Assembly (NCBI GenBank): GCA_964007475.1
Contig: OZ023273.1
Location: 33,664,436 to 33,728,435, forward strand
Source: Hybos culiciformis
Taxonomy: Eukaryota; Arthropoda; Insecta; Diptera; Hybotidae
DNA length: 64,000 nucleotides
Direction of reading: 5' to 3'
Shown: positions 1 through 64,000 of the stretch, piece by piece
Layout: each line of letters begins with the position of its first letter
Position numbering within the stretch: the first letter of the stretch is position 1
Notes under the pieces: generated by a model
Seen by the model: only the letters and a program-made list of their open reading frames with translations
Databases searched by the model: none
Told to the model about the DNA's origin: nothing
Position numbers and translations under genes: made by a program

Positions 1-52
1 AACTAGGCATTATGACTGGGGATTTAGAACAAGGAAAAATGACCAGAACAAT

Positions 53-427
53 GTGTGCAATTCAATCGACCTAGTTGATGACAGTGATACTGCACATCAA
101 TCATCAATTGATAAAAAGCTGTCAATATTAATTTCGAATTCTACTGAGTTACAGAAAAATGTTGAAACGCTGTCGGAGAAAATTGATTCTTTTATCTCAA
201 ATGAAAAGAATCTTAATAATAAAATTGATCAGCTAGAGAGCTATAACAAGGAACTTGAAGGGAAGGTTCAGAACCTATCCATGGATTTGAAACGGCTTAA
301 AGTAAATGCAATTAAAAATGAGATGGTAATTAAGGGTATTAAGCTGTCAGCTGATAAGCCCCCTACCAATGAAATCCTGGCTATGATTGTATTTACTTAC
401 TTCATTTTGAACTGCGTAATACTATAA
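53..427 (+). pseudogene. LINE ORF1-like N-terminal fragment, copy 1
   Basis: The reading frame encodes a hydrophilic coiled-coil (heptad-like Leu/Ile spacing around IDQLESYNKELEGKVQNL) followed by NEMVIKGIK. That resembles the coiled coil and following segment of ORF1 proteins of non-LTR retrotransposons, where a 'xNNIIIxGI' motif follows the coil. A 4-base loss relative to the second copy, near position 20, removes the first codons from frame. The coding match ends near 390-410, where foldback-type sequence begins, so it is a truncated relic. The assignment rests on pattern only; a host gene fragment is possible. Confidence 0.45.
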
Positions 428-2108
428 ACAAAAATAATATCACTCACACTCACAATATTTCAATACAGACAAATACCAAAAAAAAAAAAAAAATTGCAAA
501 TGTATACCTCTCACATGCATCATATCAATGTCAAACAAAGCTTAGTTTATAATGCTAAAATCTAAATTTTCCCTCTGAGCTAATCTATACTTTCCCTCTG
601 AGCAAACAAAAAAAAAAAAAAAAAAAGAACCAATAAAAAAATACGCGACTATTTTTTTTTTTTTTCTAAAAAGCGGCCAGTCGATCAGTCGATGAATTTT
701 CTTAACATGTGTTTGAATCTACTATTTTAAAGGATCTTCGAACCTCTACTACTAAATTTTTAAGCGAGTGTGGTTGGATTTTAGTACAAAAATTTAAACC
801 ACACTTCAAAAATTGCACTTATTTTATTCAAAAAAACAAAATGAATAAAAATAGAACAATGGTAACCCTGAAAGAATTGCATTATAAAGTTTGCTGTCAA
901 TTGTCAAATGTCAAGTAAGAATTTTTTTTTTCTTTTATCAAAAAACGAGGAAAATGGAGGAATATTGTAAATATAAATTATAATTATAATAATTTTAATT
1001 ATTTGATTTTATTTTTAATTATAAAAAAAAAAAATTATAAAATTATTATTATTTTTTTTAATAATTAAAAATAAAATTTAAGAAGATCAGATAATTCCTA
1101 AAATAATAAAAAAAGGCGTAAGTGCAGTTTATGTGAACCACTCAGAACCGTCTGAAACTTGGAGGGGGGGTAGAGGCGGTGCCCAAACTTCCAAAACTGA
1201 AATCAGTTCTTGGGGCTCGGGCCCCGTTTCGGAGATATGACCCCCAAAGTTTTCATACATTTTTGTATGGGACATTTTTTTTTTTGCCCGATTGGCCCTA
1301 TTTTTGGGAAAAGGATAAAGGGGGTGCCCCAAAACAAGAGGGGGGTGGGGCGGCGGGCGGGCGGTCTGGTGGTTAAACCAACCACCAGAACGCTCGCCAG
1401 CCCCACTCTTGTTTTGGGGCACCCCCTACACTCTCTACAAAAAAATGGGGCAAATCGAGCAAAAAAAAAAATTTCCCATACAAAATGTATGAAAACTTTG
1501 AGGGCCATATCTCCGAAACGAGGTCCGAGCCCCAAGAACTGATTTCAGTTTTGGAAGTTTGAGCACCGCCTCTACCCCCCCTCCAAGTTTCAGCCGTTTC
1601 TGAGAGGTTCACATAAACTGCACTTTAGCCTAAAAAAAAATAGTAATTTTTCCAAAAAAAAAATTATTCGATTTTTTTTTTTCTGCAAAAAAGAAAATGA
1701 ATAATTTGTTTTGGAAAAATTACTAATTTTTTTTTTTAATATTTTAGGAATTAGCTGATCTTAAATCATCCGGTTTGAAATCATTTCGAGAAATAAATTT
1801 ACTTCCGTATTAATTAAATTTTATTTCCTGGCTTCATTCTGAACTTTTTTGTTTATTTTTTTCATTGTAAATGTATTGTTTTCAACTCCCTCTCACATGC
1901 ACATTAAAGCAGTATACAATACATGTTAATCAAATTTGTTATACAGCTCGTTGTGTATACATACAAACACGTAGACACTCGTCAATTTTATATCAATCGA
2001 CCTTCGGTCTCGTGATATAAATATGACTCGTGTCTATGTGTTTGTGTGTATACACAACTCGCAAGAATAACAAATTTTCATAACATGTACTGTAATCTAC
2101 TATTACTT
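412..2108. mobile_element. Branched foldback (palindromic) element, copy 1
   Basis: Four hairpins lie in series. An A/T palindrome sits at about 970-1080. A long inverted repeat at 1116-1630 has ~245-bp arms and a tiny centre at 1373-1380. A third hairpin lies at 1640-1735. A fourth at 1912-2095 has a central 'cgaccttcggtctcg'. Hairpins 2 and 3 are enclosed by an outer stem, 'gatcagataattcctaaaat' (1085-1104) pairing with 'attttaggaattagctgatc' (1741-1760). A shortened relative at 45876-46202 shares the left end ('cacaatatttcaatacag') and the last hairpin, which suggests a mobile family. No coding capacity is credible. Confidence 0.6.
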
Positions 2109-2760
2109 TAGATTTTTTAGAGTTAGTTTAGTAAAAATTTCTTTTGTATTCATCTGTCCATATCTATAATAATGACGAAACAATTTTTTGAATAAGATTT
2201 CCAGTTATTATAAATGCGAACAAAATTGTAAAACACAGTAAAAATAACTTTTTTTTCACAGTTTGAATACTAACTGCTAGGTATTTTGAAAAACTAATTG
2301 CTTTTATATTCAGAAATAAAGGAAGATTTTTTTGTTTAAATAAATATTGAATTTTATTATTACTTATTTCAACAAGTGCAATTTTCTAAATCAAATATTT
2401 TTTCAACAATTTTGTTATTGCATTGTTTTCACAGTATGCATTTTTGTCTGTTTTATTAATTATTAAGTTCTTCAAATATAATACTAATTACTAATTTTTA
2501 CGAGTATTGAAAATATATCAAATCTTTGTTCAATTATAAAAGTTTTCTAGCACTTAAAGTGTAAAAGGTTTTAGGAGATACATACATACATACCGTGACT
2601 ATTTCAAATAATAATACTAAAATAAACGTCTTATTGACAAAACCTAGCTTTCGGAATTCAAAAAAAATTTAAATCATGAGAATTTTTAAAGATTTCGGAT
2701 AATTTTGTACTTCTACAGTATTTTTCAAATAATTAGTTCTTAATGTTAATAACAAAAGCG

Positions 2761-3671
2761 ATCCCGATCAACCATTCTTTATATTTCTTGAAGAATATTT
2801 AAAAGTCTTGCACCGAATTGGGCAGAAAAATCGATATATAGAATATGTTTTACACTTCTATAATAATATTTAAATTTATTTAACAAACGTTAATTAACTT
2901 TAAAAATATTTATCATATTTCGTTGAAACTTTCTTTAAAAAAAAATCTTTTTATTTATTGCATCGCCTTTAAAAGATTGCAATAAAACTTTAGTTAAATT
3001 TCGATATAACCAGAAAACGTCGAAAAACTTTATGAATCGATAAAAATATTTTTCTAATTTTCTTTAAAATAATTTAACAGAAATATCTTTATGGATAGTC
3101 ACCATTTTTTGAAGAATTTGAACTGCTGAACGATATGATTTTTTATTTCGGAATATAAACACTAAAACACTAAAATTCGATGCAGTTCTTTAATATTTTT
3201 CTTCATATAAAAATTAAATTTTGTAATAAAAGTCGATAAATATTTTAAAAAATCAATAGTAATTTAAATTTTACTTTTGATTGGCAAAAATTATCATAGG
3301 ATGTAGCTGAATGGCTAAGATGCTAACACATGAACGTAAGGGAAGCAGGTTCAAACCCCGATAGCGGTGCAAAAATAAATTGTATTAAAAATGTAATTTA
3401 AATAAATATTACCTAAATATATATGAAAAAAAATTTATAATAAAAAAAAAAAATAAATAAATAAACAAAACTAATAATAAAAAAAAATAAATAAAAATTT
3501 TTTTTGATTTATTTCGGAAAATATGTTAAAGATTTTTTGATACCAATCGATACTTATTTGTGACTGGACAACTTTAAAATCCCGCATCGATTGCTAACAA
3601 TCGGTAAAGACAAATACTCGTGATTTTAATAAAGATTCTTCACGTAAGTATAAAGAATGGTTGATCGGGAT
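2761..3671. mobile_element. Terminal-inverted-repeat element, ~0.9 kb
   Basis: The left end reads 'atcccgatcaaccattcttt' and the right end is its reverse complement ('aaagaatggttgatcgggat'); the similarity continues inward imperfectly. The interior has no long frame and includes a tRNA-like repeat. In the second duplicated block the left end is kept (13362) but the right end falls in a 227-bp deletion. I could not define a target duplication. Confidence 0.5.
3299..3372 (+). repeat. tRNA-like (SINE-like) sequence, copy 1
   Basis: It has an A-box-like 'tagctgaatggctaa' and a B-box-like 'ggttcaaaccc' at tRNA spacing, but the ends do not pair as an acceptor stem. It is therefore a tRNA-derived repeat rather than a working tRNA. 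A duplicate lies at 14179-14252. Confidence 0.5.
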
Positions 3672-3942
3672 AAGAAAGCACAACATTTAAAAAAACTACA
3701 TATGAAATTAAATGAACATATTTTATACTTTATTTAGGTGTCTGTTTAATCAACGATCTTAATTATTCGGTTCGAATCCTAACTGATGCAAACCATAAAA
3801 CGCCCTTTGGTGCTTCTTTGGACCTAATACATAGCTAAGGATGTATAAATAAAATAAATAGTAAAAAACATAATATAGTATAGAATATGTATATTTTCAA
3901 TAAATTTTTTAATTTATTGTTCTATTGAAATGCACTATTTTC

Positions 3943-6244
3943 TCAAATATCAACACATTTCATATCGACACACATTTGGTTTTGTCCACAATTTGCACCA
4001 TTTGGAACCATACCGGGATTAGAACCAGAAAGTTCGTAATAAGCTGAATGGCATAGTCGGTACTTTCTGTCGTCTAAAATCCAAGAAGAATATGGAGAAA
4101 GATAATGTTGAATCGAAAATTTTAACGTCAATTCCTCTCCAGGAGTTTCGTGAGTGCACATCAATAAACCACATCTCTTACTATTATCATCGCATTTTGT
4201 ATAATTACTTATGCTGGGATCGAAGCCACAATGAGCAAAATATCTCCCTTCGGTGTTTAAATCAAAGCATTTGTTCTCAACAACGGCATCTAATCCAAAA
4301 AATTTTTGACATTGTTTAGAACGGCTTCCGCAGGAACCATTGTAACAATAAGCTTCTCCATCATTACATGGGGTTGCATTTGGAATAAAATCGTCAGCTG
4401 GGCAATCTCGGCTTCTACCATCGCAACTTTCTTGATAGTCACATTCACCTTTAGATGATCTGCAAACAATCCCGCGTGGTTTCGTTTGACAAGTATTCAA
4501 GTCACAACACTTTCCACTTCCACAAGTTGCATCTGGGGCTAGCTTGCATGTATTAGCGTCACAACATTTATTCTTACAAAACAAAGGAATTCCACAATCA
4601 CAATCTTCACCTATAATTTTCTTAGTTTAGTAAACATATCAACAAAAAAGAAGCATAAAAAATTTTTTGTATGTTTTTGTAAAAAAGTAACTTTTAAGTA
4701 CTGAAAAATTCGCACTTTGTCTTGACATCCATCTGAAACTATTTATGTTCATTTTTCAACAAAAATAAATTAAAAGCGGCTCAAGGGAAGTGTTTAAAAA
4801 AGATAAAATATTTTTTATCTGTTAAATTTATGTGAATACATTACCATCCTCAACTACACCATTTCCGCAGGTTGGTGAATCGAATATGCGATCTGGTTCA
4901 TTTTTTAAGCAGTTTGTTAAGCCAAGTTCAACAGAAGCATTAAATGCCTTTTCACTGCAACTACTCCAATGCAAATTTGGTACTTTTCTAGATATAGCAG
5001 ACATAACACATGGGTCTTCCGATGATGTGTAAGATTCATCACTTTCGTCGTGTATCATTCCAAACGCATGACCCATTTCGTGTGCAACAGTCACAGCAAC
5101 TTGAAGAATATCATCACTGTGGTTACTTATGATTCCACCAGACATTTTCAAAGAGCAAATAGTTTTCACATTGGATTTTCCTATTCAAAACAATATGTAA
5201 AATTAATTGTTACTTTTTTTTTTTTTATACGTAAGAAATTTGAAGAACTTTGAACATTTTATTTAAAAAAAAAAAAAATTAAAATTTTTGTCAAATGTTA
5301 GGCAAAATGGTCGGTTCGGTATTTCAATTAAAGAATTAAAGAATAACATTTCTTACCTATAACTCCACCATCAAATTTTTGATTTGTTAGCAACATTGCA
5401 TAATCATTCGGATATTTAGGTGTTATTTTTTTGGACCGATATTCGAAGAATTGGTTTAAAACTTTAAGGCTGTTTGCATCTATCGGGATTTCATTACCAT
5501 TCTTCCATATCACGACATCAGTTAATACTACATGAACATTTAAGGACGCGTAAATCTGAAAAATACGTTAAATTTTTTTAAAGAAGAAAAAGATTGAAGT
5601 TTTTAATTATACTTACAGCGTTTACATTGCTGATTAGATCTTTGGAATATTTATTTATTTCAGCAATATTTCTATTCATAGCATTATAAATACCGTTGTC
5701 AATGACCATTACTAGTTCTACATAAAGTGGTTCTCCGGCAGCCTCAGAACTAATTAAAACCTTTAAAATAATAATTTTGATTATAAATTAAAATCAGAAA
5801 TTTAAGGCAGTTAATTCTTTATTAAAAAATCTTATTCGAAGAAAATCGTGGTAGATAATGTGGATGCAATAATTTTTATAGGTTTCAATTTACATTAAGT
5901 GCTGCTTCGCAATAAAGGAAGGATTTTTAAAATTTTATCTATTTAATGTAATTGTATTTTTATATTGTTTAAATTAATTTTAAAGCTGTTTTTATTTTAA
6001 GGGTGTTAAATATTTTTAAATCCTAAAAACTTGTTTATGAAAACAGTTGGATGGGTGTGAAGATTAATAAAATAAATCTATCTCCTTCACTTTTTATATG
6101 ATACAACTTGGACCTTACGGTAGTAAAAAGCAGTTTTTTCCAAAATTATAAAATATTAAAAATACGTTACTATGAAAATTCAATTACATTGCAAATGGAT
6201 GCAAGGGAAAAAAAACCCAAAATTTTCCAACTATTAAACTTCAT
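3943..6244 (-). CDS. Secreted M12B metalloprotease-disintegrin, gene 1
   Basis: Five exons give 467 codons: 6188-6244, 5617-5760, 5357-5555, 4845-5180 and 3943-4610. All junctions are GT-AG, with phases 0, 0, 1, 1. Exon 1 is a 19-residue signal peptide (hydrophobic core ILGFFSLASIC). Exon 2 starts the catalytic fold with YVELVMVIDN. Exon 4 carries the zinc site HEMGHAFGMIHD and a CVMS Met-turn, then the disintegrin start CGNG. Exon 5 holds the rest of the disintegrin domain, with an ECD loop (GECDYQESC), and the cysteine-rich domain. Reprolysins cleave extracellular or membrane proteins with a Zn ion. There is no prodomain, EGF module or membrane anchor, so the product should be secreted. N-glycosylation sequons occur (NAT, NGS, NYT). 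The start is fixed by the signal exon lying just behind a TATA/initiator pair. A polyadenylation signal lies at 3913-3918. The domain call is firm; the biological role is unknown. Confidence 0.88.
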
Positions 6245-6267
6245 TGCCGCGTAAGTAATATAACAAG

Positions 6268-6303
6268 ACTGTAACTAGGCTTTAAAATAACTGGTTTTAT
6301 ATA
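6268..6303 (-). promoter_or_regulatory. TATA box and initiator, gene 1
   Basis: On the minus strand TATATAAAA (6295-6303) is followed about 30 bases later by ACAGT (6268-6272), the spacing of an insect TATA-initiator core promoter. The implied 5' leader is about 25 bases. Confidence 0.55.
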
Positions 6304-7870
6304 CAGAATTTTTTTTATTAAAATCGTTTTATTATTAACAAACTTCGCACCATCATTCTGTTTATTCAAATGTATCAATCGTACAAACAAATTTTCATGC
6401 TGTTGCTATACTGACAAAAACGCTATTTTTTTCAAACAATTAAAACAAATTTCCAAAAATTGACATTTATATTCAAATATTTCAAAAAAATATATAGTTC
6501 GAAAGCATTTTGCCTTTGCATATATTTTTTAATTTTTACCTTAATTACGTACTATCAAATATTGTAAATAGGACCACTAAATTTGATTGAATTAAGAATT
6601 GTACGTCAAGTCGTATAATAAATATTGAATTTATTCAACCTTTGAATTGGAAAATAACAAGAATTAAATTTACATTTTTTTGAACTGTAACTTAAATTAA
6701 GAAAGTCTAAAATATTAATCTGAAACAACCTGAGTGGGTCATACATTTTTTTTTTGATCGCCTTATGACCCTACTCAAACCGCCACAACGTAACAAAACT
6801 CTAAATTCTGTGAATTTAAAATGAAAGAAGTTAAAAAAAATTTGTAGGTTTTCTAAATTTGTAAATACCATAAAAATGTAGGACAAAACTTCATAATGTG
6901 GCACAAAGATCCACTAAACTGGGCCATAATACCATAAAATGAATAAAAAAGAAAATTGCTATTACATCGTATCAACTTTTTATTTTAGAGGAACTCAAAA
7001 GCCAAAAACCAAAAAATTTAAAAACATATATAAGTTATGCAATAAAAAAATTATTTAATAAATTTTTTCTTACATACTTTAACAAAACACAATAAATTTA
7101 GTAAAAACTAAATTAATTTTCAATAAAAAGATAATATTTGAAAACAAAACACATAAGCAATTCAATTTCAATTGATTTATAAATTAAGAAAAAGAAAAAC
7201 TTTGTTCAGCTTTTCAGATGTTCAAGAAAAAAATAAATTAAAATTTAATCAATAATTAAGGAAGCTAACCATACCATCTGTAGATTTTCATATTAAATGT
7301 CCGTTCGTCCGTCCGCGAGAAAAATGCTTCTAACTAATGAACCACTCAATCGACTTTTATTCTGTTAATGCCAAAACATGCGGAATCTCGTTCACTTCCA
7401 CCTCGATTAAAATTTGAGATTCTTTTATTTCGGGTTTCGAAGTAAGGCACTCTCAACCAACCAACCAAGGGCTAAATAATTTTCAAATAAAATTTTTATA
7501 AATTATACATTTTATGAAAGTTTAAATGATTAAATTGTGATTAAAGTGTTGTAAATTGTCCATACGAGGAACTTAAAAAAATGGTTAGAGCTTAAAGATT
7601 CGGACGATGGTCCAGATTTCGATGAAAATTGTTATATTTGAACATATATACGGTTTTATTGGATTTCGACCGGATTGGATGGATAGATATCGATTAGAGC
7701 ATAAATTTTCAATGTGTCCTCCGCACAGCTCAAGGGCTCCGCACAAAATTATAATTTTAGAATTTTGCAAAAGTTTTTAACCAAAACAATTTTTTCTTTC
7801 TCTACGAAATTTTAAAATTTCTCAAAAGTTTTAACTAGAACAATTTTTTCTTTCTTATATTTTTATTTTG
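6304..7870. other. A/T-rich region upstream of gene 1
   Basis: No gene is seen. There is a small hairpin at about 6730-6775 ('gtgggtcata' with 'tatgaccctac') and a tract at 7295-7680 with transposon-like phrases such as 'gtccgttcgtccgtccgcg'. The same tract in the second block is split by the BEL/Pao insertion. Confidence 0.5.
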
Positions 7871-7984
7871 AAGTTTATACTTCTTTAGCCGCGTTTGATG
7901 ATTTTTGGTAGAGGGTAAAAATCCATTTTCGAATCGAATTTTTCTCGGAATCGTCATCATTTTTCTCAGAAAAATAAGAATAAG

Positions 7985-8362
7985 AATACTTATTTTTTTA
8001 TTATATTTAAGAAACCCAAAATCATATGGACAATATGGCTTAGTGGCTAGAACATCAGACTGTAAGTCTGAAGTTGCCTGGTTTGGTTCCCAATGACAAC
8101 ATTTTTTAATTTCAAATATATGTATATATAGGGCCCAATATTACAAGCAAAAAAATTACATATCCTACCAATAAAAAAATTATGTTCAAAAAAATTAAAA
8201 ATTATTATGTTCAAAAAAATTAAAAAAATTAAAAAAAAAAATGTATTCTTTGGGGGAATCGAACCTGACACCTTCACTCTTATAGTCTGATGTTCTAGCC
8301 ACTAAGCCATATAGCCCATATGATTTTGCCTTTCTAAAATATAATAAAAAAATAATTCTAAT
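7985..8362. mobile_element. Foldback element built from inverted tRNA-like sequences
   Basis: A tRNA-like sequence at 8030-8096 (A box 'tggcttagtgg', anticodon-like loop with GTA, degenerate B box) is repeated in reverse complement at 8247-8325. Outside these the flanks also mirror each other ('caaaatcatatgg' and 'ccatatgattttg', then 'ttattatattt' and 'aaatataataa'). The whole forms a ~380-bp inverted repeat with a ~150-bp spacer. Short frames inside are not genes. Confidence 0.55.
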
Positions 8363-8612
8363 AAACCATTTATTTTTTTGTTTTTATTTTATTCTTGTAG
8401 GAGAATAAGAATACTCAAAAAAGAATAAGAATAAGAATTAGAATACTCAAAAAACGACGAGAATAAGAATACTCAAAAAACAAATTTGAAAAATGTACAC
8501 AAAAATCTTTATCAATTTTATAAAGTAGAACAACAACTTGAGATTTAATATTATTTAGGAAAATAAATCAAAAATATTTTTTGTATTTTTTTAAAAAGCT
8601 AAACTCATATAG

Positions 8613-8683
8613 ACAATATGTCTTAGGGGAACATCAGACTGTAAGTCTGAAGGTGCCTGGTTCGATTCCCAATGACGAGATTT
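8613..8683 (+). repeat. tRNA-like sequence, single copy
   Basis: It shares 'aacatcagactgtaagtctg' and 'ggttcgattccc' with the inverted pair at 7985-8362. The A box is damaged, so it is a tRNA-derived repeat and not a gene. Confidence 0.5.
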
Positions 8684-8741
8684 TTGTGAAATATTTTAAT
8701 TTTTTTTTTCATAATAATTAGTTTTTTTGAGATATTTAAAC

Positions 8742-9032
8742 CGGCGATGTGCAACCTGCGGCAACAAAAATTGCACTTGATTTGAATAAATTCAGCCAAA
8801 GCAAAAACACTCAAATTTCTCATTAAATTTTATTTATTTTTTTACTCTTTGTATAGATTTATTTTATATTTTGTTATGTTTTATGTTGCAATTTTACAAA
8901 TTCTGAATTCTGAATTAAATCAAAACCAATAATCCATTATTATTTTATTCATTCGTTTTTTTATATGTGGCTCATGCCGAGGTACGAAATTTATTCAGTG
9001 GCTCTGGCACGCAATTGAGTTGCACATGCCTG
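8742..9032. mobile_element. Non-autonomous hAT element, 291 bp
   Basis: The ends read CGGCGATGTGCAACC and GGTGCAAC-type inverted sequence (GTTGCACATGCCTG at the right). An exact 8-bp duplication ATTTAAAC lies at 8734-8741 and 9033-9040. Terminal motif and 8-bp target size fit the hAT superfamily. There is no transposase inside. Confidence 0.7.
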
Positions 9033-9084
9033 ATTTAAACAAACCAAAATGTTTTTATCAGCCAGTAATTTATTATTTTTTTTT

Positions 9085-9150
9085 AATTTTCTATATACAT
9101 ATTCTATATACATATTCCATATACACATTCTATATACATATTCTATTTTT
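9085..9150. repeat. Short tandem repeat, ~14-bp unit
   Basis: About five units of a 'tctatatacatat'-like sequence, with one unit varied. No function is indicated. Confidence 0.6.
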
Positions 9151-10012
9151 GAAGCAAAACACAGAGCTAAGTAAAATTGTAGCAAATTTGGTGGCAAAGG
9201 TTATTTTTTGGTTCAAAAAAATTTGCAAATTAGGCAAAAACTTTTAATTAATAAATAATAAAATACATATTATAAAATTAAAATGTAGCTAAAAACTTAT
9301 TTGAGAACTTAGTTGAAAACTGTAAAATTTCATATATGAATTAATGCAATTGAATATTGCTATAAAATGGATGTAAAAAATATTGGAAACGTTCATAAAT
9401 TTAAGTATCGAGATCCTATTTCATTTTAAAAATTTAATTGTGAAAAAAAAATTATCCTGTTCAGAAATCAGTTTTTTAATAGCGAGTTGAATGAACTATT
9501 TTTCAATATTGTGGGCAGCGTTCTGCAATATTCACAGCTTTTTCGTGCAATCTTATTTTCACAATAGAATTAACATAATCTTGTGATCATTCATAAAAAA
9601 TTAAGACACCGGATAATAGGTATATCACTAAAGTCCCAACTAATTTTCAAAAATGTTTTACCACTTACTATGGCAAGACAGTTATTTGTATATATGTATT
9701 TAAACAAGCATTTGTTAATCCTGTTGTAGTTAATAAGATAATAAACGCTAAAAAAAGTACGAATTTTCCGGGAGAAAAATATGTAAGAAAAGTGATCACA
9801 TTTCATTTCATGTTTCATGTTTTTGTTTTATTTTTTTTACAGAGACCATGTAACCACTAAAGTTATAAACATTATATCCTATAAAACAAATTTATAATAT
9901 TGGACGCACTAAACTCGTTACAAATAATTTTATAAAAGCCTTGAGAAACAACATAGGTATATTTTGGCATTGATAGTATAGATATCGATCAAGTAATTTA
10001 TCATTATAGGTT

Positions 10013-10195
10013 TTCCCAGCTCAAAATATGCAAAAAAAAATTTTCAAAATAGATAGTTCCGTTGGAATAAAGATTACCTGGCCAAAAATTTTGGGTAGGG
10101 ATCCCGGCTCAAAATATGCAAAAAAAAAATTTCCAAAATAGGTAGCTCCGGTGAAATAAAGATAACCAGACCAAACATTTTGGGTAGGAATTCAT
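10013..10195. repeat. Two-unit tandem repeat, ~100-bp unit
   Basis: The sequence 'gctcaaaatatgcaaaaa' through 'attttgggtagg' occurs twice in tandem with a few changes. It lies in the spacer between the two duplicated blocks. Confidence 0.6.
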
Positions 10196-10235
10196 AATTA
10201 TCGTACTTTTCTGCTGCCTGGCACTTCCAGACTTT

Positions 10236-10303
10236 TTTTAATTTCAAATATATGTATATATAGGGCCCAATATTACAAGCAAAAAAATTACATATCCTAC
10301 CAA
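10236..10303. repeat. Displaced copy of 8103-8172
   Basis: About 68 bases from 'tttaatttcaaatatatg' to 'acatatcctaccaat' repeat the spacer of the tRNA-like foldback at 7985-8362. The tRNA-like arms are absent here. Confidence 0.6.
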
Positions 10304-10592
10304 TTGGTTGGTTGGCAACACTTGCAAGTAAAATTTTTGCGCTCTAAGAATTTAATTTTAAATTTATTTTAAATTAACAAAAGGAAAAAAAAAATTAAAG
10401 TTTCAATTAATTTGCTAAAATAAAACCAATATTATCATCACTACAGATATTTAAATTTTTTTGATTTTAAATTTAAATATATTCTGAAGAATATCATCAA
10501 ATCAACCCATTTCAATCTCATCATTCTCATCTGATACCTACATCGTTTTTTTTATTTTATTGTATTTTCTTTGAGGTTATAAACTAGGCATT

Positions 10593-11012
10593 ATGACTGG
10601 AAGGGGATTTAGAACAAGGAAAAATGATCAGAACAATGTGTGCAATTCAATCGACCTAGTTGATGACAGTGATACTGCACATCAATCATCAATTGATAAA
10701 AAGCTGTCAATATTAATTTCGAATTCTACTGAGTTACAGAAAAATGTTGAAACGCTGTCGGAGAAAATTGATTCTTTTATCTCAAATGAAAAGAATCTTA
10801 ATAATAAAATTGATCAGCTAGAGAGCTATAACAAGGAACTTGAAGGGAAGGTTCAGAACCTATCCATGGATTTGAAACGGCTTAAAGTAAATGCAATTAA
10901 AAATGAGATGGTAATTAAGGGTATTAAGCTGTCAGCTGATAAGCCCCCTACCAATGAAATCCTGGCTATGATTGTATTTACTTACTTCATTTTGAACTGC
11001 GTAATACTATAA
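10593..11012 (+). pseudogene. LINE ORF1-like N-terminal fragment, copy 2
   Basis: This is a 139-codon open frame starting MTGRGFRTRK, the intact counterpart of the fragment at 53-427. A basic N-terminus precedes a long coiled coil and the NEMVIKGIK segment. The last ~15 codons (hydrophobic, FTYFILNCVIL) come from the repeat joined downstream, so the protein is a chimera rather than a full ORF1. No reverse transcriptase follows. I consider it non-functional debris carried by the segmental duplication. Confidence 0.45.
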
Positions 11013-12693
11013 ACAAAAATAATATCACTCACACTCACAATATTTCAATACAGACAAATACCAAAAAAAAAAAAAAAATTGCAAATGTATACCTCTCACA
11101 TGCATCATATCAATGTCAAACAAAGCTTAGTTTATAATGCTAAAATCTAAATTTTCCCTCTGAGCTAATCTATATTTTCCCTCTGAGCAAACAAAAAAAA
11201 AAAAAAAAAAAGAACCAATAAAAAATACGCGACTATTTTTTTTTTTTTTCTAAAAAGCGGCCAGTCGATCAGTCGATGAATTTTCTTAACATGTGTTTGA
11301 ATCTACTATTTTAAAGGATCTTCGAACCTCGAAATTTTTAAGCGAGTGTGGTTGGATTTTAGTACAAAAATTTAAACCACACTTCAAAAATTGCACTTAT
11401 TTTATTCAAAAAAACAAAATGAATAAAAATAGAACAATGGTAACCCTGAAAGAATTGCATTATAAAGTTTGCTGTCAATTGTCAAATGTCAAGTAAGAAT
11501 TTTTTTTTTCTTTTATCAAAAAACGAGGAAAATGGAGGAATATTGTAAATATAAATTATAATTATAATAATTTTAATTATTTGATTTTATTTTTAATTAT
11601 AAAAAAAAAAAATTATAAAATTATTATTATTTTTTTTAATAATTAAAAATAAAATTTAAGAAGATCAGATAATTCCTAAAATAATAAAAAAAGGCGTAAG
11701 TGCAGTTTATGTGAACCACTCAGAACCGTCTGAAACTTGGAGGGGGGGTAGAGGCGGTGCCCAAACTTCCAAAACTGAAATCAGTTCTTGGGGCTCGGGC
11801 CCCGTTTCGGAGATATGACCCCCAAAGTTTTCATACATTTTTGTATGGGACATTTTTTTTTTTTGCCCGATTGGCCCTATTTTTGGGAAAAGGATAAAGG
11901 GGGTGCCCCAAAACAAGAGGGGGGTGGGGCGGCGGGCGGGCGGTCTGGTGGTTAAACCAACCACCAGAACGCTCGCCAGCCGCCCCCACCCCCCTCTTGT
12001 TTTGGGGCACCCCCTACGCTCTCTACAAAAAAATGGGGCAAATCGAGCAAAAAAAAAAAATTTCCCATACAAAATGTATGAAAACTTTGAGGGCCATATC
12101 TCCGAAACGAGGTCCGAGCCCCAAGAACTGATTTCAGTTTTGGAAGTTTGGGCACCGCCTCTACCCCCCCTCCAAGTTTCAGCCGTTTCTGAGAGGTTCA
12201 CATAAACTGCACTTTAGCCTAAAAAAAAATAGTAATTTTTCCAAAAAAAAAATTATTCGATTTTTTTTTCTGCAAAAAGAAAATGAATAATTTGTTTTGG
12301 AAAAATTACTAATTTTTTTTTTTAATATTTTAGGAATTAGCTGATCTTAAATCATCCGGTTTGAAATCATTTCGAGAAATAAATTTACTTCCGTATTAAT
12401 TAAATTTTATTTCCTGGCTTCATTCTGAACTTTTTTGTTTATTTTTTTCATTGTAAATGTATTGTTTTCAACTCCCTCTCACATGCACATTAAAGCAGTA
12501 TACAATACATGTTAATCAAATTTGTTATACAGCTCGTTGTGTATACACACAAACACCTAGACACTCGTCAATTTTATTTCAATCGACCTTCGGTCTCGTG
12601 ATATAAATATGACTCGTGTCTATGTGTTTGTGTGTATACACAACTCGCAAGAATAACAAATTTTCATAACATGTACTGTAATCTACTATTACT
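10997..12693. mobile_element. Branched foldback element, copy 2
   Basis: This is the duplicate of 412-2108 with the same hairpin order. Its central inverted repeat (11692-12216) is more symmetrical: the right arm keeps a C-rich 'cgcccccacccccc' run that is shortened in the first copy. Open frames of up to 164 codons occur inside, but they read both arms of the same palindrome and are not genes. Confidence 0.6.
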
Positions 12694-13473
12694 TTAGATT
12701 TTTTAGAGTTAGTTTAGTAAAAATTTCTTTTGTATTCATCTGTCCATATCTATAATAATGACGAAACAATTTTTTGAATAAGATTTCCAGTTATTATAAA
12801 TGCGAACAAAATTGTAAAACACAGTAAAAATAACTTCATTTTCCTTTAACTTTTTTTTCACAGTTTGAATACTAACTGCTAGGTATTTTGAAAAACTAAT
12901 TGCTTTTATATTCAGAAATAAAGGAAGATTTTTTTGTTTAAATAAATATTGAATTTTATTATTACTTATTTCAACAAGTGCAATTTTCTAAATCAAATAT
13001 TTTCTCAACAATTTTGTTATTGCATTGTTTTCACAGTATGCATTTTTGTCTGTTTTATTAATTATTAAGTTCTTCAAATATAATACGATACTAATTTTTA
13101 CGAGTATTGAAAATATATCAAATCTTTGTTCAATTATAAAAGTTTTCTAGCACTTAAAGTGTAAAAGGTTTTAGGAGATACATACATACATACCGTGACT
13201 ATTTCAAATAATAATACTAAAATAAACGTCTTATTGACAAAACCTAGCTTTCGGAATTCAAAAAAAAATTTAAATCATGAGAATTTTTAAAGATTTCGGA
13301 TAATTTTGTACTTCTACAGTATTTTTCAAATAATTAGTTCTTAATGTTAATAACAAAAGCGATCCCGATCAACCATTCTTTATATTTCTTGAAGAATATT
13401 TAAAAGTCTTGCACCGAATTGGGCAGAAAAATCGATATATAGAATATGTTTTACACTTCTATAATAATATTTA

Positions 13474-13742
13474 ATATTTTTGTTGTTTCGTATCCTTATA
13501 TTTATATATATTTTTAATTGTTTTTTTGAGGATGAGGATAAAAATAAAACGAATTGTTTATCTTTTTTTAATCTACTGCCAATATATTTCGTTTCTTGTT
13601 TTGAAACTTCTTCAGGGCTATCTTAAGATAATCAAGCCCTGAAGAAGTTTCAAAACAAGAAACGAAATATATTGGCAGTAGATTAAAAAAAGATAAACAA
13701 TTCGTTTTATTTTTATCCTCATCCTCAAAAAAACAATTAAAA
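13474..13742. mobile_element. Foldback insertion of 269 bp with near-perfect arms
   Basis: Arms of about 105 bases (13511-13615 and 13636-13743) are almost exact reverse complements. The first duplicated block lacks the insertion and shows the empty site. The flanks repeat ATAATATTTA (13464-13473 and 13743-13752). A 37-base A/T-rich tail at the left is not matched on the right. The centre is 'atcttaagataatca'. Confidence 0.7.
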
Positions 13743-14178
13743 ATAATATTTAAATTTATTTAACAAACGTTAATTAACTTTAAAAATATTTATCATATTT
13801 CGTTGAAACTTTCTTTAAAAAAAAATCTTTTTATTTATTGCATCGCCTTTAAAAGATTGCAATAAAACTTTAGTTAAATTTCGATATAACCAGAAAACGT
13901 CGAAAAACTTTATGAATCGATAAAAATATTTTTCTAATTTTCTTTAAAATAATTTAACAGAAATATCTTTATGGATAGTCACCATTTTTTGAAGAATTTG
14001 AACTGCTGAACGATATGATTTTTTATTTCGGAATATAAACACTAAAACACTAAAATTCGATGCAGTTCTTTAATATTTTTCTTCATATAAAAATTAAATT
14101 TTGTAATAAAAGTCGATAAATATTTTAAAAAATCAATAGTAATTTAAATTTTACTTTTGATTGGCAAAAATTATCATA

Positions 14179-14252
14179 GGATGTAGCTGAATGGCTAAGA
14201 TGCTAACACATGAACGTAAGGGAAGCAGGTTCAAACCCCGATAGCGGTGCAA
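14179..14252 (+). repeat. tRNA-like (SINE-like) sequence, copy 2
   Basis: This is the same sequence as 3299-3372, carried by the segmental duplication. A-box and B-box motifs are present, with no acceptor stem. Confidence 0.5.
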
Positions 14253-14602
14253 AAATAAATTGTATTAAAAATGTAATTTAAATAAATATTACCTAAATAT
14301 ATATGAAAAAAAATTTATAATAAAAAAAAAAAATAAATAAATAAACAAAACTAATAATAAAAAAAAATAAATAAAAATTTTTTTTGATTTATTTCGGAAA
14401 ATATGTTAAAGATTTTTTGATACCAATCGATACTTATCCTAACTGATGCAAACCATAAAACGCCCTTTGGTCCTTCTTTGGACCTAATACATAGCTAAGG
14501 ATGTATAAATAAAATAAATAGTAAAAAACATAATATAGTATAGAATATGTATATTTTCAACAAATTTTTTAATTTATTGTTCTATTGAAATGCACTATTT
14601 TC

Positions 14603-16901
14603 TCAAATATCAACACATTTCATATCGACACACATTTGGTTTTGTCCACAATTTGCACCATTTGGAACCATACCGGGATTAGAACCAGAAAGTTCGTAAT
14701 AAGCTGAATGGCATAGTCGGTACTTTCTGTCGTCTAAAATCCAAGAAGAATATGGATAAAGATAATGTTGAATCGAAAATTTGAACGTCAATTCCTCTCC
14801 AGGAGTTTCGTGAGTGCACATCAATAAACCACATCTTTTACTATTATCATCGCATTTTGTATAATTACTTATGCTGGGATCGAAGCCACAATGAGCAAAA
14901 TATCTCCCTTCGGTGTTTAAATCAAAGCATTTGTTCTCAACAACGGCATCTAATCCAAACAATTTTTGACATTGTTTAGAACGGCTTCCGCAGGAACCAT
15001 TGTAACAATAAGCTTCTCCATCATTACATGGGGTTGCATTTGGAATAAAATCGTCAGCTGGGCAATCTCGGCTTCTACCATCGCAACTTTCTTGATAGTC
15101 ACATTCACCTTTAGATGATCTGCAAACAATCCCGCGTGGTTTCGTTTGACAAGTATTCAAGTCACAACACTTTCCACTTCCACAAGTTGCATCTGGGGCT
15201 AGCTTGCATGTATTAGCGTCACAACATTTATTCTTACAAAACAAAGGAATTCCACAATCACAATCTTCACCTATAATTTTCTTAGTTTAGTAAACATATC
15301 AACAAAAAAGAAGCATAAAAAATTTTTTGTATGTTTTTGTAAAAAAGTAACTTTTAAGTACTGAAAAATTCGCACTTTGTCTTGACATCCATCTGAAACT
15401 ATTTATGTTCATTTTTCAACAAAAATCAATTAAAAGCGGCTCAAGGGAAGTGTTTAAAAAAGATAAAATATTTTTATCTGTTAAATTTATGTGAATACAT
15501 TACCATCCTCAACTACACCATTTCCGCAGGTTGGTGAATCGAATATGCGATCTGGTTCATTTTTTAAGCAGTTTGTTAAGCCAAGTTCAACAGAAGCATT
15601 AAATGCCTTTTCACTGCAACTACTCCAATGCAAATTTGGTACTTTTCTAGATATAGCAGACATAACACATGGGTCTTCCGATGATGTGTAAGATTCATCA
15701 CTTTCGTCGTGTATCATTCCGAACGCATGACCCATTTCGTGTGCAACAGTCACAGCAACTTGAAGAATATCATCACTGTGGTTACTTATGATTCCACCAG
15801 ACATTTTCAAAGAGCAAATAGTTTTCACATTGGATTTTCCTATTCAAAACAATATGTAAAATTAATTGTTACTTTTTTTTTTTTATACGTAAGAAATTTG
15901 AAGAACTTTGAACATTTTATTTAAAAAAAAAAAAATTAAAATTTTTGTCAAATGTTAGGCAAAATGGTCGGTTCGGTATTTCAATTAAAGAATTAAAGAA
16001 TAACATTTCTTACCTATAACTCCACCATCAAATTTTTGATTTGTTAGCAACATTGCATAATCATTCGGATATTTAGGTGTTATTTTTTTTGACCGATATT
16101 CGAAGAATTGGTTTAAAACTTTAAGGCTGTTTGTATCTATCGGGATTTCATTACCATTCTTCCATATCACGACATCAGTTAATACTACATGAACATTTAA
16201 GGACGCGTAAATCTGAAAAATACGTTAAATTTTTTTAAAGAAGAAAAAGATTGAAGTTGTTAATTATACTTACAGCGTTAACATTGCTGATTAGATCTTT
16301 GGAATATTTATTTATTTCAGCAATATTTCTATTCATAGCATTATACAAACCGTTGTCAATGACCATTACTAGTTCTACATAAAGTGGTTCTCCGGCAGCC
16401 TCAGAACTAATTAAAACCTTTAAAATAATAATTTTGATTATAAATTAAAATCAGAAATTTAAGGCAGTTAATTCTTTATTAAAAAATCTTATTCGAAGAA
16501 AATCGTGGTAGATAATGTGGATGCAATAATTTTTATAGGTTTCAATTTACATTAAGTGCTGCTTCGCAATAAAGGAAGGATTTTTAAAATTTTATCTATT
16601 TAATGTAATTGTATTTTTATATTGTTTAAATTAATTTTAAAGCTGTTTTTATTTTAAGGGTGTTAAATATTTTTAAATCCTAAAAACTTGTTTATGAAAA
16701 CAGTTGGATGGGTGTGAAGATTAATAAAATAAATCTATCTCCTTCACTTTTTATATGATACAACTTGGACCTTACGGTAGTAAAAAGCAGTTTTTTCCAA
16801 AATTATAAAATATTAAAAATACGTTACTATGAAAATTCAATTACATTGCAAATGGATGCAAGGGAAAAAAAACCCAAAATTTTCCAACTATTAAACTTCA
16901 T
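14603..16901 (-). CDS. Secreted M12B metalloprotease-disintegrin, gene 2
   Basis: Five exons: 16845-16901, 16274-16417, 16014-16212, 15504-15839, 14603-15270; 467 codons. It is the near-identical duplicate of gene 1 and differs by about five residues: Ile to Leu in exon 2, Ala to Thr in exon 3, and three changes in the cysteine-rich domain. Signal peptide, HEMGHAFGMIHD, CVMS, ECD loop and all cysteines are kept. Intron 1 is again only 427 bp and phase 0. No disabling change is seen, so both copies should make active enzyme if expressed. A polyadenylation signal lies at 14573-14578. Confidence 0.88.
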
Positions 16902-16924
16902 TGCCGCGTAAGTAATATAACAAG

Positions 16925-16960
16925 ACTGTAACTAGGCTTTAAAATAACTGGTTTTATATA
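16925..16960 (-). promoter_or_regulatory. TATA box and initiator, gene 2
   Basis: Same pair as in gene 1: TATATAAAA at 16952-16960 and ACAGT at 16925-16929 on the minus strand. Confidence 0.55.
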
Positions 16961-18020
16961 CAGAATTTTTTTTATTAAAATCGTTTTATTATTAACAAAC
17001 TTCGCACCATCATTCTGTTTATTCAAATGTATCAATCGTACAAACAAATTTTCATGCTGTTGCTATACTGACAAAAACGCTATTTTTTTCAAACAATTAA
17101 AACAAATTTCCAAAAATTGACATTTATATTCAAATATTTCAAAAAAATATATAGTTCGAAAGCATTTTGCCTTTGCATATATTTTTTAATTTTTTTCCTT
17201 AATTACATACTATCAAGTATTGTAACTAGGACCTCTAAATTTTATTAAATTAAGAAATGTACGTCAAGTTATATAATATTGATTTTATTCAACCTTTGAA
17301 TTGGAAAATAACAAGTATTAAATTTAGATTTTGTAACTTAAATTAAGAAAGTCGAAAATATTAATCTGAAACAACCTGAATGGGTCATACATTTTTTTTT
17401 GATCGCCTTATGACCCTACTCAAGCAGCCACAACGTCACACAACTATAAATTCTTATACTGTAATTTTAAATGAAAGGTTTTTGTAAATTTGTAAATACC
17501 ATAAAAATGAAGGACAAAACTGGGGCATAATACCATAAAACTAATAAAAAAGAAAATTGCTATTACATCGTATCAACTTTTTATTTTAGAGGAACTCAAA
17601 AGCCAAAAACTAAAAAAATTTAAAAACATATATAAGTTATACAATAAGAAAATTATTTAATAAATTTTTTCTTACATACTTTAACAAAAAACAATAAATT
17701 TAGTAAAAACTAAATTAATTTTCAATAAAAAGATAATATTTGAAAACAAAATACATAAGCAATTCAATTTCAATTGATTTATAAATTAAAAAAAGAAAAA
17801 CTTTGTACAGCTTGTTAGATGTTCAAGAAAAAAAAAAAATTTTTAATTTAATCAATAATTGAGGAAGCTAACCATACATAAAGCATACAAAACGGTTTGC
17901 ACTGGTTTTGCCAAGCAACAGGAACATATTTTAAAATGAAAAAACTAACTATGTGTCTGTAGATTTTCATATCAAATGTCCGTTCGTCCGTCCGCGAGAA
18001 AAATGCTTCTAACTAATGAA
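16961..18020. other. A/T-rich region upstream of gene 2
   Basis: Counterpart of 6304-7319, somewhat more diverged. No gene is seen. Confidence 0.5.
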
Positions 18021-18025
18021 CCAGT

Positions 18026-18393
18026 TGTTTCTGACTGAGGCTGGAATTTCTGCAATTATTTCTTGAAACTGGTTCCAATCTTGTTAACAATTTAATTTGA
18101 AGTAAATACTGTAATTCGGCTTTTTAACTTTTAAATAAAACAATCTTTTAATTTTCGACGTATATAATTTTAATGTCAATTGTTTCTTCTTTGAATTACA
18201 AAACTCTAATTATAAAAATGACGCTACTTTTTTACGTTAATTTTAAATGACAAAGCTTTTAATTATTGACAAAGACAGATATACAAATAAAAATGAGACG
18301 TACATAGCAAATTAAAAAACAACTTCTTTTAAGTCAACAAATAATAAACAAAGTAAATAAATAAACTAATTCCAAATTGTTCCTCTTCCAACA
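18026..18393 (-). repeat. BEL/Pao LTR, 3' copy
   Basis: 368 bp, begins TGTTTC and ends AACA in plus orientation. It differs from the other LTR by roughly eight substitutions and a few small indels, so the insertion is not brand new. Confidence 0.88.
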
Positions 18394-18425
18394 TACCCCA
18401 GAACGTAATTGGCTCAATTCAATTA

Positions 18426-19747
18426 CTAATAATTTGGGTTGACATCTATCTTTGCGACTTTCATAATGGGCCGCTTCATTAATTTACCATTACATAATAA
18501 TGTTACAACTCGAAATATCTTATCTAGTCCTGGATGCAATTGCACAACCTTTCCTCGACGCCATTCATTTCTTGGTGCATTGTTGTCAACAATAAATACT
18601 AAGTCGTTGACTTTAATGTCTAGAGCGACCTCGTACCACTTGGTGCGTCTTGCTAGTTCAGGCAAAAATTCTAACCGCCATCGCTTCCAAAAATTATTCG
18701 CCAGTTGCTGAACAATTCGCCACTGTTTACGAAGATTTAAATCCAATTCTCTAAATTCACCAAGAGCGGGTGCACGATTAGCATTGAGTTTGATGAAATG
18801 ATTCGGTGTTAATGCATCTTCATCATCGGAACCTATTGGCACATGAGTAAGCGGTCTAGAATTTACGATATTTTCACATTCAATTAAAGCTGCGCGTAAA
18901 GTTTCGACTTGAGGTGCTTGTTCTTTTAATATTACTCCTAAAGCTGATCTAACGGATCGAATCATTCTTTCAACTGCACCATTAAAATGAGTTGCTGACG
19001 GTGGAATAAAATGCCAAATCGGAAAATTTTCTTCGTTAATTTTTATAAGATCAGGTGAACACTTTTGCAATTCCTTTAATAATTTATTGTTGGCACCATG
19101 AAAATTTGTACCGTTGCCTGAGTAGATATGTTGAACTGGACCACGACGATTAATAAAATTTCTCAAATTCATAATACAAGCATCTTTATTTAATGACATT
19201 ACTAATTCTATATGTATTGCTCTTATAACCATGTAAATATCATTCCCCAACATTTAACACGTCTTCTAAATATTGTTGCTTCAATTGGTCCAAACAAGTC
19301 AACGCCGGTATGAGTAAATGGTTTCTGTCCCCAATCTAGACGACTCACTGGCAAATTTCCCATCAGAGTTGGTTGAGGATGACTTTTATTTATTTTACAT
19401 TTTTGACACTTACTAATTACCCCTTTTAAAGTTGACCTGATATGAACAATCCAATACTTCCTTCTTAAAGCAGCAATTACCGATTCTTGAAATTGATGAA
19501 GGAAATTCTCATGATAATGTTGAACAATAAGATTTGTTATTCTGTGTTTACTGGGTAGAATGGCTGGCATTAATGATGACGACGACACATTTTTAATTGA
19601 TTTAATTCTACTGTTAACTACCAATATGTTATTGACCATAACTGGTGACAACGACCTTAAATTTGATTTTATTGGAAGACTGTTTTTATTTAATAACGAC
19701 AAATAATCGTTTTTGAATATATCATATTGCGCGAATTTAATTAACAA
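18426..19747 (-). pseudogene. BEL/Pao integrase, catalytic Asp lost
   Basis: Two overlapping frames. The first (19223-19747) carries an HHCC finger (HYHENFLHQF..CQKCKINKSHPQ) and the first catalytic Asp in TGVDLFGPI. The second (18426-19253) carries IYSGNGTNFHG and ATHFNGAVERMIRS. The family normally has IYSDNGTNF, so the second catalytic Asp is replaced by Gly. The frames are also out of register near 19223-19253. Confidence 0.75.
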
Positions 19748-19807
19748 ATTTTCAGCCTGTTGAATATTTTCATACGATAAAACTGGTCTAATATTATTTA
19801 ATTTAAC

Positions 19808-20608
19808 TTAGCTGAGTATTTTTAACTTGTTAGTATTTTTTGACGGATTACGACAATTAGTAATAAATTTGACGACATAACTCATAACCATACGAAGCTT
19901 GAAGAATGATGAATATTTTTCTACTGGCACAGCTGAAAAACTAACATTGGCATCATCAATTATGAATACTGGCTTTCGTTCTTCAAGACATTCAACTGTT
20001 CCCTCATATTCATTGTTTAACCATTCCTCTTCATCTTTTAATAAAAAATCCGGACCCTTAAACCAACGATCATCATTGCTGTAATTCATATTTTCAAACC
20101 ATTTAGTTCCATCATCTGCTACATTTGCTTTCGAGCTGACCTTTTGCCACTGACATGAATTTGACAATTCTTGAATTTCACCAATCCTAACACTAATAAA
20201 TGATTTGAACTTTTGTGGATCTTCAGACTTGATCCATAACAAGACAGTATTTGAATCTGACCAAAAATATTTATTAGCAATTTTGATTCGATGAAAACGT
20301 TCCACAGCGTCAGCTAATCTACTTCCTAGTACCGCAGCTTGGAATTCTAACCTTGGTATAGACAATACTTTGGTAGGTGCTACCTTTGCCTTTGATGTAA
20401 CCAATACCAGTCTAATTGATTCGTTAAATATTATTCGAAAATAAATCACAACACAAAACGCCTTTTCAGATGCATCTACAAATGTGTGCATCTCAATTTT
20501 CCTTGCTTGATGAATATTCGCAGTGTATAAACGAGGAATTTTTAAATTATTAATTGATTTCAAATTATTTATCCAATTACACCATTTATTAAATAACACA
20601 TCAGTCAA
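19808..20608 (-). pseudogene. BEL/Pao RNase H
   Basis: FVDASEKAF, PRLEFQAAVLG and WSDSNTVLLWI supply the D, E, D residues of RNase H. KANVADDGTKW matches the family end motif but with G in place of the usual serine. The frame stops before the integrase. Confidence 0.7.
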
Positions 20609-20611
20609 TTC

Positions 20612-21330
20612 TTAAACCCATTCAATACCTGACCGCCAAGTTTCTTGAATCAAAACTCTCGCTCTTACTAACACGTGAGACAGTAGTCTTATTGGATCAA
20701 ATATTGTCATTATTATGCGAAGTAATTCTCGTTTAGTTGGCGGACGAGTTAAATTGTAGACACATGGAGAAATATTATTGAAATTTACCTTAAATTCAAA
20801 ACAATCTGTTTCAATATTCCAATAGACACCCAGCATTTTTTCAATTACATCTTCGGATTCTTGATTCAGGCATATTTGTTTTGTTTTTTTATCAGATTGT
20901 GGCAATGCTTGACGTACTTCGATCGAATTTGAAACAAAACCTCTTAATTCAAAACTAGCATTTTTATGAATATCAATAACTTGCTTGGCAATTTTAATAG
21001 CTTCGTCAGCTGTTGTGTGTGAATTAATATAGTCATCTACATAATGTTGTTCTAATATGACTTTAACTGCTTCAGGATATTTGTCTACAAATTTTAAGGC
21101 ATTTTCATTTTTAACTGTTTGAGCCAAGTATAGTGAGCAATTTGCTCCGAATATCATTGATGTTATTACGTGAACTTCGATTTTGTTATCTTTGTTGCCA
21201 TCTCGCCATAAAAATCGTTGGACTTCATCTCGAATTTTAACCTGCGGAAACATTTCGCGAATATCCGCTGCTACACAAATATTATTTTCCCTAAATTTCA
21301 AAATAACAGCTGGTAATGGAACATAAATAT
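20612..21330 (-). pseudogene. BEL/Pao reverse transcriptase, C-terminal part
   Basis: It contains VAADIREMFPQVKI and the catalytic HYVDDYINS box (Tyr-Val-Asp-Asp), then a connection region with PPTKRELLRIIMTIFDP. A stop at 20609-20611 separates it from the RNase H frame. Confidence 0.75.
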
Positions 21331-22009
21331 GGCTCTGTTTCGCCGTGACTCGATACCATTTTTTTTACGTTTGCTCCGATATATCAGTACATAGACGTCC
21401 TATTTCAAAAAGTTTAACAGATTTTTGTAGCTTGGCTCGAATTTGTTAATCAATAAAAAATTAATAAAAACTAAATATTATATCAAAATTATATTCTTTT
21501 ACAGATTTGATTATCTTTAATTTTTTTAATCCTACTCTTTAGACAAAATATTTTTTTTAATAAATCCACAATTTTTCTTGAAACTGGTTCGAATGAAATT
21601 CTTCATTGTATTCGTTACTCGTTGACTAAAATTTTGAATGTTGTTTTATCAATATTTCAACGCATAATTCTCTAAAAGTAAGATTATTTCCCACCTTCTT
21701 TTTTTTTATTTCATTTGTTGGACTAAAAACGCTTCGAATTCGCATTAAATTTTGTAATCCTAGTAACTGACAATTAATTCTAGTTTCCGTGACTCGTAAC
21801 CGTGACTCGAAACGAAAAAAAAAAATTACTATTGTTACTGAAAAATAAAAGAGGTAATATTATTAAAGGAGACGTTAAAAAGTTTGATAAATTAACTTTC
21901 AAACAAAAAAAAACTATTTAGACATTTACTTACTCAAAAAAAACGGTTAAAATAATACTAAGAACATCCGAATTCTTATAAATTTTTAAGAAATTTTAGA
22001 AACAGAGCC
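21331..22009. mobile_element. 679-bp TIR element nested in the BEL reverse transcriptase
   Basis: Terminal inverted repeats GGCTCTGTTTC lie at both ends. The 4-bp flanks ATAT (21327-21330 and 22010-22013) read as a target duplication. Removing the insert with one ATAT leaves the RT frame continuous, which confirms the ends. It contains 'gtgactcg' motifs near both ends and no long frame. The superfamily is not recognised. Confidence 0.7.
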
Positions 22010-22587
22010 ATATTAGGACCTGTCAATAATTCTGAATTTAACGATTTATTTTGAAATTTAGCGGCAGCATCAAACACTAATATCTTCTTTGGTGGACACT
22101 TATTTTGATTAACAACATGGAAAAATGGAATATACCATATTCGCTGACTGACCTCATCAATTTCATCTGGCTGCAACACTTTACAATAACCTTTCATTTT
22201 GTTTTCGTTTATTTGATTTTTGTACCATAATTCTAATTCAGGATCTTTATTCATTCGATGTTCAACTAATAATAATCTTTTAAATGCCATGTCATAATTA
22301 TTAGGTATAATAGACTTTTCAGATTTCCACAATAACCCTACTTAATAATGATTGTCAACATGTTTTAACGTTTTATTAACAATTTGTTGGCATTTTTCAT
22401 CAGCTTTTGATTTATCTATTTTAACGTCAGGTTTGCAACCAAAACTTTCCGATGAAAAATAATTTTTAACTAAATCATGAAGATCATTATCCGACTCAAT
22501 TGGATCTTGAATTTGTAAAGATGTACCTAGTTTACAATCTTTCGAATTTTCTTTACCAAATATACACCAGCCTAATTTTGTTCTCAC
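21976..22587 (-). pseudogene. BEL/Pao reverse transcriptase, N-terminal part
   Basis: The frames at 22342-22587 (RTKLGWCIFGKE, a BEL hallmark before RT) and 21976-22332 (ILVFDAAAKFQNKSLNSELL, RT motifs 1-2) are separated by a stop and frame change. The second frame runs directly into the 679-bp insertion. Confidence 0.7.
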
Positions 22588-22625
22588 TGCTACTGGAGAA
22601 TTTTCTGATCGTCAAATTTTTTTGA

Positions 22626-23472
22626 TCATATGACAACAATGTTATTTATTCCAATCATTAACATTGGTCTTACATTTTCATAAGTAGGCAATGGATATTT
22701 TAATTTTAAGGCACCTGCATTAAGCGACGAAATTGGTAACCCTAAATTCTGCACTGTTCTGACATTTTTAATGGTATATTGTTTACTTTTACCTTTACCT
22801 GCTATTTTGACTGAAGTTATAATTGAATTATCGACTGATACAATATTTTCTTTAGCACAAACCATTGAAAAAGACGCTGGAGTACCCTTTAAATTTAATT
22901 TATCTGCTAAGCTGGCATCAAGTAACGAAAATGCTGAACCATAATCTAAAAATACATGACTGTCGACTGACTTATTATTTGCATAAAGTGTTACAGGCAA
23001 AATCATAAACATTGAATTATTTTTAGAACTGACGGTTAAACTAGATTCTGTCTCATAAGTAACTGTCTTATTTTCATGTTGAAATGGTCTAGCATCAGCT
23101 GATAAATCTGTTGACATGTTGCGTGTTATTCGCTGAATGTAACAGCTGGTTATGCTTCCGCTTACAGCCTTCAAAATTACAAAATTTAGAAAAACGACGT
23201 TGATTTGTTCGATGCGACTTATGAAAGCAACTGAAACACAACTTAAATTCTTTAACCTTATTCCATCTAGTTTGAATACTCATTTCGATAAATTTTGGAC
23301 ATTTATAAATTTTATGTTGATCGGATTTACAAATAATACACTTCTTATCTTTTGTACTTGTAGCTTCATTTTGTAAATGCATATTACCACGATGGTTTGA
23401 ATTAGTACTACTTTTGACATTTTGATTTTGAAAACTTGATGATCTCAGCTCAATTAAAATTTTGACTCTCAT
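22626..23472 (-). pseudogene. BEL/Pao zinc knuckles and aspartic protease
   Basis: Two overlapping frames. The first (23095-23472) has CIICKSDQHKIYKCP and CFSCFHKSHRT, knuckle-like cysteine/histidine clusters. The second (22626-23174) has FLDYGSAFSLLD, the D-x-G-S site of a retroviral-type protease. A frameshift near 23140 separates them. Confidence 0.65.
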
Positions 23473-23495
23473 TTCTAAAAATTCATTAAAATCAT

Positions 23496-24221
23496 TTAAA
23501 TTGTCTTTACTTTTTTTTTATAAACAAACTCAATCCATTTTTCTTGAAAATTGGCAGGTAATTTTGCTACTAAGTCACGGACCAAACGTGCATTTGTAAA
23601 TCTTGATTCCATATTCATAATATTTAAATTTGCTACGACATTAGCTACGGCAGTAGAATAAGAAATGATTGATTCACGGTTATTAATTTTTAAAATTTTG
23701 AAATTTAATAAATCATCAAATAGGCATTCATAAATCGCATCTTTATCACCAAAATGCATTTCTAAGATTTCTAGGGCTTTATCAATATTTTCAGAATTTA
23801 TTAAAATATTACCCACCAATTCAACCGCCTTTGTACCACTAATGGCCTCAATTAATCGGTTTGCGTTTTCAATATTTGAAAATTTACCTTCGCTAGTTGA
23901 TTGATCAAAAATAGCTTTAAAACGCGGCCAATCTTTGCAATTTCCTGAAAACTTTGGCAACTTTTTGAGTGCTTGCCTTCTCATAAAAATGGAATTTGCA
24001 CCATCTTCTTGTGTTTTAAAATTGGTCATCATTGTCGAAATAGCTTGCATTCTATTTTCATCGTCTTCTTTTTCATTGATGCATTTGACGCAATACCATT
24101 TTTCAGCTGCTGACGGCAATTTATTTAAATCAGTGCAATCTAAATGAAGCCATAACCAACATTTACAACACCGGACACCCTTGGCATCACCAAATTCTTC
24201 ACCGCAACTTCCGCAACCCAT
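23496..24221 (-). pseudogene. BEL/Pao gag with N-terminal PHD-type zinc finger
   Basis: It begins MGCGSCG and has an eight-ligand finger (CGSC..CCKC..H..C..C at residues ~3-48). This is followed by a DUF1759-like gag core (KLPKFSGNCKDWPRF) and ends near a poly-A/T slip at 23510-23519, where the frame is lost. The capsid-type domain would form the particle in an intact element. A PHD-like finger at the front of gag is known in several BEL families. Confidence 0.7.
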
Positions 24222-24357
24222 TTTATTTAAAATAATACTGGACGACACCAATCAAAATGAGAACCAAATCAATACTAGGCTAAAAAAATTTGCAAAAAAT
24301 TCACTAAAATATAAAAAGAAACTAGTAAAACTAAAATCCTCCCATGGGCCACCAAAA

Positions 24358-24725
24358 TGTTTCTGACTGAGGCTGGAATTTCTGCAATTATTTCTTGAAA
24401 CTGGTTCCAATCTTGTTAACAATTTAATTTGAAGTAAATACTGTAATTCGGCTTTTTAATTTTTAAATAAAACAATCTTTTAATTTTCGACGTACATATA
24501 TAATTTTAATTTCAATTGTTTCTTCTTTGAATTACAAAACTCTAATTATAAAAATGACGCTACTTTTTTACGTTATTTTTAAATGACAAAGCTTTTATTG
24601 ACAAAGACAGCTATACAAATAAAAATGAGACGTACATAGCAAATTAAAAAATAACTTCTTTTAAGTAAACAAATAATAAACAAAGTAAATAAATAAACTA
24701 ATTCCAAATTGTTCCGCTTCCAATA
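24358..24725 (-). repeat. BEL/Pao LTR, 5' copy
   Basis: Its last bases are AATA rather than AACA, so the terminal dinucleotide of this copy has changed. It flanks the gag end of the element. Confidence 0.88.
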
Positions 24726-24730
24726 CCAGT

Positions 24731-26017
24731 CAATCGACTTTTATTCTGTTAATGCCAAAACATGCGGAATCTCGTTCACTTCCACCTCGATTAAAATTTG
24801 AGATTCTTTTATTTCGGGTTTCGAAGTAAGGCACTCTCAACCCACCAAGGAATAAATAATTTTCAAATAAATTATAAATTTTATGAAAGTTTAAATGATT
24901 AAATTGTGATTAAAATAAGTATGTAAATAGATATATGTCCATATGAGGAACTTAAAAAAATGGTTAGAGCTTAAAGATTCGGACGATGGTCCAGATTTCG
25001 ATGAAAATTGTTATATTTGAACATATATATACGATTTTTTTGGATTGCGACCAAATTGGATGGATAGATATCGATTAGAGCATAAATTTTCAATGTTTGC
25101 TCCGCACAAAATTATAATTTTAGAATTTTGCAAATGTTTTTAACCAAAACAATTTTTTCTTTCTCTACGAAATTTTAAAGTTTCTCCAAAGTTTTAACTA
25201 TATAGAACAATTTTTTCTTTCTTATATTTTTATTTTTTATTATTTTTTATTTTGTAATGAACTTTTTTCATTCGCAAAAAATGTTGATACCAATCAAATA
25301 TTTTCTTAAAAAAATATTTCTTGTTTGATTGGTTTAAGCTTATTTTAAGAAAAGCTGTTCGTAAAAAAGATGTATGCTTGATTCCTCCCCGTTGAAAATG
25401 AATGAATTTAAAAAAAAATATATAACAAAAATATATAATAAATGTACGATAAGTGCAAGCTCCATTTTATGCACCCAACTTTAAAACTTTTTCAAAAAAA
25501 ATTCATCGATGACCCGACTCTTCCTTTATATAATTATAATCCCAATGTATTATTAACTATGCTATTAACTAAACTTTTGGTAGGAATTTTCTTTTGAATG
25601 TAAATATTATTTGCATACATAATTAATATTTTTATAATTTTGCAATAATAACAAAAAAAAATTAATAATTAAAATGTGACAGCATAATTCTTTTTTTTAT
25701 TATTTGAAACCACCTTATACCTTATATACAATTTAGTTACGATCTTAATTCAAAAAAAATAAGTTTTTCATAATTTTTGTATCAAAAACTCTATCTAATA
25801 GCAAAATAAAAACATCATATTTTTATTATTTTGTAATGAAAAACTCAGGAGGAAAGGATTTAGCGCCGTGAAATAAGAAATAAAACCGCATGGAGTTCTT
25901 AATTAATGGCGCCTATTTTTTCAAACTGTAATAAATAATTAAACGCAAATTAAACTAAATTTAAATTTTATTTTTTTTATTCTTAACTTGTAAAAATAAT
26001 AACACGAGATCGTAATT
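24731..26017. other. End of duplicated block 2 and spacer
   Basis: 24731-25255 continues the segmental duplication. 25256-26017 is A/T-rich with no gene, and includes the likely polyadenylation signal of gene 3 (25967-25972, minus strand). Confidence 0.55.
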
Positions 26018-28983
26018 TTAAATTGCGACACACTTCTTATTGACACACATCTTATTATCACCACATTTGGCACCATTTCGAACCATACCAGGATTAATAT
26101 CGCCATGATCGTAATAAGCTGACTGACATTTTCGTAGTACTGCATTGTCATCATAAATCCAAGCGGAATAAGTGTCAATGAAAAGATGAGGGAAATGTTG
26201 AAATTCTAGAAATTCCTGAGGATTTTTATGACTGCACAACAATAAACCGCAACTCATGTTCTCATCCTCGCATTTTGTATAATTTTCATTGGCTGCATTG
26301 GATCCACAATGCGCATAATATTTTCCTTCTTTATTCAAATCGTAACATTTATTAACAATAACAGCATTTGATCCAAACAAATCCTTACATGGTTCAGAAC
26401 GGCTGCCACAGGACCCATTGTAACAATAAGCTTCTCCATCATTACATGGGGTTGCATTTGGAATATAATCATCAGCGGGGCAATCTCGGCTTCTGCCATC
26501 GCAACTTTCTTCATGGTCACATTCACCTTTAGATGGTCTACAAAGAACACCACTAGACTTCATTTGACATGTATTTAAGTTACAGCATTTTCCGTTTGCA
26601 CAAGCTGCATCAGGTACTAACTTACATGTGTTAGCATCGCAACACTTGCTTTTACAAAACATAGGTGTTCCACAATCACATTCCTCACCTAAAATTTTCT
26701 TCCTTAATATTTAATTTTTTAATCTTTAAATGATTTTAATACAATACCTTCCTCGACTATGCCGTTTCCACATGTTGGAGGATCGTATAAATGGTCTGGT
26801 TCATTTCTTAAACAATCTGTTATATTGTCAGAAACAGCAGCCAAAAATGCTTTTTCGCTACATTTACTCCAGCAGTTCAAATTCGGAATTTCTTTCACTG
26901 TCGCAGACATAACACATGTTTGATCTTCTGACGAATAGAATTCATCATTTTCATCGTGTATCATTCCAAAAGCGTGTCCCATTTCATGTGCAACAGTCGC
27001 AGCAACTTGTAGAATATCTTGACTATGCTTGTAAATAATTCCTCCAGATCGTTTCGTAGTGCAAATAGTTTTCACGGGAGATTTTCCTATTTAAAAAATT
27101 TAAAAACGTTACTTTTTAAAAATTGATTCTAAGAAACCGACACCGGGACATTAAACAAATACAAAAATTATTTATAACCATCATTCACTCTCTGTGAATT
27201 AGAATTTGTGTTAATATTATAATGCAATAATTGAAATAAAAAACTTCTAAAACCAAACAAAAAAATTATTATATTGTAATTTAGCTTGAAGATTTTTTAA
27301 CAAAGTAACTTATTTTTTTGAGAGCTGTACTATATAAATGTAGATGATAAAATTGTATTATGGAAAATATTGATTTGAATAAAACCACAAGAACAATATT
27401 AATAAAAATTTAAAAAACTCGAAAATATTAAATTGCTACATGAATAACAAATGTAAATAAAAAAAACCAACCTACAACTCCATAATCAAACTTTTGATTT
27501 GTTAACAAAATTGCTATATCATTCGGATATTTGGGTAGTATATTCACTAAACGATATTTTAAAAATTGTTCTAAAACTTGTTGGCTGTTGACTGTTACCG
27601 GGACTTCATCGGCATTCTTCCATATTAAGACATCAGTTAAGACTACGTGAACGTTTAAAGGCGCATAAATCTAAAAAAAATACCTTTCATTTTTATTTTG
27701 AGCCAGCATGTTTTGAAGCTTTGAATCTACTTACAGCATTAACGATATTAATCAATTCCTTACAATATTTTTTTGTCTCAGCATCATTTTCATGTAAGTC
27801 AGTATACATACTGTTGTCAACCACCAATAATAGTTCCACATAAAACGGATCTCTAGGTAATTGTGAACTAAGAAAGGCCTTTAAAAAAATAATTAAAGAT
27901 TAAAATTCTTATTATTGTCACGATATATAAAGATAATTTAAATTCAATTGTGTCCTCAATCAACACCGACATAAACTTCAAGCCGTCTTCTATATTTTTC
28001 ATATATTTTCACATATTTTCATATGATTATGATTTTCATGCCTACGATATCCTTTGAATTTAATTTTTATTTTTTGTAAAGGGCTGGAAATTTAAGTCTC
28101 AATTTAATAAAAAGAAATTCAAATAAACAGTAAGCAGGTGCTTAAAAAAAGCACTTATTTGCTTAGAAAATTAATATTATATTTTTTTGTTTTAAACTTT
28201 ATTTTAATAGGCATGGCATTATTTTCCACTAATGATTTTAATATCGGTACTGAATATAAATATTCCTGATAATTTCAATAGTTTTGTAATATCGAGATTA
28301 AAAAAGAGATATCCGTGCTTTCGACATTACCAAATTATTAATCTAAATTGAATTTTGAAGAAAGTATTTTATATTTTAAGATTAACATTTCCCGCACATT
28401 TTCAGCTTGGTTGATGCTAAAGTTTTCCTTATTCGAAGAGTCTTTACGTTTTTGTAGCAAAGTTTTAAAAATCTTTTGTGAAGTTGAGAAAATAGTAATT
28501 CAATTATCTATGTTTGTTTATCAACCAAATTGATTGTGATTTTTAGTATTTTTTCAAGCGTTTTAAAATTGTCCTTATTCTTTAAAAATAAGAAATATTC
28601 GAGTCAAAGTTATTAATGGTAATTAAATCACAATCCGTTTGTTTTAAAGTTGGCTTAAACAGGTTATATATTTTAATTTAATTAATATTGAAATGCAACA
28701 TTACCATAAAGTAAGTATAAATAAGAGAAATTTATTCCATACAAAAACGCAAATTAAAAAAAAGAAACAAAAAATATTAAAACACATGAAATCACTATCC
28801 CAATTGATTACAATTCCCTTTCAGTTCAGATATTTTGATATGTTTAATTTTATATTTTATATAAAATTAAAAGACTTAAATGAAGATATTGTTCAAAAGT
28901 TTAAAAATAATAAAATTATTACATACATTTTCAATAGATACCAGGGCGAAAAAAAATAAAATTTTCCAAAAACTTGGCTTCAT
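26018..28983 (-). CDS. Secreted M12B metalloprotease-disintegrin, gene 3
   Basis: Five exons: 28927-28983, 27735-27878, 27472-27670, 26748-27086, 26018-26688; 469 codons, same phases as gene 1. A signal peptide begins MKPSFWKIL. The catalytic exon set holds YVELLLVVDN, HEMGHAFGMIHD and CVMS. The disintegrin loop is GECDHEESC. Compared with genes 1 and 2 it has an extra Cys in exon 2 (KKYCK for KYSK), a one-residue longer Met-turn approach (SSEDQTCVMS) and a clearly different cysteine-rich domain. Intron 1 is 1048 bp and shows no prodomain-like frame. Its closest relative here is gene 4. It is probably secreted and active. Confidence 0.87.
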
Positions 28984-29005
28984 TGTTGCGAATTAAAAAG
29001 ATTAA

Positions 29006-29038
29006 AACTAACTAAAATTTTTATATCCACTTTTTATA
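29006..29038 (-). promoter_or_regulatory. TATA box and initiator-like site, gene 3
   Basis: TATAAAAA (29031-29038) lies about 28 bases before TTAGTT (29006-29011) on the minus strand. The initiator is weaker than the TCAGT of genes 5 and 6. Confidence 0.5.
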
Positions 29039-29238
29039 GAAAAATTTATTTAGTTAATGTTTAATTAAAATGTTAATTGTTATTGATTATTCAGATGTAT
29101 TATGAAGTACTGAACAAGTAAATTTCAATCTTAGTACAGCCGCAGTTAATGTATTGTTTTTTTCATAATTTGATGTTTGTTTTATTTTTTATTTTCAAGG
29201 CCTTTAATTTAATTAATCCTCAGCAACAAATTTCTCAA

Positions 29239-30473
29239 TCTTATAAATAAAAATGAAAATTCTCTGTTACTCTGTCCTCTGTCCTCTGTCCTCTGTCCTC
29301 TGTCCTCTGTCCTCTGTCCTCTGTCCTCTGTCCTCTGTCCTCTGTCCTCTGTCCTCTGTCCTCTGTCCTCTGTCCTCTGTCCTCTGTCCTCTGTCCTCTG
29401 TCCTCTGTCCTCTGTCCTCTGTCCTCTGTCCTCTGTCCTCTGTCCTCTGTCCTCTGTCCTCTGTCCTCTGTCCTCTGTCCTCTGTCCTCTGTCCTCTGTC
29501 CTCTGTCCTCTGTCCTCTGTCCTCTGTCCTCTGTCCTCTGTCCTCTGTCCTCTGTCCTCTGTCCTCTGTCCTCTGTCCTCTGTCCTCTGTCCTCTGTCCT
29601 CTGTCCTCTGTCCTCTGTCCTCTGTCCTCTGTCCTCTGTCCTCTGTCCTCTGTCCTCTGTCCTCTGTCCTCTGTCCTCTGTCCTCTGTCCTCTGTCCTCT
29701 GTCCTCTGTCCTCTGTCCTCTGTCCTCTGTCCTCTGTCCTCTGTCCTCTGTCCTATGTCCTATGTCCTATGTCCTATGTCATCTGTCCTATGTCATCTGT
29801 CCTCTGTCCGCTGTCCTCTGTCCTCTGTCCTCTGTCCGCTGTCCTCTGTCCTCTGTCCTCAATCACGCCTAAACCGCTACACCGATTTGGCTGAAACTTA
29901 AGTTACATTGGGCCCCGAGATGATTATAGGGCTATACAACAAATTTTAAAATTTTGAAAATAACGAGCCTAGAGTCCCCAGATGGCCAAAAGATACCAGA
30001 AATTTTGATCCAATGTCCCGACCGGGGCTACTTTAGAAGCTGGATTTAAAATTTAGTTATATTCCGAAAAAATGTTCTAGCGTTGGACCCGAATCGACAA
30101 TTTAGAAGACTGGATGTTGAAAAGCCCCGAACTGTTGTCCTAGGGCTCAATTGCGGGACTATACAACAAATTTCAAAATTTTTAAATTTTGAAAATAAGG
30201 AGCCTAGAGACCCGATTGGTTATATTTTTGATCCGAGGCACCGACGGGGGCTAACTTAGAAGGCGGTTTTGAAATTTAGGCATATTCCGATAAAATATTA
30301 AAGCGTTGGATCTGAATCGACTATTTAGAAGACTGGATGTGTTAAGGCACCGTGGAAGTGGCTATTTAACAAAATTTGAAATTCTGTTTTTTTAGTGCAG
30401 AAAATCTGGATTAAAGTGTTTTCATATAAATATAAGTTCGGGACTACCGTGCGAAGCCGGGTATTGCGTCTAG
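29239..30473. mobile_element. Non-autonomous Helitron, 1235 bp
   Basis: It starts TC (TCTTATAAATAAAAATG) and ends CTAG after a short hairpin (CCGTGCGAAGCCGG), inserted between host A and T. The paralogous locus near 35850 gives the empty site, 'tttcaa' directly followed by 'ttatctg', which matches both ends to the base. No Rep/helicase is present. About half its length is a heptamer expansion. Confidence 0.8.
29267..29868. repeat. (CTCTGTC)n heptamer satellite
   Basis: About 85 head-to-tail copies of a 7-base unit, nearly pure up to about 29750 and then with CTATGTC/CATCTGTC variants. It lies inside the Helitron. Because the unit has no stop codon in any frame, it yields a 213-codon open frame that is not a gene. 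Confidence 0.9.
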
Positions 30474-31778
30474 TTATCTAATAATAACGATAACATAACT
30501 CAAAAAGTTCAAACTTCATTGAAAGATTCAGGAAAAACATTATTCTTTCAAGCAAAAGAACAAATTTATTTATATGTAATGCATAATTATAATAACGTGA
30601 TTATTGTGACACAGAATAAAACTTTTTATTTGTTATACGTATAACAAGAACTACATATTAAAGTGAAAAAAATTTATTAGTTCTGCAATACTTAGTTAAA
30701 AACGAATATATTGATATATTCAAAACGGTCTAGTATTGTACAGTAAGTGTTAAAAAAATTATAATTTGCTCATTATCCGAATATTTGTATCACTGCTATT
30801 TTTGTATTAACATAAAAGTTAAGAAATATTTAAACAATTGTTTTCTAGTAGAGAGCGACTAACCAATTACTATCAAATGTATCTAAGTAAATATTTAAAT
30901 TAAAATTTTTATTAATTTCAGCACGAAAGTCAAGATCAAAACTTAAACTTCTAATAAGTTTTGGTTTAAGTTAGTTCATGACTTTAAATTTGCCTGAAAA
31001 ACTCTTTTTATAGCGAAAAAAAAATTATTACACATACATAATTCCATAGAATGGATGAAATATGAATATTTAAAAAAGTCTTAGAAATATTTTTTCATAC
31101 AATTATGGAATATTATTTTTAACAACAAATTTTTTCAATTTATTCCATAGAAAAAATAAATTATTAAACAAAAACCAGACTGCGTTGAAAAATATATCAT
31201 CTCAAAAGCGTAAACAAGCTCTTCTATAATCTATAAAAATTTTTTGTAGAAGCAATATATAATGCACCTTTCTAGTTCACAGTCAGACATTGAAATTTTT
31301 GTTGCATAAAAGGTATTTTTAATAACATTTTACTGAAGACCTACTTAATATGTGGAATTAAAAGTCTCTAAATTGGAGATTGAGAAAGCAAGCCACGGTC
31401 CAGTAAGGATGGGAATATCAAACTTCAGGGCGAAAGAATTTAAAAGAATTTGTTACGTTTTTGTAAGGAGGTCTCTCACGTTTTGGTAATAGATCGAAAC
31501 ATTTCATTTAAATCTTGACTTATTTTAACGCCAACATAATTCAATTCGTAAATTATATAAAAATAAATCGAATGATTAAATAAAATCAAATCTATGAATA
31601 TTTTGTATTGTACTTGTATTTTGGTTATAATAGCTTTTATTAAAATTTTATACTGTAAAAAAATTATAATAAAAATTTTTGTGATTTTAAACCAAACGCA
31701 ACAGATTATTCTGTATCAAACGTAAAATTTTTTCTTTTATACTTAATTTGTAAAAATTATAATTCGAGTTTCTTAATT
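30474..31778. other. Spacer between genes 3 and 4
   Basis: No gene seen. It is homologous to 35870-36450 and 42920-43440 and so belongs to the repeated unit of genes 3-6. The likely polyadenylation signal of gene 4 is at 31636-31641 (minus strand). Confidence 0.55.
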
Positions 31779-34700
31779 TTAAATTACGACACACTTCTTA
31801 TTGACACACATCTTGTTCTCACCACATTTGGCACCATTTCGAACCATACCAGGATTAATATCGCCATGATCGTAATAAGCCGATTGACATTTTCGTAGTT
31901 CTTTATTGTCATCATAAGCCCAAGCGGAATATGTGTCAATGAAATTATGAAGAGAAAGTTGAAATTCTAGAAATTCCTGAGGATTTTTATGACTACACAA
32001 TAATAAACCGCAATTCATGTTCTCATCGTCGCATTTTGTATAATTTTCATTGGCTGCATTATATCCACAATGCGCATAATGTTTTCCTTCTTTATTCAAA
32101 TCGTAACATTTATTAACAATAACAGCATTTGATCCAAACATATTTTTACACGGTTCAGAACGGCTGCCACAGGAACCATTGTAACAATAAGCTTCTCCAC
32201 CATTACATGGGGTTGCATTTGGAATGTAATCATCAGCGGGACAATCTTGGCTTCTACCATCGCAACTTTCTTCATGGTCACATTCACCTTTAGATGGTCT
32301 ACAAAGAACACCACTAGACTTCATTTGACATGTATTTATGTTACAGCATTTTCCGTTTGCACAAGCTGCATCAGGTACTAACTTACATGTGTTAGCATCA
32401 CAACACTTGCTTTTACAAAACATAGGTGTTCCACAATCACATTCCTCACCTAAAATTTTCTTCCTTAATATTTCATTTTATAATATTTAAATGATTTTAA
32501 TACAATACCTTCCTCGACTATGCCGTTTCCACATGTTGGAGGATCGTATAAATGGTCTGGTTCATTTCTTAAACAATCTGTTATATTGTCAGAAACAGCA
32601 GCCAAAAACGCTTTTTCGCTACATTTACTCCAGCAGTTCCAATTTGGAATTTTTTTCACTGTCGCAGACATAACACATGTTTGATCTTCTGACGAATAGG
32701 ATTCATCATTTTCATCGTGTATCATTCCAAAAGCGTGTCCCATTTCGTGTGCAACAGTCACAGCAACTTGTAGAATATCGCTAGTATGCTTGTAAATAAT
32801 TCCTCCAGATCGTTTCGTTGTGCAAATAGTTTTGACGAGAGATTTTCCTATTTAAAAAATTTAAAAACGTTACTTTTTAAAAATTAATTCTACGAACACT
32901 GGGACATTAAACAAATACAAAAATTATTTATAACCATCATTCACTCTCTGTGAATTAGAATTTGTGTTAATATTATAATGCAATAATTGAAATAAAAAAC
33001 TTCTAAAACCAAACAAAAAAATTATTATATTGGAATTTAGCTTGAAGATTTTTTAACAAAGTAACTTATTTTTTTGAGAGCTGTACTATATAAATGTAGA
33101 TGATAAAATTGTATTATGGAAAACATTGATTTGAATAAAACCAAAAGAACAATATTAATTAAAATTAAAAAAGAATTGGAAAATATTTAATTGATTATAT
33201 GAATATCAAATGTAAATAAAAAAATACTAAATAGTTTTAAAAACCACGTTTTTAAATTGACTAAAAAGAAAATAAAAATTTTTCTCCGGAGGCCCACGTT
33301 TCTAGTTATAGACTGTTGTAATCAGTTTCAAGTATGTGTGTCCACAATCCTCCGGAGAAAAATTTTTATTTTCTTGTTTTTAGTCAATTTAAAAACGTGG
33401 CTTTTAAAACTTTTTTATTTAGTATTTATTTTCTTCTTTTTAGTCAACTATTCGTCAACCCGTATTTAGATACGGACTCTGACTGATTTATGTTTTTTAC
33501 GAAATTTGTGTCCTCTTTTTGTGTACCAAATTTGAATGAAATCGGACAAACTTTTGAAGTCCTCCCTAGAGAAGGTCGCTGGGTAGGAGGCCAATAAATT
33601 TTTTGTTACGAAATTTGTGTGTTTAATAGTTTCCTCTTTTTATTAACCAAATTTGAATGAAATCGGACGAGCTTTTGAAGGAGGTCGCTGGGTAGGAGGC
33701 CAACAAGTTTTTTGTTACGAAATTTGTGTGTTTAATTATATCCTCTTTTACTGTACCAAATTTGAATGAAATCGGACGAACTTTTCAAGTCCTCCTCAAG
33801 GGAAGGTCGCTGGGTAGGAGGCCAATAAACTTTTTGTTACGAAATTCGTGTGTTCAATCATTTCTTCTTTTTATGTACTAAATTTGAATGAAATCGGTCG
33901 AAAATTTGATTGTTGTGAAAATTTGATTGCAAAATTTCGCTGGCAGACAAACAGACAAGAAACTTTTCACATTATGATTAAAGTGGTAGAATATTGCATT
34001 GTCATCGGGTTCAGAGCTATATTAAAAGTTGCGGGAGCTGTAGCTTGTCGGAAAATGGTATAAAATTTGATTACAAAATTTCGTGGACAGACAAACAGGC
34101 AAAAAAGTGAGTTAATAAAAACGTTGTAATAATAAAAACAAACCTATAACTCCATCAAACTTTTGATTTGTTAACAAAATTGCAATATCATTCGGATATT
34201 TGGGTAGTATCTTCACTAAACGATATTTTAAAAATTGTTCTAAAACTTGTTGGCTGTTGACTGTTATCGGGATTTCATTGCCATCTTTCCATATTAAAAC
34301 ATCAGTTAAGGCTACTTGAACATTTAAAGGCGCATAAATCTAAAAAAAACCCTTTTAATTTCAGCATAGCAAGTTTTAAAGTTTTGAATTTACTTACAGC
34401 ATTAACAGTATTAATCAAATTTTTACAATATTTTTTTATCTCAGCATCACTTTTATGAAACTCAGTATACATACTGTTGTCAACCACCAATAATAGTTCC
34501 ACATAAAACGGATCTCTAGGTAATTGTGAACTAAGAAAGGCCTTTAAAAAAATAATTAACGATTAAAATTCTTATTATTGTCACGATATATAAAAAAAAT
34601 TTAAATTCTATTGTGTCCTCAATCATAACTGACATAAACTTCAAGCCGCCCTCTATATTTTTCATATGTTTTCACATATTTTCATATGATTATGATTTTC

Positions 34701-35609
34701 ATGCCTACGATATCCTTTGAATTTAATTTTAATTTTTTGTAGAGGGCTTGAAATTTATGTCTCTCTCAATTAAAATTTTAATAAAAAGAAATTCAAATAA
34801 ACAGCAATCAGGTGCTAAAAAAAGCACTTATTTGCTTAGAAAATTAATATTATATTTTTTTGTTTTAACTTTATTTTAACAGGCATGGCATTATTTTCCA
34901 CTAATGATTGTAATATCGGTACTGAAAATAAATATTCCCGATAATTTCAATAGTTTTGTAATATCGAGATTAAGTGCTTTCGACATTACCAAAATATTAA
35001 TCTAAATTGAATTTTGAAGAAAATACTTTATATTTTAAGATTAACATTTCGCGCACATTTTCAGCTTGTTTGATGCTAACGGTTTTATAAAAGTTTTATA
35101 AATCTTTTGTGAAGTTGAGAAAATAGTAACTCAATTATCTATGTTTGTTTATCAATCAAATTGATTTTGATTTTTAGCATTTTTTCAAGCGTTTTAAAAT
35201 TGTCCTTATTCTTTAAAAATAAGAAATATTCGAGTCAAAGTTATTAATGGTAATTAAATCACAATCCGTTTGTTTTAAAGTTGGCTTATACAGGTTATAT
35301 ATTTTAATTTAATTAATATTGAAATGCAACATTACCATAAAGTAAGTATAAATAAGAGAAATGTATTCCATACAAAAACGCAAATTAAAAAAAGAAACAA
35401 AAAATATTAAAACACATGAAATCACTATCCCAATTGATTACAATTCCCTTTCAGTTCATATATTTTGATATGTTTAATTTTATATTTCATATAAAATTAA
35501 AAGACTTAAATGAAGATATTGTTCAAAAGTTTAAAAATAATAAAATTATTACATTTTCAATAGATACCAGGGCGAAAAAAGCTAAAATTTTCCAAAAACT
35601 TGGCTTCAT
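31779..35609 (-). CDS. Secreted M12B metalloprotease-disintegrin, gene 4
   Basis: Five exons: 35553-35609, 34398-34541, 34144-34339, 32509-32847, 31779-32449; 468 codons. One codon is missing from the end of exon 3 (FDGVIG against FDGGV), in frame. The zinc site HEMGHAFGMIHD, CVMS, ECD loop and cysteine pattern are intact. The disintegrin domain has DGRSQDCP and ATPCNGG variants. The intron between exons 3 and 4 (32848-34143) is enlarged by a foldback and a minisatellite. Intron 1 is 1011 bp without a prodomain frame. It is the closest relative of gene 3. Confidence 0.87.
33223..33426. mobile_element. Foldback element in intron of gene 4
   Basis: ~75-base arms ('aatactaaat' ... 'ctccggagg' at the left, mirrored at the right) flank a ~56-base centre. 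Gene 3 lacks it at the same place, so it arrived after the two genes separated, or was lost there. Confidence 0.65.
33487..33905. repeat. Minisatellite, ~110-120-bp unit, about four units
   Basis: Units start near 33495, 33605, 33716 and 33838 with 'ttacgaaatttgtgt' or 'ttacgaaattcgtgt'. They contain 'aaatttgaatgaaatcgg' and 'ggtcgctgggtaggaggcca'. The last unit is partial. It follows directly on the foldback. Confidence 0.75.
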
Positions 35610-35631
35610 TGTTGCGAATTAAAATGATTAA

Positions 35632-35665
35632 AACTAACTAAAATTTTTAGAATCCAGTTTTTATA
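35632..35665 (-). promoter_or_regulatory. TATA box and initiator-like site, gene 4
   Basis: TATAAAAA (35658-35665) and TTAGTT (35632-35637) on the minus strand, ~29 bases apart; leader of about 25 bases. Confidence 0.5.
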
Positions 35666-36565
35666 GAAAAAATTGATTTAGCTAATAACACCAATAAGAT
35701 AATTATTATTGATTATTCAGATGTATTAAAAACGTACATTTCAATCTTAGTACAGCCGCAGTTAATGTATTGTTTTTTTTTCATAATTTGATATTTGTTT
35801 TTTTTTTTTATTTTCAAGGCCTTTAATTAATCCTCAGCAACAAATTTTTCAATTATCTGATAATAACGATATAACATAACACAAAAAGTCAGGAAAAACA
35901 TTATTCTTTCAAGCAAAAGAACAAATTTATTCGTATGTAATGTCTAATTACAATAACGTGATTATTGTGACACAGAAAAAACTTTTTATTTGTTATTCGT
36001 ACAAGAACTATACATAAAGCGAAAAAAAATTTATTAGTTCTGCAATACTTGGTTAAAAACGAATATAATGACATTCAAAACGGTCTAGTATTGTACAGTA
36101 AGTGTTAAAAAAATTATAATTTACTCAAATATTTAACCGAATATTTGTATCACCTGCCATTTTTGTATTAACATAAAAGTTAAGAAATATTTAAACAATT
36201 GTTTTCAGAGAGACTAACCAATTACTATCAAATGTATCTAAGTAAATATTTAAATTTAAATTTTTATTAATTTCAGCACGAAAGTCAAGATCAAAACTTA
36301 AACTTCTAATAAGTTTTGGTTTAAGTTAGTTCTTGACTTTAAATTTGACTGAAAAAATATATAATAGCGAAAAAAATTAATACACATACACAATTCCATA
36401 AATGGATGAAAATTCAATATTTATAAAATGCTTCAGGTAACATTTATTTAAGAAAGAAATGGAATATTATTTTGAACAACAATTTTTTTCAATTTATACA
36501 CAATTATTATTAACTCGTACACGAATTTGTCGGTTTATTTATATTTATTATTTTTATTTTCGACA
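35666..36565. other. Upstream region of gene 4
   Basis: No gene. It shares conserved blocks ('cagccgcagttaatgtattg', 'ttcaaggcctttaattaat') with the same position upstream of genes 3, 5 and 6. Confidence 0.5.
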
Positions 36566-36573
36566 CTCTCGTA

Positions 36574-37404
36574 TAGAGTGTCCAGTTCGGGCACCCGAGT
36601 ACCCGAGTACCCGATGTTTTAGGTTATTTTATCGAGTACTCAAATACCCGGGTAATCGGTTCGAGTATCGAGTACTTAAAAATAAAATAAAATTCAAATA
36701 TAGTTAAAGCTTTTAGAGGTTTATAAAGTGATTGGAACCAATAGATTGAAGAGATTACAAAAAACGTTATCGGTCTTTTCTGAGCGGGTTTTTATTTCCA
36801 AATTTTTATTGGGTACTGACTCCGAGCTGAATAAATTTAAGTATTTTTGTACTGAATACAATATAAGTACCAGTATACTGGTACTGCAAAAATACTGCAA
36901 TGTTTTCTCACAATATACTGCTACTGCAGCAAATTTAAGTACCAGTATAATGGTACTGAAAAAATACTGCAATGTTTTCTCACAATATACTGCTACTGCA
37001 GCAAATTTAAGTACCAGTATACTGGTACCGCAAAAATACTGCAATATTTTTCTACAATGTATTGGTACTGCAAAAAATTTCAGTAGCAGTATATATAGTA
37101 TATTGGTACTGAAATTTTTTTCCAGTACCAGTACATTGTAGAAAATATTACAGAATTTTTGCAGTAACAGTATACTGGTACTTATATTGCAAAATACTTA
37201 AATTTAGTTAGTTTTGGCGTACTGAAACGTTAAATGCATCAGGTGTGTTGAAATATTATTTCTTAAAAAACAATAAAAATTAATATTTTTTGCGTGTTTT
37301 ACTCCAAAAAAAATACTACCCGGGTTACCCGGGTTATCCGGGTAGTTGGTGAATTGATACTCGACTACCCGGGTAATTGAAAATCGGGTAATTTGGTCAC
37401 TCTA
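36574..37404. mobile_element. Non-autonomous hAT element, 831 bp
   Basis: Ends TAGAGTGTCC and (inverted) TAGAGTGACC, with an exact 8-bp duplication CTCTCGTA (36566-36573 and 37405-37412). The subterminal regions are rich in 'acccgagtacccg'/'cccgggtaa' repeats. The middle is a minisatellite. No transposase. Confidence 0.75.
36850..37180. repeat. Minisatellite of ~72-bp units with 'gtaccagtatactggtac' palindromes
   Basis: Units of 'aagtaccagtat.atggtactg' plus 'aaaatactgcaatgttttctcacaatatactgctactgcag' repeat two to three times and then decay. The two long open frames here, one per strand, are by-products of the repeat. Confidence 0.7.
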
Positions 37405-37412
37405 CTCTCGTA

Positions 37413-38623
37413 GACCCACTTTTCGTCATCACAGCGAGCTAAAATTTAACACACAGGTTGATGTCGCGTGACAATTGAATCTATCAAAATTTGAACCGGA
37501 AATTTCCATGGAAAACCCGGAAAATCGGGAAAAATCATTTGAAAATTTGGTACAAATTTGATTACTGATAAATCCGTTTCAGGAAAAATCCAAAGTTTTC
37601 TGATTTTTCCGAAAAAAATTTCCGGAATTATCCGACTTTTCCGGAAAATTTTCTGGTAAAAAAGTTTTCTAAATTTTGCAGGATCAAGTTCGCTATCAAC
37701 TAGCATCATTACTTTCTCTCCGACAATGGTGAAAACTTGCAGAAAAAATCGATAAAAATTCATGTAAAACGCTTTTCTGGAGTTTTTCCGACCAAGGAAG
37801 CGTTTGAGCGTTTTGCAACCTGAGACAAAGTTGTAGAGCGAAATGAGTTGCATAAAGTTGCTTTTGTGGAAAACTCCATGGAAAACCCGAAAAAGCGGAA
37901 AAATCATCGGTAAAATTTTCATCGATATGATTAGTCATAAAATTGTTTTGAAACATCTCCATGCAGCACATAATAACAATTGAGTTAACGTGAAAAAGGC
38001 AGAAAATAAAAATAAGTAAAAAACGAGTTTTCAAAACAAACTGAGGCCAGGCCGCATCAAAAAGTAGAAAATAAATTTTTCTTCACACACAGAGGTGGAC
38101 TCAGATTTTTTGATTGGGACGTAATTGATATAGAAAAAATAAATTATGAAAAAAAATATATATATATGAAAAATATAACATCTCAAAAGCGGAAACAAGC
38201 TCTTCTATAATTTATAGAAATTTTTTGTAGAAGCAATATATAATGCACCTCTCTGGTTCAGAGTCAGACATTGAAATTTCTGTTGCATAAAAGTGAAGAC
38301 CTAATATGTGGAATCAAAAGTCTCTAAATTGGAGATTGAGAAAGCAAGCCACGGTCCAGTAAAAATTTGAATATCAAACTTCAGGGCGAAAGAATCATAA
38401 GAATTTGTTTCGTTTTTGTAAGGAGGTCTCTCACGTTTTGGTAATAGATCGAATCATTTCATTTAAATCTTGACTTGTTTTAACGCCAACATAATTCAAT
38501 TCGTAAATTATATAAAAATAAATCGAATGATTAAATAAAATCAAATCTATGAATATTTTTATTCTTATAAATATTTCACAAAATATTATCGGCGACTTTA
38601 CTTGTATTTTGGTTATATAACAC
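37413..38623. other. Spacer with degenerate repeated motif
   Basis: No gene is supported. 'ccatggaaaaccc' followed by a 'ggaaaaatcat' phrase occurs twice (37508 and 37874). From 38160 on, sequence matches the region upstream of genes 4 and 6. Frames on the minus strand here (up to 158 codons) have no recognisable domain. Confidence 0.45.
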
Positions 38624-39487
38624 ACTCTAGAAAATCAATAGTTTTGGTCGTAAATTTACGTCGATTATAATGGTAATTTTTGATGTAATATTACCCTCGT
38701 TATTTAAGATTCAACTGATAAAGGCGTAAAAAAATAAAAATCACAAAAAAGAGTACAATTTTACAAGTTGTGTATAAGGGTAAATTTATTCGTCTTTGTT
38801 TAAAAATTTACTCTTTTTGTATAAATTTACTCTTGTTGGCTTAAAAATATGCACATCTTGGTTTAAACTCAGAGTTGAAAGTTGTAACCATATTGTAAAT
38901 CGCCAACACACCACACAGAAAATGTGTATACCAAATTTATATTTTCTATTTTATATACTTTTTAAATTTCAATACCGTGGCTTAGTGGTAGTGTAGGCTG
39001 ATTGCAATACTAAGGACGCAAGTTCGAATCTCGAAGACGGCATAAGAAAAATTCAATAAGAAGAAATTAGAAAAAAAATAATAATAAAAAAAATTCAAAA
39101 AAAAAATTTAAAAAAAAAATTCAAAAAAAATGTTATGCCGTCTTCGGGAGCATTGTAATCTGCCAACGCTACCACTCAGCAACGGTATTAAAATTAAAAA
39201 AAATTTTACGCCTTTTTGGTGTAAATTTAAATTAAAACCTTTTGACGTAATTTTATGTTTAATATTTTGACTTTATGTTTAAATTTTCTCTATTGGAAGT
39301 AATTTTGCATTAATTTCGGGCTTTGATGTAAAATTATTGTTTTCTAGAGTAATTTTATGTTACACCAAAATGCGCAAATATTTTGTGTTACAGTTTGACA
39401 CATGCAGAGTAAATTTACCACGATTATCGATGGTAATAAATTTCCACCGATAATCGTGGTAATTTTACATCAAAAACTTTCTAGAGT
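38624..39487. mobile_element. TIR element with inverted tRNA-like pair, 864 bp
   Basis: Termini ACTCTAGAAA and TTTCTAGAGT. Paralogous loci at 31630 and 44170 show the uninterrupted 'ggttataatagctttt'. Inside, a tRNA-like sequence at 38975-39045 (A box 'tggcttagtgg', B box 'agttcgaatct') is repeated inverted at 39130-39192, with A-rich sequence between. Exact target duplication is uncertain (TA or ATA). Confidence 0.6.
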
Positions 39488-39641
39488 ATAGCTTTTATTA
39501 AAATTTTACACTGTAAAATAAATCATAATAAAAATTTTGGTGAGTTTAGCATAAATCAAACGCAATAGCTTATTTGTATCAAACGTAAAATTTATTTCTT
39601 TTATACTTAATTTGTAAAATTATAATTCGACTTTCTTAATT

Positions 39642-42600
39642 TTAAATGGCGACACACTTCTTATTGACACACATCTTATTATCACCACATTTGGCACCAT
39701 TTCGAACCATACCAGGATTAATATCGCCATGATCGTAATAAGCCGATTGACATTTTCGTAATACTTTATTGTCATCAAAAACCCAAGCAGCATTTGTGTC
39801 AATGAAATGATGACGAAAATGTTGAAATTCTAGAAATTCTTGAGGATTTTTATGACTACACAACAACAAACCGCAGTTTATGTTCTCATCATCGCATTTT
39901 GTATAATTTTCATAGGCTGGAGTAGATCCACAATGCGCAAAATATTTTCCGTCTTTATTCAAATCGTAACATTCATTAACAATAACTGCATTTGATCCAA
40001 ACAAATTCTTACACGGTTCAGAACGGCTGCCACAGGAACCATTGTAACAATAAGCTTCTCCATCATTACATGGAGTTGCGTTTGGAATATAATCATCAGC
40101 GGGGCAATCTCGGCTTCTACCATTGCAACTTTCTTCATGGTCACATTCACCTTTAGATGGTCTACAAAGAACACCACTAGACTTCATTTGACATGTATTT
40201 ACGTTACAGCATTTTCCGTTTGCACAAGCTGCATCAGATACTAACTTACATGTGTTAGCATCGCAACACTTGCTTTTACAAAACATAGGCGTTCCGCAAT
40301 CACATTCCTCCCCTAAAATTTTGGCCTTAATATTTCATTCTTTAATATTAAAATTATTTTAATAAAATACCTTCCTCGATAATACCATTTCCACATGTTG
40401 GAGGATCGTATAAATGGTCTGGTTCGTTTACTAGACAATCTGTTATATTGTCAGAAACAGAAGCCAAAAATGCTTTTTCGCTACATTTACTCCAGCAGTT
40501 CAAATTTGGGATTTCTTTAACTGTCGCAGACATAACACATGTTTGATCTTCTGACGAATATGATTCATCACTTTCATCATGTACCATTCCAAAAGCATGT
40601 CCCATTTCGTGTGCAACAGTCACAGCAACTTGTAGAATATCGTGACTATGCTTGTAAATAATTCCTCCAGATCGTTTCGTAGTGCAAATAGTTTTCACGT
40701 TAGATTTTCCTATTTAAAGTATAAAAACCTTACTTTTCAAAAATCAATTAATTCTAAGAACTCGACACTTTCTGGAACATTAAATAAATATAAAAATTAA
40801 TTCTAACTATAACATTCACTTATTTTGAATTTTTTTGTTATATGAATTAGAATTTGTGTTAATGGAATTATCAAAATAAAAAACTTATAAAACTCTTTTT
40901 TAAAGATGATGAGAGAATGAAAAGCATAATCGATCTTTAGAAATTACGACAAACTTTAGATAAATTTAGAAGATAAACTTTACGTTGACGAAAATTTAAA
41001 TAAGTATTTTAATTTTCAAGTCCTATACAATGTGAAATAACAACCTTCATAGATAATAAAATTGTATTTGGGAAACACAAGTGGATGCCTTAATACCTAA
41101 TGACATAAAGTCTAATCTCTTATGACTTAGACTTAGACTTTATTTCGTTAGGTGTTAAGACACCCCACCGAAAAAAACTGATTTCAAATAAAATGAAAAG
41201 AACAATTTAATAAAATTACGAACATCAAATGTAAATGAAAAAAAAACCAACCTACAACTCCACCATCAAACTTTTGATTTGTTAACAAAATTGCAATATC
41301 ATTCGGATATTTAGGTAGTATATTCACTAAACGATGCTTTAAAAATTGTTCTAAAACTTGTAGGCCGTTGGCTGTTATCGGGATTTCATCGCCATCCTTC
41401 CATATTAAAACATCAGTTAAGGCTACTTGAACGTTTAAAGGCGCATAAATCTAAAAAAACACTTTTAATTTCCGCTAGCAAGTTTTTAAGTTTTGAATTT
41501 ACTTACAGCATTTACAGTATTAATCAAATCCTTACAATATTTTTTTATCTCAGCATCATTTTTATGTAACTCATTATATATACTGTTGTCAATTACTAAT
41601 ACTAGTTCCACATAAAAAGGATCTCCAGCTAACTGTGCGCTAATAAAGGCCTTTAAATAAATAATTAAAGATTAAAATTGTAATTATTGTCACGATGTAT
41701 AAAAAATTTAATTCTCCCTTCTTAATAAAATATATGTATAAACAGCAAAATATCTAATTTAAGAAATAAATTTAAAGGAATCATACAAAAAGTACAAAAA
41801 AAAATTGTATTCCTTTTATAAAACAATCATTTCCAAATATTTTTCCGGTTCTACTTCCAATTATTTTTCATTGAAATTGGTTAAAATTTTATATTCATTG
41901 GGATTTGTTTTATATTTATAAATTTCTTCAAGAATTTTTCCATATTTAACATACGTACACAATTAAAAAATTATTAATTAAAAATTAAATTTAAATAAAT
42001 ATTGTTCAAATTTTTAAGAAGAAAATTTTAAAAAATCGCAACTACTGGCTAGAGAAACATAATTTATCTATTGGCCGAACAACTCGATAAGTCGGACTTA
42101 AACAAAAACTTTAATCACTTAATTAATTTATAAATTATACCAAATTATACAAATTTGAAAATAAAATTTATTTTTGATCTAAAGAAAATATGAAATATGG
42201 AAAAGTATTTATTATCAACTTAAAAAAAAATATATATATTTATTTCATTTATCATACATTTGAAATTTCAAGAAAATATTTTTTGAAGAAACAACAACAA
42301 AATAGAAAATCCCAAATGGAGGGTTGGAAAATTATATACAAAACGCTGTAAAATATGTGCTAATCCGAAATTCTTGATTTTTTTGTAAAATGTGGTAAAT
42401 AAAATTAAATAAAAAGTGATTGATAAAAAAGTGATTAATTAGTTGTATAGGATTTCCACCATCCTTATCTCTTAGATTTAAGTTTCTTTAATTATGTTTA
42501 TAAAAAAAAAAAAAACTATTGTAAATATTCTGTGGACAAATAAATAATTGAATTATATAAAATTAAAAAACTAAAATTGTTCAAAAGTATAAAAATTAAT

Positions 42601-42668
42601 AAAACTATTACATTTTCAATAGATACCAGGGCGAAAAAAACTAAAATTTTCCAAAAACTTGACTTCAT
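39642..42668 (-). CDS. Secreted M12B metalloprotease-disintegrin, gene 5
   Basis: Five exons: 42612-42668, 41507-41650, 41252-41450, 40371-40709, 39642-40312; 469 codons, same phases. The zinc site is HEMGHAFGMVHD (Val for Ile), with CVMS, ECD loop GECDHEESC and CNGRSRDCP. Exon 2 keeps the extra Cys (KKYCK). The signal exon begins MKSSFWKIL. A 5'-side intron of 961 bp has no prodomain frame. Its closest relative is gene 6, with which it shares a palindrome in the intron between exons 3 and 4. A polyadenylation signal lies at 39591-39596. Confidence 0.87.
41082..41169. repeat. Palindromic repeat in intron of gene 5
   Basis: 'acctaatgacataaagtc' is mirrored by 'gactttatttcgttaggt'. The same palindrome stands in the same intron of gene 6 (47150-47230) and is absent from genes 1-4. 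Confidence 0.7.
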
Positions 42669-42690
42669 TGTTGCGAATTAAAATTATTAA

Positions 42691-42725
42691 AACTGACTAA
42701 AAATTTTTAGAATCCAGTTTTTATA
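42691..42725 (-). promoter_or_regulatory. TATA box and TCAGT initiator, gene 5
   Basis: TATAAAAA (42718-42725) and TCAGTT (42691-42696) on the minus strand, ~30 bases apart, matching the arthropod initiator consensus; leader about 25 bases. Confidence 0.6.
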
Positions 42726-44304
42726 GAAAAAATTGATTTAGCTAATAACACCAATAAGTTAATTGTTATTGATTATTCAGATGTATTATGAAGTACTAAA
42801 CAAGTAAATTTTAATCTTAGTACAGCCGCAGTTAATGTATTGTTTTTTTTTTCATAATTTGATGTTTGTTTTTTTTATTTTCAAGGCCTTTAATTAATAC
42901 TCAGCAACAAATTTTTCAATTATCTAATAATAACGATAATATAACACAAAAAGTCAGGAAAAACATTATTCTTTCAAGCAAAAGAACAAATTTATTTATA
43001 TGTAATGCAAATTATAATAACGTGATTATTGTGACACAGAATAAAACTTTTTATTTGTTATACGTATAACAAGAACTACATAAAGCGAAAAAAAATTTAC
43101 TTAGTTAAAAAAATACTTAGTTAAAAACGAATATATTGATATATTCAAAACGGTCTAGTATTGCACAGTAAGTGTTAAAAAAATTATAATTTGCTCAAAT
43201 ATTTATCCGAATATTTGTATCACCTGCTATTTTTGAATTAACATTAAAGTTAAGGATATTTAAATAATTGTTTTCTAGTAGAGAGAGACTAAGCAATTAC
43301 TATCAAATGTATCTAAGTAAATATTTAAATTTAAATTTTTATTAATTTCAGCACGAAAGTCAAGATCAAAACTTAAACTTCTAATAAGTTTTGGTTTAAG
43401 TTAGTTCATGACTTTAAATTTGCCTGAAAAACTCTAATTATTTTTACGACAGTAAAAAATTTAATACTTTTATTATTCACAGGCATTGGGAATGGTTAAA
43501 GTTCAGATACGGCAAATTCATCTACCCGTCTAACATATTTATAGCGAAAAAAATTAATACACATTTCCATAGAATGGATGAAATTTCAATTTTTAAAAAG
43601 GCTCGTAACATTTATTTAAGAAAAAAATATCTTTTCATACAATTGTGGAATATTATTTTCACAAAAAATTTTTTCAATTTATTGTACAGAAAAAATAATA
43701 ACAAATAAATTATTAACAAAAACACGACTGCGTTAAAAAATGTCATCTCAAAAGCGGAAACAAGCTCTTTTATAATCTATAGAAATTTTGTAGAAGCAAT
43801 ATGTAATGCACCTCTCTGGTTCATAAAAGGTATTTTTAATAATCTTTTACTGAAGACCGAATATGTGGAATCAAAAGTCTCTTAATTGGAGATTGAGAAA
43901 GCAAACCACTGCCAGAAAGGATGTTAATATCAGGGCGAAAGAATTCATAAGAATTTGTTTCGTTTTGGTAAGGAGGACTCTCACGTTTTGGTAATAGATC
44001 GAAACATTTCAATTAAATCTTAATTATATTCACGCCAACATAATTCAATTCGTAAATTATATAAAAATAAATCGAATTAATAAATATAATACGAAAAAAA
44101 TCAAGTCTGAATATTTTTATTCTTACAAGCATTTCACAAAAAATTATCGGTGACGTTACTTGTATTTTGGTTATAGTAGCTTTTATTAAAATTTTATACT
44201 GTAAAATAAATTATAATAAAAATGTTTGTGATTTTAGCATAAATCAAACGCGACAAATTATTCTGTATCAAACGTAAAATTTATTTATACGCGAGATCGT
44301 AATT
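42726..44304. other. Spacer between genes 5 and 6
   Basis: No gene. It is the repeated upstream/downstream unit seen also at 29040-31780 and 35670-36460. The likely polyadenylation signal of gene 6 is at 44280-44285 (minus strand), only ~20 bases after its stop. Confidence 0.5.
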
Positions 44305-47300
44305 TTAAATTGCGACACACTTCTTATTGACACACATCTTGTTCTCACCACATTTGGCACCATTCCGAACCATACCAGGATTAATATCGCCATGATCGTA
44401 ATAAGCAGATTGGCATTTTCGTAGAACTTTATTGTCATCAAAAACCCACCCGGAATTTGTGTCAATGAAATGATGACGGAAATGTTGAAATTCTAGAAAT
44501 TCTTGAGGATTTTTATGACTACACAACAATAAACCGCAACTCATGTTCTCATCAGCGCATTTTGTATAATTTTCATAGGCTGGAGTAGATCCACAATGCG
44601 CATAATATCTTCCATCTTTATTCAAATCGTAACATTCATTAACAATAACTGCATTTGATCCAAACAAATTCTTACACGGTTCAGAACGGCTGCCACAGGA
44701 ACCATTGTAGCAATATGCTTCTCCATCATTACATGGGGTTGCATTTGGAATAAAATCGTCAGCTGGGCAATCACGGCTTCTACCATTGCAACTTTCTTCA
44801 TGGTCACATTCACCTTTAGATGGTCTACAAAGAATACCACTAGACTTCATTTGACACGTATTTATGTTACAGCATTTTCCATTTGCACAAGCTGCATTAG
44901 GTACTAACTTACATGTGTTAGCATCGCAACACTTACTTTTACAAAACATAGGTGTTCCACAATCACATTCCTCACCTAAAATGTTCTTCCTTAATATTTC
45001 ACTTTATAATATTTAAATGATTTTAATACAATACCTTCCTCGACTATGCCGTTCCCACATGTTGGAGGATCGTATAAATGGTCTGGTTCATTTCTTAAAC
45101 AATCTGTTATATTGTCAGAAACAGCAGCCAAAAATGCTTTTTCGCTACATTTACTCCAGCAGTTCAAATTTGGAATTTCTTTAACTGTCGCAGACATAAC
45201 ACATGTTTGATCTTCTGACGAATAAGATTTATCACTTTCATCGTGCACCATTCCAAAAGCGTGTCCCATTTCGTGTGCAACAGTCACAGCAACTTGTAGA
45301 ATATCGCGATTATTCTTGTAAATAATTCCTCCAGATCGTTTCGTAGTGCAAATAGTTTTCACGAGAGACTTTCCTATTTAAAAAATTTAAAACGTTACTG
45401 CTTAAAAATTAATTCTAAGAAACAGAAACTTGGACTTTAAATAAATAAAACAATTAATTGTAATTATAACATTCACTTTTTTTTAATTTTGTTTTTATAT
45501 GAATTTTAGAATTTGTGTTAAGGAAATTATTAAAATATAATTTTTATAAAACTAATTTTTAAAGATGATAATAGATGAAAAAGCATAATAGGCCTAAAAA
45601 ATTACGACAAACTTTTTGATAAATTTAAAAGGTAAACGTAACGGTAACGAAAACTTAAATAAGTCTTTTAATGCGTTGGGGATCGTTATGTTGTATTTAG
45701 TGCTATAGAATTTAGATCACTAAATGGAGTATTATATGCGTCAATACACATGCAATCATTTAGATACATCTGCGTAAATAATGAAAAAATTTAGATGCAT
45801 CAGCGTATATAATGAAAAAATTTAGATACATCAGCGTAAATAATAAAATCATTTAGATGTTTCGTATTAAATATTACGTAATACCTAACAAACATAATAT
45901 CTCTCACAATATTTCAATACAGCCAAATGCAAAAAAAAAAAAAGAGAAAAAATGAGAAGAAAAAATATTCTCTTTTTGCAACTACCTCTCCCCTACGCAT
46001 TAAAACAGTATATTGGATATGTAAACAAAATTTGTTATACAACTCGTTCTGTATTTACACAAAAATACATTGACACTTGTCAATTTATATCTCTCGACCT
46101 TCGGTCTCGTGATATAAGTATTGACTGGTGTCAATGTATTTTTATGTATACAGAACTCTTAATTAATAACAAATTTAGTTTACATATACAATAATCTACT
46201 ATTAATTTTCAAGTCCTATACAATGTGAAATAATAGGGAGTGTATAATCTCGAAAAAAAAAATCTTGAAAAAAACTCGAAAAAAAAAATCTCGAAAAAAA
46301 ATTTCAAAAAAAAAAAACTTCGAAAAAATTAATCTCGAAAAATATAAAAAAAATCTCGAAAAATCTCGAAAACAGAAATCAAGATTTCGGGTCTTGGGCT
46401 CTACCTCGAAAAAAAAACTATAAAAAAAAACCTCGGAAAAACAAGCCTCGAAAAAAAAAACTTCGAAAAAAAACCTGGAAAAAAAAAACCTCGAAAAAAA
46501 AAAACCTGGAAAAAAAAAACCTCGAAATGAAAGAACCTTGAAGGTTTTTTTTTCGAGGTTCTTTCCTAGTCGCTTATCTTTTACTATTAAGCACAATTCC
46601 CATACAAATTTTCTGAGAGTAAAATTATTGTGATTAAAAGCGGAAACAAAATAGTTTATTTATTAATTTTGGGATCAATACAGTTTACAGTAAGTAATTC
46701 AGCGTATAATAATTCAACGTATAGCAACTCATCGTATAGCAATTCATCGTATAGCAATTTACCGTATGAGCAATTCACCGTATGAGCAGTTCACCGTACA
46801 GCAATTCACCGTATAGCAATTCACCGTATGAGGAATTCACCGTATGAGTATTTCATCGTTTTGGTTATGTATGCGAGGTTTGAATTTGTAAATTTGTGGT
46901 GGGGCGGGGCGGGGGTTGGTCAGTGGGATTTGCTGCTGGCGCAATATGTATATATTTTTTTTTGCGTCGCGCGCGCGATCCAAAACTAAAAAATTCGAGA
47001 TATTTTTTTTCGAGATTTTTTTTTTCGAGTTTTTTTTTTCGAGATTTGTTTTTTACGAGATTTTTTTTCGGGTTTTTTTCGAGATGGTGTTACAGACCCA
47101 AAATAATAATCTACGCAGATAATAAAATTGAATTTGGGGAAAATAAGTGAGGGAGCTTTAACACCTAACGACATAAAGTCTAATGACTTAGACTTAGACT
47201 TTATGTCGTTAGGTGTTAAAGCACCCCACCAAAAAATATTGATTTCAAATAAAATGAAAAGAATAATTTGATATAAATTAAAAAAATTAAAACTAGAAAA

Positions 47301-49031
47301 CATTGAATTGAATTTATGAATAAAATGTAAATGAAAAAAAACCAACCCATAACTGCACCATCAAACTTTTGATTTGTTAACAAAATTGCAATATCATTCG
47401 GATATTTGGGTAGTATATTCACTAAACGATGGTTTAAAAATTGTTCTAAAACTTGTAGGCTGTTGGCTGTTATCGGAATTTCATCGCCATCCTTCCATAT
47501 TAAAACATCAGTTAACACTACTTGAACGTTTAAAGGCGCGTAAATCTAAAAAAAAAACACTTTTAATTTCCGCTAGCAAGTTTTGCAGTTTTGAATTTAC
47601 TTACAGCATTTACAGTATTAATCAAATTCTTGGAATATTTTTTTATCTCAGCATCATTTTTATGTAACTCATTATATATACTGTTGTCAATTACTAATAC
47701 TAGTTCCACATAAAAAGGATCTCCAGCTAACTGTGCACTAATAAAGGCCTTTAAATAAATAATTAAAAATTAAAATTGTAATTATTGTCACGATGTATAA
47801 AAAATTCAATTTTCCCCTCTTAATAAAATATATGTATAAACAGCAAAATATCTAATTTAAGAAATAAACTTAAAAGAATCATACAAAAAGTACAAAAAAA
47901 TTGTTTTTCATTGAAATTGCTTAAAATTTTATATTCATTGGGATTTCTTTTATATTTATAAATTGCTTCAAGAATTTTTCCATATTTACCATACATACAT
48001 ACATAAATTACAAAAATATATACATTTATTTCATTATCATGCATTTGAAATTTAAAGAAAATTTTTGCTGCGATACAACAACAAAACGAATTGAAAATCC
48101 GAAATGGAGAGTTGGAAAATTCGACACAAAACGCTGTAAGTTATGTGGCATTTTTTCTTAAAAGGCAAATAAAGAGACTTCTTTTCAAAAATAACTCGAT
48201 TTCAAAAGTCAAAATTCAAAGCTAAAAATAGTGATTTAGATATCAAATTAATTTCATTTTTTATATTCTGAAAACTTAAAATTTTGGGATTGGCGATTTG
48301 AAAGTTAGAATTCTTATTAAGTGCTAAGTAGATGTGAAACTTTCAGGTCTAAAATGAACCATTTTCCTAGGCTCATCAAGGGAACTATTTTGAATTTGAG
48401 GTTCACAAAACTATCTTTACAACTACACTAAATTTCAAAGAAACTCTATTTTTGAAATTGCGTCAGATTGCGCGTTCTTAAAAATAAAGGGTTTTCAAAA
48501 TTAATTAATAAAAAAAAATAAACATAAATGATTGGATGTACATCCAAAAGGGGGGCATGATATACATAGATGAGGTCTTCACTAAACGCTACTTTATGCC
48601 CGCAAATGACATCCATCTAGTGGCCTAAAAATGCAACAGAACTGTTTCAAAAATCTGTATTTTGCAATTTTTTCCATAATGGTAAATCCGAAATTCTTGA
48701 TTTTTTTAAAATGTAGACAATAAAATTCTACAAATTCCAAAAAGAAAATATTGAAAAATCTTTAATGACTTGGAGTAAATTGGTCAAATGAAATCTATCC
48801 AAAACTCGATTTTGACAACAGCACCTGTCTTCTGTTGTGCAAATGATGCAGGCCTCGTATAACGCAACTTAAATATATTATTCTCTTTCCATTCATATAT
48901 TTTAAATTTTATATTTTATATAAAATTAAAAAACTAAAATTGTTCAAAAGTATAAAAATTAATAAAATTATTACATTTTCAATAGATACCAGGGCGAAAA
49001 AAGCTAAAATTTTCCAAAAACTTGACTTCAT
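44305..49031 (-). CDS. Secreted M12B metalloprotease-disintegrin, gene 6
   Basis: Five exons: 48975-49031, 47605-47748, 47347-47545, 45035-45373, 44305-44975; 469 codons, same phases. The zinc site HEMGHAFGMVHD, CVMS and ECD loop are intact. Exon 2 has KYSK like genes 1 and 2, so the extra Cys of genes 3-5 is missing. The exon 3 end is GAVMG with donor G|GTTGG. The intron between exons 3 and 4 has grown to ~2 kb with several repeats. Intron 1 is 1226 bp; its insertion at ~48141-48682 relative to gene 5 has no coding signal. It is the rightmost member of the array. Confidence 0.87.
45750..45862. repeat. Tandem repeat, ~32-bp unit
   Basis: Three to four units of 'atttagatacatcagcgtaaataatgaaaaa'-type sequence with small changes, just left of the short foldback relative. 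Confidence 0.6.
45876..46202. mobile_element. Short relative of the branched foldback element
   Basis: It shares 'cacaatatttcaatacag' and an A-rich run with the left part of 412-2108. It ends with the same hairpin type, arms flanking 'ctcgaccttcggtctcgtgatata', and the terminal 'ctactatta'. It lacks the long central inverted repeat. It sits in the large intron of the sixth metalloprotease gene, between its catalytic exons. Confidence 0.55.
46237..46555. repeat. Degenerate (CTCGAAAAAAA)n tract
   Basis: Runs of A separated by 'ctcg' or 'ctgg'. The opposite orientation (ttttttcgag) appears at 46996-47085, so the two tracts could pair. The Phe-rich open frame across it is an artefact. Confidence 0.7.
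46698..46860. repeat. Minisatellite, ~15-bp unit 'ttcaccgtatagcaa'
   Basis: About eleven units with point changes (cat/acc, tagc/tgagc). It lies between the two mirrored Cys-Gly-rich-looking 'ctcgaaaa' tracts in the intron of gene 6. Confidence 0.75.
46898..46982. other. G+C-rich islet in A/T-rich intron
   Basis: 'gtggggcggggcgggggttgg' followed within ~60 bases by 'gcgtcgcgcgcgcgatc' stands out from its surroundings. No gene or promoter is recognised. Confidence 0.5.
47150..47230. repeat. Palindromic repeat in intron of gene 6
   Basis: 'acctaacgacataaagtc' mirrored by 'gactttatgtcgttaggt'; partner of 41082-41169 and more perfect than it. Confidence 0.7.
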
Positions 49032-49053
49032 TGTTGCGAATTAAAATTATTAA

Positions 49054-49088
49054 AACTGACTAAAAATTTTTAGAATCCAGTTTTTATA
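49054..49088 (-). promoter_or_regulatory. TATA box and TCAGT initiator, gene 6
   Basis: TATAAAAA (49081-49088) and TCAGTT (49054-49059) on the minus strand; same spacing and leader as gene 5. Confidence 0.6.
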
Positions 49089-49429
49089 GAAAAAATTGAT
49101 TTAGCTAATAACACCAATAAGATAATTGTTATTGATTATTCAGTTGGCTTATGAAGTACTAAACAAGTAAATTTCAATCTTAGTACAGCCGCAGTTAATG
49201 TATTGTTTTTTTCATAATTTGATATTTGTTTTTTTTTTTATTTTCAAGGCCTTTAATTAATCCTCAGCAACAAATTTTTCAATTATCTAATAATAACGAT
49301 AACTTAAAATAGGGTTAAAACTTCATTTAACGAATCAGGAAAAACATTATTTTTTTCCAGCAATGAATAAATCTTTGTTCTACCGAATAATTTCGGAATT
49401 TATAATAACGTGAATTACTGTGATACAGA

Positions 49430-50376
49430 CAGAGTCGGATTTACTCTTGAGGGGGTCCAAGGCTAAAATATTATGGGACTCTTTCATAAATTTCTTTTAA
49501 ACAAAAATGTTAATTTCCTTTCTGCTGTTATGTATAGTTAATATAAGAAAAAATAATATTAAGCTTATTCATATATAAAATAAAAACAAGAAGTGCAATT
49601 CATATATCAAAAAAATTAATTTAGATTAAAAACATTTATCCTAGATTTTTTTCTTGCAAAATCTTCAAAAATGGAATCAAAATCCATTTCACATAGTAGT
49701 TCGGATTCTATAGCCATTAATGATAAGGCATTTAGTCGAATTGTCCAGTGCAGCTTCTTATATGATTTTTAGCACGTGATAATGTTGAAAATGATCTTTC
49801 ACCCTCACAGTTGGTCACTGGGATAGTAAAATATATTCCTAAAACGATTCTAACGTTTGGATATGTTCCCAACATAACGTACTTATCCAAATGGGTCATT
49901 AAGTCTACTTCTTCTAAGATCTTCTTCGGTGTTTATCGTATAAGAAAACTGCAAAAATTTCGTCTACAAATTCCATTTCTAAATCATCGGGGTACGCCTC
50001 AACTAAACGAACATATTGTTGTCTTAATTCTGCTAAACTTAGTTTCTTGAAATCTGTTAAAAATCCGAAAAGTTCTTTAATTTCAAATATGCAAGTTGTC
50101 GCCTCGCCTACGTAGTTCAGCAGACAAAGACTCGACAATCACAAAAAATATTTGAACTGTAAATTTATCACGAGCCCTCAGTTCAAACATAATTTTTTTT
50201 TTTAAATAAATTTGAAAACAATTGTGCTTTCGAGAAAATTTTACTTTCAAAAATAACTTTTTAAAGTAAAAATTAAAATGTTTATATTAAAATAATTAAA
50301 CAATTGAATTTGGGGGCTCGAAAGTCAGAGGGGCCCTAAGTTTCAGCCTTCTTAGCCTAAGGGTAAATCCAGCCCT
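49430..50376 (-). mobile_element. hAT element with transposase relic, 947 bp
   Basis: Ends CAGAGTCGGATTTAC and (inverted) AGGGCTGGATTTACCC, with the duplication GATACAGA (49422-49429 and 50377-50384; one base of ambiguity). Paralogous loci ('gtgacacagaataaa' near 30609 and 43033) supply the empty site. The interior encodes a broken hAT transposase C-terminus on the minus strand. Confidence 0.8.
49645..50138 (-). pseudogene. hAT transposase C-terminal relic
   Basis: Frames across this stretch read FGFLTDFKKLS, then GTYPNVRIVLGIYFTIPVTNCEGERSFSTLSRAKN, then after a stop and frame change RLNALSLMAIESE. These match the hAT family C-terminal dimerisation region (TIPVT..GERSFS..K..R), here in three pieces. 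It cannot make a transposase. Confidence 0.75.
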
Positions 50377-50384
50377 GATACAGA

Positions 50385-51431
50385 CACATATATATTCTTT
50401 TCATTGTTATATATGTATAACTTAAAATATAATAATTTTCTATTTTGTTAGACTGCTAAGCAATTACTATTATCAAATGTATCAAATGTATATGTAAATA
50501 TTTAAATTAAAAATTTTATTAATTTCAGCATGAAAGTCAAGATCAACATTTAAATTTCACTTCTAATAAGTTTTGTTTTAAGTTCATCATTTTAAAATTA
50601 TATAAAAAGATTTATTTTAATAGTTTAAAAAAGTTGAATATGTACTTTTATAATTATTCACTTGCTTTAGGAATGGTTAAAAGACATAACAATCCTGATG
50701 TGGCAAATTCTTTTATTCCTCATAACATATTTATACATATTTATACATATTTATAAATTATTCGCTAGAAAAAATAATTATATTTATAATTTTACTGTAG
50801 CAACTGTTATAGATTTTTAGACGAGTTCTTGAACAACTCTCACTGACTGATTTTTGAAACTTATATTGGATTGCCTATTGTCTATAGAAAAATTGGTTTT
50901 ATGCAGTTCTGCTTATGAAATTGACAATTTCTAAAATAAAACTGATTTTGTAAATATTAAAAAAAAAATTTGTCAGCCATCATAATTCTGTAAATAGGAA
51001 GACGATAATTCAGACGGCACTATGTCATGTAGCGGCAATTACTATTAACTAATGTTGGTAAATATTTATAATAACATTTCAATAAATGTCAGCAAAAGGC
51101 AAAATCAAACAAAAAACCAGTTTTGTTTCAATTAAGGTCAAGTTCAAAATTTAAAAGTGTCAAGCTAGAATTCCAATTATTTTAACAGCTCAAAAAAAAA
51201 ATTAAAACTGACACCATTGGGAATAGTTAAAGGACACAACCTTTCAGTATTTAAAATTTAAAATAAAAATTCTGCACGCTCATAATATTTATTTAAAAAA
51301 ACAATTTTTTTTTTTTTTTTTCAAAAATATAATTTTAAACAAATCTTAAAAATCTAATCGAATGTAAATGGAATAAGTTTCACAGTTAAAAGTAATATTT
51401 TATTTTCAAAGAAAAATATAAATCTCTCCTC
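50385..51431. other. Spacer between the array and the PDZ genes
   Basis: No gene. Degenerate copies of the upstream unit of genes 3-6 are visible ('aaagtcaagatcaa' at 50533; 'attgggaatagttaa' at 51218), suggesting old duplicated sequence without a protease gene. Confidence 0.5.
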
Positions 51432-52278
51432 TTATGGGGCCAAAAAATTACTTTTAACATTAGCTCCTGGTTGTGCAAACATTGGTGTAACAGATCTTCC
51501 CGGAGACATACTGTTTGGATGTTTAACCATATTCGATGTGGCACTACGGGTGCTTCTAACAAATTCCTCTACTTTACTCGGAACCATAAAACAATTTGAT
51601 TCTTTATAAAGTGGTTTTCTTCGATCATTCCATGGAAACGTCCATTCAATTGGCTAAAATATTTAAAGAATTTTTATTAGATTTAAAAATTTTTTTTTTT
51701 CAATTTTTCAAATAAAAAAAAAATTAAAAAATCAATGGATTTATTATTACCGTAAAATCTCTTTTCCACGGTTTTCTTGGTTTGAACCAAAGATCTACAG
51801 TTAATTCATCGTCACTGTCAGCATCTTGATCTCTAAATAAAGAAACATTATTTATTAAGTTTACGGAGACGTATTATAACATAACAGTGCAAAAGAATAA
51901 TGGTGCGAACAAAATAACAACATACCCTCTGACATAAATTCGAACATATTTCCCTGATTGACGAATCAATTTCTGTGCTTCGGTTAATGTTAATTCAGTT
52001 GCTGGTGTTTCATTTATTTGTGTAATAACATCACCAATTCGCATACCAGCACGTCTAGCTAATCCAGCTCGTGATACATTCAATATTGTTAATGGTTCAA
52101 ATTGATCAATTCCTCCTGTTACTTCAATTCCCCAAAGAACATCAACAAATGTCATAATTCTTTTGTCGGTTTCAATTGTATATGAAATTCTTAATTCATA
52201 TTCAACATTGTCGAAAGCATCAGAATTATATTTTGGAACTTTAATGCCAGAATTGATTGTTTCACCTCTGATCACCAT
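51432..52278 (-). CDS. PDZ-domain protein, 218 residues
   Basis: Three exons: 51926-52278, 51751-51832 and 51432-51653; GT-AG, phases 2 and 0. Residues ~50-117 form a PDZ fold (WGIEVTGGIDQFEPLTI, then AGLARRAGMRIGDVITQIN, then LTLTEAQKLI). The carboxylate loop is atypical: WGIEVTGG in place of GLGF-type. Then come an acidic stretch (DQDADSDDE) and a basic, Trp/Pro-rich tail with PRKPWKRDF and IEWTFPWNDRRKPLY, ending NFLAP. The start is the ATG one base inside the first coding exon; a 5' noncoding exon must exist, and a strong donor (G|GTAAGTAGG) at 53618 is a candidate. It probably works as a cytoskeletal or Z-disc adaptor by analogy with PDZ relatives. The gene name is not recognised. Confidence 0.8.
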
Positions 52279-52279
52279 T

Positions 52280-55200
52280 CTAAAAGAATGAAATTATATA
52301 ATAAATTTTTATTTCGCACTTGAATGAAATTTTTAAAAAAATCTACTGAAAGGTTGTAGTAATAGAAACTAATTAGTTTACAGTCAATTTAATTATTATT
52401 ATGTTTGTTCTAGGAACAAAAAAGAATCATCAAATCACCTACAAATCCGGATTTGTAATTATAGCTCTGAAGTTTATTTAATTTTTTCACCATAATTTAC
52501 ATGCATACTTCCAATTAGCATTAAACTTTAACATGTTAGGTATTTTTGCAAATTAACTTTTTTATCCATTACTATATAAATGTTTTTGATCTGAATCTAG
52601 TGAAATCTTGGAAGGAGAATTAGATTTTGAGATAATATTTGAACCTTTCAGCAAATCTCCTTTAAACATTTATTTAAATTTTAAATTACATTTTGATTGA
52701 TTAGTTTATTTATCCCTTTTCAAGATTTTATTAAATTTTATTTTATCCTTTTCAATAAAAAAAAAATCCTTTTTACACTTTTACGTAACTTTTAACCGCT
52801 CGAAATTTTCGCTAGTTGATTTTCTTTTGTATATTAAGATATTTTTAATTAATCAACCATTCGATTTGAATTCAATTAAACTAAAATTTAAAAAATAAAT
52901 TTAGGGGTATTTATAACAAAAGTCATACATATAAAAAATTCAATGTCGCCAATTGATCATGAATTTTTAAACAATTCGACAAAATACACTTTCATGTTAT
53001 CACTAAAGAGAAACTTGAATTGAAACAAGCGACAAATATATTAATTTGAAAATAATAATTTGTTTGGGTAATTAAAACTTTGCCCATAATGAATACCTTA
53101 CGTATATGTATATGGATTTCATTCGAAATTAAAAAAAATATATAAAATTTGGTTATGATTTAAATTTATTTATACCTATAACTCAAAAAAGTAAATCCCT
53201 TTTTTTGAAGGCCAAATAAAACATAAAATAAAACTTAACTAAAGAGCCTAATTTTCAGAAATATGGTAAAAAACTTCTTAAGAGCTAATACCAAGTGACA
53301 TAAAAACGGTATTTAAACTTTTCAACATCAAGATGGTGTTTATTTATCAGTGTTTCTAAAAGTACATTGTATAAAAATAACATATTTTTATCACTCAATA
53401 AAATGATTACAACATTAGTAATATAAACACATTTTTTATAAAAAACAATTGAAATAATTGAAGAATTTCGTTTCCAATAATGCACTTTAATTTTTTAAAT
53501 AACTAGGACGAAATGCATTTTCACAAATAAATGCATTTATAAATAAAAATGACGTCTACTATATTATGTCAATTCAATTATAATTATAATTATACGTCAT
53601 TTAAGTTTCCTACTTACCTTTAATTCTTTAAATCGTTAATGAAATTTATAATAAGATTATGATTAAGAATTTTTTTATACTTTATCAGATCTTCGAAAAA
53701 GGAGTTATTGAAAATTAAAAGTATCAAATATAGTTAACCCAAAAAAAATTAATTCAAAAATTTACAATTAAAACTGAAATTCTTATCATACACAAGAGAA
53801 TCAAACCCAAAATAACACATAACAAAAAAAAGACATTCAAGATGTAGGATGGTATAAGATTAATAAGATTTTATTTCTATTTTCCATGATCGGGTTGAAA
53901 CTGAGTTGAGTTTTCGTTGAGTTAATACGAAATTTTTCAACTAATCATGGAAACATAGCATATCATGGAAACAAAGCATACGCTAGTAAACGTAATTCAT
54001 AGATATACAACAAAAAAATAAAATATGAAACATTTGAGAAGTTGTTATAAAGGCTTAGTATGCTGACACAAAAAAAGTAGTACGCTGTGGAAAAAAATGA
54101 GATTTTTCATATAAATTTTTGCTGCTGAAAAATGTTTGAAAATTTTTTTTTTTAGTTTTTGCTTTGTAGTACGTTGATAAAAAATCAAATTGTTTACTGG
54201 GTGACAAAAAATCTATTTTGCAGCTGCTTTTTTGCAAATATTTTTCTACCCAGGAAGATAAATGATTGCAAAAACTTGACATTACAAAAAAAAGTTTGTT
54301 TGATTTGTTTATTACTGGGTTAGAATAATAAAAAATTAATAAAAATAATCAGATGCTTGTGTCAAACAGTTGTCAAAATTTATCAAACATTTTTCAGATA
54401 TTTTTCAGTGATATTTTTTGCAACCTTTCTTTTTTCACAGCTTACTAAGCCAAAACAAAAAAATACAGTTAATAGATCTTCTGTTTAATTTTCCAATGTT
54501 ATTTTCTACATCTATGTAGACTATAGAAATATAGAGGACACAGGGAAAAAATTTGATAAGTGAAAAATCAAATATTCATATCATAACAGCTATAATTGCA
54601 TTAATTTAACATTTTTAAATAAATATAATATACTAAAACAAATATTTAAAAATTTAACTCCAAAACAATTTCATTTAAAACTAATTTCAGATATTTTAGT
54701 CTGAATTTTCATTAATTTTTCTTTCTAATAAAAGCCTTTTCATTTTCAAATTGAACATCAGATATACACAGATATTAAAAACTATCAAATAATAAATGAA
54801 AAAAAAAGCATATTTTCTATATCTATTTAGATAGTAACTTTTTAATCGTGATAAATATTTGCATGTATAAATAAAATAGAATTAATTTAGTCATGGTTCG
54901 AAAAAATTTGTTGAATCTTATTAAAAAAAATAATCATGGGTTGAGTGGGTTGAGTGAATTTTTTATAATGTAAAAATAAACCATTTATTGTTAAAGTACA
55001 GTGTAAGTCAGTGTAAGTAATGTAATTAAAAAATAAATAATGAATGAGATAACATTTTTTCTTATTTTTAGACCAGTATTTCGAAGTGGTTAACCCGTTT
55101 TAAAAATTATAAATTACTTAACAAAATTTTGAACATTTTTTTATCGATTTAGGTAAATGTTTTTTTCATTTCACAACATAAACTACAACTTTGGCAATCT

Positions 55201-56397
55201 TGACAATGACACATAAAATGTTTGAACTAAAACTATCACACTCAATAAACCGTATTTAATTAATATTAAAAACTAAAATAAATGATCAGGCCCTTTTCTT
55301 CAGTTTTGAGTCTGAAAAGTAAAATATTTTTGCAATAATGTGCATAAATATTGCTTGTTCAAAACAAATGTTTAATAACTAAGAAAAAAAACTAAATTAG
55401 ATAGGTACACTTTATATTCATAAAGAAATGCTTCAGAACAAAATAATTGCTGATCATCAATGATGGCCAGCAATAAATTTATCTTTAATCAAAGTTTATC
55501 TCATGCATCGAAAAAGCTAATTTTATAAATAACTTTCAATTTGCGAAATTTATTCTGCTTGTTTGTTTGAAAATATAAATTAAAACAAATAGTGTAGGAA
55601 TCATTTCGGGAAATTTTTTTTTCTATTTTTTTTTTTTTAAATAATTGCAGGTCATTTACAGCCATTAAAACTTTTATCCTTGGTTATCAGTGCACATGAA
55701 ATATGCTAATCAATTATTTAGGCTCCGTTAATTTTTTTTTTGTTTTTTAAATGTACTTTACATATATTATAAACATGAATCCAATTTGTACACAATTTAA
55801 ATAATTTTATCTCTAAAATTTTGGCAAACTATTTTGTTTATGAAAATTTTTTCTTCTTTTTCCTATCAACAAAAAATATTTTTCATTTTAATTTCACTTA
55901 ATAAAATATTTGAATTGAATAGAAAATCCTTGGCACATCATTTTAGTATAATATACCAAATCAAGTTTTCTACTTAGTATGATATTTTTTATTTTTGATG
56001 AAAAACGGGGTAAAAATTATAGAACAATAAAATAGCCATATTTTTGCAAACCATTTTTCGCCAGTCAAATTGTGAATTATAAAATTTGTAAAAGAAAACA
56101 ATACTTTATGAATACATATTTTTTTATATTTCAAAACATATCATTATATAATTAAAATATTTACAAACGGTTCTTAGGCTCTAACATTTTGGACTTAATG
56201 AATTCAAAACTTATGATTATACATACGTTTCAAAAATATAAATAATAAATTTATTAATCAAAATGATGAAAATATATAAATAAATAAACGTAAATGAATT
56301 ATAAATCGATATGGAAACTAAATAGCTTTCAACCACTTTGTACTTTCTGAAAATGAAAAATTTCAATAACAACAAAAAAAATATTCAGTGAAATTTT
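52280..56397. other. 4.1-kb stretch between the two PDZ genes
   Basis: A/T-rich with no coding exon that I can support. The only splice-like landmark is the donor at 53616-53618 (minus strand). Either 5' intron of the left PDZ gene or intergenic. Confidence 0.5.
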
Positions 56398-56409
56398 CTA
56401 AATACTCAC

Positions 56410-59400
56410 ACTTATAATGTCTTCCTCTGCTAAAACTTTAGATGGTCTTACTTCAATTCCTCTTTTTGGTTGTCTATCCAAATGATGAATAACTTTAAAT
56501 ACTTCACTTTTGTCTAAATCAATTTTCTTTTCTGGCTTTTGATATTTCAAAAAGTTAACCCTTACAAACATAAGAAAAAAAATATTTTTTCAAATTTTAT
56601 TTCATCTTAATTAGTTTACAATACTAAATATTATAGTATTTACATGCGAAATAAGCCTATTTTAGAAACGAAACAAAAAACTCATAGTCTTTGGTTAATA
56701 TACAAATTTTTATTACAATTTCTTACCTTTTATTGAGTTGAATAGCTAATGATGCACAATTAACTTCTCTACAATTTAGTTAGATAGAATAAAATAATAT
56801 AAAAAAAATTTCTTTATTTACAATTTTTATAGTCCTTAATCTATATACCGATTTTATTACAATTATAAAAATCTATAGATTCCAAACGAAAAATTGTATT
56901 CGTATATCTTTAACCTATAATTAAGTTCTATTCCGATTTTAAAAAGAAAAATTGTTCTACAATACATGGCCTTTTTTAAAATCCTTCGTCTTACCTGAAT
57001 GTTTTTTTAGAAATTTCTTCTCCATTGAATAAGCGATTCCATAGTTCTATCTATAAATAAGAAAGAAAAAAAAAACACTGTAATATTTAGTTATGTTAGT
57101 AACTAAAAATCCAAAACGTAAGTAAAAATTCAAGTCATATAATAGACTTTCATGTTTGTTTACACTAACGAAACGAATATCAAATAATGTTTGGGAAACA
57201 TGTTTATTATTATGAATTTAATGAATGAAAAATTTCAGTGAAAATGTGTGAAAAGTATTAAAACTAAAAAATAATTATCCTAATTTTACTTACATACTTA
57301 TATAATTATTCTTAGATTAAATGCAATGCAGTAGACATTTTTAATATTTAACTCTAATATTATTATCAAAAAAGTAATACATATTTATACATAATCATTA
57401 TACTAACTTAGAAATAAACATGAAAATGTATATATTTTTAAATATTTATATCTCAAATAATATCTCAAAACATAAAACAATTGAACTTGAATATCTAGTT
57501 ATGTATTTCTAAAAATCTTCTAAAAATTTTATTCTAGTTGTCATTATAAAATTAAACATAAAGTTGATTTTGAAGTTTAAAAAATTTTGGAGTAAATTTT
57601 TTAATTAATATTTAAAAGGACGGAAGCCGCTTATTATTAAACATAATTTCTGTTTTCGCAACTACATATTTTGAAAAACATATTTTGAATATCAAAAAAT
57701 TAAAATAATTTAAAAAAATTGTTATTATATTGGCGTTATATCAAAATGGATAATGCTTACTATTGAAAATGAAAATGAACCTCTTTCCATCTAGCTCAAA
57801 TAGAACTTTGAATGAATAATAAATGAATTAAAATAAAAAATGATAAACAAATGTTATTTTGGTTTCACATAAAATTTTAAGAAAAATAATTAAAACTTTA
57901 ATGAGAAAAACTATGATCGAGCACAATACCTTTCGTCATAACCCAATAATGGACTTTCATATGTTGACCTTAAATGAAGTAAATGCCGTGTGAAAAAAAA
58001 AATGAAATTAATGATTTTTTTAAATGTACGATTTGATAAAAAAAAAAAAAATTATCCGAAAAACAAACTAATTTATCAACTTTAAAATTAAAAAAAAATT
58101 CAATTTATATATATACATGATTAATTAGTTACCCTAAAGTAGACCCAACAATCAATTCGGCTTGAGAGCTTAAAGTTTCAGCAATAAAATCCTCATTAAA
58201 AGCATCCTTTGGTGTTCTCCATCTTCGTCCTCCAGGCAAAATCAATGGTCTTGTTTGTGGCACTAAAGGACCAAATTGAGAATTTGGCCTTTTTTTGCCA
58301 CGATCTTTTTGTTTTTGTTGTAATTCATCCATTAAATTATCCTGAACATTCAGCGAATCATATTTATTTATTTGAAAGAATAAAATGAAAACAAACACAA
58401 TACAAAAGAAACTTAAAACAAAAATTTGACATATAATCATAATCGAAAATTCATTTTTTGGAAAAGACAAAGTTCAATAAATTCCGTAACAGTTGCTAAT
58501 AATAAGAAAGTACCTATTATATACTATGACCAGAATTCAAAAATTAAATAATGTAACGCTTTATAAACTACTATCGTTGTTGAATTGTTTTTTATTAAAA
58601 GCTCCAGGTGGAACTAATAAAAGTTTAAACAGCTCTTTCTTAGATACGTTTTTTAACAACGCTTCGTTGGCTATTTTATATATTTTAGACATTAATTCTT
58701 GGGATATTAGAAAACGTCTCATCTCGAAAAGCTGCCAAGTCAATACTCTGCCATTCCTAATGCTTCCCCCTGAAACTTGTCGAGCATAAATAATAAAATA
58801 ATAATATTATCGTCAGAAAAAAATTAAATTATTGTAGCTTAAGAATAAACTTTTTACGTAAATAAGAATCTCAGATTAATTATATATATTAGTATTCGAT
58901 GATAAGAATATTTGAATAAAACAAAATGTTTAAATTCTAAAAAAAATAATAACAATAAAAAGCAAATTCTAAGTTCTTCATAAAATGATCTGGAGATATA
59001 GTCTAAGGGGGTATTCTGGTCTAGAGGCACGAATTTAATGCAATTTTTGAAGTGCTGTCAAAAAACCAATCAATATTTTTACTATCCATTTTTTTATATT
59101 TTATTTATTAATGTTTTAAGAATACAGTAAAAAAAAAAAAAAAAGTAAAAAATTCAAAATTCAATGAGTTCGCAGCTGATGAAGTGGGGGCTCTCAAAAA
59201 TTTGGCACGTGACCATTGCCACAATTCAGCCCTTCTGGCAATTCGAAAAAAAAGCTAAACCGATTTTTAATCTATACGAATGCCTCTATCGTTCGAACTA
59301 AAAGAGTTGAAAAAAAAAATTTTTTTACAAAATGGCGACTACTTGAAAAAAAAATTTGTTTTTGGACCACTTTTTTTGAGTTTTTGGGAATTTGAAAAAT

Positions 59401-62400
59401 AGTAAACATTAAAATTTTGGGATGAGGATAGTTCATGCGATAGAGAAGCCTATGAAGAAGACCACTACAAAATTTGAAGTAAATCGGTTCAGTAGGACTT
59501 GAGTTATCATGGCAATCGTTTTAAAAAATATAGTTTTGAGAAAAACGCGTTTAAAGTTTCACGTAAAGTTTCTCGCCAGTCTAATTCATGAAATGTTATT
59601 TTAGTAAAACAGCCATATCTCCGAAAATAATTTGAATTTTCTAAAATCCTCTTAAAGACATGTTCTTAAAGGGTTAAACCAATGGTTCCCAACCTTTTGA
59701 AATATTTGTACCCCTTGATAATGATTTGAATCTTTACGTACCCCTAAAAAAGAGTGCATACAGGTTATAACAAACGGAATAAAAAATTTTAACGCACGTT
59801 GATTAGATACGCCTCGCTTTGTTAGCACCGAAATTGATCTAGCATCATTGTTTCAAAATCACTGCGAGTTTTCATGTTGTTTCTCAAGTCAATGGGTTCA
59901 TCTTTTGCGTTATCATTATCAGTGTCAACAATCTTGTCTAATGAAATTGTGAAGGCGTTTCTAATCCAATTATCGACATTAAAAGTTGGAGGAATGATAC
60001 CATCAACATATTTTTTGAAGATTTCGTTATGAGTTTTAATATACTTTTTTAAAATATACACAATTATACACAATTCACAAAATTTTGGAAAGAAAATTAG
60101 ATTTTGAAATTATGTGTAAGCCGTAAAAAGGATATACATATATTTTTTTCAATACGAACAGTTCCACGTACCTCTCAGAATTGGTTAACGTACCCCCAAG
60201 GGGTCCATGGACCCCAGGTTGGGAATCTCTGGGTTAAACTTTGAAAATATGAAAAAAAAAAAAAAATGATTTTTTCAAATTTCTAGACCAGAATACCCCC
60301 TTAATAGAGTAAACAAATAGAGTTAAAATTTATATTTTTCGATTATGATTGCATCCCTTACAACATCATTTTTCAATAAAACTATTTTATAATTTATATT
60401 CTTAAAACAATAATTATTTATATTAGAATTTTCCTAATTTATATTATTCAGAAAATTTTCTATGGTTGTTATTCAATTTAAATTTCAAATCGGACAATTT
60501 TTAAATCATTCTGTAAAAAGGATTAATATTCAGTTATTTTTACCTAAACGTTCGATATTTAAAATATTATAAACAAATTTTCTTGAATAAATAAATCAAT
60601 AAATATTAGGTTTAATCCATTTATTAAACTTTTGTCGATCCTTTTAAGTTGCAATTGCAACAATATTTTGCTTAAATCATAAATTCAATACAAATTGAAT
60701 AAAATAATAGAAATCTTATGCCCACCTTTTTTAGCTTTTTGTCCACAACTTCGTCATCAACAATTTTATTTTCTTCAATCAATTTCCTTTCCTCTTCTAA
60801 TTGCATTAATTTTTCTTCAGGAAAATTTTCAATTGTCATTTCCGTAATATTTGTTTCATAATTTTCATCATTATTTTGCAAAGCCAATTCATTTTGTAAA
60901 TCTTCAACAATAATTACTTGTTCACTTATCTCGTTTTCTTCTGAAAGAGGCTCAGAAAAATCATCGGATGTTCCTAAAAATTTAGATAAAATCTATAAAA
61001 TGAATACTCAACATTTCTTATTAATTGATAACGAACCTTCCTTAAGATTTGATTCCAAGTTTACATCATTATTCTCTTTATCGTTTAAACATGGTTGCAA
61101 TTTAAAAGTAGGAAGAATTTCGGCTAATTGTTTAGTAACAGCATCCAATGTTGATTGGATTGTAGACGGTAGACTCGATAAAGCCATTAATTGCTTCTGA
61201 ACTTCATGTAACTGCTGTTCAAGAGCCAATTCTTCCTCAGTTTTTTCTGGAACCAAAGCTGTATCTAGTTCTTCTTTAACTTCATCTTCCGAAAGATTTT
61301 CTTTTTCGGTTCTAATTTCTTCAGAATTTTCCGTAATAAGTTCATTAGCTTCTACTAACATTTTATTTTCAATTTCGGAAGATGAATCGTTCATTTCAAT
61401 CCTTGCACTTTCATCCGGTTCCAAGTCCGGGATGTCACTATCAGCTAAAGGTTTCAGTTCTTCTGGATCTTTTTCTGGCTCTTTCGTAGGCTCAAACGAT
61501 TCTTCGATTGGCTTTAAACAATTGGGATAAAAAAAAATTAGTAAACGTATGTAAAATTTAGTATAAATGTAAATATGTTTTTAAAACTAATCATTGGATT
61601 TTATGCTTAGCATAACATTTGGTATTTTGATGAATTACAGCATTATTTTTAATAAATCTGTAGGTATTGTATTTCTTATGTTATAAACTTAAATGAAATT
61701 TACATTCCAAATATAGAAACATAATTATACCTGAGGTGTTGGCGTACGACTTGGTGCAGCAGGCGGTTTTAATTGCTTCTTAATAACAACTTTATAAGCA
61801 TGAACTTCTTTCAATTTTTCTTCCTCTAATTGTTTTCTAGTTTTAGGAATTGGACGATCTGGTTTTTGCATGAAACAGGTCCATCTGCGTTTTTCCTTTT
61901 CCTTTTCTTGTCGAGTCTTCATAGCTTCATCATTTAATTGACGTAGTACATCACTAGCCATACATACACCAGGCTTAGGAAAAATTCTGTAGAAATTTAC
62001 TCTATTTTAAAACGTAATAATTTTAATAATTTGATTTAATTTTGGGAATGCTCACCCGACAACATTATGTTCTTTTAAAACTTCAGCTTCACCTGAAATT
62101 AATTCAGCAATTTCATCTTCAGTAACTTTTTCAACATTCTCCTTGTTATGTGTATCTTCCGGCTCTGCTTCAACATGTTTATTTTCAGAAGGAACTAAAT
62201 TGAATATTATTTTATTATTATATCGATCACTAATTCGAATATATGTATTTGAACATTTTTAAAAATTAGGACTTACTAACCTTGTATTTCCGGCTCTGGT
62301 AGTATGTCTGATTGCAGTTCAGATGACTCAATATTATCTGGTTCCACATTATTCACATTCTCGGTATTTTCCTCTTCCCTAAAACATTTTCAAATGAAAG

Positions 62401-63681
62401 GAAAATTATTAATTTTCTTGTTTTTTGACCATAAAGTATTTTTTTCTAACCTTAGCACTGCAAAAAGAAAATTATTTCCACAATGTAAAATAATTTCGTG
62501 CGCTTCATTATGAGTTAATTGGCTAGTTGGTTCTTCGTTAATTCGAACAATAATATCACCTAATTTCATACCGGCTGATTCTGCAATGCTTCCTTCTGTA
62601 ACCTTAAATTTGTATATTTATTTTATAAGTTTTTTTAGAGACGGATGTTGGAATATACTAATAAGGAGTTATATGTATTTGTTTTTTAATTATAAGTATC
62701 TGATATAAGTAGGTATATGTAATTTAAATTGCTATTAACTTTTATGAAAATAAAATGGTATTGAAGGGAGTTATTTTAAATTACCTACTTCTGGCTCGAA
62801 TGACCACAAAATTAAATAAATTTTAATCGTATATTTATAGGTTATAGTTAGATTTATTTTTATATTGAAGCCATGATAAACTGAATATTAATACCTACGT
62901 TTTTTTATAAAAATTTATTTATTTTTCTAATACTTTTCATAAATACCTTTCGAATTTTTATAAAGCTAATCGAAATTTAGGCGAAAAAAATTTTTCTAAT
63001 TTCTAATGAATTATTTAAGAAAAATGCACAGCAAGAAAGAAGTTATTCTTATTCACATTCTTATTCACAAGTATCTATTATCATCTTTCAAAATGGTATT
63101 GTATGGTAATTTTCGAAAATCAATGCCAATATATTTTTTTAAAAACAAAACAAATTACAAAAACATAAAAAAATGTATAAAATGCATATAGGTATGTACA
63201 TTAATGCGTGTATCCATCTACCCATAAATATTTATATTTATATGTTTACAAACAAAACAAAACATTAAAAAACAACTTTTTCTCACAATGTCTTTCAAAA
63301 GTTTTATTTTTTTTTTTTTAATGGGAAGAGAAAATATAAAACATTTCAATTAAAAAAAAAATATATAAAAAATTTCTTCTTCTTACTTATGTAATCTTTT
63401 AAAATAATTTATTTAATATTTCCATTTGATTTTATTCAAGAGGATATACATTTTTTTAAACATTTTATTCTAATTAGTTTGAATAATTTTTAAGGTGTCA
63501 CAATATGACTAATCTTTTATTTATTATTGATGTTACACCTGTGTTTTTTAAATGATGACGTAACAAATAGTATTTTTTTTACCTTTACAACGGTCAGTGG
63601 AACTTCAAAATCAGATCCACCAATTAAACGAAATCCCCATGGTTTTGTTTCAAATCGGCTCATTTTAATATCGATAACCAT
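56410..63681 (-). CDS. Zasp/ALP-Enigma-like PDZ protein with coiled coils
   Basis: Well-supported exons with consistent phases: 63583-63681, 62451-62602, 62281-62378, 62093-62194, 61731-61987, 61037-61511, 60726-60973, 58133-58341 and 57930-57968. Likely further exons are 56995-57050, 56727-56768 and 56410-56560, whose links are unresolved. Exons 1-2 make a PDZ domain beginning MSRFETKPWGFRLIGG and continuing AESAGMKLGDIIVRIN, close to the N-terminus of Zasp/ALP-Enigma proteins that bind alpha-actinin at Z-discs. Acidic exons follow, then RRWTCFMQKPDRP, a coiled coil (EEELALEQQLHEVQKQL), a Glu-rich exon and LILPGGRRWRTPKDAF. No LIM domain is seen. The ATG at 63681 is chosen by alignment to the family start. 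A second donor of exon 4 at 62056 would shift the frame. The name is uncertain, though Zasp66/67-like is plausible. Confidence 0.7.
58561..58769 (-). CDS. Possible alternative last exon of the Zasp-like gene
   Basis: An acceptor (tttcag) at 58770-58775 opens a 69-codon frame ending in a stop, entered in phase 1. The upstream exon 61037-61511 leaves phase 1, so it could join here and skip 60726-60973. It encodes GRVLTWQLFEMRRFLIS and a Lys/Leu-rich tail ending NNDSSL. It cannot join the phase-0 exon at 60726. This is a candidate isoform end only. Confidence 0.4.
59006..60301. mobile_element. TA-duplicating TIR element in intron of the Zasp-like gene
   Basis: 20-bp terminal repeats AGGGGGTATTCTGGTCTAGA are perfect, and are flanked by TA on each side (59004-59005 and 60302-60303), as in Tc1/mariner-type insertions. 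Without the nested hAT unit it is ~736 bp. No transposase is recognised. Confidence 0.75.
59680..60231 (-). mobile_element. hAT remnant nested in the TA element, 552 bp
   Basis: Ends CAATGGTTCCCAACCT and (inverted) CAGAGATTCCCAACCT, with an exact 8-bp duplication GGTTAAAC (59672-59679 and 60232-60239). The end motif is typical of hAT elements. It holds an 83-codon minus-strand frame (59822-60073) ending IDLRNNMKTRSDFETM, similar in flavour to hAT transposase C-termini. Confidence 0.78.
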
Positions 63682-64000
63682 TATTAATAAATTTTTATAA
63701 TTTTTCCTTCTTTTTTCTATTCTCAAATTATATATATATTTTTTTGAATAAGGAAGTATAGATTTTCCTTGAATAAAAATAGCGCAACAAGAACAATTAT
63801 AAACTGTTTAATTTGCGATAAGAAGACCGACTGATCTCATAAAAAATAATAAGAAATCAATTTGTAATTAAAAATAAATTAGCATGCGCGTATCAATTAA
63901 AAAACATAAAATAGTCTTGCTTTTTTATTATTGATTGAGATCTCGATTCATTCATAAAAAAAAAAATTGTAATATTATTTTTATTTAGTAGATGTGAGTG
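63682..64000. other. Region upstream of the Zasp-like start
   Basis: The open frame continues a little upstream of the chosen start (to 63726) but the extension is basic and not family-like. No TATA box is evident before the window ends. Confidence 0.4.

Follow-up and report, generated by a model that had tools for sequence, protein, structure and literature searches.

P-III snake venom metalloproteases are soluble derivatives of ADAM proteases that occur in many copies. As described in a 2016 structural review (PMC4885070), M12B proteinases carry a prodomain, typically of about 200 residues (also about 200 aa in the P-III enzymes), which adjoins the signal sequence and has been suggested to aid folding and latency; ADAMTS13 is an exception, with a short and dispensable prodomain. 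No natural prodomain-less M12B, ADAM or reprolysin family was found among the papers that literature searches retrieved, as judged by titles and abstract openings. VRF1, which these searches brought up, is described as having a prodomain, and the passages on asilid venom that were consulted name no M12B enzyme.

We found six tandem metalloprotease-disintegrin genes (g1 to g6), all on the minus strand, at positions 3943..49031 of the window, a 64,000-nucleotide stretch of the genome of Hybos culiciformis, the only species in which this family has been observed so far. A mitochondrial match to Hybos speaks against an origin of the DNA in a wasp or tick. They share the soluble MDC layout of the P-III snake enzymes, and their nearest solved structures are catrocollastatin (2dw0), ecarin (9clp) and VAP1 (2ero), the best at E 1.3e-73 (g4 against catrocollastatin); they differ in that no prodomain was found, and they are of separate origin, in a dipteran rather than a snake genome. 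Dipteran Meltrin/ADAM12-like ADAMs (P0117, which bears the name Meltrin isoform D, and the Hybos loci L047 and L048) likewise have M12B, disintegrin and ADAM_CR domains, and g4 shares about 42-43% identity with drosophilid proteins, among them P0117 and P0002/P0003. Unlike these, the window family has no detected prodomain, KCG switch or KR at the junction with the catalytic domain, and is without the EGF part, the transmembrane part and the catalytic CxC. ADAMTS13 counts as a precedent for a prodomain-less reading, although it keeps a short furin-cleaved propeptide and has the ADAMTS architecture, that of a different subfamily.

Gene and domain anatomy of the array

Each of the six models has five exons, a single stop and 467-469 residues, and all 24 introns are GT-AG. 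The order of parts is putative signal peptide, M12B catalytic domain, disintegrin, cysteine-rich domain, stop (Table 1). In every gene exon 1 has 57 nt (19 codons) and ends in phase 0, and exon 2 starts in phase 0 and reaches YVEL after 12 residues; intron 1 measures 427, 427, 1048, 1011, 961 and 1226 bp in g1 to g6, respectively. These models agree with the initial annotation, which had described six tandem genes, a 19-codon phase-0 exon followed by a phase-0 catalytic exon, about 9-12 residues before YVEL, and a 427-bp intron 1 in g1 and g2. A seventh family copy (g0) lies immediately to the left of the window, and chromosome 3 has two more (c3a and c3b). An Rfam scan gave no match.

Table 1. 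Positions of gene parts and upstream words in the window
Gene	Feature	Positions	Strand	Remark
g1	TATA words	6295..6303	-	-59/-57 from ATG
g1	exon 1	6188..6244	-	putative signal peptide, 19 codons, phase 0 end
g1	intron 1	5761..6187	-	427 bp; prodomain exon not found (HMM, tblastn)
g1	exon 2	5617..5760	-	catalytic domain start, 12 aa before YVEL
g1	exon 3	5357..5555	-	catalytic
g1	exon 4	4845..5180	-	HExxH, Met-turn, disintegrin start
g1	exon 5	3943..4610	-	disintegrin, ADAM_CR, stop
g2	exon 1	16845..16901	-	putative signal peptide
g2	exon 2	16274..16417	-	
g2	exon 3	16014..16212	-	
g2	exon 4	15504..15839	-	HExxH
g2	exon 5	14603..15270	-	
g3	exon 1	28927..28983	-	putative signal peptide
g3	exon 2	27735..27878	-	
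g3	exon 3	27472..27670	-	
g3	exon 4	26748..27086	-	HExxH
g3	exon 5	26018..26688	-	
g4	exon 1	35553..35609	-	putative signal peptide
g4	exon 2	34398..34541	-	
g4	exon 3	34144..34339	-	
g4	exon 4	32509..32847	-	HExxH
g4	exon 5	31779..32449	-	
g5	exon 1	42612..42668	-	putative signal peptide
g5	exon 2	41507..41650	-	
g5	exon 3	41252..41450	-	
g5	exon 4	40371..40709	-	HExxH
g5	exon 5	39642..40312	-	
g6	TATA word	49082..49088	-	-57 from ATG; TCAGTT at -28
g6	exon 1	48975..49031	-	putative signal peptide
g6	exon 2	47605..47748	-	
g6	exon 3	47347..47545	-	
g6	exon 4	45035..45373	-	HExxH
g6	exon 5	44305..44975	-	

Exon 1 has the same 57-nt length in all eight intact copies (the six window genes, g0 and c3b). 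Between g1 and g4 it aligns without gaps at 41/57 identity, against about half in the flanks (24/48 at -110..-60, 29/58 at -60..0) and in intron 1 (52/100, with 20 gap columns), and thus appears conserved beyond chance. A TATA word stands 55-59 bp upstream of the ATG in each window gene (-55 to -61 in 8/8 intact copies), and such a word occurs at -64..-48 from 2.3% of random positions; the word patterns were picked after the sequences had been viewed, in DNA that is 72% AT and in which TATA words are common, and the g1/g4 segment -60..0 is conserved no better than the flank. The TCAGTT of g6 we take to be insect-initiator-like. The TATA word before each ATG suggests that the 19-codon signal exon is the first exon of the gene.

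In a Pfam scan of g1, Reprolysin (PF01421) matched at 2.8e-46 over model positions 2-200 of 200, and disintegrin (PF00200) and ADAM_CR (PF08516) matched as well; neither an EGF domain nor thrombospondin type 1 repeats, an ADAMTS trait, were found. The stop codon falls at the end of the cysteine-rich domain in all six genes, so the EGF, transmembrane and cytoplasmic-tail parts of a membrane ADAM do not follow. All six have the HExxHxxGxxH zinc motif, as HEMGHAFGM(I/V)H, and the CVMS Met-turn; the zinc motif is also present in g0 and c3b. Columns E34, D118, C224 and N227 of the calcium site, a site described in PMC4885070, are retained in g1 and g4. The disintegrin and cysteine-rich part has 28 Cys in each of the eight intact copies. 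The catalytic CxC pair, kept in catrocollastatin, P0001, P0003, P0009, L047, L043 and L013, is missing from all six window genes; g3-g6 have an extra Cys, and c3b has lost further cysteines. The initial annotation had all catalytic, Met-turn and cysteine residues kept, which is right for the zinc motif and Met-turn and wrong for the cysteines.

Search for a prodomain

No prodomain with a cysteine switch is detectable in the window genes. A profile HMM was built from 34 N-terminal regions, including the short one of P0001, and run against 10,703 ORFs: it matched exons of L047 (three), L048 (two) and L050, with no match at E<=5 in the window or at the remaining loci, while leaving unseen two of the four known L048 prodomain exons. 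A second L050 row (residues 697-740) is not prodomain. Searching intron 1 and upstream sequence by HMM, as the initial annotation had proposed for the introns, gave no prodomain exon in intron 1; four of six control exons scored E<0.01 there, one scored E 3.1 and one was missed.

When their own prodomain exons were used as tblastn queries, L047 and L048 detected one another, with E values from 2.6e-19 to 9.9e-5, except for the switch exons, which were mutually undetected; the best match in the window (E 0.23, 14 residues) lay outside the genes. Another tblastn used 66 of 68 N-terminal pieces of outside and own proteins at E<=0.5 and gave 104 rows, the pieces of P0102 and P0110 (38 of 142 rows) being left out because they held catalytic or EGF sequence after automatic cutting. 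Most rows (87/104) fell in L047, L048 and L050. Ten were in the window: eight on catalytic exon 2, from pieces that overran, and two on the plus strand, at 25457-25540 with E 0.34-0.37. The KCG motif of the cysteine switch is carried by L047 and L048 and by none of the 849 ORFs on the gene strand across intron 1 and the 3 kb upstream; KR at the prodomain/catalytic junction is likewise found in L047 and L048 and in none of the window genes. The Pfam propeptide model matched neither g1 nor P0002, P0003 and P0009, proteins with prodomain-like sequence, and a genome scan with PF01562 gave zero matches anywhere, control loci included, and is therefore uninformative. The claim that the prodomain is absent thus holds in the HMM and both tblastn searches, in which same-genome controls were positive, though not for every exon, and hidden prodomain exons are rejected as far as these searches reach.

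We collected 181 outside proteins, including 120 of the 244 matches from one search, and 179 of them match the catalytic HMM: 46 are without the catalytic start, and the stretch ahead of the catalytic domain exceeds 120 aa in 118 and is 120 aa or shorter in 15. Read by eye, only P0001 among these 15 resembles a signal peptide plus short linker; the other 14 look cut, or begin within the prodomain or catalytic domain.

Relatives, selection and copy number

P0001, a predicted protein from Sitodiplosis mosellana, resembles the window family in its signal-peptide-like start, with 67 aa before the catalytic domain, and in having no propeptide match, but has HQIGH (catalytic Glu lost) and, by eye, an EGF-like region. 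Closer at hand, L013 and L043 of the same genome also have no core prodomain found by HMM and tblastn; unlike the window family they keep CxC and a short linker exon (without Cys in L013), with EGF-like segments seen by eye in both and a transmembrane-like segment in L013. In a midpoint-rooted tree of 25 of the 181 outside proteins and 14 own rows, L013 and L043 group with the window family (98/97), and prodomain-bearing L047 is sister to them all (86/91). This placement suggests that the prodomain was lost by grades within one genome: full (L047), linker (L013, L043), none. In L047 and L048 exon 2 ends where that of the window family does. P0001 has a different place in the tree (weak support, 88/59), and its prodomain loss was therefore probably independent.

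All 16 between-subfamily pairs have dN/dS of 0.24-0.27, at dS 0.79-0.93; the catalytic segment of g1 against g4 has dN 0.226 and dS 0.852. The ratio is 1.9 for c3b against g1 and 0.38-0.53 for the remaining close pairs among g0, g1 and g2. Purifying selection suggests that the window genes are working genes. That the array is instead decaying, with prodomain loss as the first step of pseudogenization, would suit c3a, which is broken by a stop in the signal exon, a frameshift in exon 2 and a deletion in exon 5, as well as L045/L046, which appears disrupted, and L051, which is without HExxH. The six window genes, g0 and c3b nevertheless have open frames, splice sites and TATA words are retained, and the between-subfamily ratios lead us to reject general decay, which we regard as highly improbable; the initial description of these as not decayed is sustained.

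The array may also have been inflated in assembly by uncollapsed haplotypes, leaving a lower true gene number. The tandem units of g1 and g2 are near-identical (96.6-100% in the three longest pieces), and this pair may represent an uncollapsed haplotype; the assembly comes from a PCR-amplified ultra-low-input library with contig N50 of 0.43 Mb (PMC12744202). For the array we consider inflation unlikely, as g3-g6 differ among themselves at dS 0.10-0.18, and from g0, g1 and g2 at the between-subfamily values, and the window has no N; gene anatomy is in any case independent of copy number.

Origin, maturation and alternatives

We think it probable that these genes form a secreted, lineage-specific M12B family of Meltrin/ADAM12-like origin that has lost its prodomain and is matured by signal peptidase alone. 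The ancestor would have been a membrane protease of the Meltrin/ADAM12 kind, and three sets of features would have disappeared: the prodomain exons together with the cysteine switch and the KR site for processing, the EGF and transmembrane parts, and the catalytic CxC pair. The phase-0 signal exon would then be spliced straight to the phase-0 catalytic exon, and signal peptidase would cut a few residues before YVEL, making in one step a mature N-terminus equivalent to that which conventional ADAMs owe to furin. No covalently attached segment would keep the enzyme latent as it enters the secretory pathway, and it would fold with no chaperone built into its own chain. Its restraint would most likely be ADAMTS13-like, by low inherent activity together with strong selectivity through exosites, and/or come from inhibitors or conditions in the secreting tissue. 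The ecology of a predatory dance fly points to likely use in saliva or venom, or in extra-oral digestion.

It is doubtful that these are conventional ADAM/SVMP zymogens with overlooked prodomain exons, highly divergent, very short or driven by an unrecognised upstream promoter. Some control exons escape the HMM and tblastn, as could an exon that is tiny or divergent, and the 961-1226 bp of intron 1 in g3-g6 have room for small exons; on the other side are the 427-bp introns of g1 and g2, with nothing prodomain-like found, the related loci that yield prodomain exons with the same tools, and, in all eight intact copies, a 57-nt exon 1 preceded by its TATA word. We see a similarly small chance that the products are secreted adhesive or decoy proteins, for which proteolysis would be irrelevant and latency unneeded. 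Loss of CxC in all six, further cysteine loss in c3b, and the HQIGH of the likewise prodomain-poor P0001 fit such a role, but the zinc motif and Met-turn, the calcium-site residues and the low dN of the catalytic segment argue against it.

Within the favoured account of a secreted, prodomain-less family, we offer more tentatively an active ADAM-type clade in dance-fly saliva or venom with rewired disulfides, which would enable it to fold and stay harmless in the complete absence of a prodomain, a fly counterpart of the snake venom metalloproteases with its intermediates still in the genome. The cysteines retained after CxC loss would have re-paired, and both would have been lost together in c3b.

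A safety segment common to nearly all M12B enzymes has apparently been lost in these dance-fly genes, whose products would be folded and restrained by other means. The Hybos genome offers a natural deletion series, in which other ADAMs keep the prodomain fully or as a linker, and a prodomain-less family under purifying selection makes the question of what the prodomain is for testable. If the reading is true, this fly may have arrived at soluble, venom-like proteases along a path parallel to the one taken by snakes.

Gene models and first exon

The tandem array of six metalloprotease-disintegrin genes (g1-g6) reported by the initial annotation is real: the five-exon models are intact, 24 of 24 introns are GT-AG, and HExxHxxGxxH and the Met-turn are in place. 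The Pfam scan, made among window proteins for g1 alone, gives Reprolysin (32-229), Disintegrin (244-318) and ADAM_CR (323-407). Among solved structures, those closest to g4 belong to P-III snake venom metalloproteases, with 2dw0 at E 1.3e-73. The near-identical units holding g1 and g2 may reflect either recent duplication or an uncollapsed haplotype.

Gene parts, neighboring features and related loci
Feature	Position or size	Strand	Remarks
g1-g6	3943-49031	minus	467-469 aa
Exon 1	57 nt	minus	signal exon, each of g1-g6
Exon 2	144 nt	minus	each of g1-g6
Exon 3	196-199 nt	minus	g1-g6
Exon 4	336-339 nt	minus	HExxHxxGxxH, Met-turn, g1-g6
Exon 5	668-671 nt	minus	disintegrin, cysteine-rich part, stop, g1-g6
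Tandem units	1-21000		two, each about 10.6 kb, with g1 and g2; 96.6-100% identity (three longest pieces)
Retroelement ORFs	18426-24251	minus	between g2 and g3; BEL/Pao-like by eye
Minisatellite	about 29116-29870		14-bp array that begins upstream of g3, ~100-200 bp from the TATA word
Open frame	51874-52293	minus	PDZ-domain-like by eye; probably a neighboring gene
c3b	L011 7018-9314 (C3)		intact, chromosome 3; small in-frame deletion
L051	6984-7928 (C3:44.47 Mb)		ADAM copy without zinc motif
L050	4515-7022 (C223; 19 kb, unplaced)	minus	intronless 836-codon ADAM frame with prodomain
Second ADAM cluster	C1:28.35-28.48 Mb		L048/L049, L047, L043/L044, L013, L045/L046

Using TATA and initiator patterns picked after the sequences were seen, we found a TATAAAA or TATATAA word starting 55-61 bp before the ATG in all eight intact copies (55-59 in the window genes, 61 in g0, the copy just left of the window, and 59 in c3b), while 2.3% of random minus-strand positions have such a word at -64..-48; a word resembling the initiator consensus lies at -28 in all six window genes, and the patterns give none there in g0 and c3b. 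Conservation over -60..0 (29/58) is no better overall than over -110..-60 (24/48). Between g1 and g4, exon 1 is identical at 41 of 57 positions, gap-free; the first 110 bp of intron 1 give 52/100 with 20 gap columns.

Searches for a prodomain

An HMM built from 34 N-terminal regions was used to search 10,703 ORFs taken from the window plus 14 fetched loci. At E<=5 its prodomain matches were confined to the fly's ADAM loci, with three exons in L047, two of the four in L048, and L050, and with none in the window or remaining loci. By tblastn the fly's own prodomain exons gave mutual L047-L048 matches (E 2.6e-19 to 9.9e-5), none of them between the cysteine-switch exons (KGKCGV in L047, TTKCGF in L048); the top window match, at E 0.23, spans 14 residues and lies outside the genes. 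A set of 68 N-terminal pieces, minus two mis-cut, yielded 104 tblastn rows at E<=0.5, with 87 from L047, L048 and L050 and 10 from the window: eight are catalytic exon 2, and two lie at 25457-25540 on the strand opposite to the genes (E 0.34-0.37).

An HMM search of the introns, proposed in the initial annotation, covered 849 ORFs on the gene strand, drawn from intron 1 and the 3 kb upstream in all six genes. It returned no prodomain exon (best match E 4.7), and a KCG-like switch occurs in 0 of the 849. Control exons were partly recovered (four of six at E<0.01, one at E 3.1, one unseen), and these misses limit the sensitivity of the search. The Pfam propeptide model has no match on g1, which is no proof by itself because fly proteins P0002 and P0003 (drosophilid) and P0009 are also silent despite prodomain-like sequence. 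At the level of the genome there is good support for reading these genes as prodomain-free.

Relatives in the genome

The window lies on contig C1 of the genome, whose mitochondrial contig encodes an ND4 matching Hybos culiciformis at every one of 446 residues; the next match, H. grossipes, is at 96%. The available portions of the genome note (PMC12744202) give 342.56 Mb, with chromosomes 1 and 3 at 152.39 and 48.25 Mb and a 17.59-kb mitochondrion; Table 1 lists PacBio HiFi and Hi-C, 21,343 mRNAs are annotated, and these portions contain no word starting with RNA or transcriptom. Beyond the window, g0 and c3b are intact, and c3a, also on chromosome 3, is broken by a signal-exon stop, a frameshift and a deletion. 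In the second ADAM cluster, L048/L049 and L047 have a prodomain, a KCG switch and KR at the junction. L043/L044 and L013, in which a short linker exon was all that was found in place of a prodomain, have by eye EGF-like segments (and L013 a transmembrane-like segment); L045/L046 appears disrupted. As we read the models, L047, L048, L013 and the window genes all begin exon 2 in phase 0, so removal of an exon block between a phase-0 signal exon and exon 2 would preserve frame.

In a midpoint-rooted tree of 39 rows, support was 100/100 for the window family, 94/85 for the short-linker group, 98/97 for the two together, and 86/91 for L047 as their sister. L051, on a long branch, was placed with the short-linker genes. 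Among 133 proteins reaching the catalytic start, the sole other prodomain-poor one is P0001, predicted from Sitodiplosis mosellana, which begins like a signal peptide and has next to no prodomain; it lacks the catalytic Glu (HQIGH replaces HExxH), and it falls away from the window family with weak support. L050 DNA is 43% GC, against 23% in L048; this locus may be foreign DNA or a retrocopy.

Cysteines, selection and possible role

Cysteines were said to be all kept, but the catalytic CxC pair, 157/159 in standard numbering and the partners of 181 and 164, is missing from all six window genes. Catalytic cysteines number four in g0, g1 and g2, six in g3-g5, five in g6 and two in c3b. The last lacks both 191 and 208, and this joint loss suggests, without proving, that they pair with each other. 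Nei-Gojobori dN/dS (own script) is 0.24-0.27 between subfamilies (16/16 pairs), 0.16-0.44 within g3-g6, 0.38 for g1-g2, 0.53 for g0-g1 and 0.47 for g0-g2. The outlier is c3b against g1, at 1.9 (~58 nonsynonymous to 8 synonymous changes, zero nonsynonymous in the disintegrin domain), which marks c3b as a possible case of rapid or positive selection.

Signal peptidase would make the sole maturation cut required, leaving by the -3,-1 rule for signal-peptide cleavage the predicted N-termini QLAGDPF-YVEL, QLPRDPF-YVEL or EAAGEPL-YVEL. A simpler disulfide set may lessen the need for a chaperone. ADAMTS13 is a precedent, an M12B enzyme secretable and active without its propeptide; the propeptide has no Cys-switch and the metalloprotease domain appears latent in conformation by itself (PMC3787661, PMC6706451). 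Restraint of the window enzymes might be analogous, or come from gland conditions or inhibitors.

The asilid venom papers, in the parts available, name M13 and M12A enzymes, with M12B not among them, and a further one has no word starting with metallo, M12 or disintegrin. The number of copies, the signal peptide with no membrane anchor and the predatory habit of the fly suggest use in saliva/venom or extra-oral digestion, but reproduction is a possible alternative role. Judged by its gene structure, the window family is a new M12B form.
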